NCBI RefSeq assembly: GCF_000003815.2
Contig: NC_049995.1
Location: 11,858,957-11,922,956 of the forward strand
Length of the DNA stretch: 64,000 nt
Source of the DNA: Branchiostoma floridae
Taxonomy: Eukaryota > Chordata > Leptocardii > Amphioxiformes > Branchiostomatidae
Direction: 5' to 3'
Shown here one piece after another: positions 1 to 64,000 of this stretch. The notes beneath the pieces are model-generated. The model ran no database searches. It was not told where the DNA came from and saw only the letters and a program-made list of their open reading frames with translations. A program made the position numbers and the translations under genes. Each line of letters begins with the position of its first letter. The first letter of the stretch is position 1.

Positions 1-78
1 CGTCAGATGATCATACTTAGTTTAGGTATGTATTACTCATAACGATAACGACCTTGCACATTTTAATTCTGTTTCCAG

Positions 79-1759
79 ACAGGTTATTGGCTCCTCCGCA
101 AACTGAATGAGCGGCTCCACCAGGGGACAGACCGCACCTGTCTGCAGCTGCTGCTGGAGGATGAGCTGCAGAGGATCGGCTGGACCGGACCGATCCAAGT
201 CGGGCTGGAGGGGTGGTGGTTTGAGGATGAGGAGGGACGGGACAAGGGGCAGGAGGCAACTGGGACAGAGCAGGAAGAGGAGAGGTGGGAGTGGACTGGG
301 ATGATGGAGAAACAGGTATGTAAATGATATCAATCTAGGGAGAGAATTTACCTCAGAGGGAGAGAATTCATATATTTGCCTGGAAGGGGAGGGATAATTG
401 GGAAAATCCATCATTGGAAACTGTATGATTTTGAAATGGTATTTTTTTCGGTGGAGGAAAGGGTTTTCTTGGTTTTTTAAGGTTCACTTTTGTACAGATT
501 TATTTTTGGAGAGCATACATTTCAAGTACTGGCAGTCTTTGATTAAAATTATGTACCTTAAAGCTTTTTCCAGCAAATTATTGATATGAATCGTGGATAC
601 TAATAGTGATTACATACTGGGTATCAAATCAATAAACCCGGTACATAAGTCATGCAATGCATAAACCAACACTTTATCCTTAATGTAAAGAATGGTAATT
701 AATCCCCCAATTAAGGTTGTCTGAAACTTGACCTTTAGTGTAATTAATGGTATTATATATAATAATTCGCCCTCCTCTTAATTACAGCCGGTACCACCCA
801 GTGTGACAACAGAAGGAGACTCAGGCCTGTCTGAAGACGCGTCATCTGTGTCCATCTCTTCAGCTGGAGAGGTGGAGGAGGGACCACTCAAGTGGCAGAG
901 AGTCAGGCTACAGGAGTACAAGGACTCACCAACAGCAGAACGTTTCATCAAGTCCTTTAGGTCCTGGGAGAAAGGAGCAAAAATCCTGACCAGCAGTGGG
1001 TATACAGGCCTGGAGGGAGTGAAGGCCTTGGTACAGGGATTCATGCAGTATGGCATATCATCACCAGATAACACAAGTAATGTACTGTATGATCAGTCAT
1101 TGTTGAACCTGAATAAAGATCAACTGAAACAGCTAACAGCCTCCCAGCAACAAGCTGACCCCACGGACAGCACCTGTCTGCTGCTGACAGCCCTACAGCT
1201 GCCACATGGAGACAGCCGGGTGCAGACCCTGCAGCAGGTGGTTGATGCCGTCGTACAGCACGGACCTGGAGACTGGCTGTACCAACACCTGCACAACATC
1301 TACTGCTACCTGGGGTGGGCCATATGGAAGGCAATCCCTCAGCCAAAGCCAACAATGTTGTCAAAACTTTTCAAGATGAGTGACCTACAAACAACAAATA
1401 TGCCAGCTCTAGCCAAAGCCCTGTCTGCCATGGCTAGTTCCCTCATGTACAAGCAGGACAATTTAGAGACTGTGTACTACACAGCCGTTCTGTCTAAGGA
1501 AGTGTCTGAGACAGAAGCAATCAGACAGTTTGAGCACTACCTCAGGCTGGCACCAGAGTGTGATTTGTATGTGCCTGATGCTCACTACCAACTGGCCACC
1601 TTGGACGGACATCAGCAGGGCAGGCAGAAAGTGATTCACCACTTCACCAGGGGGCAGCAGACGGAGGCCAACAGGCTACCCGTGTTTGGTGAGGTCGCCA
1701 GATTCATCAAAGACCCAGCCAGAAAGGCATACGAAGAAGCTATGGCACAGAAAACCTAG
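79..1759 (+). CDS. 3' part of an unrecognised protein gene, two exons visible
   Basis: Two exons are visible: 79-315 (after a pyrimidine-AG acceptor, ending in CAG|GTATGT) and 788-1759 (acceptor at 786-787, stop TAG). Both are phase 0 and join in frame, giving about 402 residues; the 5' part lies outside the window. The first exon is rich in Trp, Glu and Arg. The second begins with a Ser/Glu-rich stretch and continues as an alpha-helical-looking domain with spaced Tyr/Leu/Ala positions (EHYLRLAPEC, DAHYQLATLDGHQQG) that could be a TPR-like solenoid. I do not recognise the family and assign no function. An alternative acceptor at 81-82 would shift the first exon by three to four bases. It converges on the V-ATPase gene. 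Confidence 0.7.
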
Positions 1760-3291
1760 GAACAACAAACCAAACAGAACAATATCTTTAAGTTGGTTGC
1801 TAAGTCACAGTGTCTTTAGGTTAGTAAACCATCAAGAGATTGCCTCTACAAGCATTATCCATTCTATATATCTGTAAACAAAAGCTCATAATTAGATACC
1901 ATACTCATGATTTAAGCAAAAGTGGCAGATCATCAAACATGTAACGTTAATATGACACATAGTAGCACAGTATCTATCCATGCCATGTTAGGACATTTAC
2001 GTAAATATTGGAGACGATGCCTTTGAGATGATTGTGTTAGCATTACCTATCTTGTCTTAATTCTGTGCTAGTGTAAAAGTACAACACATTCATTTTATCT
2101 GTATGGAGAATGTATACGAGTGTTTATTGTTACGTATTACATGTAAATATCTGTACACCAGTTTATTCTTTGCTACAATGGAATAAGACAGTATGTGTCA
2201 GTATCTGATCACTGACAACAAAAGAGGACATTTTATAACAGACACTGTGAATAGTAATTTTAGTATGACCACATAATTGAGGATGAAAATTTCCTATGGA
2301 AAGCAACAATTGTATAGTGTATCTGGAATTAAGTCTAACTAGCATGAGCATTAGTAAGAATTGTATGTAAACAGAGAATGAATGATATTTTGGTGAATTC
2401 TGTATTATATTGCAAGATTGGTTAGCTTCTTAGTGTTAAACTTAAAAATGAAAGGCGATGTAGCTTACAACATGACAATCAATGATGATCCTTTTTAGGA
2501 ACGTGTAAAACTGAATCATTTTCACAACAGTAGAGGTGAAACCTGTACCCCAGTAACATCACTTACAAGTATTGACAATCAACAAGACAATCACAGACAT
2601 TATCTTACAACATCCCGGTCTTCACACAAGGGTTTCTGGTCTATTCAGACATATATTGCACAGGCAGTACACAGTAAAATACAGTCCCCATCAATTATTG
2701 TCACTTTATAGATCAAGTCACTTCAATAATGCACTACATTTGCCCTATGTACCATGATTTACACAAGACTACTAGTAAGTTTAGAAATTTTGAGTGAGGG
2801 TCTAACTATGAAGACACTACAGGAAAGTTGAGTGATACAATTATCTATGCGAGCCTCCAGCCATCAAAGTTACTATTATATATCATAATGATATCAACAC
2901 TGTATCTGTACATTTTGTACGCTGAACTACTATTAAATACATTCGCATTAAGTCTTATTTTGCCTGCTGTCTTCTTTAAATGTTTTCTTAAGTCTTGACG
3001 GTCTAACTTCAGGGGAAATCTTTATCATTGACAGAAGTCTGGTAAACTCAGTGATTTTTGCATGTCTTAATTTTGCGCAAGAATCTGTCATCAATTTGGT
3101 CTTCAACATTGAGTTGACTCCAACATAAGGACTATTTACAAATTATGCCTGATTAAAAATAGACAAACATAAAAACAAAAATTACTTATGACAGAACTAA
3201 TACAGGCTTACCAAATTTACAAAGCAGCAGATACTCATGATTTTGCAGCTTTCTGACATCCCACTGTTAAAACAAACCCACATAAGTTTGT
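1760..3291. other. 3' UTR and AT-rich intergenic spacer
   Basis: This is the trailing region of the first gene followed by AT-rich spacer between two convergent genes. Short open frames here lack coding character or splice context. I see no RNA gene or transposon ends. Confidence 0.5.
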
Positions 3292-3790
3292 GACAAATAA
3301 AATTCAGTAAAAGTTGTCGAATTCCCCATTCCTTGTTGCTCCCTCTGATGACTTAACACTTATACGTGGGCTCTTTAATTCATGTAGTAACCGTTACTCT
3401 ATCAGAATGTACCAGCGTCTGTTGGACTACCGTTTGACAACATCAGATAGCATGTCTGATGTTAAGTTTGTGCAAAATAAAATTCAGCAAAAGTCGTCAA
3501 ATTCCCCATTCCTTGTTGCTCCCTCTGATGATTATACATTTATATGTGGGCTCTTTAATTCATGTAGTAACCGTTACTCTACCAGAATGTACCAGCGTCT
3601 GTTGGACTACCGTTTGACAACATCAGATAGCATGTCTGGTGTTAAGTTTGTGTAAAATAAAATTCAGCAAAAGTCGGCGAATTCCCCCATTCCTTGTTGC
3701 TCCCTCTGATGATTATACACTTATATGTGGGCCCTTTCATTGACGTAGTTAACCATTTCTCTACCAGAATGTACCAGCGTCTGTTGGACT
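3292..3790 (-). repeat. Tandem array, about 180 bp x 3, copied from the 3' end of the V-ATPase C gene
   Basis: Units start near 3301, 3481 and 3661 and are about 180-182 bp apart. Each unit contains a copy of the last about 30 bases of the V-ATPase subunit C coding region with its stop codon (copies at 3427-3429 and 3607-3609; the real stop is 3789-3791) plus downstream UTR. The copies differ by a few percent. They lie after the real stop and so are probably transcribed 3' UTR or downstream sequence. Confidence 0.85.
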
Positions 3791-6700
3791 ACCGTTTGAC
3801 CACGTCAGATAGCATGTCTGTGTTGATGCTGTAGTACACGTATGGGTAGTACTCGCCCTGTCCGATGTTCATTCCACTCAGACCCGGAATGTCCATTGGA
3901 AGCTGAGAGGAAGGGAAAGAAAAAAATCAGATTGGGTCTCTTTTTTTTAACATGTTCTATGTTTTATACTGTACTGGGATGTAAGAGTATGATTGAAATT
4001 ACTTTAAGGTTCATTAAAATGTTCAGGTATGCCTTTTCTCAAACATGAGATTAGCAATAGTGGCAGTACTTAGTGGACAGCAACTTCTGCATATCTGGGT
4101 CGAAATCAAGCACATGAACTTCTCAACCTGTTAGAGACATCCTCCTACGTAGGGACATCCAACAGCCAAACAGCCTGTCTGGATGTGCCCTGCTTTCTCA
4201 ACCGTCACCATTAGTTCCTGACCGCCCTGCTTATGAATATTAATGTGCTTACCCATAGGAAAGCCTATTCTCTGATTGGCTGACAGCTGGTTTGGGGGGG
4301 ACGTCCACAGGAACTAAGACAAGAGTGATGGTTAAAAGAGCAGGGTACATCTAGACAGGCAGTTTGGCTGTTGGATGTCCCTGCGTAGGTGGATGGTTAG
4401 AGACTGCCAGTCACTACAGCAAATCATGCTTTTAAAAGAAGTAAAAAATCTCACATCATCAACAGCAAAGGAGCTGCTGTCCAGATGACCGTAGAGCTGC
4501 TGCAGAGAGTCTCTCAGCTTACGGTGAACCTTCTTATTCAGGGGCTGCAACAGCATGGCCTGGAAGTTCACTGGCAAACCATATCTGTAGCAATAGGAAA
4601 AAAAATGGTACATTATAGAACACAACATTGGATATTCTGTATTGCCCAGTGCCAAGCTTACGGTGAACCTTCTTGTTCAGGGGCCTGGAAGTTTACTGGT
4701 AAACCGTATCTGTAGGAATGGGAAAGAATTGCACATTATAGAACACAACATGGGAAATTCTGTATTGCCCAATGCCAAGCTTACGGTGAACCTTCTTGTT
4801 CATGGGTTGCAACAGCATGGCCTGGAAGTTTACTGGTAAACCATATCTCTAGAAATAGGAAAGAATTGCACATTATAGAACACAACACGGGATATTCTGT
4901 ATCACCCAATGCCAAGCTGTTGGTGAACCTTCTTGTTCAGGAGCTGCAGCAACATGGCCTGGAAGTTCACTAACTTGAGTAGAGGCTATAAAATTTTACA
5001 TGCCTATAGTATGTCTCTGTCTTAGTGAATATGGCTTAGAAGAATATATTCATATGCATGCAAAAGTGGGGTGTTACTGATTTAATTGCAAACCAACCTG
5101 AGCACAGACTCCACAAACACACGTAGAGCCTTAACGTGGATCCAAGCTGTGAAAGCCTCGCTGAAGTTCACCTTCAGCCATCTGACCAGGGGACCCTGGA
5201 AACACAAAGAAACAATTTTTATAATAGTCAAGAGCATTCTTTTCAGCAGAAACCAGGGTTGGACAAGTTTTCTGAAATTCAATTGTCCTAAAGACTCCTA
5301 TCGGGCGAGCACATAAAAGATTTACTTGCCCAAACCAATTTTTCACTTGCCCCAAATTCAAATGTCACTGTTACAACTAATACTAGTATATGCATTTTCA
5401 CTTCCAGCAATGGAATTCTCTGTTGACCATTGCTTGAAGTCATGACAGTAAAATGAAACAAGTTATTATCAAAATTGCACTCAATCAATGGAAAAATCTA
5501 ACTTGCCCGATCGGGCAAGTAGTGTAGGTCCTGCACTTGCCCGAACAGCACTTTCATTTGCCCTGGACAATAGGGCTAGTGGACTTGTCCAACCCTGAGA
5601 AACTGCTCTGATATGGAGTAAAATTCAACACATGTGTAACAGCTTCTATAATTGTTTCGTTTTTGAAAAAAATAGTACCTATTTTCGTCTAGGGCTGTCC
5701 CTCGGATAGGATGTTAAATGGAGGTCTGTGTTTGGGGACAGCCATAAGCCAAGCACGTAAAAGAACCCACCACTAATCGAAAAGAGTAGGGGTGCTTCCC
5801 GGTGTGAGTGGATCAAACCTTACAGTCTGGTCTCCGGGTTGACATCTTGCAAAGGTGATACACTACCAAAAATGATTTTTGCTTGTTTTGCTTACCCCAT
5901 GGACAATTCTTATATGAAGAAAAAATATTCTTGCAGGAAGAAAATGTAGAATAAAATTCTAAGCAAAACAAGCAAAACAAGAATCTACCAAAAAATCTTA
6001 ATTCTCATGCAAAGAACAATTTTCTTATTCTTCTTTGGTGAAGAAAATTTTTTCTCACACCTAAGAACTTTAAGCAAAATCTTCTTGTTTTTTCTTATGG
6101 TGCAAGAAAAAAAATCTAGAAATGCTTATTTTTTTAAAACTCTTAAGAAATACAAGAATTTTTGCTCTTGATGTAAGAAAAGTATTCTTGGTGTAAGAAT
6201 ATTAATCTCAAAAATGTCTAAAAAAATTCAAGCAAAAATTTGCTTGCCCCATGGACAAGCACGTTTTTCTTAGATTTCTTGGGGACAGAATAATTTTCTT
6301 CCTGGAAGATAAATTTTCTGTGAGGAAGAAAAACAAGATACACATTTTTGGTAGTGTAGTCTCCTGTTATTTTAATGATTATCCTTCCACAAATATGGTA
6401 AAACTGAACAATAAAAAAACACCAAAAAAAGATTTTATAATACGCTGCAATTTTGGAGTAAGACTTACGAATTGTTTCTTCTTGTCAGAGGCGAGCTTGG
6501 ACAGCTCATTTTTCCCAGCAGTCATCTCTTCCTCATTGTACTGGAATTCTCTCACCACAAATCTGAGAAAAAAACACAGAACACAAATTCCTTTACACAG
6601 TAGTTTTTTACGAATGGTATCTGTTACACTCTTACCACCGTATAGTGTACACACATTACAAGGTCAGGGGGGGAAAATTAAACAAATGGTGACGTGTACC

Positions 6701-9700
6701 TGTTTTCGCGAGCATGGTGCTTGTACTCGTCGACCACCCGTGTGAACATGGTAACTGTGAACAGTCCGTGGTCGTTGTCTTCATATATCTTTCTGCAAGA
6801 AAACATGAAATAAAGGCATTGCTCAATAAAAGAAATGTTCAAGGCAATCATGGTTTCTTGTCTCTCAAAATCTTATGATTAGTTTCAATATGTGTTCTTA
6901 ACTAATAATTGATTTCAGGTTCCCCATTGAAAGTTTTATCTTGACTTACATGTAAATTATCAATGCTGAAGAAACAATTCAATTGCTGATGAATTGTTTG
7001 AAAAACAAAACATCAAAATTTACCATTTGAAATATCTAGAGTTAAATAAAACCATGCATGGTAGACTGAGGTGAAAATGGATATCAATGTACAAAAATGT
7101 ATCTGTATGTAAATACATGTAGAAATACTCAGAAAGTACACTGTGCTGTTTCAGTAACATGAATTTACAAGAAATAAAAGTAGGTTCAACTGCATAAGTG
7201 CATCTCACTAAATTCAAGCTTTTCTTTAATGCGGCAGCTTTCAAATACCTGGCAGAATTAAGAGTTTTGATGTCAACTATGATGTGACTTACTTGGAAGA
7301 TCTGGGCACCACCATGTCTGTTAGTGTCTCATACTTCTCCTTCCAGTCATCATAGCATTGGCTGGGGACAAAGGAAAATATGCCATTATTGGTTAAAATC
7401 TACAGTTAAATTCAAATCAATCATCAAGAATATCTAACTAAAAAAAATCAGTATTATACATGATATCTGAATGACATAAGATCTTTTGTGTAAAGGAAAA
7501 CAAGTTACTGTTTCAGATGGCAAGGTTTCTGAATGTCTCAAGATATAGAAGTCTAAGGTGGTTTAAGAATGTAATAAGGACTAAGTTTTGAACCACCCAT
7601 ACTGGAAATTAAGGCCCCTTCTCTTAATAATAAGTGCGGTGGGTTCTTTAACGTGTTTTCCTCAAGCACAGGAGCAATGGGCCAATCCCTTGCCTAGGCT
7701 CTTAGGTACATGTAGATAGGCATTTAGCAAGATATATCTGCAATTGAAGGTTGACTTACTTGGGAACCACCACTAGTAATGTCTGCAGGTACTCAGAGTC
7801 CATCACAAAGTCTTCCTTCTTCACCAGGTCTCCCAGACTTCTGGTTAAAAGGCTGCCACTGGGGAATAAAGATTAAGCTACTCATCAATATCCTCCTGTG
7901 TATATATAACCATATCAGTATCTTTTTGTGCATTACTTTATTCGGACACCATGAAAGATACTCTTATGCTGTATTGAAAATAAGCGTAATGGTCCAAAAT
8001 AAGCACAACGTTAAGAACTTAATAGCGCAATGTAAATTAAGTGGCTCTAATCTTGTCCAAAGACCATGTAACCAGCTAGTCAACAGACACAAAAAGTCAT
8101 CTGTTGGCCCTAGAATGCCAAGATTCTGTTGTAAAAGTTGCTATGAATAGAAAGTTTTCAAACTTCCTTACGTTGCCTTTCTCGCCATGGCCTGCAGGTT
8201 TCCCTTCAGGTTGTTGTAGGCCTGAGACTTGCTCTTCAGATCAGCGTCTATCTGGCTCACTTGCTGCAAAGGGAAAACACACAAACACAACATGTCATGA
8301 TTCAATGGAACAACCGCTAGTCATGCAAATTTTCAATTATTATTGTCTCCCCATCTAGTATTTGTAAACTACTACAGTAACTGCTACTAAATACCCTCTA
8401 CCAAGACATTGCAAGCCAATGGATGAAACCTTAAGATATGTCATATGTCTTATTGCAGACTTGATATACATTATACATCACTTGTTCAAAGATGTTGTGT
8501 CAAGACTAGTGATGTTTCAATGTATTTATGATTCTTTACATTTTATATCCAGTGGGAAGTTGAAAGAAGCCTGTGCATTATTGAAGTTACTGTCTACGTT
8601 GACTGTGTCAACTACATGTCAATAGCATAAACAAGTGCAGCATAAAGTGTAAGCTGTATGGAATCTTGTGTTGATGATGATTTATTCCGCAACAATTGCA
8701 TCAGTGACAATGTATGGCAATGTATAAATAACATAAACTACAGTCTAATACTACACATAAATTTTATATGTTATAACATTACAACAGTTTCAGTTACTAG
8801 TAGTACAATACTAGTGGGCTTTATCGAGTAGAATCTGCGGTAGGCACTAGTAATAAAGAGAACTGATTACATACATAAGATTGGGTATTTCTGTGCTACT
8901 TTGCGACAATACATTTGTCAAAACTCATTTTGGAATAGTACAGTCTCTTTTTTGCATGGCGTTCTTGTGTCGTACCTTGCCGATGATCTCAGAGATGTTC
9001 TTGAGGGACTGCTTGATGGGGTACTTGGCCATGTCCCACTGGAATCTCTTGATGTAGGTGGCCAAATCAACTGTGGTGACAAACAAACAAAAACATGACC
9101 ACAACATTTCATGTACAATGTACATACAAATTTGTCCAATATATCAAGTCATAACTCGCATAGTAAAAATGTGATGATATGGTTATGCTCAAGCTATAAA
9201 CACAACTACTGTAAATGCATTTAAGTTCGCGGGGATTTAATTTCGCGGTTGCGGGAAAAATGACATTTCGCGGTGGATTTAATTTCACGGTTACACCATA
9301 GATTGCAATCTAATACCATAATAGAAAAATGTTCGCTGTGGTTTTATGTTCGCGGTTAAGTGGTCACCGCGAAAAGCGCGAATATTAATCCACCGCGAAC
9401 ATTTCTGCATTTACAGTATTCAAACAATACGGAAACGAAGCGCAAAAAGACACTTCTCACTTCACTTCAGGCTACTAGAATGAGCCAACCTAGCTGGAAG
9501 GGAGGGTGACCTATGTATGAAGGTCTTTTGTGTACATGTAAAACACAAAGTTTCCTCACCTCCATTGGCCAGCAGATTTTCCTGCAGCTTGTCTTTCTGG
9601 TCCTCTAGCACATCACCCAGGTACTGCGCCACTTTTCTGGCAACACTGTACAAAAAAAAGTAACATTAGATAAGCCCAGTGACAGTAATTACAAGTAATA

Positions 9701-11096
9701 CTAATAGCCTTGGAAGTGGTGACTTTAAGTTTAGGGTCACTCTTGTTGAGCAATAGCACCCAGGGTAGATCTGTGACATAATGAAGACACAGACTACCTA
9801 GAGAGGGTAACAACGAAAGTCAGACAAACTTCATCCACATCTTCAACTTAGAAAACAAGCTTTCCCTTACACTGGTCCTATGTGGTTCCAGTTTGTACAC
9901 AGGCCCAATGTTTTTACCTTTTACTTTGATTTGTATTCCTTTTCTGTTGAGTACTTGTCCAATGATCAAGAGCACATGATGTTTGTTGTACAATATATTT
10001 TGAATTAAGTACCAAACACTAGATGAATATAACAAAACCATTATCTTTTATTCAATCAATCAATCAATTAATCGTTTGCTTGCATCATAAGTTGCTGCGT
10101 GCAGCTACATCTACAGTTCAGACAGTTCTCGCCATGTTGTTTTGCACTGGGACAGTCCAGTCGGAGCTGGAGACCCCCAGCCCCTGGAGCATATGATGAA
10201 TACAGTGGAAGCCGCTTAATTGCACACCCAATTTGCCAGCAAATCCCGTGCAATTATCCGGCGTGTGCGATAATGCGAAGTTACCCAGTTGGACCGCACC
10301 GCCACGGGATTTGGGGATTCCGTGCAATTGACCGAAGTGTGCGTTTATCCGACGTGCAATTACTTGGCTTCCACTGTATCTGTATGTATCTGCATGTCAG
10401 AGAAATGTGTATGTCAGTGTGTGTGTGTTTGTCATACACAGTGTACATAAGTCATATAAAATTTCATCTCACCTTTCCACATAGCTGTCCAGCTTGCCCA
10501 GCTCATCTGACAGGCCAACTAGGATGTCCAGAGTACCAACCTGGAGGAGGGAACAGTTTTGTTGTAACTTATACATGAAATAACAATATATCTTCCCTGT
10601 GGTGGGCCTGTAGTGAGATTTTTTACTGCTGCCTCCCTTAAGGCTTTGGTTGGTGACAAAATCCTGGTGAGAACCCTGCCTACACATGTATACGTCATGT
10701 TTAGGACAGATACTTGTATGATGTACTGACCTTTAAGTCTGGTATGTGGAACTTGGTGTTGGAGGACAAAGTCTGAGTCTTGGCTGTGCAGTTGTTCAAG
10801 AAGAGGTTTCAATCAAAGGATACAGATTGACAGATTCATGGAAAATGTACGTACCTTTAAGTCTGGTATGTGGAACTTGGAGTTGGAGAACAGAGTCTGA
10901 GTCTTGGCTGTGCAGTTGTTCAAGAAGAAGTAAAGATTGACAGATACATGGAAGCTGTACATACCTTTAAGTCTGGTATGTGGAACTTGGTATTAGAAGA
11001 CAGGGTCTGAGTCTTGGCTGTGCAGTTGTTCATCTTCTCCCACGTCTGCTGGCAAGTCTTCTCCCCCGGGGCAGAGATCAGCCAGAACTCCGACAT
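3789..11096 (-). CDS. ATP6V1C1: V-type proton ATPase subunit C
   Basis: Subunit C of the cytosolic V1 sector links V1 to the V0 proton channel through the peripheral stalk and takes part in reversible V1-V0 assembly at endolysosomal and plasma membranes. Twelve coding exons in transcript order: 11096-10965 (ATG), 10540-10473, 9645-9560, 9070-8976, 8263-8172, 7858-7760, 7361-7293, 6792-6700, 6562-6469, 5195-5098, 4584-4455, 3902-3789 (TAG). All junctions are GT-AG, phases agree, and the sum is 1170 bp, giving 389 residues against about 382 in human C1. Diagnostic segments include [20 protein letters not shown] at the start, [47 protein letters not shown] and the tail [13 protein letters not shown]. 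It lacks the extra insert of the C2 isoform. Introns hold several MITEs and decayed partial exon copies. 5' UTR exons were not identified. Confidence 0.97.
4640..4980 (-). repeat. Three decayed partial copies of the V-ATPase C exon 4455-4584
   Basis: The intron next to exon 4455-4584 carries three partial copies, around 4650-4720, 4770-4853 and 4910-4975, spaced about 123-139 bp. Each covers the start of that exon (YGLPVNFQA...NKKVHRK) with the flanking intron. The first has an internal deletion that breaks frame, the second stays open through KKVHRKL, and the third is truncated. They look like former tandem units that included the exon acceptor. Confidence 0.85.
5254..5597. mobile_element. 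Short inverted-repeat element, hAT-like MITE
   Basis: It lies in a V-ATPase C intron. The ends are a perfect 14-bp inverted repeat beginning CAGGGTTGGACAAG. A 6-bp direct repeat AGAAAC flanks both sides (5248-5253 and 5598-5603). The interior has repeated ACTTGCCC motifs and a small palindrome near 5505. No coding capacity. CAGGG ends are typical of hAT non-autonomous elements; the exact 8-bp duplication expected for hAT is not perfect here. Confidence 0.75.
5690..5830. repeat. SINE-like dispersed repeat, 5'-truncated copy
   Basis: It contains the block AAAGAACCCACCACTAATCG followed by a GGTGTGAGTGGATCAAA-like end. The same block recurs at 46250-46370 and, weaker, at 41100-41150. It is probably a truncated copy of one dispersed family. 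Confidence 0.55.
5859..6358. mobile_element. 500-bp palindromic MITE with 16-bp terminal inverted repeats
   Basis: The left end TACACTACCAAAAATG (5859-5874) is matched perfectly by its reverse complement at 6343-6358. The TA dinucleotide at each end may be the target duplication, which would fit a Tc1/mariner-type source. Internal arms are also partly complementary (CCCCATGGACAA near 5895 and 6247). The interior is very A/T-rich and has no convincing open frame. Confidence 0.8.
9207..9418. mobile_element. 212-bp palindromic MITE (TACTGTAAATGCA ends)
   Basis: A perfect 13-bp inverted repeat forms the ends (TACTGTAAATGCA at 9207-9219, reverse complement at 9406-9418). The interior arms carry multiple TTCGCGG/CCGCGAA motifs and could fold into a long hairpin. 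It lies in a V-ATPase C intron. Confidence 0.85.
10201..10378. mobile_element. 178-bp MITE with TACAGTGGAAGCC ends
   Basis: The 13-bp inverted ends match perfectly (10201-10213 and 10366-10378), with CAGTGGAAGCC inside a TA dinucleotide. This matches the pattern of pogo/Tigger-like Tc1-mariner non-autonomous elements. The interior has repeated TTGCACACC/CGTGCAATT complementary blocks. No coding sequence. Confidence 0.8.
10729..10930 (-). repeat. Two partial tandem copies of the first V-ATPase C coding exon
   Basis: Copies at about 10729-10805 and 10851-10930 repeat the last three quarters of the exon 10965-11096 plus its donor side, spaced about 110-124 bp. They encode the [20 protein letters not shown] stretch with small changes but lack the exon start and an adjacent AG acceptor. 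They are probably not used as exons. Confidence 0.85.
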
Positions 11097-11447
11097 AGTG
11101 CTCTGGGACAGAGAATACAATTATAGCTACAGTATACTATAGCTAGTACCTTCATCATGGTAGCTATAGTTTAAGGGGCACTTTTTAGACAGACAACAGT
11201 AATAAAGCTGTTCGACTGTTGTTGTCTATGACGTCTCGGTCGACACTATTTTTAGGCTGTCTAAAGAGGATCAACATAGTCAGACCAACCTCCTTGGTCA
11301 CACAATGTTTTTTCTAGACAATAAACGGTAGACAATAAACAGTTGCATGACTATATAACTGTTGTAGGTCTAAAGCAGGCCTAAATTCCTCTTGGTGTAT
11401 CATTGCAGTCAGTAATGATTTGTGTTTCATCTAACTCTAAGGCAAGT

Positions 11448-12370
11448 CTACAAAAACCTCGCCTTCCGCACTGGTGTTCCAGTGCTGATTCAATGGACCG
11501 ATCCCGTAGCCCCGCCCCCTGTTCGATCATGTTCTATTTCGAACACCTCCGTCAAAAACACCGCTTGTCGGACAGAACTGGCCGCTGCCGCTGTTTAGCT
11601 GATAATGACGACTGACTTCGGTTTAGCTTTTTTGAGCCATGAAATCCTCTCAGACCTGGCCGAAAAAAATTGCGCTGCCTTTTTGTTATGGGGTACATCC
11701 ACTGCGTACTGTCGTTTGAGAATTGGGTTGATACAGATGCGGTAAGGGCGTTATAATTTCAGACAAAGCGGAAGCGATAGGCGCTCCATAGCATTACCTT
11801 GTTGGTGGGCCGAAGTGCCCGGTTTCTGACATGCGATCCATGCATGTGGAGACCAGGGTACATAAATCTGTAACAGGGTTTCTGCTGCATTTGTTGCATG
11901 CATAAGAGCTGCATGCATGCTCATGATAAAAACAAATTTGAGAAGACAGAAGCTCTGGCACTCGTGGAGAGGGAGCTTGTACTACACGCCAGCTAATAGG
12001 ACCCTTCTACAAAGACTGCTAGTGCAGAGTCCCGTGTCTTATACATACCCTGCTTTACACGTGCATTCAGCCAATCAACAATGTAATGCTATGCAGTGGC
12101 TCTGCCTCCCAAAACAACAATACTCGGTGGGTGTAACCTTCAATAAAGAATAGTATAGCATTTTTCTTTGGCCATTTCTGTCCCACTGGGGCTGTTTTTG
12201 ACGGAGGTGTTCGAAATAGAACAAGGGGTTCTACCTGGTTCTATTTGTTCGATATGCGTTCGATCGGGATCGGTCCATTGTCTAAACGGTCTCAGCACTG
12301 GTTTTCCAGTGCTGAAGCCATAATCAGCACTGGATTCCAGTGCTGAAAAAGGAGGGTGAGGTTTTCGTAG
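11448..12370. mobile_element. 923-bp inverted-repeat transposon, non-autonomous
   Basis: The outer ends CTACAAAAACCTCGCC (11448) and its near reverse complement (ending 12370) bound a unit whose arms extend more than 100 bp. They include a perfect 30-base inverted match between 11531-11560 and 12193-12222. Short CAGCACTGG/CCAGTGCTG palindromic motifs lie in both arms. The interior (11600-12180) has one 78-codon frame without recognisable domains. No clear target duplication was found. It sits about 350 bp upstream of the V-ATPase C start codon. Confidence 0.75.
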
Positions 12371-14468
12371 TTTTGCTCATCTAAGCCTACAGCCATTGTA
12401 AAACATGTCTTTATTCAAATTTATTATCAACAATCTTTGCCCGGAAAACAACAGGAGACCGTCATTTCACAGTTGTATGGTCAGAAGAAATTTCAGTGCA
12501 AAATATATTTTTACTAAACACAAAATATTGCGAGCAAAAATCCCGCTAATAGAATTTATACAGTGTGACATTTGCTGCGTATAATGGACTAGTTCACCAG
12601 CATTTAAACGCGTGTCTAAATCTCGCCTATTGCTTGAATTTCACGTGTACCTTTCTCACATACATGTAATTTTACGAAGTCGATGGAGCTTCTAGACAGA
12701 ACCCCCCTCCCCCTTCTGACCGGGCGAGGTCGCAAGACACATCTACCATTTTCCCGATATTTGTGCAATATAAGACTCCTACCTGTAGGGTTTCTGCACT
12801 GAGATGAGCTCAAAAGTGTTCGTATGTCGTCCGAGGAAGCCGACTGGTTTGGTATCACGCATAAATTGCTATATTTTCACAAGGATTTAAAAATCACGAC
12901 CTTCTTCCAAGGGACACAAATTATCATGTGATGCGACGAGGAGCATAGCGTCAGGTATGCGTACGCAGATTCGCGTCATGGTTTCTGCAGTTCTTGATAT
13001 TATCGCAAGGAAGCAGGTGTAACTGGTCGATATAGCATCTAAAATTGGAGCAGGTGTAAAATCATTATAAAAGCACGCCAATGATTCCATACACGTAGGA
13101 CATTTAAAGTAAGCTTTGATTTAATAAAAAGGGCAATAAAACTATCTTATACTGAGTATAAACATTATCAAAACTAGGTATAACTAACTTAGGTTTTGGC
13201 TTATACTATAAAAAAAAAAGGACTTTCTCCTTGCTCATACCAATCCAAACTTTGTAGTCACGGTTGCCAACAGGCTTCGGGTGTTCACCAACATCCAGTA
13301 TTTCCTAGTCGAATTTCCTGTTCCCATAATTAACGTTATACAAACAAGACCGTCCTATATGTCAAATTTGGAAGTGGGAATTTTTGGGGCGGCTAAACCC
13401 ATAACAAGGCCGGACTGCAGGCTAAATTTATCAAATTAACTTAAATAACGTTATATGAATTAAAGAGAACAAATGAAATTGTAGGATAAAATCTAAGGTC
13501 CATATCTAAATCACGTCTGGAATTTTCATCTTCTTCTGTCTCCATATAATATGTTAGTTATCTTTTATCCTAGGTGTGGCCGCATGATTCAAACCTGGGG
13601 TGGATTTTATTATGTTAATGAAGTAGCCAATAAAATTGCCCCAGGAACCCACATTCAAACCTTAATTCTACTGGCAAAAGAGAGACATTGATAATAACAG
13701 GAGCACTAGACAACCAATTTACATGCCTTTCTCTCTGACGAAACAAGCAATAATCGTCAGACGTCGGCTGGTGGTTTGACCTACACTAAAGTGTAAGCGG
13801 TAAAGTGTAGTACCAGGTTATCGAACTTTAACCTTTACCCTCGATTGTCCCGTTTGGCATTTTTGTGAGCGTCCTTTTGGTTTTGGGATCCTTTTAAACC
13901 GAATTGGCGTGATCAAAACGTTGTTTTAGAAGCAGAGCTGACCATCATAAACCCATAGGTGAGACCTTGGACTGTGGGTAACGCTTCAAGGTTGGAACTT
14001 CTTTGGCGGTAATAAGTACTAGAGTGTTTGTGATCAGTATATGGGGAGGGGGGCAGTGTATGCGAGAGACCTGTACACGCGTACACGAAATTCGTTAAAC
14101 GCATTACCAGGTTAAACATCACATAAGTCATATGTTTGGTGGGTAGATGTTTACACTACATATTCAAACAAAATATTTTGTAGTTTATGGGCCTAAAATT
14201 TACACTTAAGTCTTAGAATTATCGAGAATAATATAAACATGCATGGTAAGAATTAGAGACCCACCTCCTCCCACCCAGGAGGTTTCCCCAGCAGATAAGG
14301 TGCTTTAGTTTAGAACATTAGCTCATTTTTTTACACAATGTTTGAATATGGATTCTAGTTTGACCTTTTTTTTCATTTCTCACTTGACCGTTTCATCATA
14401 GGAGACACAAGTTTGCATGTCCTAATTGATCTTTCCATTTCTTATCTAATCTTTCCTCCATTCCAGAG
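12371..14468. other. Spacer between V-ATPase C and the zinc-finger cluster; probable promoter region
   Basis: No coding sequence is supported. The region probably holds the divergent upstream regions of the V-ATPase gene (-) and the first zinc-finger gene (+). A block at about 13940-14070 ending in GGGGAGGGGGG resembles one at about 21225-21370 upstream of the third zinc-finger gene. The acceptor of the first zinc-finger coding exon is at 14465-14466. Confidence 0.45.
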
Positions 14469-16844
14469 ATGGAAGAATTATTTGGTGAGCCTCCCATTAA
14501 AAAGCTTTGTATGGAACAAACAGGGAAACAAAAAGACATCCAAGAAGAGGAGACAGAACACACAGGATGGCAACAAGATGGACAAGAAGACGTTCAAGAA
14601 ACATACAGTGAGGACCAGGAAACATCTTATCCTAAGAAGGAGACTTACAACAGTGGGAAACAGACAACAACAGGTGTAGAGAGACAGCAGGAAATGCTCA
14701 GTGTAAACTGTACCCAGCCTGAGGAGGGAGTCTCGTCACATCTACATATACAGGCTAGTGCAGGACAGGTGGGGATGGACAATGTGAAGGAGCAGACGAC
14801 AGACTCGGCATGGCAGCAGGACAAAAAGAAGGATGTCCAAAATGACAAAACATGCGATTTAAACAGTACTGGAAATGAGCAAGAATTCTTGCCAGAGAGT
14901 AAAACAACTTTTAACAGAGAGAAGGGGCCTTACAAATGTGACTGGTGTGATTACTCTTCACCAAGAAAAAGTTATCTAGACTTACACGTGATGAGAAAGC
15001 ACACTGGTGAGAAACCCTACATGTGTGGGGAGTGTGGATACAGAACAGTTGCTAAATCACACCTAACCCGGCACATGAAAAGACACACACGTGACATTCC
15101 TGAGAAACCATACAAATGTGACAAGTGTCACTTTTCTGCTGCGCAGAAACGACTATTGCGCAGACACGTTTTGAGAAAACATAGGGGGGAGCAGGCTGCA
15201 GACACGGCACTGCAAGGGGAACAGGCAAAAGAAACTGCACAACAGCAGGACAAAAAGGAGGTCGTTCAAAATGACAAAACAGGCAGTGTAAACAGCCCTG
15301 TAAATGAGCAAGAATTCTTGCCAGAGAGTAAAACAAATTTTAAAAGGGAGAAGGGGCCATACAAATGTGAGTGGTGTGATTACTCTTCACCAAGGCAAAG
15401 TTATGTAGACTTACACGTGATGAGAAAGCACACCGGTGAGAAACCCTACATGTGTGGGGAGTGTGGATACAGAACAGTTGCTAAATCACACCTAACGCGG
15501 CACATGAAAAGACACACACGTGAGATTCCCGAGAAAGCGCACAAATGCGACCAGTGTAGCTTTTCTGCAGCGCAGAAACGACTATTGCGCAGACACGTCT
15601 TGAGGAAACACAAAGATGTGAAGCCCTACGCGTGTAAGTTGTGTGAATTCAAGACAGCTGACAAGGAAACCTTATCCGAACATAAGAGAACACACACAGA
15701 AGAGAAGGCGTACTTGTGTGGCGAGTGTGGGTACAGGACAGCTCACAGCTCTTCCTTCACCCGTCATAAGAGAAAACACACCGGTGAGAAACCCTTCTTG
15801 TGTGACGAATGCGGGTACAGGACCAGAGAAAGTTCAGCCCTGTCTATACACAAGAGAACTCATACTGGAGAGAAACCCTACAAATGTGACCAGTGTGATT
15901 TTGCTGCTACACAGGCATCACATCTGATAAAACATGTCAGAGTAAAACACAATGGTGAGAAGCCCTTTGTCTGCAACGAATGCGACTACTGGACTGCTGA
16001 TAAGGCAACGCTGACAAATCATATGAGAACACATACCGGTGAGAGACCATACAAATGCGACCAGTGTGACTATTCTGCTTCAGGGAAGGGTCAGTTCAAC
16101 AAGCATATGACCAAACACACTGGTGTGATGCCTTTCGTTTGTGACGAGTGTGGATACAGGACAGCCTATAGTGGTTCTTTTACTGAACATAAGAGAATGC
16201 ACACTGGTGAGAAACCCTACTTGTGTGAGGAATGTGGCTACAGGACAGCTCATAAGTCTACCTTAACCCGGCATAAGAGAAAACACACCGGTGAGAAACC
16301 CTTCTTGTGCAGCGAGTGCGGATATAGGGCCAGAGAAAGTTCGAGCCTATCCTCACACATGAGAACACACACCGGTGAGAAACCCTACAAATGTGACCAG
16401 TGCGACTTTTCTGCAGCACAATCTTCGCTCCTAAAAAAACATGTCAGAGTTAAACACAACGGGGAAAAACCCTTCATGTGCAACGAATGTGAATACTGGA
16501 CAGATAACCGGACAAACTTTTTGACTCATCTGAGAAAGCACACTGGCGAGAGGCCGTACAAATGTGACCAGTGTGACTATGCCGCTTCAGAAAAAGGTCA
16601 ATTCAACCGGCATATGACGAAACATACTGGTAAGATGCCTTTCGTTTGTGAGGAGTGCGGGTACAAGACAGCCGCTAGTACTTCCCTAACCCGACACAAG
16701 ATGACACACACTGGCGAGAAACCCTACATGTGTGGAGAGTGTGGATTCAGGACAGCTCATAAGTGTGCCTTAACCCGACATAAAAGAAAACACACCGGTG
16801 AGAAACCTCTCAAATGTTTTTGTTTTGACTATTCTGTTGTGTAA
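14469..16844 (+). CDS. C2H2 zinc-finger protein, about 20 fingers (paralogue 1)
   Basis: Probable nuclear DNA-binding protein of 791 residues. The ATG follows a splice acceptor (CCATTCCAG|AG) directly, so a 5' exon must exist upstream. Residues 1-150 are Gln/Glu/Thr-rich, with the cluster motif NCTQPEEGVSSHLH. Twenty complete C2H2 fingers follow, mostly joined by TGEKP linkers; the finger pattern alternates between YKCDQCDYSA-type and CGYRT-type units. Fingers 1-3 with their preceding spacer are duplicated as fingers 4-6 by an internal 429-bp (143-codon) tandem duplication, 14821 versus 15250. A twenty-first finger starts (KCFCFDYS) but ends at a TAA; readable finger sequence with both His positions continues in the same frame after that stop. 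Target and function are unknown. No KRAB, SCAN or BTB domain is seen. Confidence 0.9.
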   Translation: MEELFGEPPIKKLCMEQTGKQKDIQEEETEHTGWQQDGQEDVQETYSEDQETSYPKKETYNSGKQTTTGVERQQEMLSVNCTQPEEGVSSHLHIQASAGQVGMDNVKEQTTDSAWQQDKKKDVQNDKTCDLNSTGNEQEFLPESKTTFNREKGPYKCDWCDYSSPRKSYLDLHVMRKHTGEKPYMCGECGYRTVAKSHLTRHMKRHTRDIPEKPYKCDKCHFSAAQKRLLRRHVLRKHRGEQAADTALQGEQAKETAQQQDKKEVVQNDKTGSVNSPVNEQEFLPESKTNFKREKGPYKCEWCDYSSPRQSYVDLHVMRKHTGEKPYMCGECGYRTVAKSHLTRHMKRHTREIPEKAHKCDQCSFSAAQKRLLRRHVLRKHKDVKPYACKLCEFKTADKETLSEHKRTHTEEKAYLCGECGYRTAHSSSFTRHKRKHTGEKPFLCDECGYRTRESSALSIHKRTHTGEKPYKCDQCDFAATQASHLIKHVRVKHNGEKPFVCNECDYWTADKATLTNHMRTHTGERPYKCDQCDYSASGKGQFNKHMTKHTGVMPFVCDECGYRTAYSGSFTEHKRMHTGEKPYLCEECGYRTAHKSTLTRHKRKHTGEKPFLCSECGYRARESSSLSSHMRTHTGEKPYKCDQCDFSAAQSSLLKKHVRVKHNGEKPFMCNECEYWTDNRTNFLTHLRKHTGERPYKCDQCDYAASEKGQFNRHMTKHTGKMPFVCEECGYKTAASTSLTRHKMTHTGEKPYMCGECGFRTAHKCALTRHKRKHTGEKPLKCFCFDYSVV

Positions 16845-17172
16845 AAACATGATCTACACCAACATATAGTTAGACATAATTATCAAAATATGTGTAAGGA
16901 AGTAGATTGATGAAATGGTTTGAGCAACAGGATGTATAAATTTTAAAAAATTAAAGGCCTATAAGTATGTATAAGAAAAAAGCTTTAGGAAAAATTATGT
17001 TTTACAAACAAACATAACTACATATGACATTTGATAAATAGAAAATTTTTATGCAATTTAATTGTGATCCAATGTGTGACACTTTAAACCAGTGCAACAA
17101 TTTACACAGAAGAATATGTTCATGGTGAAACTATAAATCTTATTTGCAATTATTTTTTTCACTCTTTTTTAG
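16845..17172 (+). other. 328-bp spacer between zinc-finger genes 1 and 2
   Basis: It begins with the decayed remainder of the last finger of gene 1 and then becomes AT-rich, ending in a T-rich tract and AG acceptor at 17171-17172. It is too short to be an obvious independent promoter plus first exon, which suggests gene 2 uses an upstream exon shared with gene 1. Confidence 0.5.
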
Positions 17173-19805
17173 GGATTGACAAGTCATCCAGTGGGCCTAC
17201 TGTTAAATGGCCTTGTACTGAACAATCTGCAAACAAGGCAGACAACCAAGAAGAGGAGACAGAAGACACAGGATGGCAACAAGTTGGACAAGAGGACGAA
17301 CTACATGTATTTCAGGAAATGTACAGTGAGGACCATGAAACGTATGATATGAACCTACCAGCTTACTACAGTTGGAAGGAGACCAACAACAGTGGGGAAC
17401 AGACAGCTGACACAGAACTGCAGCAGGAGATGTGTGGGAGAAACTGTACCCAGCCTGAGGAGGGAGTCTTATCACTGACTGAAATGGACGACATGGGGGA
17501 GCAGACAACAAACACAGGACGGCAGCAGGACATTCTAAGTGAGGCAACGAGCGGCATAAACTGTACCCAGCCTGAGGAGGGAGTCTCTTCACATCTTCAT
17601 GTACAGGTCCGTACTGAAATGGAAGACATGGGGGAGCAGACAACAAACACGGGACGGCAGCAGGACAATCTAAGTGAGGCAACGTGCGGGGTAAACTGTA
17701 CCCAGCCTGAGGAGGCAGTCTCGCCACATCTACATGTACAGGTCTGTACAGGACAGGTGGGGCTGGATAACATAGGGGAGCAGACAACAGACTTGGTGCA
17801 GCAACAGGAGGAAGAAAAGGATGATCCAAATGACCAAACATTTGGTGTAAACTGTACCATATTTAATGACAAAGAAGTCTTACCTCCCAATAAACAGCTT
17901 CTTCTGGAACATACTGCAATCAAGGCAGACATCAACGAAGAGGAGACAGAAGACACAGGATGGCAACAACATGGACAAGAGGACGGTCTTTTCCAGGAAC
18001 CATACAGCGAAGACCAGGAAATGCATGATGTAAACCTACCATCTTGCTATCCTACAAATGACACTAACAACAGTGGGGAGCAGACAACAGATACAGGACG
18101 GCAGCAGGATGTTTTAGTCGAGGAAACGGGCGGGGTAAACTGTACCCAGCCTGAGGAGGGCGTCTCATCACATCTACATGTTAAGGCCAGTATAGGACAG
18201 GTGGGGATTGACAACATGGCAGAGCAGACAACAGACATGGCGCAGCAACAGGAGGACAAGAAGGACTCTCTAAATGACAAAACGTGTGGTGTAAAGAGTA
18301 CCGTAAATGACGAAGATGATGTGCCAACATGTAAAAGTGAAAAGGGGCCTTTCAAATGTGACCAGTGTGAGTACTCTACACCATGGAGACATAATCGAGA
18401 TCGGCATGTCAGGAGAAATCACACCAATGAGAAACCCTACACGTGTGGGGAATGCGGATATAGTACAGCTTTTAGGTTCGACCTATCTCGGCACATGAAA
18501 ACACATACAGGTCTAAAACCATACAAATGCGACCAGTGTGACTATTCTGCTGCACATAAAAGACAATTGCACAGACACGTCTTGAGAAAACACAAAGCTG
18601 TGAAGCCCTTCGTGTGTGAGGTGTGTGGATATGGGACAGATTTTAGCTATGAGCTAACCCAACATAAGAGAACACACACTGGAGAGAAACCCTACTTGTG
18701 TGGGGATTGCGGATACAGGACAGCTCACAGGTCTTCCTTCACCCGTCATCAGAGAAAACACACCGGTGAGAAACCCTATTTGTGCGATGAATGTGGATAC
18801 AGGGCCAGAGAAAGTTCATACTTGTCAATACACAAGAGAACTCATACTGGAGAGAAACCCTACAAATGTGACCAGTGCGACTATTCTGCTGCGCAGCTAC
18901 CATGCCTTAAAAATCATGTCAGGGTAAAACACTACGGTGAGAAACCATTTGTCTGCAACGAATGCGGATACGGGACAACTAATAAGACCACGCTATCCAA
19001 TCATATGAGAAAGCACACCGGTGAGAGACCCTACAAATGTGACCAGTGTGACTATACCGCTATTGAGAAAGGCCAATTAGTGAAACACGTCATGGTAAAA
19101 CACACCGGTGAGAGACCCTACATGTGTGACGAGTGCCCATACAAAACAGTTTTTAGCGCTGCCTTAACCCAACATAAGAGAACACACACTGGTGAGAAAC
19201 CCTACTTGTGCGAGGAATGTGGATTCAGGACAGCTAGCCAGGCATCTTTAACCAAACATAAGAGAAAACACACCGGTGAGAAACCCTACTTGTGCAACGA
19301 GTGCGGATACAGGGCCAGAGAAAGTTCAAGCCTATCCTCACACATGAGAACACACACCGGTGAGAAACCCTACAAATGTGACCAGTGTGACTTTTCTGCT
19401 GCACAATCAACAAGTCTGAAAACACATGTCAGAGTAAAACACAAGGGTGAGAAACCCTTTGAGTGCAATGAATGTGGATACTGGACGGATAACAGAACAA
19501 CCTTTTTGAATCATATGAGAAAACACACCGGCGAGAGACCCTATAAATGCAACCAGTGCGACTATTCCGCTTCAGAGAAAGGTCAACTTAAAAGACATGT
19601 CATGACCAAACACAGGGGTGAGATGCCTTTTGTTTGTGATGAGTGTGGGTACAGGACAGCCGTAAGCGCTGCCTTGACCCGACATAAGCTAAAGCACACC
19701 GGTGAGAAACCCTACATGTGTGGAGAGTGTGGATACAGAACAGCCTATCGCCACGCCTTAATACGACATGGGAAAAAGCATGCCAGCAAAAACCTTGAAA
19801 TGTGA
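17173..19805 (+). CDS. C2H2 zinc-finger protein, 17 fingers (paralogue 2)
   Basis: The coding exon starts after TTTTTTAG at 17173 in the same phase as its paralogues, but the codon equivalent to their ATG is ATT (17175). The start must therefore come from an upstream exon or from an internal ATG (17319, giving 828 residues). The N-terminal about 340 residues contain four to five repeats of a motif of about 40 residues combining GEQTTDTGRQQ and NCTQPEEGVSSHLHVQ. Seventeen C2H2 fingers with TGEKP linkers follow, in the same order and subtype alternation as paralogue 1. The frame ends at 19803-19805 just after the last finger; a further finger-like sequence (KCDWWDYSAVQKHDLQQH) lies in the +1 frame immediately downstream, so a frameshift removed it. 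Probable nuclear DNA-binding protein; target unknown. Confidence 0.88.
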
Positions 19806-19869
19806 TTGGTGGGACTATTCTGCAGTGCAAAAACATGACTTACAACAACATATGGTCAGACACACTGAT

Positions 19870-21780
19870 TATGCTTCTCTCTGATGACTAACTCCATAGC
19901 CAATACAGATTACGTAGCAAAATGGCTACTTCAGTGTGACAAAGGCTAAAATGTTTGTTAGGAAATGCAGTGATGGAATAGTTTTAGCAACAAGGTGTTT
20001 AAAGTCCTGTAAGAAAATAGCAGTAAGCAATAATGTTTTACAAGTAACTGCAATGATCACTATACATGTAAGATTCATACCCAATTTAGTTGCTCGAAAA
20101 TGTATGTGATATGATGTGTGACATCTTAGACTAGTACACTGATTTCTACAAAAGAACATGTTCATGATGAAACTACATGTATATACTAATGCAGTATTTT
20201 GTCTTTTTAATGTCATCCTACATAATATTTCATGGACAATGTACTGAGCAGAAATAGTTTTTGATGATGATGACGATGATAGGAAAGTTTCAGAAAGCAT
20301 TTACTGTTTTTCTTCAGCTCTGAACGATAGTCACGTTACTTAAGAGTCAAATGTCACATAACTGCCCTTATATCCATGGTGTAATTAGCATGTGAGGAGG
20401 TTGACTGGTGATTATAAGATTGCCTTGTATTTTTTCTCCATGTTTATACTATTGGTTGTAAATAAACTATACAAAGTGTTACATGCAAGGCCACACGTGT
20501 TTTTTTCTTTGGCGATTCTCGTCCGTAACTTGATCATTCGGGTCAGAAGACGATGTGATATCCATTCTATATTTGTAAATTGAATTTCAGAAGCACAACC
20601 GATACAGTTACAGAAAACGTTTTGCATATATTGCAGTCTAATGTTACCTCCATGAAAGGTAGTTTCATAGGAGTTATTTCTATTCGTACTAGGTAGCTAG
20701 TGGGTTGAATAAAGCTTCCAAATTCCGTATTTGCTCCCACTCTTCTGTCTTCAGTACTTTAGTCCACTCTCTAATAGTATGCTAATTAATTTTTGACGAC
20801 ATCTCCTGTTGGAAAAGGGAGACCTTTCAACAATTCAGTTACACTACTTGTCCAGAATGAAGTCCTGATCCGCAGCAAATCATCATGGATAGGTAGCCCG
20901 GTGTACTGGTGTACTAATATCTAATCTCTGTTGTTGTATGTGATAAAAGGGGTTGGAGAAGTGACTACAAAGTCTATCATTCACTGGGGCCAAGTACGCC
21001 TTTGGGTCATTGAGCTCAAGCCCTCGAGAATAAAGGCTATTAAAGCGCTATGCGGTAATCTAAGGTTTGACACATACTCACACGACGGGTATCAGGTTTG
21101 TGACCTCTCACCTATGACCCGCTGGTGAGCTGACCTATCTGCCATTTAGGTGACGCTGCAATTCGTCTCCATTCTTCTCTGATCTGACAGGAATTTTACA
21201 GAACTACGAAGTCGTTGGGATCGCTAGCTGCCATAAACCTACGAGTGAGACCCTTGGTTGTCTTTAACGCTAGCTGGTTTGAGCTTGTTCATCAGTGAAC
21301 TAGAATTAGAAGTCTTCGAACTTTGTTATGGGTCGCCTGATATTTCGATGGGGAGGGGGGTGCCGTTTACTTTGCACGGAAATTATTAAACAAATGCTAT
21401 TTTGTTGTTGTTGTTAATTGATTTGTAGTTCATAATTGGCGGGAGCTCTGACAAAATACAAATGTATAAGCAAACCTGTTTATAGTGGTCGCTTGGGAAA
21501 GCGTGGCCATTTGTAAAGTACAAAAGGCTGATAAATTTACCGTTAGCAAATGACAAGTGTTGAAAATAGTAACAGTACCGGTACGAAAATAGTACAATGC
21601 TTTCAGTACCGGAGATACAGAACCACAAATTGTAGAAAAAAGTGGGGCTTTTCGTCTCCCTCTGCTTCCAAAAATAAAGAAGTCAAAACAACCTGTTAAG
21701 AAATAGACAACACAAGTTGAGTAGTCTCTTCTTAGTCTTACACTTACAGATGTTAATCACTATCCATTGTCACATCTGTC
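19870..21780. other. Spacer upstream of zinc-finger gene 3
   Basis: No coding sequence is supported. 20937-21115 is one copy of a direct repeat also found at 25122-25325. 21225-21370 resembles the region upstream of zinc-finger gene 1, including CCATAAACC, GTGAGACC and GGGGAGGGGGG blocks, and may contain the promoter of gene 3. Confidence 0.4.
20937..21115 (+). repeat. Direct repeat flanking zinc-finger gene 3, copy 1
   Basis: It shares GTGATAAAAGGG at its start and a TATCAGGTTTGTGACCTCT end with 25122-25325, with moderately diverged sequence between. It may be a by-product of the segmental duplication that built the cluster, or a dispersed repeat. Confidence 0.6.
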
Positions 21781-21799
21781 CCCTCTTTCCAGTAAAGGT

Positions 21800-23445
21800 G
21801 TGTGTGTGTCTGCATCTGCATAAGTTACCCCCAAATGACCCCGCGAGGGGCAAAAGTAGGGGGGGAGCTGAGGCTCCCGGGTTAGGGCGGGCAGGCCGCC
21901 TGCCTGGCACGGAAGTGCTCAACGTTGGGAGCGCTTACAACCGTGCCAGGCAGGGCATTCCACTCGGGAATTGTGCGTGGGAAAAAAGAATGTTTGTAGA
22001 TATCGGTGCGTGCAAATATGTGTTGATATTTGAAGTCGTGACTACCCCGGGTGCGCCCTTGGGCAGGCTTCAGAATATTGCTGGCGTCTATGTTAATATT
22101 ATTGTTGACTACTTTATAGAAAAAGGTGAGGCGGGCGTTCCTCCTCCTTTCGGAGAGAGGGCGCCACTGCAGGTCTGAAAGCATTTGTGTCATGCTGCTA
22201 GTCTGCCGGTAGTCATTTAGGGTCACTCGGGCTGCCCTGCGCTGGACGGCCTCCACCGCCTGTATCCCTTTGTTGGTGTACGGGTCCCAGACGATGGCAC
22301 TATATTCCAAGTGAGGCCGTACCAGCGCTTTGTAACAAGTGGCCTTGACCCTAGATGGACAATGGGTCAAGTTGCGCCGAATGACTCCTAGGACCTTACC
22401 AGCTTTGCTAGTGGCGTGGTTGATATGGGTGTCCCACCGCAAATCGTCGGACAGTTGTACTCCAAGATAGGGGTGGGACTTAACACCGGTAAGGGCTTCT
22501 CCACAGAGGGAGTACTGAGTTATGATGGGGTGCTTTTTACGGGTGATATGGAGGATGTGACATTTAGAGGGGTTGAACGACATGAGCCAACGATTTTGCC
22601 ATTCTGTTAGCGCATCGAGGTCAGACTGCAGCCCTTGTGCGTCAGAAGGCTTGCTGATAGTTCGATACATCAAGCAATCGTCAGCAAACAGTCGAACATG
22701 TGAGTCTACGGAATCGGGTAGGTCATTAATGTAGAGCAGGAATAGCAGAGGGCCTAACACAGTACCCTGCGGAACTCCAGAGGTGACCTTGACAGCTTTA
22801 GATGTTCCACCGTCAAAGACAACCCTCTGGGTTCTCTCCGTAAGGAAGGCCCTAAGCCAAGACTGAAGGAGGCCAGAAATACCATAGTGCTCGAGCTTGC
22901 TCAGCAGACGTTCGTGTGGCACAGTATCAAATGCTTTGCTAAAGTCAAGCACCGCGGCATCGACCTGTTTGTTCTGGTCCATGTTCTTGGCCAGGTCTTG
23001 GAGGGTAAGCACCAGCTGGCTCTCGCAGGACAGACCCTTCCTGAAGCCGTGTTGCGCAGGGGACAGAATGCCATGAGCGTCTAGATGTTTCATCATGTGG
23101 CTGTGCACGATGTGTTCGAGCACTTTACCACAGACCGATGTCAGAGACACCGGCCTATAGTTTGATGGCAAGGTTCTGTCCCCCTTTTTGAAGATTGGAG
23201 CGATGTTAGCTGTTCTCCAATCTTCAGGAACATCTCCCGTGGATATTGACTGGGAGAATATGACCTGTAATATTGGCGCAATTTGTTCGGCTATGGTCTT
23301 CAGGAGGCGAGGTGGTAATCCGTCTGGTCCTGTGGCCTTGCTGGGGTTAAGACAGGAGAGCTGTTTGGCTACCCCCCACTGTTATGTTAAGGGAGGGGAC
23401 AGTTGGAGCTTTGGGTTCGCCAAGGGTAGGAACGGTATGTGTGTG
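21800..23445 (-). mobile_element. 5'-truncated non-LTR retrotransposon (LINE)
   Basis: This is a reverse-transcriptase-bearing element without endonuclease or ORF1 sequence, so it is a 5'-truncated, probably immobile copy. The protein-coding region is described separately. Both ends run into TG/CA-rich dinucleotide sequence on the + strand (about 21798-21812 and 23433-23445), which may be the duplicated target or a microsatellite target. It sits between the presumed upstream region and the coding exon of zinc-finger gene 3. Confidence 0.85.
21882..23381 (-). pseudogene. LINE reverse transcriptase fragment
   Basis: The open frame of about 499 codons covers RT fingers, palm and thumb. KATGPDGLPP and NYRPVSLTSVCGKVLEHIV lie near the start, followed by HGFRKGLS, AVLDFSKAFDTVPH, GVPQGTVLGPLLFLLYIND and the catalytic box FADD (Phe for the usual Tyr), then the C-terminal PHLEYSAIVWDPY region typical of CR1/Jockey/L2-like elements. 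Coding similarity continues upstream in another frame to about 23445 (PTLGEPKAPTVPSLN), so a one-base loss in a G run near 23373 has broken the frame. Stop TAA is at 21882-21884. The clade is inferred from motifs and not tested by phylogeny. Confidence 0.92.
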
Positions 23446-23548
23446 TGTAAGTGTAAAATTTGACCACTTTTCTGCTTTGAAAGGGGGTGAACTACTCTCC
23501 ACCTGCATATAGATCAATTTTTAATATTTTCTTTCCTCAATTCTAGGG

Positions 23549-25027
23549 ATGGATGACTTAACATGTGGGCATCTCGTTAAAGAGCACTGCACAGAACAAA
23601 CTGGAAACCAAATACACATGAAAGAGGAGGAGACAGAAGACACGGGGTTGCAACAAGACAGACAACAGGACAAGCTATTCCAGGAAACATACAGTGAGGA
23701 CCAAGAAATGTATGGCGAAACCTGCTACCTACCAACCTATTATCCTGAAAAAGTGACCTACAACAAAGGAGAGCAGACAGCGGACATGAGACGGCAGCAG
23801 GACGTTCTAAGCAAGGAAACGTGCAGGGTAAACTGTACCCAGCCTGAGGAGGGAGTCTCATCACATCTACATTTGCAGGTCCATACTGAACAGGTGGAAA
23901 TGAACATGGGGGAGCAGACAACAGACACGGGACGGCAGCAGGGTGTACCAAACTACAAAGTTTGCGGTGAGAACTGTACCTGTTCAGATGAACAAGTCAT
24001 GCCACAGGCAACTGTGCAGAGTCATACATGTACAGAGCAGGATGGCAGCCATGTGGCAAGAAAAACTTTTATTTGCTGGAAATGTGGTTACCGGTCGGCT
24101 ATAAGGAGTCACATGTCTAGGCACATGAGAACACACACAGGCAAGAAACCCTACATGTGCGGGGAGTGCGGATTCAGAACTGCTCATAGCGCAACATTAT
24201 CTCGACACCAGAGAACGCACACCGGAGACAGACCCTACGTGTGTGGTGAGTGCGGATACAGGGCGGCGGAGAAGTACCACCTATCCCGACACCAGAGAAC
24301 GCACACTGATAATAAAACCTACATGTATGGGGAATGTGAATATGGAATGACTGGCCATTCCCAATATACGACAATGCAGACAAAGGAGAAACCCTACAAG
24401 TGTGACCAGAGCGACAATTTTGCTGCGCAGAACTTTCACGTAGACCACCACATCATGGAAAAGCACACTGATGTGAAACCCTACATATGTGGGGAGTGTG
24501 ACTATAGTACAGCTGTTAAGTCCCACCTATCTCGGCACATCAAAATACATTTAGGTGAGAAACCCTACAAATGTGACCAGTGTGACTATTCTGCTGCACA
24601 GAAGGGCCAACTAGACAAACATGTGATGACAAAACACACCGGTGAGAAGCCCTACATGTGTGGAGAGTGTGGGTATAGGACAGCTGCTAGGTATGCCTTA
24701 TCCCGACATATGAGAACACATACCGGTGAGAAACCTTACAAATGTGACCTGTGTGACTACTCTGCTGCACAGAAAGGCAACTTAGATGAACACATTATGA
24801 TAAAACACACGGGAGAGAAACCCTACATTTGCGAGGAATGTGGATACAGGACTGCAAAAAGTTCAAACTTATCCCTACATAAGAGAAAACATACAGGTGA
24901 GAAACCCTTCAAATGCGATCAGTGCGACTATTCCGCTGCACGGAAGGTTCAAGTTGACAGACACATGATGGTGAAACACACAGTTGAGAAACCCTATGTG
25001 TGGAGAGTGCTTGTACAGGAGCACTAA
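23549..25027 (+). CDS. C2H2 zinc-finger protein, 9 intact and 2 degenerate fingers (paralogue 3)
   Basis: 492 residues from an ATG that follows acceptor TTCTAG|GG directly, as in paralogue 1. The N-terminal about 165 residues carry the cluster's Gln/Glu-rich motif once or twice (NCTQPEEGVSSHLH). Fingers 1-3 and 6-11 have complete C2H2 ligands. Finger 4 (YMYGECEYG) has lost the first Cys and its histidines, and finger 5 (KCDQSDNF) has Ser for the second Cys. After finger 11 the frame diverts to YVWRVLVQEH: compared with the usual TACATGTGTGGAGAGTG, two bases are missing near 25000, truncating the next finger. Probable nuclear DNA-binding protein with no known target. The 3' end is repeated as a relic at 25337-25412. 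Confidence 0.88.
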   Translation: MDDLTCGHLVKEHCTEQTGNQIHMKEEETEDTGLQQDRQQDKLFQETYSEDQEMYGETCYLPTYYPEKVTYNKGEQTADMRRQQDVLSKETCRVNCTQPEEGVSSHLHLQVHTEQVEMNMGEQTTDTGRQQGVPNYKVCGENCTCSDEQVMPQATVQSHTCTEQDGSHVARKTFICWKCGYRSAIRSHMSRHMRTHTGKKPYMCGECGFRTAHSATLSRHQRTHTGDRPYVCGECGYRAAEKYHLSRHQRTHTDNKTYMYGECEYGMTGHSQYTTMQTKEKPYKCDQSDNFAAQNFHVDHHIMEKHTDVKPYICGECDYSTAVKSHLSRHIKIHLGEKPYKCDQCDYSAAQKGQLDKHVMTKHTGEKPYMCGECGYRTAARYALSRHMRTHTGEKPYKCDLCDYSAAQKGNLDEHIMIKHTGEKPYICEECGYRTAKSSNLSLHKRKHTGEKPFKCDQCDYSAARKVQVDRHMMVKHTVEKPYVWRVLVQEH

Positions 25028-25121
25028 AGCCTTAGTAAATCATTGACAGCCATCTATCCGGTGTAGTGTGTGGACTTAAGTGGAGTCTCTCTAACACCTG
25101 GGTCTGATTGACTACTACTAT

Positions 25122-25325
25122 GTGATAAAAGGGCTTAGAGAAGTTTTTACATAGTGGTTGCTCGTCTATCGTTCACTAGACCCATGTATGCTGTTGTTTG
25201 GGTCAAGTTCAAACCCACGAGAGTACTAGTAAAGGCTACTGAAGCGTTAGGCAGTAGTCTACTAGTATGGTTTGACACATACTCACAGTCTCACACACGT
25301 GTATCAGGTTTGTGACCTCTAATCT
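25122..25325 (+). repeat. Direct repeat flanking zinc-finger gene 3, copy 2
   Basis: Counterpart of 20937-21115, sharing the start and the GTTTGACACATACTCACA block. It is immediately followed by a copied fragment of the 3' end of zinc-finger gene 3. Confidence 0.6.
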
Positions 25326-25329
25326 TTCA

Positions 25330-25975
25330 AGTTCAAGTGGACCGACACATGATGGTGAAACATGCAGTAGAGAAACCCTATGTGTGGAGAGTGCTAGTAC
25401 AGGAGCGCTGAAAGTGTGGCCGAGTTAGAACAGAGGGTGAAGTCCAAGAAGAGAACAGGCAGAAGAGAAGCTTTAAGAAGATGGGGCCAGGTAGTTCTGA
25501 CCTATCCAGACATGTGAGAAAATATGTCAGGAAGAATACCGTACAGCCCAGCAGTGTTCTAGCCAGCCTGAAATTTTTGCCCGTCCCCTGGATTTTATTT
25601 TGAAATCCTGTTGAAGGTGCAACGATCCTAGGTGTTTCTGGAACATGCTCTCCCAGAAACATTTTGAAATCTAGACCCTCTGAAATGCAATTTCTTCTAT
25701 TTTGAGGGGCAAATTTTGCTGGTAGACCCAGCTTGTTTCAATTAATATTTTTACATACTGATTTTGTCCGTCACAGACGACAGGATGGGCAACATTTTTG
25801 TCAGTCCTTAGCATCAAAGGATGGAAGGACTGGTGCGGGCTAGAACCCTGCGTTATGGTGGACACAGAAGTGCACAGGAGGTATCATGACATACATGTAT
25901 GATGAAAGATTCACTTGACCAATGTGACTATTCTGCAGCACAGAAATGCTATCTTCTTCTAAACGTCTTTACATA
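25330..25975 (+). pseudogene. Zinc-finger gene relic interrupted by a MITE
   Basis: 25337-25412 is a copy of the last about 75 bases of zinc-finger gene 3 and includes the same two-base-deleted finger start. Near 25498 a CTATCCAGACATGTGAGAAA block resembles a finger helix end. Near 25918-25960 GACTATTCTGCAGCACAGAAA encodes a finger piece. Between them lies a 299-bp inverted-repeat element. No intact reading frame. Confidence 0.7.
25552..25850. mobile_element. 299-bp hAT-like MITE
   Basis: The ends CAGTGTTCTAGCC (25552) and GGCTAGAACCCTG (ending 25850) are inverted repeats with one mismatch. They closely resemble the element at 63389-63741 (CAGGGCTCTAGCC), and both begin their interior with an AAATTTTT tract. 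No matching target duplication was seen. It is inserted in the zinc-finger relic. Confidence 0.65.
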
Positions 25976-26591
25976 ACAGAAGAATACTTCATTTTGTAGT
26001 TATGGTCCTATATAACATTTATAAATTTTGCTGTTGATTTACTATAGGTTGGAAATAAAGTTGACAAGATATCAAGCTTTTGTGTACTTTTGTTGTCTCT
26101 CATTGATTCGTAAAATTGACAGGGACATCAGCAAATACATTGTATACTCCGTGCAGATGTTGCTACAGCTACTATGGTCCCAAACATTACCATATATCAC
26201 TCTATCTATCCAGCATGCAGCAGAGATATGGGTTAAGTAAAGACTAAAGAGCATATGATATGGATTGGTGTTGTATCTAAGAGAGTCTTCAGAAAGCAGA
26301 AAACTTTCTACCAGTAATGATAATTTACCATAAAGTAACCTAAAAGTAGAGGCGTCTAAAGATTACTTATTGCGTCATAAGAGTTATAGATAGAGAGAGA
26401 GAAGAGGAAGAAGAAGAAACATCCCGAGTCTGCCACATGTTGTGTTTCTTTAGGTTAAAGGGTCATGCCAAATGATTCCATTATGAGATAGGGGTGTTTA
26501 GAAATAAATAAATAAAACGTTAATATCTGGTTGATAAGAAAACTAACGATTAGGAAATATATTCCTACACATTTGAAAGGTAATAATTACT
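25976..26591. other. AT-rich sequence before an assembly gap
   Basis: No gene or RNA is supported. A short purine-rich GA tract lies at 26390-26425. Confidence 0.4.
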
Positions 26592-26691
26592 NNNNNNNNN
26601 NNNNNNNNNNNNNNNNNNNNNNNNNNNNNNNNNNNNNNNNNNNNNNNNNNNNNNNNNNNNNNNNNNNNNNNNNNNNNNNNNNNNNNNNNNN
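26592..26691. other. Assembly gap, 100 N
   Basis: Exactly 100 N, a common placeholder for a gap of unknown size. Linkage between the zinc-finger cluster and the oxidase gene depends on the scaffold join. Confidence 0.95.
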
Positions 26692-26955
26692 TTAGTTTGC
26701 ATTCCTGAGAGTAAGGACAATTGTATAAGACATCCTGGCTTAAGCCGCAGTGCGACTGTTGTTTTTTTTCTCCCGCTTATAGCTCCTGCTATAAGGCTGT
26801 TTTGATTGTGCTCGAGGCACCTCCTCCAACGCCTTTTATTTGAATATTTGACTCATTGTGTACTTTAAACTTAGATACTGCTATTGGTGAAGCAAGCTTA
26901 AGGACAAGAACATTGCAAAGGTCAGAGCAGCACTGAGGCAGACTTTAGTGACATC

Positions 26956-29733
26956 ATGGCTGCTGCTGCATCCATGAACCTGACCTTCTGGGTAAATGGA
27001 ACTCAACACGAAGGTATAGCTTAGTGCTTACTGTAACTTAGTGTAAGCCAGTTCCTAGTGTAAACTACACATGCACAATGTTGGGTGAAGGCCTTTAAGA
27101 ATAATATAACTTTAAAAAAAATGAAAGTCCATAGTTCTTGTCTTGACCATTATTGTTAGAAGTCAAGGTTCCTTTATTGCGATACCCTTTAGCCCTATTT
27201 AGTATTTTGTTATGTCTCAGGCTTTCATAGAGTGCACTGTGCAAGGACGTTATATCTGATATAACGTCCTTGCACTGTGCAAGCATGCAAATGTAGTTCA
27301 AATTGTGAACCAGCCTCATATGAGGATGAACTGAACTGAACTGAACTGTCCATTGAAGGCATCTTCATGACTGTAACAAATCATTAATGTAACGTTACTG
27401 TAGTTCAGCTACTAGTACATTTTAGACATGCTTATACAATTGTAACACTGAGGTTTAAGTGCTGCCAAACTGACCACGCCAAGGGCTCTAGAGCTTTTGG
27501 TGTTGTGGTTTGCACGTCATGATGTGTAATCCACCGCCCCCGGTTCGATCCCGGGTGACGGCGTGTTTGTTTATTTCTGTTCTTACTCGCCCCTCTCAAT
27601 TCTTACACAATGATCAAGAATTTTGCATATAACGCATTTCATAACTAGCCATGGTGTATAAAAATTAACATCTTGAAAGTGCTAACTGATCCTAATCTCA
27701 GAACTGTTTTTCGTTAATCTTGGCAGTTCAAAACCCTGACCCCTCCATGACCTTAAACGAATGGCTGAGGTCACAGCGTGGACTGACGGGGACAAAGGTC
27801 ATGTGTGGGGAAGGAGGGTGCGGCTGCTGTGTTGTCATGGTGACACATCCCGATCCAGCCAATGGTGGAACACTTTCCTACACTGTCAACTCTGTAAGTG
27901 CTAATTTAGTTAAGTTAGATGTATCAAAAGTAATACAGTGCAAGTATCTTTGAGAGAAAAAGAAGATTTAAACCAAATTTAAGTGTCAATAATAATCATT
28001 ATAAAATTTTATCATTAAAAGCGAGGTAAAACACAACAAAGACAATTTTTAAGTTTCCTGATTTAGCAAGAAGTTCAGCCCAACTTTTTAAGCTTTAAGT
28101 TTAAGTTTTAAAAAAGCTAGCAGTATCGAATCTCTGCATATTGTTTTTGTAAACAAACCCAACAAAATGTCATACACTTACAATGTATACTAAGTTATAG
28201 GGAAAGTAGGGTTGACCCAGTGTAAAAATGAGAGTCAAAGTGAGGCCGTATTTTGTTATCATCAGCTTGTGTAACAGCAGTACACTTCGTCATAGGAATT
28301 AAATTTGTAGTTCAACTGAAAAAGCCATTTTCAACAGCCGCATGTAGTTTCTGGTTACATGCTTGACCGGACAGGGACGTACACTTACATTTGAAGCTCC
28401 GTAGTTACTGTAGTGAATTTTTTTGTACTTTTCCCCCCCTCCCAGTGCCTGTGCCCCCTGTGCAGTGTGGAGGGCTGGACCATCACCACAGTGGAGGGGG
28501 GATAAAGTGTTATTTTTGTAGCTCTGAGTAGTATTGAATTGTTTTTACTTCAAATGTAAAGACTCTATATCCCCCCCCTCCCAGTGCCTGTGCCCCCTGT
28601 GCAGTGTGGAGGGCTGGACCATCACCACAGTGGAGGGGGGATAAAGTGTTATTTTTGTAGCTCTGAGTAGTATTGAATTGTTTTTACTTCAAATGTAAAG
28701 ACTCTATATCCCCCCCCTCCCAGTGCCTGTGCCCCCTGTGCAGTGTGGAGGGCTGGACCATCACCACAGTGGAGGGGCTGGGCGGACAGAAGGCCGGCTT
28801 CCACCCCATCCAGCGCCGCCTAGCGGACTTCAACGGAAGTCAGTGTGGCTACTGCAGCCCTGGGATGGTGGTCAACATGTACGGGTGAGTACTAACCATG
28901 TTTTTTCTTCATCACAACAAAATTAGATAGAATGAAAGATAGAATTGTTGCATACTAGTTGTAGTGTACTGTGTAGTTATTTTGAAATGAAAATTTGAAT
29001 TCATTAGTCGCCTGATTTTGCTCACCAGGCATACATTTTTTCTCAGGAGAGGGTTGCCTTCCTTAGATCTGTGTCAGTTTTGGCAAACATAACATGGTAC
29101 AGGTTCTTTTAAATGCTGAAAAGAACAGGAAATATTGAGCCAGCCCAGTACTTGTATATTGACTAACTACTTATTTTATTATATTCTATGACATTTGAAG
29201 GAATTACACTGCATAGAGTTCCCATACATAAGATAACACATTACTATACTTTAATTTTTCACTGTGACCAACCAGTTTGTTGTCTTCCTTCTCCAGCCTG
29301 CTGAGTAAGAAGCCACAGCCCAGCCAACAGGAGGTGGAGAATCACTTTGATGGACACATCTGCAGGTGTACAGGTCTGATGCACTGTGTCATTATCAATT
29401 ATAGTTTTCCTACAATAATTATTCTCCTAAATATTGGCAGAGGCATAGTAGTTACTAGTATCCTGTATTTGATTGTACTGCTGCTGGGATCCATTACACG
29501 TATAGGCAGCATTTGGCTCAGTAGTAAGTCTTGAAGTTCACAACTGTCCAGCAATTTCCATTGAGAGATTGTGATTGTGACTGTTAGTTTACTATTAGCC
29601 AAGTGGTTTTTGCAAATACAAAGTTCTCAAAACACTGTACAAGTTTCCATGGAACTTTTTTTCAGGCTACAGGCCAATCTTGGATGCCATGAAGTCATTT
29701 GCCAGTGACTCTGGGGACTGTATTGACATTGAG
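26956..29733 (+). other. Oxidase exons 1-5: two [2Fe-2S] domains
   Basis: Exons 26956-27013, 27727-27893, 28724-28884, 29297-29373 and 29666-29733. Cluster ligands are readable: Cys46, Cys51 and Cys54 in [10 protein letters not shown] and one Cys of CLCPLC (76-81) for the ferredoxin-like plant-type cluster; Cys116 and Cys119 in CGYCSPG and Cys151 and Cys153 in CRCTG for the four-helix cluster. The order and spacing match the XDH/AO family. The start ATG at 26956 gives a short Ala-rich leader before the first strand. Confidence 0.92.
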
Positions 29734-32700
29734 GTAAGAAAACCATACATTGTATACATTCACATTTAAAGCTGCCAGGCCTAAAGTGATGAACATTGGT
29801 ACTTCTATACTCATCATGATTGAATTACAGTAACCATATGTTTATTGTTTATTTCAGGCACCATTGCCCATACACAGAATACAATATATACATTAAAAAA
29901 ATCATTATGATGGACTTAAAATAAGATAAAAGAAAGCACCCATAGTGATACTGTCTCCATCCTCTTCTTTCTAAGGGTACATCTGTATAATATAATCTGT
30001 TAATAATGTTTTGTGGAAAATTTAACAATGAAAATAATGATTTTCAGTAGACTGATAATTGTTTTTTGTTTTTTTCCTTGACCTATAAGGATCTGAACAA
30101 GCATCTCTGTCCTGTCAATGGACAAGCCTGTAATGGAGCTGCCCCAATGGTGTGAATGGAGTTCACCACACGGATCCACCCCGGAGGTGTGGCCAAAATG
30201 GAGTGAGCTGGTACCGCCCCACCACCCTGGAGCAGCTGTACAGCCTGTTGGAACAGCACGGAACCGGTCAGGACCGGTACAAACTGGTCTGTGGAAACAC
30301 TGCTGCAGGTAAGGAAACTTTTATAAAAAAAATTGTGGCCAAAATGGAGTGAGCTGGTACCGCCCCACCACCCTGGAGCAGCTGTACAGCCTGTTGGAAC
30401 AGCACGGAACCGGTCAGGACCGGTACAAACTGGTCTGTGGAAACACTGCGGCAGGTAAGGAAACTTTTATAAAAAAAATTGTGGCCAAAATGGAGTGAGC
30501 TGGTACCGTCCTACCACCCTGGAGCAGCTGTACAGCCTGTTGGAACAGCACAGAGCTGGTCAGGACCGGTACAAACTGGTCTGTGGAAACACTGCGGCAG
30601 GTAAGGAAACTTTTATAAACTTAAAGAAAGTGTGGCTAAAATGGAGTGGTCTGGTACCGTCCTACCACCCTGGAGCAGCTGTACAGCCTGTTGGAACAGC
30701 ACGGAACTGGTCAGGACCGGTACAAACTGGTCTGTGGGAACACTGCTGCAGGTAAGGAAACTTTTATAAAAGAAAGTGTGGCTAAAAAAAAGTGGTCTGG
30801 TACCGTCCTACCACCCTGGAGCAGCTGTACAGCCTGTTGGAACAGCACGGAACCGGTCAGGACCGGTACAAACTGGTCTGTGGGAACACTGCTGCAGGTG
30901 AGTAAACTCAGTAACAGTTGTAACAACTGAGTGTCCTGCCCCTGAGGTGCAGCCAAAATGTACCAGGCAGGTTAACACTGGACAGTGCAAAAGAAGACTT
31001 CCCTCCTAGTATCTGCTTGGAAACTATTGGTGCAGTAAAGACAGAACTGATAACAGACTGATGAACGTCAATGAAGATAAGACATCCAGGTAATAAATAA
31101 GATACGCCAAATAACAGTCACTCAAGCAACAGGATATGATTTTGGAAACGGTCACTGATAGACGTTTCAGGTAGCATTTACTAGTACACCAAATGGCAAT
31201 TGCTTAGCAATTGGATGTCATTTTGGAAACAGTCAGACAATATCTTTTTTTCAGTGCATGGTGGAGCTGTGTACCTAAACAAATTTCAGGTACAGGTACA
31301 GGTACACGGGTTTAGGTACAGGTCCGGACATTCACCTGTACCTAAAAAAGTTTAACCAAGTATATGTAAGTCAAACATGTAGCTAACTGTCTTTTCTAGT
31401 GATAAATTGTCATCTTTGTATGTGGAATTACATATTTGAATCTCAAAACAATTTGTCATTGTTGATTCGGGTTTCACTTGTCCAGCAGTCTTAAAAAGTA
31501 GTGTTTAATAGTGATTTAGTTTGTTTAGGTACAGGTACAGGTACACAGATGTTTAGGTCCGGACCTGTACCTAAACAATTTTTTAGGTACGGTACAGGTA
31601 CGGGTATTTAGGTACACAGCCCTAGTGCATGGTTATCAGGTTATGATAAGTCTTGACGCTGACGAAATGTAGTGGATGCTACCTGAATGTCTGACCGTTT
31701 TCAAAAATCATATCAAGTTGCTTGTCAATGAGTAACTGCTATTTGCATGGCGTGTGATACCAGTGCATCTTGTCTGAAGAATGCAAACTACAAGGTGTGC
31801 CCCAAAATATTGTATTTTTCCACAGGAGTGTACAAGAATGATGGGCCCTTCACTTCTCTGATTGATGTGAAATCTGTGGCAGACTTGTTCATCACCCAGG
31901 TAAGCGCTAATTCACACTCCTTTTAAATGACATTTTAAATGACATTCACACTGTTTGAAGTTTTGGGTTTTTATACAGGATTGTTGTGCATTAATTTTGA
32001 TATATTCTTAAAGAACAGTGTAGGTGCATGTTGTAGTAGTGCTTATAAGGGAAGATATACAGCCCTATAAACAGATGAAATTTTTGCAAAGGATCCAACA
32101 AATTTCAATCTATCTACACAGTATAATTCTATCCTTTGCTTTATTTCAATTCATTTTACTTTTTTTCCATTCTTAGGGAGATAGTGCATGCCTCTGGAAT
32201 AAGCTTTTCTCATAGATAAGGAGAAAGTAAATCGTCATAACTGAAAATACAAATTTACTACAAATGTAATTGTTTTGTCACATAGGCTGGTCCCCCACTG
32301 GTTGTTGGTTCTGCTGTGAGCCTGTCTGCCCTTGTGGACCTGCTACAAACCGGTTCAGACCAGTCTCCATCCTACGCCGTGCTGGCGGAACATTTGATGA
32401 AGATTGGCAATGTGTCGGTCAGGAATGTAAGTTGTACTACAGATGTCCTTAAAAGTTTCCAAATTGAATACTTTTGAAGTTTCATTGATGTATTAGAATT
32501 CAGACGTACATGCATACAATACGTACATACATACATACATTGTCAGTCATTTTTGTGTAAAACAAAATGGGTTTACACGTTAAAATTCCCAATTTTGCTC
32601 ATCACTTTTTTTATATGACAATACTTTTCTTCCCGAAAAATCACTAAAACTGGAGAGGTTGAAGAAACTGCAACTTGGTTGTTTTTAAAACAGTTGCTAT

Positions 32701-35700
32701 AGACTTGAGGGGGTTACGCCTCAAATAGAGACCGCAAAAAGACGGGTTAGCACCCTAACATTTCTTCTATGTAGACAGGTGGTTCGGGACGAGATAGTTC
32801 TTAATACTGTACTTATTTCAATGGGAAAATTATCTAATGGACCACCAAAAAGTAGTCACATTGACCTGGTGGTCTTTACATGTAAACTTGGTCACTTGTT
32901 TGTTAATCTTTGATGTTCTCACAGGTTGGCAGTTGGGCAGGAAACTTGATGATGAAACACGCTCACCCAGAATTCCCTTCTGATGTCTTCACTATCATGG
33001 AGGCTGCGGGGGCAAAGGTCACAGTCGGTACCCGACATGTCAGGGAGACGGTTGGACTGGTCGACTTCCTGAAGATGGGCATGGCTGGCAAGGTATCAGC
33101 AGCTCTTTCATTATAGTTAGACCACATTGCTTTTTCTGTGTCTAATTCAAAATCATTCCTAAACTGTTCGGTGTATAGGGAGCCCCCATGTCCATACATT
33201 TGCCCTTGGGTGACAAATGTATTTATGCAGACCTACAGTAATTACTGTAGGGGTCCATTCCAAGTGGTATGCATTTATATATAGTCTCTTTCTCTTAAGT
33301 GTTGAGTGCTAAACAGTGTAAGTATGTACCGTTTTTTTAAGTCTAATATAATTATAAAGTCTTTGGTGGATTGTAAGTTTGGTATGACCCAACTAGGGTC
33401 CAAACCCTCAACATGAATGCAAAATTATATCAGTTCAACACTCTACATAACCGCTTAGCTATTGCACAGATAATCTCTTAGAATTGGTCCATCTAGAGCT
33501 TGAAATTGTTAAGTATACCTAAATTATACTTTGTGATGTTTTTATACCATGAAATTCAATGTACATGTAATACTATATAATATTATAAACTCATATATAT
33601 CTCATATATATATCATAAGATCTGCAAAAGAAATGAAACCTTGTATCTCTGACCTACAATATTAATGTTCTCCCTATATTTCTCCCTACCAGCTGATTCT
33701 GAGTGTGGAAATCCCTGCAGCTCTTCCAAATGAAGTCTTCAAAACTTACAAGATCATGCCAAGGGCACAGGTCAGTTGCAATAAGACTCTTTGCATTTTT
33801 ATGCAAATGCCCACAAATAACAATACAGCTGGGCAGTATGTTAGATTTATGAACACAAGCCCAGCCATGTGTTTGTAACAAAAACTTTCCCTGTCCAGGG
33901 CACTGTCCAATAGACACTCAGGATTCCTTGTCATCCAGAAAATCAGTCCAAAAGAAGCTCACAATTCTGTTACCATAAAATCCGGTCAATGGTCCAAACT
34001 ATTTTCCATGATGTGAAAAGTAGAAATCCTTCCTACAAAGTTTCAGTGTTTAGGGTCTGATACATAAATGGATAGTGAATACCCAAGGCATCTACATTTC
34101 TGTAGCCCATGGGCATCACAGTAATTATTTGCAATGATCACTACAGCAGGAAGCCAGAGTCTATTTGGCTTTTATCTACAACACGATCTTTGTTCCTTAC
34201 AGAATGCCCATGCCTATGTGAATGCTGGCTTCAGGTTGCGGTTAGGTGGACAGGACAAAATGTCTGTGATGGAGAAACCTTCCTTGGTGTTTGGGGGTAT
34301 CAGCAAAACTATGGTATGTGAAACATTCTTACTTAGAATTTGGCTTGTTTTTGTGCGTGTTTGCATATGAGTGTGTGTTTGTGTTTGTGTTGTAGGTCAA
34401 CGTTAGCTAAGGCTATTATAAGTTGGCAACAAATCTTAATGATCATTTAACACCCCAACAGGACCATGCTGTGGCAACTGAAGACTTTCTCATTGGCAAA
34501 AATCTCTTGGAGGATGGAACACTTCAAGGTACAGATCTGGATACTAAGCATTATTCCTTTAGCAAGTATATTAAAAAATCTTGTAATTTTTTATAGCCAT
34601 GCAACTACATGTATCACAAAGTGTACAACTAGATCTTTTAATAGATAACAATTACTCCTTTACTTTGTATCTATAGGAACATTGTCAGTCCTATGAATAG
34701 AATAACAGTTAACTGTAAGTCCTTTCTTTTGTACCTACAGGAGCGTTGTCAGTCCTGGAGAGTGAGCTGAAGCCAGACGACTCTTCCCTCTTCTCTCCAG
34801 AGTACAGGAAGAGCCTGGCATCCACACTCTTCTACAAGGTTTGGTTAACTTTATTGGTTTATGAAAAGGACTGTTGATAGAGTTATAGATGGGTTCTTTA
34901 AAATAGTTTATTAATCTCAACAAGTAAAATGATATTTCAGAGAAATTTCCAATTGACTGAGAGATTCTACATCATGTTGTATGTTGATTAATTCTTTTAT
35001 ACCTATATCTGTCTGACAGCTACCATATTTATCAAGAGGTTACTAATGATATGCCAAGAAGAAGTTACTCAAGTCAAACAACTGGATATGATTTGGGATT
35101 TTCCAAAAATCATATCCAGTTGCTTGTCTGAGTAACTGCTTTTTGGTGTATCTTATTACATGGATGCCTAAACTTCATTGGCGCATTACTTTCAATATTA
35201 CTGTTTGATCATTACATTATGATAAAGAAGAACTTTGGAAGACCAATGGCAACAACTTAACACTAAGTACAAAATAGAGTTATAGGATAAAGTGTAACAA
35301 CCTAGTTAACATATCAATATATTTCTTTGATATAGTATTACAATGGAGTAAGCTGACCTTTAGTTTCGGTATCTTTTCTAATAGCAGAGCAGTTCTTGAT
35401 ATGTTTGCCTACTTTTTAAATAATCTATTCTTTGTTTTTCAGTTCTACCTATCAGTTGTTGGGAAGGACCACCTAAGTGAGCCGGTCCGTTCCGCCCCGG
35501 AGCCCCTGGTGCGACCGGTGTCCCGCGGGGAGCAGCACTTCCAGACTAAGGAGTCAGAGTGGCCAGTCAATCAGCCACTGCCTAAACTGGCCTCCAAACT
35601 ACAGGTTTGTTTTGTTTCTTTGAACCTTTGTTTATTTATGAAAGCTCAAATTGGCCTGCAGGCCACTATTCATTGACGTCATGTGGGAAAAGGCAAGGGT

Positions 35701-38700
35701 CAGACTAAGTACATTGTATATAACAGATCTAGAGATACAGTTTACATCTTTTAAAGTCCTAATAGTCTTATAAGTCTATAAGGTAAAAGCATTATGCTCT
35801 TAGCACACAATTGTGTCCAAATTAGACATGATGGTGTATCCAAAATAGGCCGCTGCTCTGCTGTTGGTGGCCAACAATGAAATTTATCATATAGCTAGAT
35901 GGAGTTGGCCAATCAGAGGCCCCCATTTCCCATGGGTTATCAGGCCGTAACCTCAAAAGTGGTCAGTTATTAGAATAACCGACCACTTTTTGGACCGCAC
36001 CATTATACAGGGGACAGTCATGAATTTTTTTGTACTGTTGTTTGTGTGTAAACCATGCATAACTGTCAAAAATATTATGATTGATTGGTTATGTTAATTG
36101 GGGTCCACATGGGGAATATATCGATACTTGAAAAGGAATTATGCTGATTTTACACATTTTCATTATTGCTTTCTAACGTGATGAAGCCGGTACCTTCCTA
36201 AATCACTTTGTATATACGTACTTTGTCGTGCCCAAGTGAAAAGGCTCTGCATGGGGGGTAGCACCTTGACGCCACGACAGTGTGGTAGGATATAGGTGNN
36301 NNNNNNNNNNNNNNNNNNNNNNNNNNNNNNNNNNNNNNNNNNNNNNNNNNNNNNNNNNNNNNNNNNNNNNNNNNNNNNNNNNNNNNNNNNNNNNNNNNNN
36401 NNNNNNNNNNNNNNNNNNNNNNNNNNNNNNNNNNNNNNNNNNNNNNNNNNNNNNNNNNNNNNNNNNNNNNNNNNNNNNNNNNNNNNNNNNNNNNNNNNNN
36501 NNNNNNNNNNNNNNNNNNNNNNNNNNNNNNNNNNNNNNNNNNNNNNNNNNNNNNNNNNNNNNNNNNNNNNNNNNNNNNNNNNNNNNNNNNNNNNNNNNNN
36601 NNNNNNNNNNNNNNNNNNNNNNNNNNNNNNNNNNNNNNNNNNNNNNNNNNNNNNNNNNNNNNNNNNNNNNNNNNNNNNNNNNNNNNNNNNNNNNNNNNNN
36701 NNNNNNNNNNNNNNNNNNNNNNNNNNNNTCTGTGTCGCAGGTCGACCCCTGTGGGCGATGTGCGCATTCCTGACCAGGGATTATCTCACCATATACACCT
36801 TGGGGCGGGGCATTAACCCTTTATTGTCAAATAGGCACTCGGGTGGATATTAAGTTATTTCTAGTGTCACGTTCATTTGATTCCATTATATCAAAATTTT
36901 TTGCCTTGATAAAAGAAATAAATTGAAAGGTTATTAAAGACTTTGAAAAAGCTCACGACAAAATTGTGGTAAGTCTTAAAAGAAATAACTTAAAATAAAG
37001 GTATATCAAAGACTTTGAAAAACTGACAGCAGAATTGTGATACATGTATTTCATGACATGATGTTTGTTGTGTGTATAACAGGCATCAGGAGAGGCTGTT
37101 TACACTAACGACCTCCCCCGTCTCCCTGGGGAAGTCTACGCTGCCTATGTGACGTCCACTGTGGCCAACTGTAAACTGGGCTCCATTGACTCTACTGAAG
37201 CCATGGTAGGTTGAACAGTTTAGCTTGTGCTTTATTTTAATCATTGCGGTCGTATGACAGAACCCAGAGGTCTTGGGTTTGAATGCTGTCAATTGTACCA
37301 ATCATGTTTCTTAGGAAAGGCACTTTGCACAACTTTCCTCACTCCATCCAGGTGTAAAAATGGGTACTTTGCACATAAATAGTGGGAGGAGATGGTTGGG
37401 CTCTGCCTCCCATCCAATACCATGCCCTAGATAGTGTGGACAACAATAATCTGATCCCTGTGTCCTTAAAAAAGGCGATGAGACTGACTTTGGCTTTTTC
37501 TCTGCTATTTCATTCCAAACATTGCACACGCATTTGCAAAATGTACAGCAAATTGCTGTCTCAATTACTGTAGAGCATCGTGATGTTTAATACAGGATAT
37601 TATAAAATTAGAATTCTTGTACACAACCAGGTTATACTTATTGTGCTTACGTTTCAGTGTCTATCAGACATCTTCCTCAGAGCTTCTGACTGAAGTTCTG
37701 CTTCTCGTCGCTACATGTAGCCGATGTAGGTGGCGCTTTTGAGGCGAGAACACAATCCCAAACATGGCGAAGTTTGTATCCCCCCTCGAGGGGTGTCTGA
37801 TAGACACCGAAACATAAGCACAATAAGTATAACCTGATTGTGTACAAGAATTCTCCTATATTCTACCAACCTTATGAAATTATTTTTGGATGTATAATAC
37901 AGTTGTATCTCTTTCTCTTCCTTTTTTTCTGGAGACCATGCCAGGAGCCGTGGCCTGCCTGACAGCCAAAGATGTTCCCGGGATCAACAACTTTGCTAGA
38001 CCTATGAGACAAACAGAAGAGGTGACTAGATTACGCAAAAAATGACCTTTACAATTGAGTTGTCATTTAAAAAAAAAAGTAAGCTTTCCTTTGATATAAT
38101 TCAAGAACAACAGACATAATCATGGAAAGTTTGAGCTCCTTCTTTGTGACCCACTCTATAAGTAACTTTGAAGCCCTGTTCTCATCATTTGATATCATAA
38201 TAATTCTAACAAACAAAATATCATTTTAAAGGGTAATAAATAAGAATAGAGAATAATGCAATGTAATTGGTAAAGTATTCACTGATATATGATTGACTGA
38301 AAACAAGTTTTGTGTTGAGTTTAGATTTTGTGCAGTGGTGAGGTGCTGTATGCTGGGCAGCCTATAGCTCTGGTGGTAGCAGGTACAAAGTTATACATTA
38401 TGTATAATACTAGAATTTTTTTGTATTTTTTTGTATTTCATCGGTGAAGGTTAGACATATACTAATGTCATAGAATGGCAAGGTCAATTCTAAGGTCAAA
38501 GAATTCGAAGAAGGTGCTCAGTAATTTGTTCAACCTTCCTGACTACTTAGATTTCATAATGAACGTACCTCTTTTTACCAAACTTGTTTTATTATATGCA
38601 CGCTTGCACCAGTTTGGGGGTTTCCAGAGGATGTCATCCATGTAATCAAATCAATGTGGCCTAAGCTACACAAATAAACATGTTAAACTTTGTAACCTAT

Positions 38701-41700
38701 TCCAGACACCCAGTCCCACGCTGACGCCATGGCTAAGGCTGTGAAGGTGACCTACACTGACCTGAAACCCCCAATACTCACCATCCAAGACGCCATAGCT
38801 GCCCAGTCCTTTTTCCCTAGTAATGATCAAGAGGTCATCAAGGGAGATGCTGAAGGTCAGATTTAGCCTCGGTTTTCATGTTATCTAAGTATTGTATGTT
38901 GTCCACTGGTGTCTTAACTTTGACTAAATGTAACACATCGTTTGTCTTGTTTACATGTATGGTGGCCCCCTTGGAAATCTTAGCAAGTTGTAGGGACCAT
39001 CCACTCATTTTGAGATCAATAAAAGAATAAATGAATGGAAAGAACACCTGAAAGGCAAGGTAAAGGTCAAGTTCAAGCAGTCGAACCTTAGACCTCTTCT
39101 TCATGAGCTATCAGTGCAGTGTGGCTCCACTGAATTTGAACCAGATGTGGTGATAGGCAGAGTGTGCAATCCACTGCAACACATACACAAGACTACAGTA
39201 CACACAGACAGCTATACGGGATTTGCCCTATTTTTGTCCAAAGGGCAGAGTAACTTGAAACATAGCATTCTTGTTTAAGGTAATAACTATTCAATCTAAC
39301 ACTACAGGTGCCATCGCTGCAGCCCCCCATATAGTGACAGGGGAAGTGTCATGTGACACCCAGTACCACTTCCACATGGAGACGCAGGTGTGCAAGTGCA
39401 CCCCCTTGGAGGATGGGATGGAAGTGCAGGCATCCACCCAAGCCCTTGACAGTGTACAGACAGCAGTGTCACAGGCAACAGGGCTGGCCGCACACAGGTT
39501 TGACTCTCCCTCAAGCTGAATCACTATCTAGTTTCTGGTCTGTTGTTCCCTTTCCTGCAAGAGTTAGACACATGTAGTTCTTGGACTCAGATGTCACAGC
39601 TTCATAGCAGACCACCAATGCTACTAGTATGTGCCTTAGTACTTTGGGTTGATACTATGTAATTGAAGGAGGTGAAAGCCTTTCTGTGTTGTCTATCAAT
39701 CTCTTGACAGGAAAAATATTGTTTGCTTCTTGCAAAGATATTTAGGTCATAGTACAAATAGATCAATGGAAAGGAGAGAGGGCACTGAGATTACTACTAT
39801 TTGAGGAGGTAAAAGTGTTATTCAAAAATAAGATCATAGTACAAATAGATGGATTGAAAGAAAAGGGTTCTTTTGATAATATTATGCAATTTTATAAGCT
39901 GCAACTTAAAATTCTGTATCTTGAATGCATAATTATAGGTATAATCAGTATTGATCAATTGAAGAATTCTTCAAACTGTGTAGCCTTCCATCGGATCCTG
40001 TTTTAAATAATAACTCAGATTTCAGCACCAAGGAGAGGAAAGTACTAATTTTTTTCGAAGCAACTGTTGATTAAGAATTGCAGCTTTTCTTTCATCTGTA
40101 ATGTAATGCTTACATTATAAGTTAGTATATTTTTACTTGAAGAACGTTATGGTAGAATTTGATTTTAGACTCTGAGACCATGACTATCCTTTTTAGGGCT
40201 AGTAGGGTAGCCTTGGTCTCAAATCAAATCAAATGTACAATATTATTTGTAATGTTGAGATACTGTATACAAGTGGTATTTCTGTGCTGAAAATTGCTTC
40301 ACCCTATATATATATATACTATGTGACTGCAGCGTGTATGTATCAGTGAAGCGAGTAGGAGGAGGGTTTGGAGGGAAGCTGAGCCGTTCGTGTGTCGCTG
40401 CCAGCGCATGTGCTGTGGCTGCCCAGGTTCTCAACAGGTAGGTTTTCTTTACATTTTTTTAGATATGATACAACATAAGTCGATGAAGGTAAGACATTCA
40501 GATAATAAGATATGCCAAATAGCTATTACTCATAAGCAACTCAAATGTCTGTCCATTTCTTATCAGGTGCTTGAGTAATTGCTTGATTGGTATATGATAC
40601 AACATACTTTTGAAATGGAATCACTGTAACTTGAATTAACGGTAAATCAAGCAAACTCTATTTTGTGGAAAAATATGAATTTGATTTCATTTTGAATTGT
40701 TCTGAATAATCCTTGGTAAACCTACACTGTATTATCTCTGATTTTGAGCTATTGTCAGCAAATAAGCATTCAGCCACGATGATTGGTTGGCAGGGACAAC
40801 TTTCCACTGTAAGGTTACCAGGGTTCTTGCAGGAACCTAATAGTACACATCTTCAAAAAGATTCTGATAGCTATAAAAGCAATCTCTCACAAGTGCCTGG
40901 CCAGAATTAAATGAAATTAGCATTACATATGCCTCAAATCTTACCAATTACATGTGTTGCATCTAGTAGGAATTTTTTCTGAAGTGCACCCAGTCGGTTG
41001 CTCTAGACCAAATTTGACCTAGCCTAAGCTTAGTATGATGATGAAGCTCGGTATAATTATGTAACATGTATTCTTAAAAATCTAAGCACATTACAGACAG
41101 TAGAAAGAACCCGCCACACGTGCGATGGTGTGGTGTGAGTGGTTAAAAACGTACAGTACCTTGGCCGCACCTGGGGCAATTACTGTCTTATTGAGGTCAC
41201 CTGAGTGGCGCTGAATGGCAGCTTGCTCCAAACACTTGGCACAGTCGTATTGAGGTCACCTGAGTGGCACCGAATGGCAACTCGCTCTAGACCCTCGCGA
41301 TTTAGCCCCGCCTATTGTAAGCTCCTCGCAATTCAGCCCCTGGCTGTAAAAAGTGAGTAGTCGGCCCACCCAATAACAATAACCCAATAACAATAACAAT
41401 TAGTATATGTTGCACTCATCACTCTGTTTTTTTTCGCAGGCCTGTTTGCCTTTCTATGAGTCTGAAGACCAACATGGAGACCATAGGGAAGCGAGCTCCA
41501 TACTTGGGAAAATACAAAGTAAGTTGACTGCATGCTTAATGATGTATAAATCAATGTCTGCAAAAATGTATTGTTGTTTCTTATCATACTATTTAAAATT
41601 TATCTTCATCTCATTTACATAATTTCTTGTTGTCGATTCATAGTTTTTGGTTTGATAACTATTGGAGCTAAGAATGTTGCTCAGCATCACTGATGAATGG

Positions 41701-44700
41701 CTGTGGATAGTACCTGAAATGTCTGACTATTGTATTGCAGATTGTAAAGTATTTTATTGGTTGGTGGCATGTCTATTGTTTCAGGTTGGATGTGATGCTG
41801 ATGGCAGGTTGTTGGGTATAGACTACCAGCTGTATGAGAACCAAGGCTGCTCCTCAACTGACTCCTGTCTTGACTACGCAGTGTTTTTTGCTGACAGTGG
41901 TAATGTTGATTAGCCTTTGTACCATCCGGAAAGTAGTTGGCTCCAGCGTTTATTATACACTAAATACAGTCGCTTCTCGCTCTGACATTCATTATACGCT
42001 ATATAATGTTGCCTCTCTGCTGATCCTCCTGGTATCCTTGACCATCTTTATAACGTATGGAATCGTCCAAATTTTGGACACATGAGCGAATTAAGAAATA
42101 GGTTGAAGCGCTCGTTTGAACAGGTGTTCCAACACGCTAAAAGCCCTTTTGTGGGAAGGCCTGTTGTCATCAAACGAACCCATTCCTTAATTCTCTCATT
42201 AACTGAGTCAGACGTTAGCGACAAACGGTTTGAATGTGCAGGTCTCCAGATGGGTAGCAGAAGCGAATAGGAGTGAACTACTACCCGGCGAGTATTATCC
42301 AGGCTAATCTGTTCCGTGCTTTTATTACGTTCCAAATCCTTATTTTGCCTAGTATCAAGTCGGAATACTAATTGTCCTATTGATGTATGAGAGACTGGCA
42401 TTGTTTTGCAGCATTCAATGTATTCTGTTAATGCTGTATCCATATTAATTTTGTAATACTGTCAGTTAAATTATTTTAGATTAATATACATTTCGTGTGT
42501 TTCAAGGGCTCAGACTCCTACTTGTAGTGTCATTATGGGAATATAATGTTTTGGGAAACATCGCTTTGAAAAGTCTTAGGCCTTGTAGAACACTACTCTC
42601 CAAGAAGAGGTTTGGCTCCAGCTTTTTTTTAGAAATATGTTTAAAGGCGCTTTTTTCGGACTTTCTATTTTGTTCCATTTTCATCCTGTCAAATATAACC
42701 AGAGCCAATCCTCTTTTTGGAGAGTTGCAGAAGAAATGTGGGGTTTTAATTTTTTCTGAATCTTTTATTTGTGTCCTGTTTTCAGCCTATTTCTGCCCTA
42801 ACTGGAGGTATGTCGGGACAGCCTGCCAAACCAACATAGCCAGTACCACAATGACTAGGGCTCCAGGTATGTGTGCTAGCATGTGTTTGTACCTTATTTG
42901 TTTTAGCCATCTTAGGCATTCTCCTTCTTTTTTCATTTAATTTCAGCAATTGAAAACATTTCAAATAACAGAACTGTATAGTGCATTATTATCTTACAAC
43001 CTTTTGCTTATGAAAGAAGCATACATAAATGGAAATGATGACAATTAAAACTGCATGCAGCTGTCTTCATTTTATCCTGAATCAGATGAGGAATTTGGTA
43101 TTTTTCCAAGGACACAACATTGGACCCTGCTAGGGACTCAAACCCAAAACCTTTACATTCTAAGTTAACAACCTTATCCACAAGATCTGAAACCACCTTG
43201 CACTGTTTTCAGGTTGTATCTCAGCCCATTTCTTCATGGAGCACATCATGGACCACGTGGCTGCAACTCTGGGTAAGGATCCGGGGGAGCTACGCAGACT
43301 CAACATGTTCCAGGCAGGTCAGAGGTCACTGACGGATAACCCGATAACCGACGACACGATGAGCCAGCTGTGGGATGGTACAGATCTTCCTTTATCTTCT
43401 CTTTCTAGGCCATGCTACTTATAGGCCCCATATTAGGCCATATTAACTTGATTATATGGAAGACATATAATTTTAGACCTTTGTTTCCAAAGGTTTTTAA
43501 CCATACTGTAAATCATACAAAGCAACTTTAAAGCACCTTCAAAATAAGACGGTCACAAAAATGTTGGTTGCATACAAAGAGCTTTGTTAACTAATGCTGT
43601 TATTGACAAGGAGGATGATATGAGCTTAAATGCTTTTTCCAGATCTTTTTAAGTCAGCTGAGGTGAAGAGACGCAAAGAGGAAATAGAAGATTTCAACAA
43701 GGTAGGATTTTTAATGTTATTAAGATTTTTAGGCATGAATGTACAGGTTTGCCTTTCCTGTATTTTTACCATTCTGATTAGGTTTCCCTCTATTGTCCTT
43801 TGATGGTATACTGTGACTGGTTGTAGATCATAAACCACATGTACATCATATATTGCACTGTCCCAAAAAGTTTTTTAATGAATGCCTAACAATTAAAAAA
43901 TGCTTACTAATAGGCATATATTATATATGTCGTTTTTACCTGTCAAAATGATTGCATAAATGGGAATTTTGATAAGATTGAAAAGATGGTAATGTATAAT
44001 GTATATTGACAGTTACACTGTCTTACAGTGTTAGAATGTAACCCTTAACCTTGGAGTGGCCTTCAGGTCACACCTTGAAATGACCATAAAGAAAAAAAAA
44101 AAAGTAAAAAACTCTTACAATAAATGACTGACATGAATGTGTCTTTCAGACCAACCGTTGGAAGAAGAGAGGGCTTTCCATGGTGCCTATCCGGTACCCT
44201 ATCCACTGGGCGGGTATCCGTTTCACGGTGTTTGTAGCGATCTACCACACTGATGGCTCCGTGGTCATCACTCATGGCGGTATTGAGATGGGACAGGGAA
44301 TCAACACAAAGGTAACTAACAAGAGTCGTCGTCTTTGTCGTATCCATTTTTTATTATACTGCTGCTGGGATACCCTGTCACAGGGGTAGGCAGCAGTCGG
44401 ATAGTCGTCACACTGTGCTTCCATGCGGCTGGTCTGTCCAGTAAGTCCAGCTCTGGGCTTCAACAAGAGGCTCACACAAAATAGAACATACTATTAGCAA
44501 ATATTAGTTGCTAACAAAAATGCCCCTGCAGCTCCAAAACAAGCTGCTAGGGAGTCCTTCTTGACATAAAGTATGATAAATTTCAGAGCAAGAAGCAACT
44601 GTATAGTGTATGATAAATGCCGGAGCAACCTACTTTCCAGATGGTACCCAGGCTGGTGATTGACCAATCTGATGAATGTTTTATGGATGTCACTCCAGGT

Positions 44701-47700
44701 GATGCAAGTAGCAGCTGCCAAACTTGGTGTTCCCATGGAAATCGTCCACGTCATGGCAACCAACTCCCTGAGCGGTGTCAACAGCTCGGCGAGTGGGGGC
44801 AGTGTCAGCAGCGAACTCAACTGTAAGGTACGTCATCCATAGCTATTGAATCAAAGAAACATACTATTAGGGGCCCTTACCCTTCTGCACCATATGTACA
44901 CATGTATGACACACCAGCATGAGTCAGCGTCATACATTCAAACCTGTATTAAAGCAGCCACCATTGCATAGCAGCCAGCGGGCCATTACAACCACTTCTT
45001 GTCGGTCCCTTGGATTTTTCCCATTGACCTAAGCATGTAGAAATAGTCTGTAATGAGCCCAGCGCAGCCACGGCCACATGATTTCTGGTCCCATAGATAC
45101 AGAAGAAACACACAATGTCAATAACCTGAACCAGACGGCTGTGGCCACGGTTACTGGTAGAGTAGCAGACACACTGTGAGTTCGATTACATAATGTAGCG
45201 AGTGGCAGGATAGGAGCTGGTCACCATATATACGTGAATACATAGAAGGGGTTTCTTATACCATGTGAAGGTAAACATTATGCAGTTGCTTGCAACTGTT
45301 GCCTTTCTAGATAGCTCATTTTTTAGATTATTGTTGTTGTCATCAGGGAGTGCTTGAATGCTGCCGGAGGCTGAATGAACGGATGGACCCCATCAGACAG
45401 GAGATGGGCGGGGCTCCAAAATGGGCAGAACTCATCAACATGTGTCACAAGAAGGGGCTGGACCTGTCTGAGAAATACATGTGGGTGCTACCCTCTTTTG
45501 TTTTATATCTTAAAGTAAATGATACATGCAAATACAACAGATGGGCTCAATAGATGTGAGATTCAACCGTTTTCGATTCATTTTAAGTCGTCTTTTATAA
45601 GCAGCGCAAAAATTATAACAGTAACATTGCTTTGTTCTTTCAATACTATTGAATTTGATATTCTGTTGTACCAACTGTTGGGGATATATCTCCTTTAACC
45701 AAGTTATCTAACTTCTTTCTTTCATCTGAATATTTTCCTCGGGAATTTAGTACAAGTCATATTGTTATTTAGTACAAGGTGGCTTTAGACGTTTTAGAGG
45801 CTTTTTCTACGCTAAAGACGACTCAAACTAATACAGCCTGATTTCTGTCATGGGTTGTTTGGCAAAGTTATTCATATCAGTCCCCTGGTGAAGACTCGGC
45901 TGACCAATTTTCTAGATGAACACAAGATTATCTCTCCAACCCAAGCAGGATTCTGGAAAAACTTACATTCGTTACATCAAATTTACATCTATTTTTCAGG
46001 GAGTACCCCCCTCCCACAGCCGAAGGGACCCAGTACACCACCTGGGGCGCCACCTGCACGGAGGTGGAGCTGGACGTGCTGACGGGGGAGCGACAGATCA
46101 CACGGACGGACATTGTGCACGACTCAGGAGAAAGGTGGGTGTGATGTGCGTCCTAGGGAGACAAGTCTTAAGGCACTTTACACGACTTTCCTCACTTCAC
46201 TCAAGTGCAAATAAGTTATAGCATGGATAATTAGGGACGTCCCTCAGACAGAACATTGAATGGGTGGTGGTCCTGTATTTGAGAAGAGCCACACCTTGCG
46301 CATGTTAAAGAACCCACCACACTTATCTAAATGAATGGGAGTCCTTTCCAGTGTGGGTGGATTAAAAGCAATTTCCAGCCTAGACGTAGTAGGGAGCAGC
46401 CTTTAAAGTCCCTACTTAATGTACATGTCCTCATTGTTAGCAAACTGCTAGCTGGTCTCAATCATGATGTTTCTGAGATTCCCAGATTATTTTATATTGT
46501 TTTCTCTTAGGGTGGCTTCTAACCCATGCATGTATGCAAGAATGTACCTACATGTATGACAGCATACAGTAATATGCTTAAATGTCATTGATGCATAATT
46601 GTTGCAAAGAAATATCAACCAATGGATATTCCTGTTTTCCATATTTCAGCCTGAACCCAGATGTAAACAGTCCCTGGCTGAGAGTAGTCAGCAAACCCAC
46701 TAACCTAATAATTCTTAAACCTCTATTTGTTTTCAGCCTGAACCCAGATGTGGATGTAGGACAGGTAGAGGGCGGGTTTGTGTTTGGGCTGGGGTACTGG
46801 CTCACAGAGCAGTGCAGATACGACACGAAGACTGGACAGCTCCTCACCAATGGAACATGGGTACCTTTTTAATGGAATAATGCTAGCTCACCTTTATCTG
46901 TGGGGTAACCTATATCTGTTGTTTTAAAAACAGGATATCAAGGGATATTCACGTGAGATGGTTTAAAATTGCCATAGTTTGAAAATGCTGCAATTTCAAA
47001 CTATCCTCTGTCAACTTGATATGCCTAAATATCCTGGTTTAGAAATGACGAATAAAGGTTACCCTGCAGATTAAGGTCAACTAGCGTTACATACAAATAC
47101 ATGTTGTATTATGTCAATTTTTTTCTCAATATGTGATTAATAGTTCTGAGCTCGTATTTGTTTTGGCTTGCAATATTGCATTTTTTCTCTAATTTCAAAG
47201 TTGTCTGCAAGTAGCAGGTTGTTCGTTTTGCTTAGTAATCTCTAATATATTTGTTGAAATTTTGCACATCCTGGATTAATTATGCTGTCTATATGTATTA
47301 TTTTACTGAATTTGTTTTGAACTTTTTTACCCTCAAGAGAAGGCTTGCCTGTTACTGTTTTCTATGTTATTAAATTATGTCTTTTTCATCAGGTTTTATC
47401 TTCCAAACATGTTCTCCCCCCATACAGGAATACAAGCCTCCTACTACCAAGGACATTCCAATTGACCTTCGTGTGACCTTGCTGCCCAACGCCCCCAACC
47501 CACATGGAGTGCTGAGGTCCAAAGGTATGGAATTACCTTCAAGTATTTCCCGGACAATGTACCAGAATATACTAATTAGTATTGACTAAGTTATCTTTGT
47601 CAAGAAAGGTAAACTTTTGTGTAGAAAGAGAGACTAAGTATTGCACAAGTCATTAACACTTCATTGAGTTGACTGATTGATCTAACAATGGATGGATTAA

Positions 47701-48445
47701 ATGATTAATTAAATGATTATTTGGTTGATTGATTGATTGGTTGGTTGGTTGGTTGCTTGATTAATTACATGTTTGGTCGGTTGATTGAATAAAGTAGTGA
47801 CATTGAGTGTGTGAGAGTGAGTTAGTGAGAGTAAGTGAGTGAATGAGTTAATGCTTGTGTGAGTGAGTGAATGAGTGAGTAAGTTGTGGAATCATATTCT
47901 TATGTGAGTAAGAGTTTTAAAGTGTATGGCTACATCTGGAGCAACTCTGTTCTACGCTCCCCTCCAGCTTGTGGAGAGCCTCCGCTGCTGATGTCCTGCT
48001 CCGCCCTCCTGGCGCTACGACAGGCCGTACGAAGTGCACGGGCAGAAGTGGGACATGATGACTTCTTCCCGCTTGGTAATAAAAAAGATTCTGACAGTTT
48101 ATTTTAATCTATTCCTCTTGGCTATTCTAGCTCTGTTCTGTCCTTCGTTTGATCGCTTCTTCACGTCAGAAAAGCACGATAATAGAGAAATGATTCCTAT
48201 TTTAGTATTTCATGTCTGTCACTGATGGATGTCATTCGATACATTTGGAAGTAAATGTCCAATCTTTATCTAGTTGTGGAGATTTAATGGCCTTTAATGT
48301 TTAAGATAATCTTACAAGAAAGTTGGATGTGCAAAACAAACAAACAAACAAACAAATTTTGCAACTTTACATTTCAGATGGCCCTGCTACTGTGGAAGTG
48401 TGCCAGCAGAGGTGCCTGGTGGATGCCACTGACTTTTCACTCTGA
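26956..48445 (+). CDS. Xanthine dehydrogenase/aldehyde oxidase-family molybdo-flavoenzyme
   Basis: Thirty-three exons can be joined with GT-AG sites and consistent phases; the sum is 3818 bp, or 3819 (1272 residues plus stop) if one base missing from exon 6 is restored. Human XDH has about 1333 residues. Order: two [2Fe-2S] domains (residues 1-177), FAD domain (about 220-500), molybdopterin domain (about 551-1272). The family oxidises aldehydes or N-heterocycles with water as oxygen source, passing electrons Mo to Fe-S to FAD to NAD+ or O2 in the cytosol. Kept: GGGFGGK, the Arg of TRAPG, the [11 protein letters not shown] loop, and catalytic Glu in GEPPLL. The Glu that follows GGGFGGK in xanthine dehydrogenases is Leu here and the GFYRTP segment is absent, so xanthine is not a safe substrate; an aldehyde oxidase-like role is as likely. 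Exon coordinates are in the three domain entries. Confidence 0.93.
28433..28790 (+). repeat. 139-bp tandem units copying the acceptor and start of oxidase exon 3
   Basis: Three near-identical units place the CCCAG|TGCCTGTGCC acceptor at 28445, 28584 and the real 28724, exactly 139-140 bp apart. Each of the two upstream units ends after about 60 coding bases at GGGGGATAAAG, which puts a stop in frame. Near identity of the units implies a recent origin. Confidence 0.93.
30192..30897 (+). repeat. Five tandem copies (146-150 bp) of the oxidase exon 6 segment with donor
   Basis: GGTACCG anchors lie at about 30210, 30356, 30502, 30652 and 30799. Each copy encodes [17 protein letters not shown] and ends with a GCAG|GT donor (after 30308, 30454, 30600, 30751 and 30897), followed by AAGGAAACTTTTATAAA in the first four. 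The first copy is continuous with the 5' part of exon 6. The array runs to the natural intron after the fifth copy. Confidence 0.95.
31062..31760. mobile_element. Palindromic repeat element interrupted by a nested MITE
   Basis: The left arm (from about 31062: AAGATAAGACATCCAGGTAA, then GCAACAGGATATGATTTTGG) is complementary to the right arm (AAATCATATCAAGTTGCTTG and GAGTAACTGC, to about 31760). Related hairpin units recur at 35045-35160, 40470-40590 and 57790-57910. The arms are split by the hAT-like MITE at 31262-31624. Confidence 0.7.
31262..31624. mobile_element. hAT-like MITE with 8-bp target duplication, nested insertion
   Basis: GTGCATGG flanks both sides (31254-31261 and 31625-31632). 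The ends are inverted repeats TGGAGCTGTGTACCTAAA and TAGGGCTGTGTACCTAAA with two mismatches. The interior is made of GGTACAGGTACAGG and CCTGTACCTAAA blocks that can self-pair. An 8-bp duplication is typical of hAT elements. Confidence 0.85.
34653..34695 (+). repeat. Partial upstream copy of the oxidase exon 13 acceptor
   Basis: TTTGTATCTATAGGAAC followed by ATTGTCAGTCCT resembles TTTGTACCTACAGGAGC followed by GTTGTCAGTCCT at 34730-34757, 66 bp downstream. The copy keeps an AG at the acceptor position but soon diverges. Confidence 0.65.
35045..35160. repeat. Hairpin copy of the dispersed palindromic element
   Basis: The arms around ACAACTGGATATGATTT and AAATCATATCCAGTTG are separated by about 13 bases, with flanking AGTTACTCAAG and CTGAGTAACTGC also complementary. 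Same family as 31062-31760 and 57790-57910. Confidence 0.75.
36299..36728. other. Assembly gap, 430 N, inside an oxidase intron
   Basis: 430 N between exon 14 (ends 35604) and exon 15 (starts 37083). Protein continuity across it matches the family (KLASKLQ then [12 protein letters not shown]), so no exon seems to be missing. Confidence 0.95.
37256..37400. repeat. SINE-like dispersed repeat, 5' part
   Basis: The AGGCACTTTGCACAACTTTC and CTCACTCCATCCAGGTG blocks match 46170-46205 (GGCACTTTACACGACTTTCC, TCACTTCACTCAAGTG). It appears to be a copy lacking the AAAGAACCCACCAC part. Confidence 0.5.
37610..37854. mobile_element. 245-bp palindromic element with about 60-bp arms
   Basis: The left arm from AGAATTCTTGTACACAACC (37610) and right arm ending GGTTGTGTACAAGAATTCT-like at 37854 are complementary over about 61 bases with only about three mismatches. 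Arms include TTATACTTATTGTGCTTA and GTGTCTATCAGACA. It sits in the intron after oxidase exon 15. Confidence 0.85.
41192..41300. repeat. Two 60-bp tandem units in an oxidase intron
   Basis: ATTGAGGTCACCTGAGTGGC followed by a GAATGGCA block occurs twice, about 60 bp apart. Confidence 0.7.
45825..45985 (+). pseudogene. LINE reverse transcriptase relic in an oxidase intron
   Basis: The region encodes, with stops and frameshifts, pieces like [11 protein letters not shown] and [19 protein letters not shown]. These resemble the conserved N-terminal RT segment (in intact LINEs, a YRPIS...KLF...LDEH..I.P.Q.GFRK pattern). It ends within about 15 bases of the acceptor of exon 29 (46000). A different lineage from the copy at 21882-23381. 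Confidence 0.65.
46140..46370. repeat. SINE-like dispersed repeat, longest copy
   Basis: It contains both the GGCACTTTACACGACTTTCC block and the TTAAAGAACCCACCACACTT and GTGTGGGTGGATTAAA blocks that appear separately at 37256-37400 and 5690-5830. No tRNA-like promoter was identified in it. Confidence 0.55.
46640..46670 (+). repeat. Upstream copy of the oxidase exon 30 acceptor
   Basis: TTCAGCCTGAACCCAGATGT occurs at 46645-46664 and again at the real exon start (46732-46751), 87 bp apart. Both copies have a T-rich tract and AG. The 87-bp interval is open in the exon frame. Confidence 0.85.
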
Positions 48446-51086
48446 AGGAACTATTATGATATAAAGATTATCACAGACAGAAATATTGGCATAGTTAATC
48501 CCCAATTAGTGTAAGATCAAGTTGAGAAACGACCACAATGAAACAGTAACATCTTACTGTACAATTGGCATGCATAGTTAAGTTACATGTTACATTTGTT
48601 GAACGATGATATGACTATTTTTGTTGAGGATATACCCCTTTACTCAAATGCCCTGGCAAAGATGATGGTGATGTTTGGGCAATGACGGACTTACGATTTA
48701 AGTAAGGATTAGGGTTATGGTTAGGGTTAAGATGATCTTACAACATCTTGGAACAAATGGGTGTGAGGAGACAAAAGGATAGAACTTAACACAGTTTTGA
48801 AAATGTTCTTTGTAGAAATAATGATACATGTACAATGATCTGGAATTTTGGAACACATTTATTCTTCTTAAACATGGATATAGTTGAAAAATAGCCTTGA
48901 ATTCTTCATGAATAGTTTCATCAGGTTGATAACTTGAGCACTGAGTATCAATGTTCTCTGTACATAACCAATAGCAATTAATACTGCGCTGGTTCACCTT
49001 TATCCTCTAGATAACTGCATATGCACCCATTGTTGTTGATAACTGTATATTTGGGGATTTTGGTAGTCCTGCTACCTTAGGGCAGTAATGACTGCAGTGA
49101 TACTTTCCACTGCCAGGTGGCACTGCAGTGGGACAATTACAGTCCCTAACATATTGTTATCACACAGTATCTCATAATACAAAGGTATCGTGGAAAATTT
49201 TCAGTTTGTTTAAAATAATCAAAGGTATTCTGGGTGAAATGGTGTATGTTATATTGATTGCAATAATGTTACCTCTCAACTATATTCACAATAAAAACGG
49301 TTAAAATCAATCCTCATAACTATTCTATTTATTGAGTATCAACAACCAGGGCACAGTGTATAGAATCAAAGTAAAATATATACCACTGAATTGTAAGTAA
49401 AGTGACAGTATTGGGAACTTTGCATAGGTCTGTGAATATTTTCCAAAAGAATGCACAGCGTGCACCTTACATCTGCTTGAAGATTATGTGAATGAGCATG
49501 CCCCGAATGGTCCGCTATGTTCACAGCGGGTTTGACAGATGCCCCATGTGTGTGTGTCTCGTCCGTGCTGACGACACTTTCAGACGATATTTGTGTGTTT
49601 TCCTCGGTCTTCCTCTCAAAAACTGTACCGTTTTACATGGTCTGTGTCGTCAAGGTTCAGAAATAAGCTTGTCATGGGAACGGGGCTTCACTAAGAAGCC
49701 CACAGGTAGCTCCTGACGGCAGTGCTCGGGCTTGGAACGCTTCTCCACCGAAGATAACGGTACACTAGTCCCGGTGGTGGTCCCGACGGAATAGAATTCT
49801 ACAGGTTCGTGTCTGTCTTTACAAATTTTGCCGCAACTTCTTAGATTTAACGATGTACAGATTTAACGATGATAAGAAGTAACTGGTTGTCCCAAAGGTA
49901 GACTTCTTTTTCTGTGCAAGTTCGTAGTTCGCATACCGTTATTTGACCCTGAGATTCAAGGAGGGAGGGGGGCGATTTATTAAAAATAATGTCAAATCTC
50001 TGCTCTCTCTAAATCACGTTTATTCCCGAAAAAAAGACGAAACCAAAACCTCACCACCGTAGCTGACATCAGACATCCATTGTGATAAATGATTTTCACC
50101 GAAGCAAATCTGTAGTACTTACGTTTGCGGTGATCTGTGCGTGTAAGATGAATTATTCAGAACGTCCCTTTGTTTGCTGGCGCCCAGCCGTGAGATGACA
50201 CTGGGAGGGTGTGAGCACGGATTTACACACTTTAAATGGGATCAAACCCTCCTGTAATCCAATTTTCATACGTATGACAATGCAGGCATTGTGTCTGGGT
50301 AGGAAATGGCATACTCAGGATTTTTTGATGGCGAGAATTGATTGAAGGCCTGGTGGTATTTTGATTTACCCCCACTGGTGTCTTTATTTTATTACGAGTA
50401 TTGCGTTAATGGCATACCTCTGGAAGACCACCCAGTCATTCTCTTTTCCTTCTCTCTTTCTTCCTCTCTGTCTGTCTTTCTTTTTTCCTCTATCTATTTC
50501 TCGCTTTCTCATTTCAAGTTCAACTACTATTTTTTTCTCTATCCCTCCCTCTCTCTCTCCACGACAGCTTGCATGTAAAACACTGTAAGCATCCCGTTTC
50601 CCCTTTTCACAGAATTGAAACCCTTTGAAAAATAAATAACTAGTACTAAGCTAGTCACAGTAACATTACATGTGTGAGTACTAAATGTAAGAGTACTAAG
50701 ACATCCAAGAATGAAATTTGTACAAAATATCTATGTGGCCCCACACGATAGATGTTTTTGAGGTCTGGCTGGGGTCTGGTATCCAGGCTGAAGATACCTA
50801 AAATACTGCAAGCCAAAACATACCCCCACTCCATGTTTTTGTTTTGTTTCTCAGCTAAGTTGACATTCAAAACAATGAAAAATCCTCAGCTAATTCCCAT
50901 AACATCAGTTATTTACCCTGGTAAGGTCAGATGTCCAAATGGAAATTCCAACATTCCCAATTCAACAAGCTCGACTTCACAACCACAATCATATGGCTTC
51001 TAGCTGCTTCTTGCAAATTGGAACATTTTGGATCAACCTGCTTCAATCATTATCAAGCAGATGTAGAGGCTCTGGCTTGTTTGGAG
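48446..51086. other. 3' UTR of the oxidase and intergenic DNA
   Basis: No coding gene is supported. AATAAAA at about 49290 could be a polyadenylation signal. 49490-50250 is relatively CpG-richer and could hold a promoter or 5' exon. 50440-50570 is a C/T-rich tract. 51121-51150 has adjoining T and G runs at the edge of the next element. Confidence 0.45.
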
Positions 51087-52268
51087 TAGCCTCCTTCACC
51101 GGCCTCTCTGGGAAGCTTGGCAATTTTTTTTTTTGGGGGGGGGGGGGGGCGGTTAAGTCCATTCCCGATTTTTAACCGGGAAAATGCCGGGAAAGGAATA
51201 TATGCCGGGAAAGGAAAATACACCGGAAAACTTGTACGGGCTAAGCGAAATCGGCTTCCCAGGAGGCCTGCTACTTGTCGCTATCTACAAACGCCATAAT
51301 GATTAAAAATGCCTTTCAAACGGCCAATTAATGTATTCCCCAGAAGTTATTCCCACTGCCGCGAGAAGCAATTCACACTTCAACGTTAATAGTGCACGGC
51401 CACCCCGAAGCGTGCCACAAACCTACGTAACATTACCGGAAACCGTGCACAGACTGCCTGCCTTTGTCACTTCCAGAGTTACAATAATTGATACAACAGT
51501 TTGAATAATTGATACACGTGCAAAACTTACATTTCAGATCAGTGTAAAACATTTTTTCCAGTGGGTTTAAAACATACTTTCATACACCATCGATGATCCG
51601 ACTGGCAATCTGAATGGGGAGGTGGGCGAGAGTTACGTAAAAAGACGGTCGCTCGATCTCGAAAAATACAAAAAACGATTTCCCACACGTAATGCAAACA
51701 AGCCTTGCCTGATCAGCAACAAGGGCATGAAGTGGCGAGATGACGATGACCATGGTGGGTTCTCTGGCAATCGACGGCAAAATCTGATAGCAGAGCGACT
51801 TGCCTTGGCCTGTAGCAAGGCCAAGAAAACAATCATTGCCTTCGCAGACCACAGCAATGGCCAGGGATAGTCCTTCCCTCAACTCGGGGAAGCTCTTTCG
51901 TACATGATGGGAAGTTCCAGCGGAGTTTTTCTACGGTAAATACTCGTTTTCAAATGAGCCGTGTTTTGAAATGCGTGACCCGACGACCGTTACAAAGTTA
52001 TGGGTCATCGCGCAACGGGATGTGTGCCGGGCTGCCAGTGCTGGACGCGTTTATGACGGGAAGTTCGCACATCCATACCAAATGGTGATAAGTGTTTTTT
52101 AATAGGGCTTTGTAGATAGCGACAAGTAGCAGGCCTACTGGGAAGCCGATTTCGCCTAGCCCGTACAAGGTTTCCGGTGTATATTCCTTTCCCGGCATAT
52201 ATTCCTTTCCCGGCATATTCCCGGTTAAAAATTGCCAAGCTTCCCAGAGAGGCCGGTGAAGGAGGCTA
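51087..52268. mobile_element. 1.18-kb TIR element with 8-bp target duplication, carrying a helicase fragment
   Basis: GTTTGGAG flanks the unit on both sides (51079-51086 and 52269-52276). The ends are long inverted repeats: TAGCCTCCTTCACCGGCCTC at the left, reverse complement at the right, continuing for about 160 bp through TGCCGGGAAAGGAATATATG and CTACTTGTCGCTATCTACAA. The left arm has an extra T/G run. An 8-bp duplication fits hAT or P-like transposases, but no transposase is present. The interior encodes part of a RecQ-like helicase on the minus strand (separate entry). Confidence 0.9.
51690..51930 (-). pseudogene. RecQ-type DEAD/DEAH helicase fragment inside the TIR element
   Basis: The minus-strand frame reads LGLATGQGKSLCYQILPSI, a Walker A/motif I in the RecQ arrangement (TGxGKSLCYQ), then MVIVISPLHALVADQ, motif Ia. 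It is preceded by FPELREGLSLAIAVV, which resembles the RecQ motif 0 region (F..LR..Q..AI). Similarity ends after ADQ; the remaining helicase motifs are absent. It is thus a single exon-sized piece, either captured from a host gene or left from a larger element that encoded a helicase. Confidence 0.82.
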
Positions 52269-55200
52269 GTTTGGAGATCCTTTTACAGCATTATAACTTA
52301 CTATTACTGTAATCTTGGAATATTTCACAGCAATTCATGACAATGAGACTATATGTATTTTCTACGTATGCAGGACTGTGTAACAGAATTGTCCAATCGT
52401 GAACTTAAATCACAAGCGAAAACGCTTTTTTCTATATAGTTCCCTAAGTTCTACCCGTAAAATTAAATGTAGGTCCCCGGGAAAATACATGAAAATGAAT
52501 TTGCTATACATGTGTTCTAGTAGTAGTGCATTTTTTCTTCTTATTGGGTGAAAGAAGTCAATGCCATATACATGTATTTAGATCTACTTGAGGATAACTT
52601 CATAGTGGGACATTGTTGAAATGTTGTTTATATCTACAGTACTACTACTAGCTATTGTAGTAGGGGTCAACTGTACATTCCAGACTATGATGTCAGTGGC
52701 TGGTTGCCCTTTTGGCTGGACACCATATTTGTGGTGACTTCTATGAAGGTTAGCTCACCACTGAAGTATTCCTGGGCACCCAAACATGGACAGGAGACGT
52801 CCCAAAACTAATCTAATCATGGAGGAAGTGGCATCCAAAACTTATCACTGTAAATCTAGAAATATTAGTATTGGTACAGGGTTTGTTATTATAGGTGACT
52901 ATTCTTCAAGTTCAAGCAGATCCTAAGGTAGCATAAGATACATTTTGTAGTATCAAAAGCTGCCAGAAGAGTGTATCCTCTGGTAGGAAAACGCAAGTTC
53001 CTAGGCCAGCTTCACTCCTCAGGCAGCTTTTGATACTGTCTTAGGCTACCGTAGGATCTTCTTGGAGATTAACAGGTGACCTCTCCGTCATTAATTCATG
53101 ATGATATGAATAAAGTCATTTCCATTTTATTGCTATAGAATTCAAATCTCCACAAAAATACATGTATTTAGCCTGGTTGCCATCCTCCGCAGTGCCTCTA
53201 GCTCAATCCTTTTCAAGTTTTATTGCATGGGCAGTTACTACAGCCAACGAGGTTATCCTTATTGAGTTATGCAGCGTATGTCACCCATATTTTCCCAAAT
53301 AAAGCAATTGGTACTGGTAGTGTTCCATTGACATATGTTGTTACATGTTAGATTTATCTAAGGAGATCAAAAATCAATGATTTACTAGTATCTAATATTT
53401 ATTTTTCTTTATTTGAGAGATAAGGACTTAAAAGAGGTGCAAATGAGTTGACAGATTAGCTAAGCAAACAGACAGATAATCATCAGTAGATTAATATCTA
53501 AATGATAGGATTGGGTCACAGGTTAATGCCCCAGGGTAAATAATCTAATCACCAGAGAGATCAAAGTTACAGATAGCCATATAGGGGGTCTAGATGGAAA
53601 CCTTAGGGGGCCTAGACTAGTAGATGGAAACCTTTCCTTGTTGGCCTATGATAAATATGTGGTGACAAACAATTAGAAACTTAGAAAGGTAGTGTAAATT
53701 TGAATGCCATAGAAGGTGGTATACACGTACAGTTTTGCATGTGAAAAGTGAAATTTGCGGGCAAATTCATATACTTACAAAAAAAATTGGGGTGCTTTTA
53801 CTTATAAAAATGATTCTGCAATGCAAGTTATACATATTTGTGATGTCATGATTTCGATGTCGGTAGAACGCTGTTAAAAGCGCAGAAGTAAAACCATAGC
53901 AAACATCTCAAAATCTATTGGAAACCAGGCCTACTTGTACGACCTCCATGGCCAATATGTTTCTTATTACTAACTGAACTTCTGCTTTCGCCCTGAGATA
54001 CACATGTATCAGCACTGCTGTGAATTAATTCACACTTGGAGTTGGTAACTTACACCCTGACTGTAAATCTAAACCACCTGTTAAAGGAACACACTTGCCA
54101 ACTGAAGCTCTTTAGTAGTAGTCTTACTAATACTAGTCTTGATCTTGAAATGAAACCGTAGATATGCAGAATTGTTTCAACCATGAACTTGAAAAATACT
54201 CTTTTCCCATTCTAGTACCTGTGAATTTGAGTCAGCCCTTCGGAAATAAAATTGCTCTACAGTACATTGTACAGAAGGTTGTTTGCTTGATTGTAGAAAA
54301 AAAACACATGTTTATTTTGATTTTTCAATTCAATGACCCCACCTGGCCTCAAGTATACTTTCTCCAAAGACCCCTGTCACAATCATGATTTGTTAAGATT
54401 GATGATGAAAGGTTTGCACATGTAGGTCAACAGATGTTATGTCTGGACACAGGCTGGCAAGGGTATAACTCCAGAAACTTGAACTGTTGTCTTGAAGTTA
54501 ATTTGATAGAAATGGAGCCAAGGAGGGGAGATGTGTTCTCCAACTTCCAAGCAGATGTTAGAGGGCTACATTGTTACATTTCCTACTCCTACAGTACTAC
54601 TAGCTGCCTGTTTTTGTCACAAAATGGAGCCTCTCAAGCAGAACAAGTAGCTAAGATTAGTAAGAAAATTGTCCCCCCACATCAATCTGAAATGCTTGCC
54701 AATGTATTTGCTTTTAAGTTTGTATGATAACGAATCGATTTTATCATGGGCCTTCATGGCTGTTTTTAATGTATATAAATGTAAATGGTGGCGCAATTCA
54801 GCTACTGCTGCTATGCCGTGCATCTGTAAATAAAACTTGTCAAAACTTGTCGTCCCTTGTCCCTTGACAAAGACTGGATTTTAGCAGTCGAGATTTGGGA
54901 ATGTGAGTGTGAGTCCAATTTCTTTAAAACTTACAGTTCGACAAAAATGATTGTGTTATTGCAATTATAGATTCTATTTAGTTTTACAATGTAGATAAAT
55001 GTATCTTAATATACCCAGGCTTGGTTAGCTTAGGGATTACGGTTTGACAACACGGAAGTGAACTGACTAGGGTTAATCATGTTGACTGAGCAGTGGTGGC
55101 AGTTCTATGTTTAACTGCAATGTTTGCTGAAGGGGTGTTTCTAACCAAAGCTGTACAAACTGGCTGGTGGGACAACATGGGCTAAGTCTATAGACTCCAC

Positions 55201-56442
55201 ACTGTACCAGTCTGTTTGTGACAGCTATGAACAGCACTGTCCAACCTGTACAACCTGTACATGTACAAGTGGCTACTAGAGCCAAGCAGATGTTCAGCTA
55301 TGACTGAATTTTGACATGTTTTTAAGCATTTTTGTCAGGCTTTCTATTTTGTACTGTTTTCCTCATGTGACTGGCTGACAGACATGAAGAAAAAGGTACA
55401 AAGTAGAGAGCCTGAAAACACGTCAAAGAACAGCTGGACCCGAATCTCTGTGTGGAGATTACAAGTGGCCACCTATATGTAATGACCACCATGCCAGTGT
55501 GATTGTGGCACATGCAGCATTATATATTATTAATATTACATGTGATATTCAATTCATATTTTTTATGTGGAAGTCTTACATATGAGTTTTTAAATTATGA
55601 GAAACGTCAGTGCAAAAATAATGAAATCATTTTTTTCCAAAGACCTACATTTTGTCACTGCACTGCCATATGTTTTCCCTTATCCCCTTGAATCAGTCCT
55701 TACCGTCCAACCCAATTCTTTCCATTTCTAGCAGCGACAAGTACCTAAATAGGTATGCACAAGTGTAACGCTGACTTACCTACGTAGACGTGTTACCGTG
55801 GCAACAGGATTACCATGGCAACAGGATTACCTAACACTCAGTCTCACTTTCACTGGTCAGATTAGAACTCCAAATAAGGCAATATCTTGCCTGATAGCAG
55901 GTGAAATTCTCAGGCCAGTGACAGGTCTTATTCTTAAGTCTACACGTATGTTTTTTTCCTGCATGATATTTTTGTACAGTACTACAGTACTAAGTTCCTA
56001 TAATTCTATATTTCCTTCACACTCATATTTTAGGTAAGTATTATTCCAAATGTGGAAGTGTAATTGATATGATTGTGATATTATTTAACACAAACATAGT
56101 CTACAAATTTTACATGGGTGATTTGAACTGACTTACTGCATTTGTATATATTTTGGCTCAGATGCTACATTGGTACATCCTTTATTTGTAATAACAGTAA
56201 CACTGCCTAACATTATCCATTCCTGTACCCTAAACCTTTGTATCAGTACATGTACCTTTTCCTGATGTTATCTTAGGTACAGATCCCTTAGCATCCGTCG
56301 CAGACTTCAAGTGAGCTGCCTTTTATTTTATTTTTTTTGCTTGAAGTCTGAGATGGAGTCTACCATTACAGATCCCTAATGTAGACACATAATGTATATT
56401 CAGGTGATACGTCAGTACATGATATTTGTTATCTCCCCACAG
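52269..56442. other. Intergenic region upstream of the membrane-protein gene
   Basis: No coding sequence is supported; ORFs here show no family signature. An imperfect palindrome lies at 52918-53062. GTGGCAACAGGATTACCATG-type repeats occur at about 55798-55830. A purine/pyrimidine inverted pair of GACTTCAAG/CTTGAAGTC lies at 56303-56349. Confidence 0.4.
52918..53062. repeat. Imperfect palindrome, 145 bp
   Basis: The left arm GATCCTAAGGTAGC and TAGTATCAAAAGCTGCC pairs with the right arm GGCAGCTTTTGATACTG and CTACCGTAGGATC. It is probably a small non-autonomous element. Confidence 0.65.
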
Positions 56443-56447
56443 ATAAG

Positions 56448-59400
56448 ATGGGCACCAGATGGAGACTTCAGCGGGCGCCTCACCTGGCCGGCCACATGGG
56501 GGTCATGTGTCAATGTCACGTTGCTATGGCAACAGGTCAGTCCAAACTTGTCCTCGCCACACAATGCAAGAACTCTGTGGGTTTTGCACAGTCATGACTT
56601 TTGTTGTTTGATACACACAGACTTGTGTGGTCATGAGTGGCATGCACACTTCCTGATTTTACACTCAGGTGTTGTGCAAACAAGAAGTGATTGAGACCCA
56701 ATTTTCAAGGTCAAAATAAACCAGCAATGTTCCAAATACTCTTCCCCCTAACTTGTTTTGTATCCTCCACCAGCTCCATAGGTCGCTGGAAAAACAGTAG
56801 AAATTGGCCAGGTTAAAGAGGTAACATGCCAAGGAGTCTACAGGCTGAGGAGTATGTTTCGACCTACAGAGTGTTATGAGGTCATGTATGAACCCTACAA
56901 TAGACAGACAGACAGAAACTTCTCACGAACTTTGAACAACTGTTAAAAGAAAGTAAATTATTTCCTCAGTGTAATATGATGAACTGGCCACACACAGAGC
57001 TACAAATTCAGTAGTACAAAGAAAAGTCTCTGCTGCTTATATTTATAAGAAGTTTCGAATTCAGAGGCCCTCAAATTGGGTGTATCCATCCCAAAGCAGG
57101 TGATGAAAGGACTACTTGTTGTGAGGTCATGTGTATGAACCCCCACAGTAGACAGACATACAGATTCCAATTATAACACTTTCCTGTATTCCAATCTTTC
57201 CACGAATTTTGAACAACTGTTTTAAAAGAATGTCAGTCATCTCCTCAGTTTAATGTAATGACAGACCACACAAAGCTACAATTTGCAAAGAAAAATCTCG
57301 GCTTTACATTAGAAGTTCACCACCCTCAAAATTGGGTGTATCCAACTCCTTGGCAGTTGATGAAAGGCCCACTTTTTGTGAGGTCACTTATGAAACCTAC
57401 AGCAGACAGACAGATTTCAATTGCAACACTTTCCTTTATCCAATCTTCCCACACATTTTGAACAACTGTTTTAAAAGAATGTCAGTCATTTCCTCAGTTT
57501 AATGTAATGAACTGACCACACAGAGCTACAAAGAAAAATCTCTGCTGCCTATATCTATAAGCAATGAGCTATAAGAAGGTTCACATGCCCTCAAATTGGG
57601 TGTATAAAACCCCTAGGCGGTTGATAAAAGACCCACTTGTTGTGAGGTCATGTAGACAGACAGACAGACAGTGTGCTTTGTGTGGTGCTCTGGGTCATTG
57701 CCAGCAATTTGTTCCGCCCTATTACACATCACAGGACTGAACCTAGCAGCACATTCACAGCATGTCCAATACGAATCAAAAGCCATAGACTGAGATACAT
57801 GATGAAGATTAGACATTCTGGTAATAAGATACACCAAAAGTTACTCAACGACAAGCAACTAGTTTTTCCATAATCATATCCAGTTGCTTGTCAGTAACTG
57901 CTTTATGGCATAGACTGAGATGCATTGCAATTTGTATGAACTGCATCAATCAATATGGCAGAGCAGAACATTTTAAGGATGTAATGATTATCATGATTGA
58001 TTGATTGATTGATTGATTGCTTTAATGCTGGATTGTATAGTTACCATCCAGCTTTACAATAATTTTTGTGGTAAATGAAAAAGTATAACATTTTGCTTAA
58101 TCTGAACACCAGAACATCCATTTAAATCATGGATTTTGTTGGAACACGTAGTATGTTTTTCTTTCCAAAAGAAGATAGCTGTAGGCTATAAGTAAGTAAC
58201 CGAGCATGTCAGGTATGTTGGGGAATGGTTACAGATAACATTGGAGGAATAACGACAATTTTCTGGGGTCACGGCGCTGAACTCTGCATTCCTGGGTAGC
58301 TGAGTAGGACACTGGGTAACTTGTGGTAGTCTCTACCAGACTGACTACGCTGGCCATTATAGGGAGAATAATTTACCAAGGGAGTTTTGCTATCAGAGAA
58401 TGTCATGATCATGAGTTTAAGTGTGTCTGTGTGAACTGACACCCTGTGCATTATTGTACAGAAGAGAAGAGAGATTTTGCAATATTTCATTCTTGGCAGA
58501 TTTATTCACATTACAGTCATACACTGAATATAGTAAATACACTCTTTACATTCAGGCCAATGTGCATAGTCTTCTGTAAATTAAGTGGACATTATGACAT
58601 TTTAGTAAAAACATGTTATTGCTACATCAAAGATTTAAAGATTCAGCACAGGAAAAAGATGGAAACTCCTTTGATTTAGGGCCTTGGAGATACATATTAT
58701 TGATGTTTCTATAGGACTATATGGTATTTTATAGGATTGTACCAAAGAAACGTTTATCATCATGTCATCAAATCAATAAAATGTACTTGAGCTGAATGCT
58801 GAACCATTCCTATTTATTGACCTTGAAGCACCAGTATTGACATTTAGTGCAGCAGATAATGGATTACCTGAAATGAGTTATGACATACTGAACAGTCTGA
58901 ATATGGTAAAACAAATTGATATAGTAATATTAGTATAATGTACCTGATCATCTTTTGAAAAATTAAAGAAATAAAAATATGATTGAATAGAATCCACCCC
59001 TGCCCAAACCATACAAATGGAACAGTCCGGGATCCTGGTGTTAAAAGCATTAAGTGAGGTTGATGGATAGATGACAGGGATCTCATGTTCTGTGTGCTTC
59101 CATTAAGTCTAAAAGGGTTCTTATGATACGCTTATAGCTTTGCTGCATGTTTTATTAATCATAATCATAACACACTTCAGTTCATGCCTGAAAATTCCAT
59201 GCCAGTTTATTGAGGTATACGTGTATGTCAGTGAAATTTGGTCATCATCCCCATGTCTTATTTGACTTGTAAAATGTATGTCGTGGCCTGTTTTTGGTGA
59301 CGGATTGTGGTTGGAGCAATATTACATGTAAAAATACCATCTACATTAATTTGTACATCATTGCAAGTTACAACAGTCTATTCCCAGAGGACTTAAGATT

Positions 59401-62400
59401 TTAAGCTTTTGTTCTGGGTTTGTTACCAAGGTCTTGATTTTTGGACAGATAGATGTTAGGCTCTCTGACAGCTTTTTCTTTCAACTGTATAGGACAATTT
59501 TATAGTTGTGCATGAAAATTATCATAAGTGTGTTTGAATCCATGCCTACCAATAAAGTAAGTAAGTACTCTCATGTTGGCTCAATAGGCATACCTGCCAC
59601 AGCTAGTCCAGTCCAGTAATTTGTAACTTTCAGTTAATAATGATGTGCATTGTTTTGTCCTGCAGTACTGCTGCTGACCACTAGATGGAGCTGTGCACAG
59701 GTGACTATTTCTCCCTCAGCGGCCCTACCAGAAGCTGCCACCTCATCCCCGCTCCTACAGCCCAGTCCCACCGCTACAGTGCACACATTCAGCACCACAA
59801 CTCCTGAAAGGACTTTGTCTTCAGTTTCCTTAGCATACTCAAGTTCGAGCAATCTACGTCTAGAAACAAGCACAAGTGACTTAAACTTAAAGACAATCTT
59901 GAGCAGCACAGTACAATCTTCAACGATCTCAAGAAACACAGGACAATCTTCAAGTGTACAACAGATGTCTGCATCAATGACTGCATCTGTCTTTCGCAGT
60001 TCAACAATCGTTCCATCCGAACAATCGGTCTCATACCACAGTTCAGTCTCTTACCAGAGTTCAATCAATGACCAAAGTTCAGTCTCTTACCAAAGTTCTG
60101 TCTCTCACCAGAGTTCAGTCTCACCCTACAGTTCTGTCTCTCACCAGAGTTCAGTCTCACCCTACAGTTCTGCCTCTACAGTTTTAAATCAAACTGCTGT
60201 GATGCCCAAAGCAGGGACTTTAGAAACCAGCACCTCTGCGTTCTTTTCAGCAGAGGCTAAGACAGTCTCCTCCATGGAGCAAAGTTCTGCTTTCATACAG
60301 CCAACACCGACTATCAGCTCTACAGAGCAGAGCTCTTTAAGAACTTCTATGTCAGAATCATTTTTATACCCGTCACCATCTCCGAGTGTGGCGTCTACAA
60401 GTGTATACCCACCTCTCAGCACAGAGGTGCTCCCAAGTTCTGTAAGACTTGTGGAAAGTTCAAATTCAAGCCTGTTTCCCACCGCAATGCCCAGTTCCAG
60501 TGCTCTACTTCCGTCCTCAGAGTTCAGACTCGCCAACGAGTCTGTGTCCAGTCAGGAACTGATGTCAAGTTCGAGAGGATACTCTATAGAACCCACCGCA
60601 ACACAGCCATCGACAATCCCACCAAGTTCAACCTCAACAGTCTTGTTTAATGCGTCCGATACGATTTCCTTTTCTACTTCTTTGCCGACGTTCACTCCTA
60701 CCATTGGGTCAACTTCGTCAGTGCTCCTTCTTTCTTCAACTGCAGTACCGATTAGTACTCAAGTAGTGCCAAGTACATTCACAAGTAGATTGTCGTCGTC
60801 CGATGTAACTCTCGTACCAACGCCATCTCCAACCCCACCTGTTGCCATGGTAACATCCATGACATCGTCGACGAGCAGTGCGGTGTTGAGACCGTCCTCT
60901 GTTGCCATGGTTACAAGCAGTGTTGCCATGGCGATGACGAGTAGCGTGAGCCCTAACGGTACGGGAGGAGGTATCCAGGCCCCTGCTGGTTCAGGTGGTC
61001 TGCCCCTAGCAGTGTTGGTGGGGATAGTTATCGCCTGCTGTGTCTTTGTCACTATATGTGGTGAGTTTGGCTTGACAGTTTGTTTGTTTGCCAAGTCCCT
61101 CATACATAAAAGTAAGAGGCGTTGTCAATACTACCTGGATGTCAGATAAATTTATTCGGGGCCCGAGGCAGTCAGCCCGACGATCTCGTATTAGCAATCC
61201 AGGGAGTTTAAGCCTGAAGGAGGTTTTGCTGCAAAATTGCAGTCTGACTGCCCTGGCCCCCGAATAAACTCGCTAGCTGCCTGATCATATCTGGCACCCA
61301 GGGTATGTCAATACAATTATTTCCATCTTTTCACCTCCAAGTCCACTTGACATGAGTCTGAGCTTTGTGAGCTGCATGATGCTTGAATTTATGATAGTTG
61401 TTGTTTGACACGCAATGGCAACTGATGAAGTTTCTACAAGACCAGGATCCTGGTCTTGTAGAAACTTCATCAGTTGCCATATACATGTTGTATTATATAA
61501 TAGTTGTTTTTTAATCAGATAACCATAAAACATGATCTAATATCTGAACCAAATTAGAATACTGCTTACTAATGTTCAACTACAGAATCTGATATGATTA
61601 TGAAAGGTATAAGGCAAAAAAGAACATTCGACATTCATTGGTTTTCCTAATATAAGGAACATGTAAGAAAAAGCAACTGATTTCATCCATTATTCTATGT
61701 GTTGTTTTCCAGTTGTGCTGATGATCCTGCTGTGCTTTAAGAGAGGAGGCGCGTACGGAGCGGGGTCAAAGAAACCCAGCCCTGCTAACGGTGGACTGTG
61801 GGACGATGGGGTCACCCTCAGCTATATCAACAGCCATATAGAACTACCCAAGGTAAGCTGTGTTGTCTTGTAACTTTAATGTGGCCTTCAAAGAGCTAGA
61901 TGGTAATTATAAGAGTCATAGTTCAAGGGAGGGGTTCCTCAGAGAGAGTGACAATGCCCTGCCATGAGACTGAGAGCTTGAGAGAGTGAGAGATGGTATA
62001 TGGTGCATGTAATTGTAAAGTAAAGTTAGTGCAATGTAGCCTTATGCAATACTATAGCTTGCATTAGCATGAAAGTTCATCTGCGTTGGTAGAATGCATT
62101 ATGGAAAAATTTCGACTAGAATTTAGACTGGGGTAAGTCCCCATAGTTTGATTCCAGTTTTGGATATAAAGTGTTAGCAATTTATCCATACCATAGCTTG
62201 CATTTTGTGCCAGGCACACTTGGTAACTCCTGCTCTTCTGGATTAGTGTGTACTTTTGATATGTGGTAGTACCTGGTTAGGGTAATTCTTTAATGAAATG
62301 GAAGAATCTGTAGTATAGAAAAGTTTGAAGATGCTAAAGATTGATGTTAACTTGAAGGTCTAATTTATAACCCTATACTCATATTGTGAAGTAAATGTAT

Positions 62401-62772
62401 GGTGATTTCTTTGACGTGATCAAGAGGTGGATGTTATCGAAGTACTGTTTAACATCTAACAACTGCAGTCCCTTGCAAGTAGCAATTTCCCTAATGATCC
62501 AAGATTAGAAAACTGATGGGTAGACTTCATCAGATTCAAACGCCTGAACTGAGAATATGATCCAAATCCATAGACCTGATTGCTAACTGCTAATCCACTT
62601 AACATGCAACATGTTGTTATTGTTGTTTATATTGTTTTGTTGTTGTTGTTTACACCAGGAGCAGGGAGAGGAGATGAAGTCGTTAGAAGGAGAGACGGAC
62701 GACCCCACCCCTGCAGCCTTCACTAACTACGGCTACACTGACGAGTCAAACACAGTCAGCACCAGACTATAG
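56448..62772 (+). CDS. Ser/Thr-rich single-pass membrane protein (mucin-like)
   Basis: Four exons join in phase: 56448-56535 (coding part of 56443-56535), 59666-61060, 61713-61852 and 62659-62772 (TAG), giving 578 residues. The ATG at 56448 gives a leader whose hydrophobic stretch (HVAMATVLLLTT) spans the first junction and ends near SCAQ, a plausible signal peptidase site. About 440 residues of Ser/Thr/Pro-rich sequence follow, as expected for an O-glycosylated stalk, with short tandem QSSVSY/QSSVSH repeats near 60040-60180. A hydrophobic segment (LPLAVLVGIVIACCVFVTIC, extended by VVLMILLC) crosses exon 2 and 3 and ends in FKRGG. The cytoplasmic tail is about 80 residues, acidic, with Tyr motifs (LSYINS, NYGYTDE), ending STRL. 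I do not recognise a named family. It is probably a cell-surface protein. Confidence 0.82.
56875..57672. repeat. Tandem array, about 245-265 bp x 3-4, in intron 1 of the membrane-protein gene
   Basis: Units begin around GTGAGGTCATGT (about 56877, 57121, 57378 and 57642). They contain an AGACAGACAGA stretch, TTTGAACAACTGTTTTAAAA, TCCTCAGTTTAATGTAATGA and CTCAAATTGGGTGTAT blocks in order. Units differ by 10-20 percent and small indels. Confidence 0.85.
57790..57910. repeat. Copy of the dispersed palindromic element
   Basis: Contains TAATAAGATACACCAAAAGT, TACTCAACGACAAGCAACTAG and ATCATATCCAGTTGCTTGTC with GTAACTGC. Same family as 31062-31760 and 35045-35160. Confidence 0.65.
61150..61266. mobile_element. 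117-bp inverted-repeat element in an intron
   Basis: TTTATTCGGGGCCCGAGGCA at the left pairs with TGCCCTGGCCCCCGAATAAA at the right, with about three mismatches over 25 bases. No coding sequence. Confidence 0.7.
61415..61480. repeat. Perfect 66-bp palindrome with no spacer
   Basis: The left half ATGGCAACTGATGAAGTTTC and onward to CCAGGA is followed directly by its exact reverse complement starting TCCTGG and ending CAGTTGCCAT; 33 bp per arm with no mismatch. It lies in the intron between exons 2 and 3 of the membrane-protein gene. Confidence 0.97.
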
Positions 62773-63388
62773 ACCTATCGTCATTGTTTAGCTGTAAAGT
62801 TTAAACTTTGTTCTAATGCAAATTAAAGAAACTCAAAATAGATTTTCGGTGAGACTCATCGACCGCCATAGGATGTACTATTTGCTTCACTGACATCTGG
62901 AGGTTGGAAGATGATGTCAGCAGCAAATGGCGGGAAGAGGAATCTTTACAGCTATGGATTCTATCAACACAGATGAGCTTTCATTGGAATATTCTGGTCA
63001 TTGTTGTTAGTTCTTAGCCTGTGTGGTTACCGATCACTACTTCGTATCCATACTCTTGCTGTCTTGACATTTTCAAGGTAACAAGTAAAGCGAGCCCTGT
63101 TAGTGATAGAATGGTACAAGCCATGGTGTATTTCATTCTCAAGACGATATATTACACTGATGAACTTAAAAGTTGATTTTAAAAATATATGGAGATAAAA
63201 GAACAGATTGTTAAAGCAAGCAGGAACAACGCTTATTATAAAACTTGTGCTTTTATATGTAAGTAAAATGGCTGGCCCAGAAAGGTAAATACTGTACATG
63301 TACATCTGTCAAGCATTGTAAAGCTTTGTAGTAGGTTATACGAGGATGTTGTCAAAAGACAAACGCACCTCTTTGACACACAACACGC
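62773..63388. other. 3' UTR and downstream region of the membrane-protein gene
   Basis: No further coding exon is seen. AATTAAAG near 62820 could be a weak polyadenylation signal. Confidence 0.4.
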
Positions 63389-63741
63389 CAGGGCTCTAGC
63401 CAGCTCGAAATTTTTTTCCGTCAGCCAATTCCCAGTGTCGCGAAAATCGCGAAAACACTCTTCCAGGAGTTAGAAAGACTGAACTGAGACCTTGAAAAAC
63501 GGGTTTTTAATGAGATTATCGTATGCTAAAGGTGCCGACATACTTCGTCAACAATAATAACAATACATGTAGCAAAACAAACTGTGTGGCTTTTACGGCC
63601 GTGGACGGCGTCCCCAAGCTGCCTGTAGCTTCCAACAAGGATTTTTGTCCGTCAAGGTTGACGGATTGGTTTAAAAAATTTTCCGTCACACGCAGCAAAT
63701 TTCCGTCAATTGATGGAAAACGGACGCTGGCTAGAGCCCTG
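63389..63741. mobile_element. 353-bp hAT-like MITE with 8-bp target duplication
   Basis: CAACACGC flanks both sides (63381-63388 and 63742-63749). The ends are a perfect 15-bp inverted repeat CAGGGCTCTAGCCAG. The interior includes TTTTTTCCGTCA and TTGACGGA blocks. There is no transposase. The end sequence and duplication length match hAT non-autonomous elements; it is a sibling of 25552-25850. Confidence 0.92.
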
Positions 63742-63749
63742 CAACACGC

Positions 63750-64000
63750 ACACACACATTGATATACAATGCACACATGCAAGCACAAACACAGATGTAT
63801 GTTGTGTGACCTGGTTTTACAGATTGAAATGTGACTTTTAAAGCTTCATGTACATTTGTATGTAGACAGTCTTAGAGGGTTAGAAAAATATCAATGGGTT
63901 GTCTAGTACATGTACCTTGATTAAACATTTTAAACTTAATTAAATGGAGCTCTAAGGAAGAAGAACACAGCATTTTCATCAACTAAAAACATCATTTTGT
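63750..64000. other. Window end, no feature seen
   Basis: A CA-rich dinucleotide stretch (63747-63760) and otherwise AT-rich sequence. Confidence 0.4.

Follow-up and report, generated by a model that had tools for sequence, protein, structure and literature searches.

Two neighbouring genes in the window (the whole stretch of 64,000 nucleotides of Branchiostoma floridae DNA that was analysed, part of one contig) carry tandem arrays at seven exon ends. These arrays are probably amphioxus 'mirages', i.e. ordinary local tandem duplications that are tolerated since the exon-continuous copy leaves the mRNA unchanged.

Arrays at exon ends of two genes

The host genes were modelled as follows:

3789..11096, minus strand: V-ATPase subunit C gene, 12 coding exons in the rebuilt model
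27727..48445, plus strand: aldehyde oxidase/xanthine dehydrogenase-like gene (molybdo-flavoenzyme), 32 coding exons found

The V-ATPase C product has 389 amino acids, and over residues 1-383 it matches V-type proton ATPase subunit C 1 (chain 6wm2_O; E=2.8e-181). When the 513-Mb genome was searched with the PF03223 profile (E up to 0.001), all eight matches fell inside this gene. The oxidase-like model comprises about 1250 residues; exons 5' of 27727, if any, are unplaced in it. In its exon 30090-30308, which hosts a five-copy array, the reading frame is broken by one base on the upstream side of the array, and the shifted frame stays open through the exons that follow. The break could reflect an error in the sequence, a polymorphism or damage to this allele.

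All seven arrays which a preliminary description had placed at exon ends of the two genes were recovered with Tandem Repeats Finder and self-comparison. The unit lengths of 66-182 bp given there became periods of 64-180 bp in our recount. The extra copies are located in intron or UTR sequence, as that description held, and the exon-intron junction it saw in the units is present in six of the seven arrays; the unit at 3283-3824 includes the stop codon and 3'UTR only. The arrays are:

10705..11032, minus strand: V-ATPase C first coding exon; exon 3' part, donor and intron start, present in 3 copies
4516..4971, minus strand: V-ATPase C exon 4455-4584; intron end, acceptor and exon 5' part, present in 4 copies (one partial)
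3283..3824, minus strand: V-ATPase C last exon; final codons, stop codon and 3'UTR, present in 3 copies
28433..28777, plus strand: oxidase exon 28724-28884; acceptor and exon 5' part, present in 2.5 copies that are 100% identical (period 139)
30188..30908, plus strand: oxidase exon 30090-30308; exon 3' part, donor and intron start, present in 5 copies with a period of about 146
34639..34756, plus strand: oxidase exon 34741-34838; acceptor and exon start, with one diverged copy (64-bp period)
46644..46751, plus strand: oxidase exon 46737-46860; short copy of the acceptor and exon start, period 87

In the six arrays the junctions are acceptors in four cases (exon starts 4584, 28724, 34741 and 46737) and donors in the other two (exon ends 10965 and 30308). 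At the first coding exon of V-ATPase C the exon-continuous donor, from 10964, is accompanied by decoy donors at 10854 and 10730, and at exon 4455-4584 the authentic exon start 4584 by decoy exon starts at 4709 and 4846; the fourth copy of the latter array (about 4903-4971) has no acceptor. The array of the last exon lies within this one exon, with no splice junction in its unit. The five-copy oxidase array has its authentic donor from 30309 and decoys at 30455, 30601, 30752 and 30898, and the array at 28433-28777, which includes a 72-nt spacer, has decoy exon starts at 28446 and 28585. The remaining two arrays are weak and consist of a single extra copy each: at 34639-34756 the copies share 54 bp at 78% (decoy exon start 34677), and at 46644-46751 they share 21 identical bp (decoy exon start 46650). 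No new intron bounded by duplicated proto-splice sites was found in either gene, as the exons of V-ATPase C and of the oxidase are explained without using the copies.

Under the same search, none of three dinucleotide-shuffled windows gave a repeat pair. Thus the repeats are not due to chance; their placement is a matter that this control does not address. The extra copies could also have been created by haplotype merging or misassembly. The identity of the 139-bp units at 28433-28777, which points to either recent amplification or an assembly error, fits such an origin, as do the gaps in the assembly (N run 36299-36728), and a supplementary-file legend in PMC3087553 describes the draft-genome version of one globin mirage as apparently aberrantly assembled. 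However, four of the five strong arrays show 5-18% divergence between their copies, and for the similar repeats of PGBD5 new data upheld the original sequence, according to PMC3902484. We therefore consider an assembly artefact extremely unlikely.

Decoy splice sites and divergence of the copies

The six junction arrays retain 12 decoy splice sites, all of which score inside the range of authentic sites. Against 42 authentic donors, the six decoy donors rank at the 81st to 100th percentile, and against 43 authentic acceptors the six decoy acceptors rank at the 23rd to 86th percentile, with splice matrices that were trained partly on the authentic sites of the array exons themselves, which favours the decoys. 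Use of a decoy would lead to a premature stop in 11 of the 12 cases, and when oxidase exon 30090-30308 is read on through its copies, in-frame stops are met as well. This indicates that the outermost site is needed for a normal protein at five of the six junctions. The exception is the decoy acceptor 46650, which would add 29 in-frame residues, with no stop, to the exon starting at 46737. With decoys as strong as authentic sites and mostly giving stops, each array could test the spliceosome's choice among near-identical sites.

Codon positions were counted in the exon-derived blocks of four arrays, the three of V-ATPase C (including the stop codon/3'UTR array) and one of the oxidase. Third codon positions make up 19 of the 36 variable columns overall. 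They account for 10 of the 11 columns in which the exon-continuous copy alone differs (9 of 9 without two unit-edge codons), all 11 of which come from the three V-ATPase arrays and none from the oxidase array, and for 9 of the 25 variable columns among the other copies, near the neutral third. The position bias in V-ATPase C suggests that one copy per array acts as the coding copy while the others drift. In the array of V-ATPase exon 1, however, the exon-continuous copy has no fewer changes than the intronic copies. A simple neutral decay from a single origin does not predict this pattern, which counts against the explanation that we favour.

According to this explanation, short local tandem duplications would arise anywhere in gene DNA, and those that survive would be intronic or would span a single splice junction (or the stop codon). 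Survival would depend on the exon-continuous copy staying intact and the outermost splice site being used, so that the mature mRNA is unchanged. Surplus copies would become intron, or UTR past the first stop, and would then drift, while unequal exchange or slippage could alter the copy number and homogenise the units. In this scheme we infer the duplication chemistry, the use of the outermost site in these mRNAs and the neutrality of the copy number.

Alternatively, the copies could be functional alternative splice sites or exons under selection. Apart from the decoy scores and the 29 extra residues that acceptor copy 46650 would give, this is suggested by a kinesin gene elsewhere in the genome, in which a short exon-like stretch (L080 2770-2958) is present twice, nearly in tandem, and encodes VSY(F/V)E(I/V)YMDKIRDLLDG; this pair is a candidate for a pair of alternative exons. 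Against a function stand the premature stops from 11 of the decoys, the differences among intronic copies, which show no third-position bias, and the paralogues of the oxidase. For the oxidase exon that gives five matches in the window gene, each of five paralogous loci gives a single match, as judged from a match table in which short or worn copies could escape. This suggests that the five-copy array could be local and recent. Selection-maintained alternative exons were rejected for most arrays because of the stops and the unbiased change among intronic copies, and we regard a functional role of the copies as very unlikely. One of the oxidase paralogues is located at G000:C17 from 11939359, some 50 kb past the exon with the array in the window oxidase, and more are found on C11 and C3.

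Junction overlap under random placement

The preliminary description argued that random minisatellites would not be expected to overlap splice junctions this often. This was examined with a null model in which the arrays were collapsed, a unit of each period was placed randomly in the two genes and wholly exonic placements were discarded. Under these conditions a random placement crosses a junction in 21-64% of cases (0.21-0.64), depending on unit length, given short introns and units of 60-300 bp. With short introns, junction overlap by itself is thus not evidence of targeting. Moreover, the oxidase gene contains four intron-only near-tandem pairs beyond those described earlier, which are counter-examples to junction placement:

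31270..31616, plus strand: intron-only pair in the oxidase gene, offset 296, GTACAGG-rich
36910..37042, plus strand: intron-only pair in the oxidase gene, period 67
39744..39860, plus strand: intron-only pair in the oxidase gene, period 87
41182..41295, plus strand: intron-only pair in the oxidase gene, period 59

A second sample was obtained by searching the genome for myosin and kinesin domains, with 30 loci each, to which presenilin and six kinesin stretches were added. The score threshold was 60 for the 60 loci found with myosin and kinesin domains, and 40 for the window, presenilin and L075-L080. Outside the window, junction status was classified by hand from translations, and the expectations were computed with the exon density of the window. 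Among the borderline calls, L066 100-335 is ambiguous and was entered as non-junction, L049 1879-2120 abuts an exon and was entered as intronic, and L056 1769-2037 is a weak junction call. Zinc-finger coding repeats, the array 3283-3824, pairs outside both gene spans (e. g. 56916-57650) and L001-L008, which are the window itself, were left out of the counts.

Junction-spanning arrays were present in kinesin loci and in presenilin, in line with the earlier suggestion that the process recurs in the genome; presenilin is also one of the cited amphioxus loci, with which the array found here agrees. The 30 myosin loci contained no junction-spanning array; two arrays were found in one of them and both were judged intronic. 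The process thus appears to be uneven among genes. The density in the window, like that among the kinesin loci, suggests a genome richer in mirages than the few published genes imply, whereas the myosin sample had none.

In the window, six of ten arrays span a junction, compared with 3.5 expected (P=0.085), and at the loci elsewhere seven of 15, compared with 6.2 (P=0.42). Pooling both gives 13 of 25 against 9.7 expected (P=0.11). The junction overlap is therefore not clearly above chance, the claim that random minisatellites would not reach it is not borne out, and the case for a non-random targeting of junctions is weak. The pooled result depends on the model: with a crossing chance or exon density 25% below that of the window model, P is 0.011, or 0.007 at a score of at least 60.

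It is conceivable that splice-site DNA itself makes exon borders hotspots of duplication, through the GC step, the polypyrimidine tract, R-loops or splicing-linked breaks. All four window arrays with a score of at least 200 are junction-spanning (P=0.024, in a subset picked post hoc), which renders a purely geometric account somewhat unlikely, and at a uniform score of at least 60 the pooled arrays span a junction in 11 of 19 cases against 7.3 expected (P=0.064). In addition, the copied block at 28433-28777 contains the acceptor, and the flanking spacer is missing 5' of the first copy. Yet neither the pooled counts given above nor those at a score of at least 200 (six of ten against 4.0 expected, P=0.16) favour such hotspots, nor do the loci elsewhere. 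Furthermore, intron-only arrays are common and some of them are strong, like the minisatellite at L078 392-966 in a kinesin gene (period 107, score 728), which overlaps no listed exon, and an array at L010 (score 719). Junction copies may also stay detectable for longer because the coding copy is constrained. Taken together, targeting is neither shown nor excluded, geometry accounts for much of the overlap, and a junction-directed duplication seems unlikely to us.

Known mirages and related systems

The preliminary description supposed that junction-spanning minisatellites may be known at one amphioxus locus, Adh. More loci have been published: PMC3087553 and PMC3902484 name mirages in Adh3 (Canestro et al. 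2002, as cited by later papers), in the globins BflGb6 and BflGb9, in PGBD5 and in troponin C, and cite papers on retinol dehydrogenase and presenilin for similar structures. According to these two papers, known mirages leave splicing undisturbed in the genes examined, and PMC3087553 considers that they are possibly general in cephalochordates and links them to intron gain. Among the papers listed in our literature searches, which covered few subscription journals, no genome-wide count of mirages was found.

The arrays of V-ATPase C and the oxidase are a new, unusually dense set of these known structures. In the published descriptions, mirages are likewise minisatellite-like tandem copies across one exon-intron border, 5' or 3', and many copies retain AG/GT signals. 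The unit lengths are similar (150-160 bp and 157 bp in the globins, 60 and 108 bp in PGBD5), and the copies of the BflGb6 mirage, which are 81-100% alike, resemble the window arrays in this respect. What differs is that the genes are new, that six splice borders and one stop codon/3'UTR border are affected within about 43 kb, and that the arrays are known here from the DNA sequence of one assembly.

Intron gain by tandem genomic duplication, for which potato RdRp (PMC4974935) and the mirage model (PMC3087553) are examples, likewise starts from a duplicated segment with splice signals. In contrast, the genes of the window show no new intron. Each array could seed the gain of one.

Tandemly duplicated, mutually exclusive exons also place copies of exon sequence in the adjacent intron, as the window arrays do. 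Unlike these, the copies in the window have only one exon end each, none being a complete exon that has a splice site at each end and an open frame, and most would give stops if used.

A further possibility, which we regard as doubtful, is that mirages are a genome-wide amphioxus class which affects several per cent of introns and has a border-biased origin, and that many of them duplicate sites of authentic strength, some of which (e. g. the 29-residue extension of the exon at 46737) are already used as alternative sites. If this were true, the genome would be a natural experiment in how exon definition picks the outermost of several near-identical sites.

The window contains further repeats and open frames. 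At 21882-23381 (minus strand) lies an open frame of 499 aa that encodes a reverse transcriptase domain (PF00078, E=9e-35) and is flanked by zinc-finger frames; we take it to be LINE-like. Three long open frames, at 14430-16844, 17088-19805 and 23525-25027, contain zinc-finger-like repeats as well as coding tandem repeats. The pair at 56916-57650 is near-tandem but diverged (offset 277, 74%) and lies outside any placed gene, and at 59644-61149 a 501-aa Ser/Thr-rich, mucin-like open frame carries an 18-bp coding repeat.
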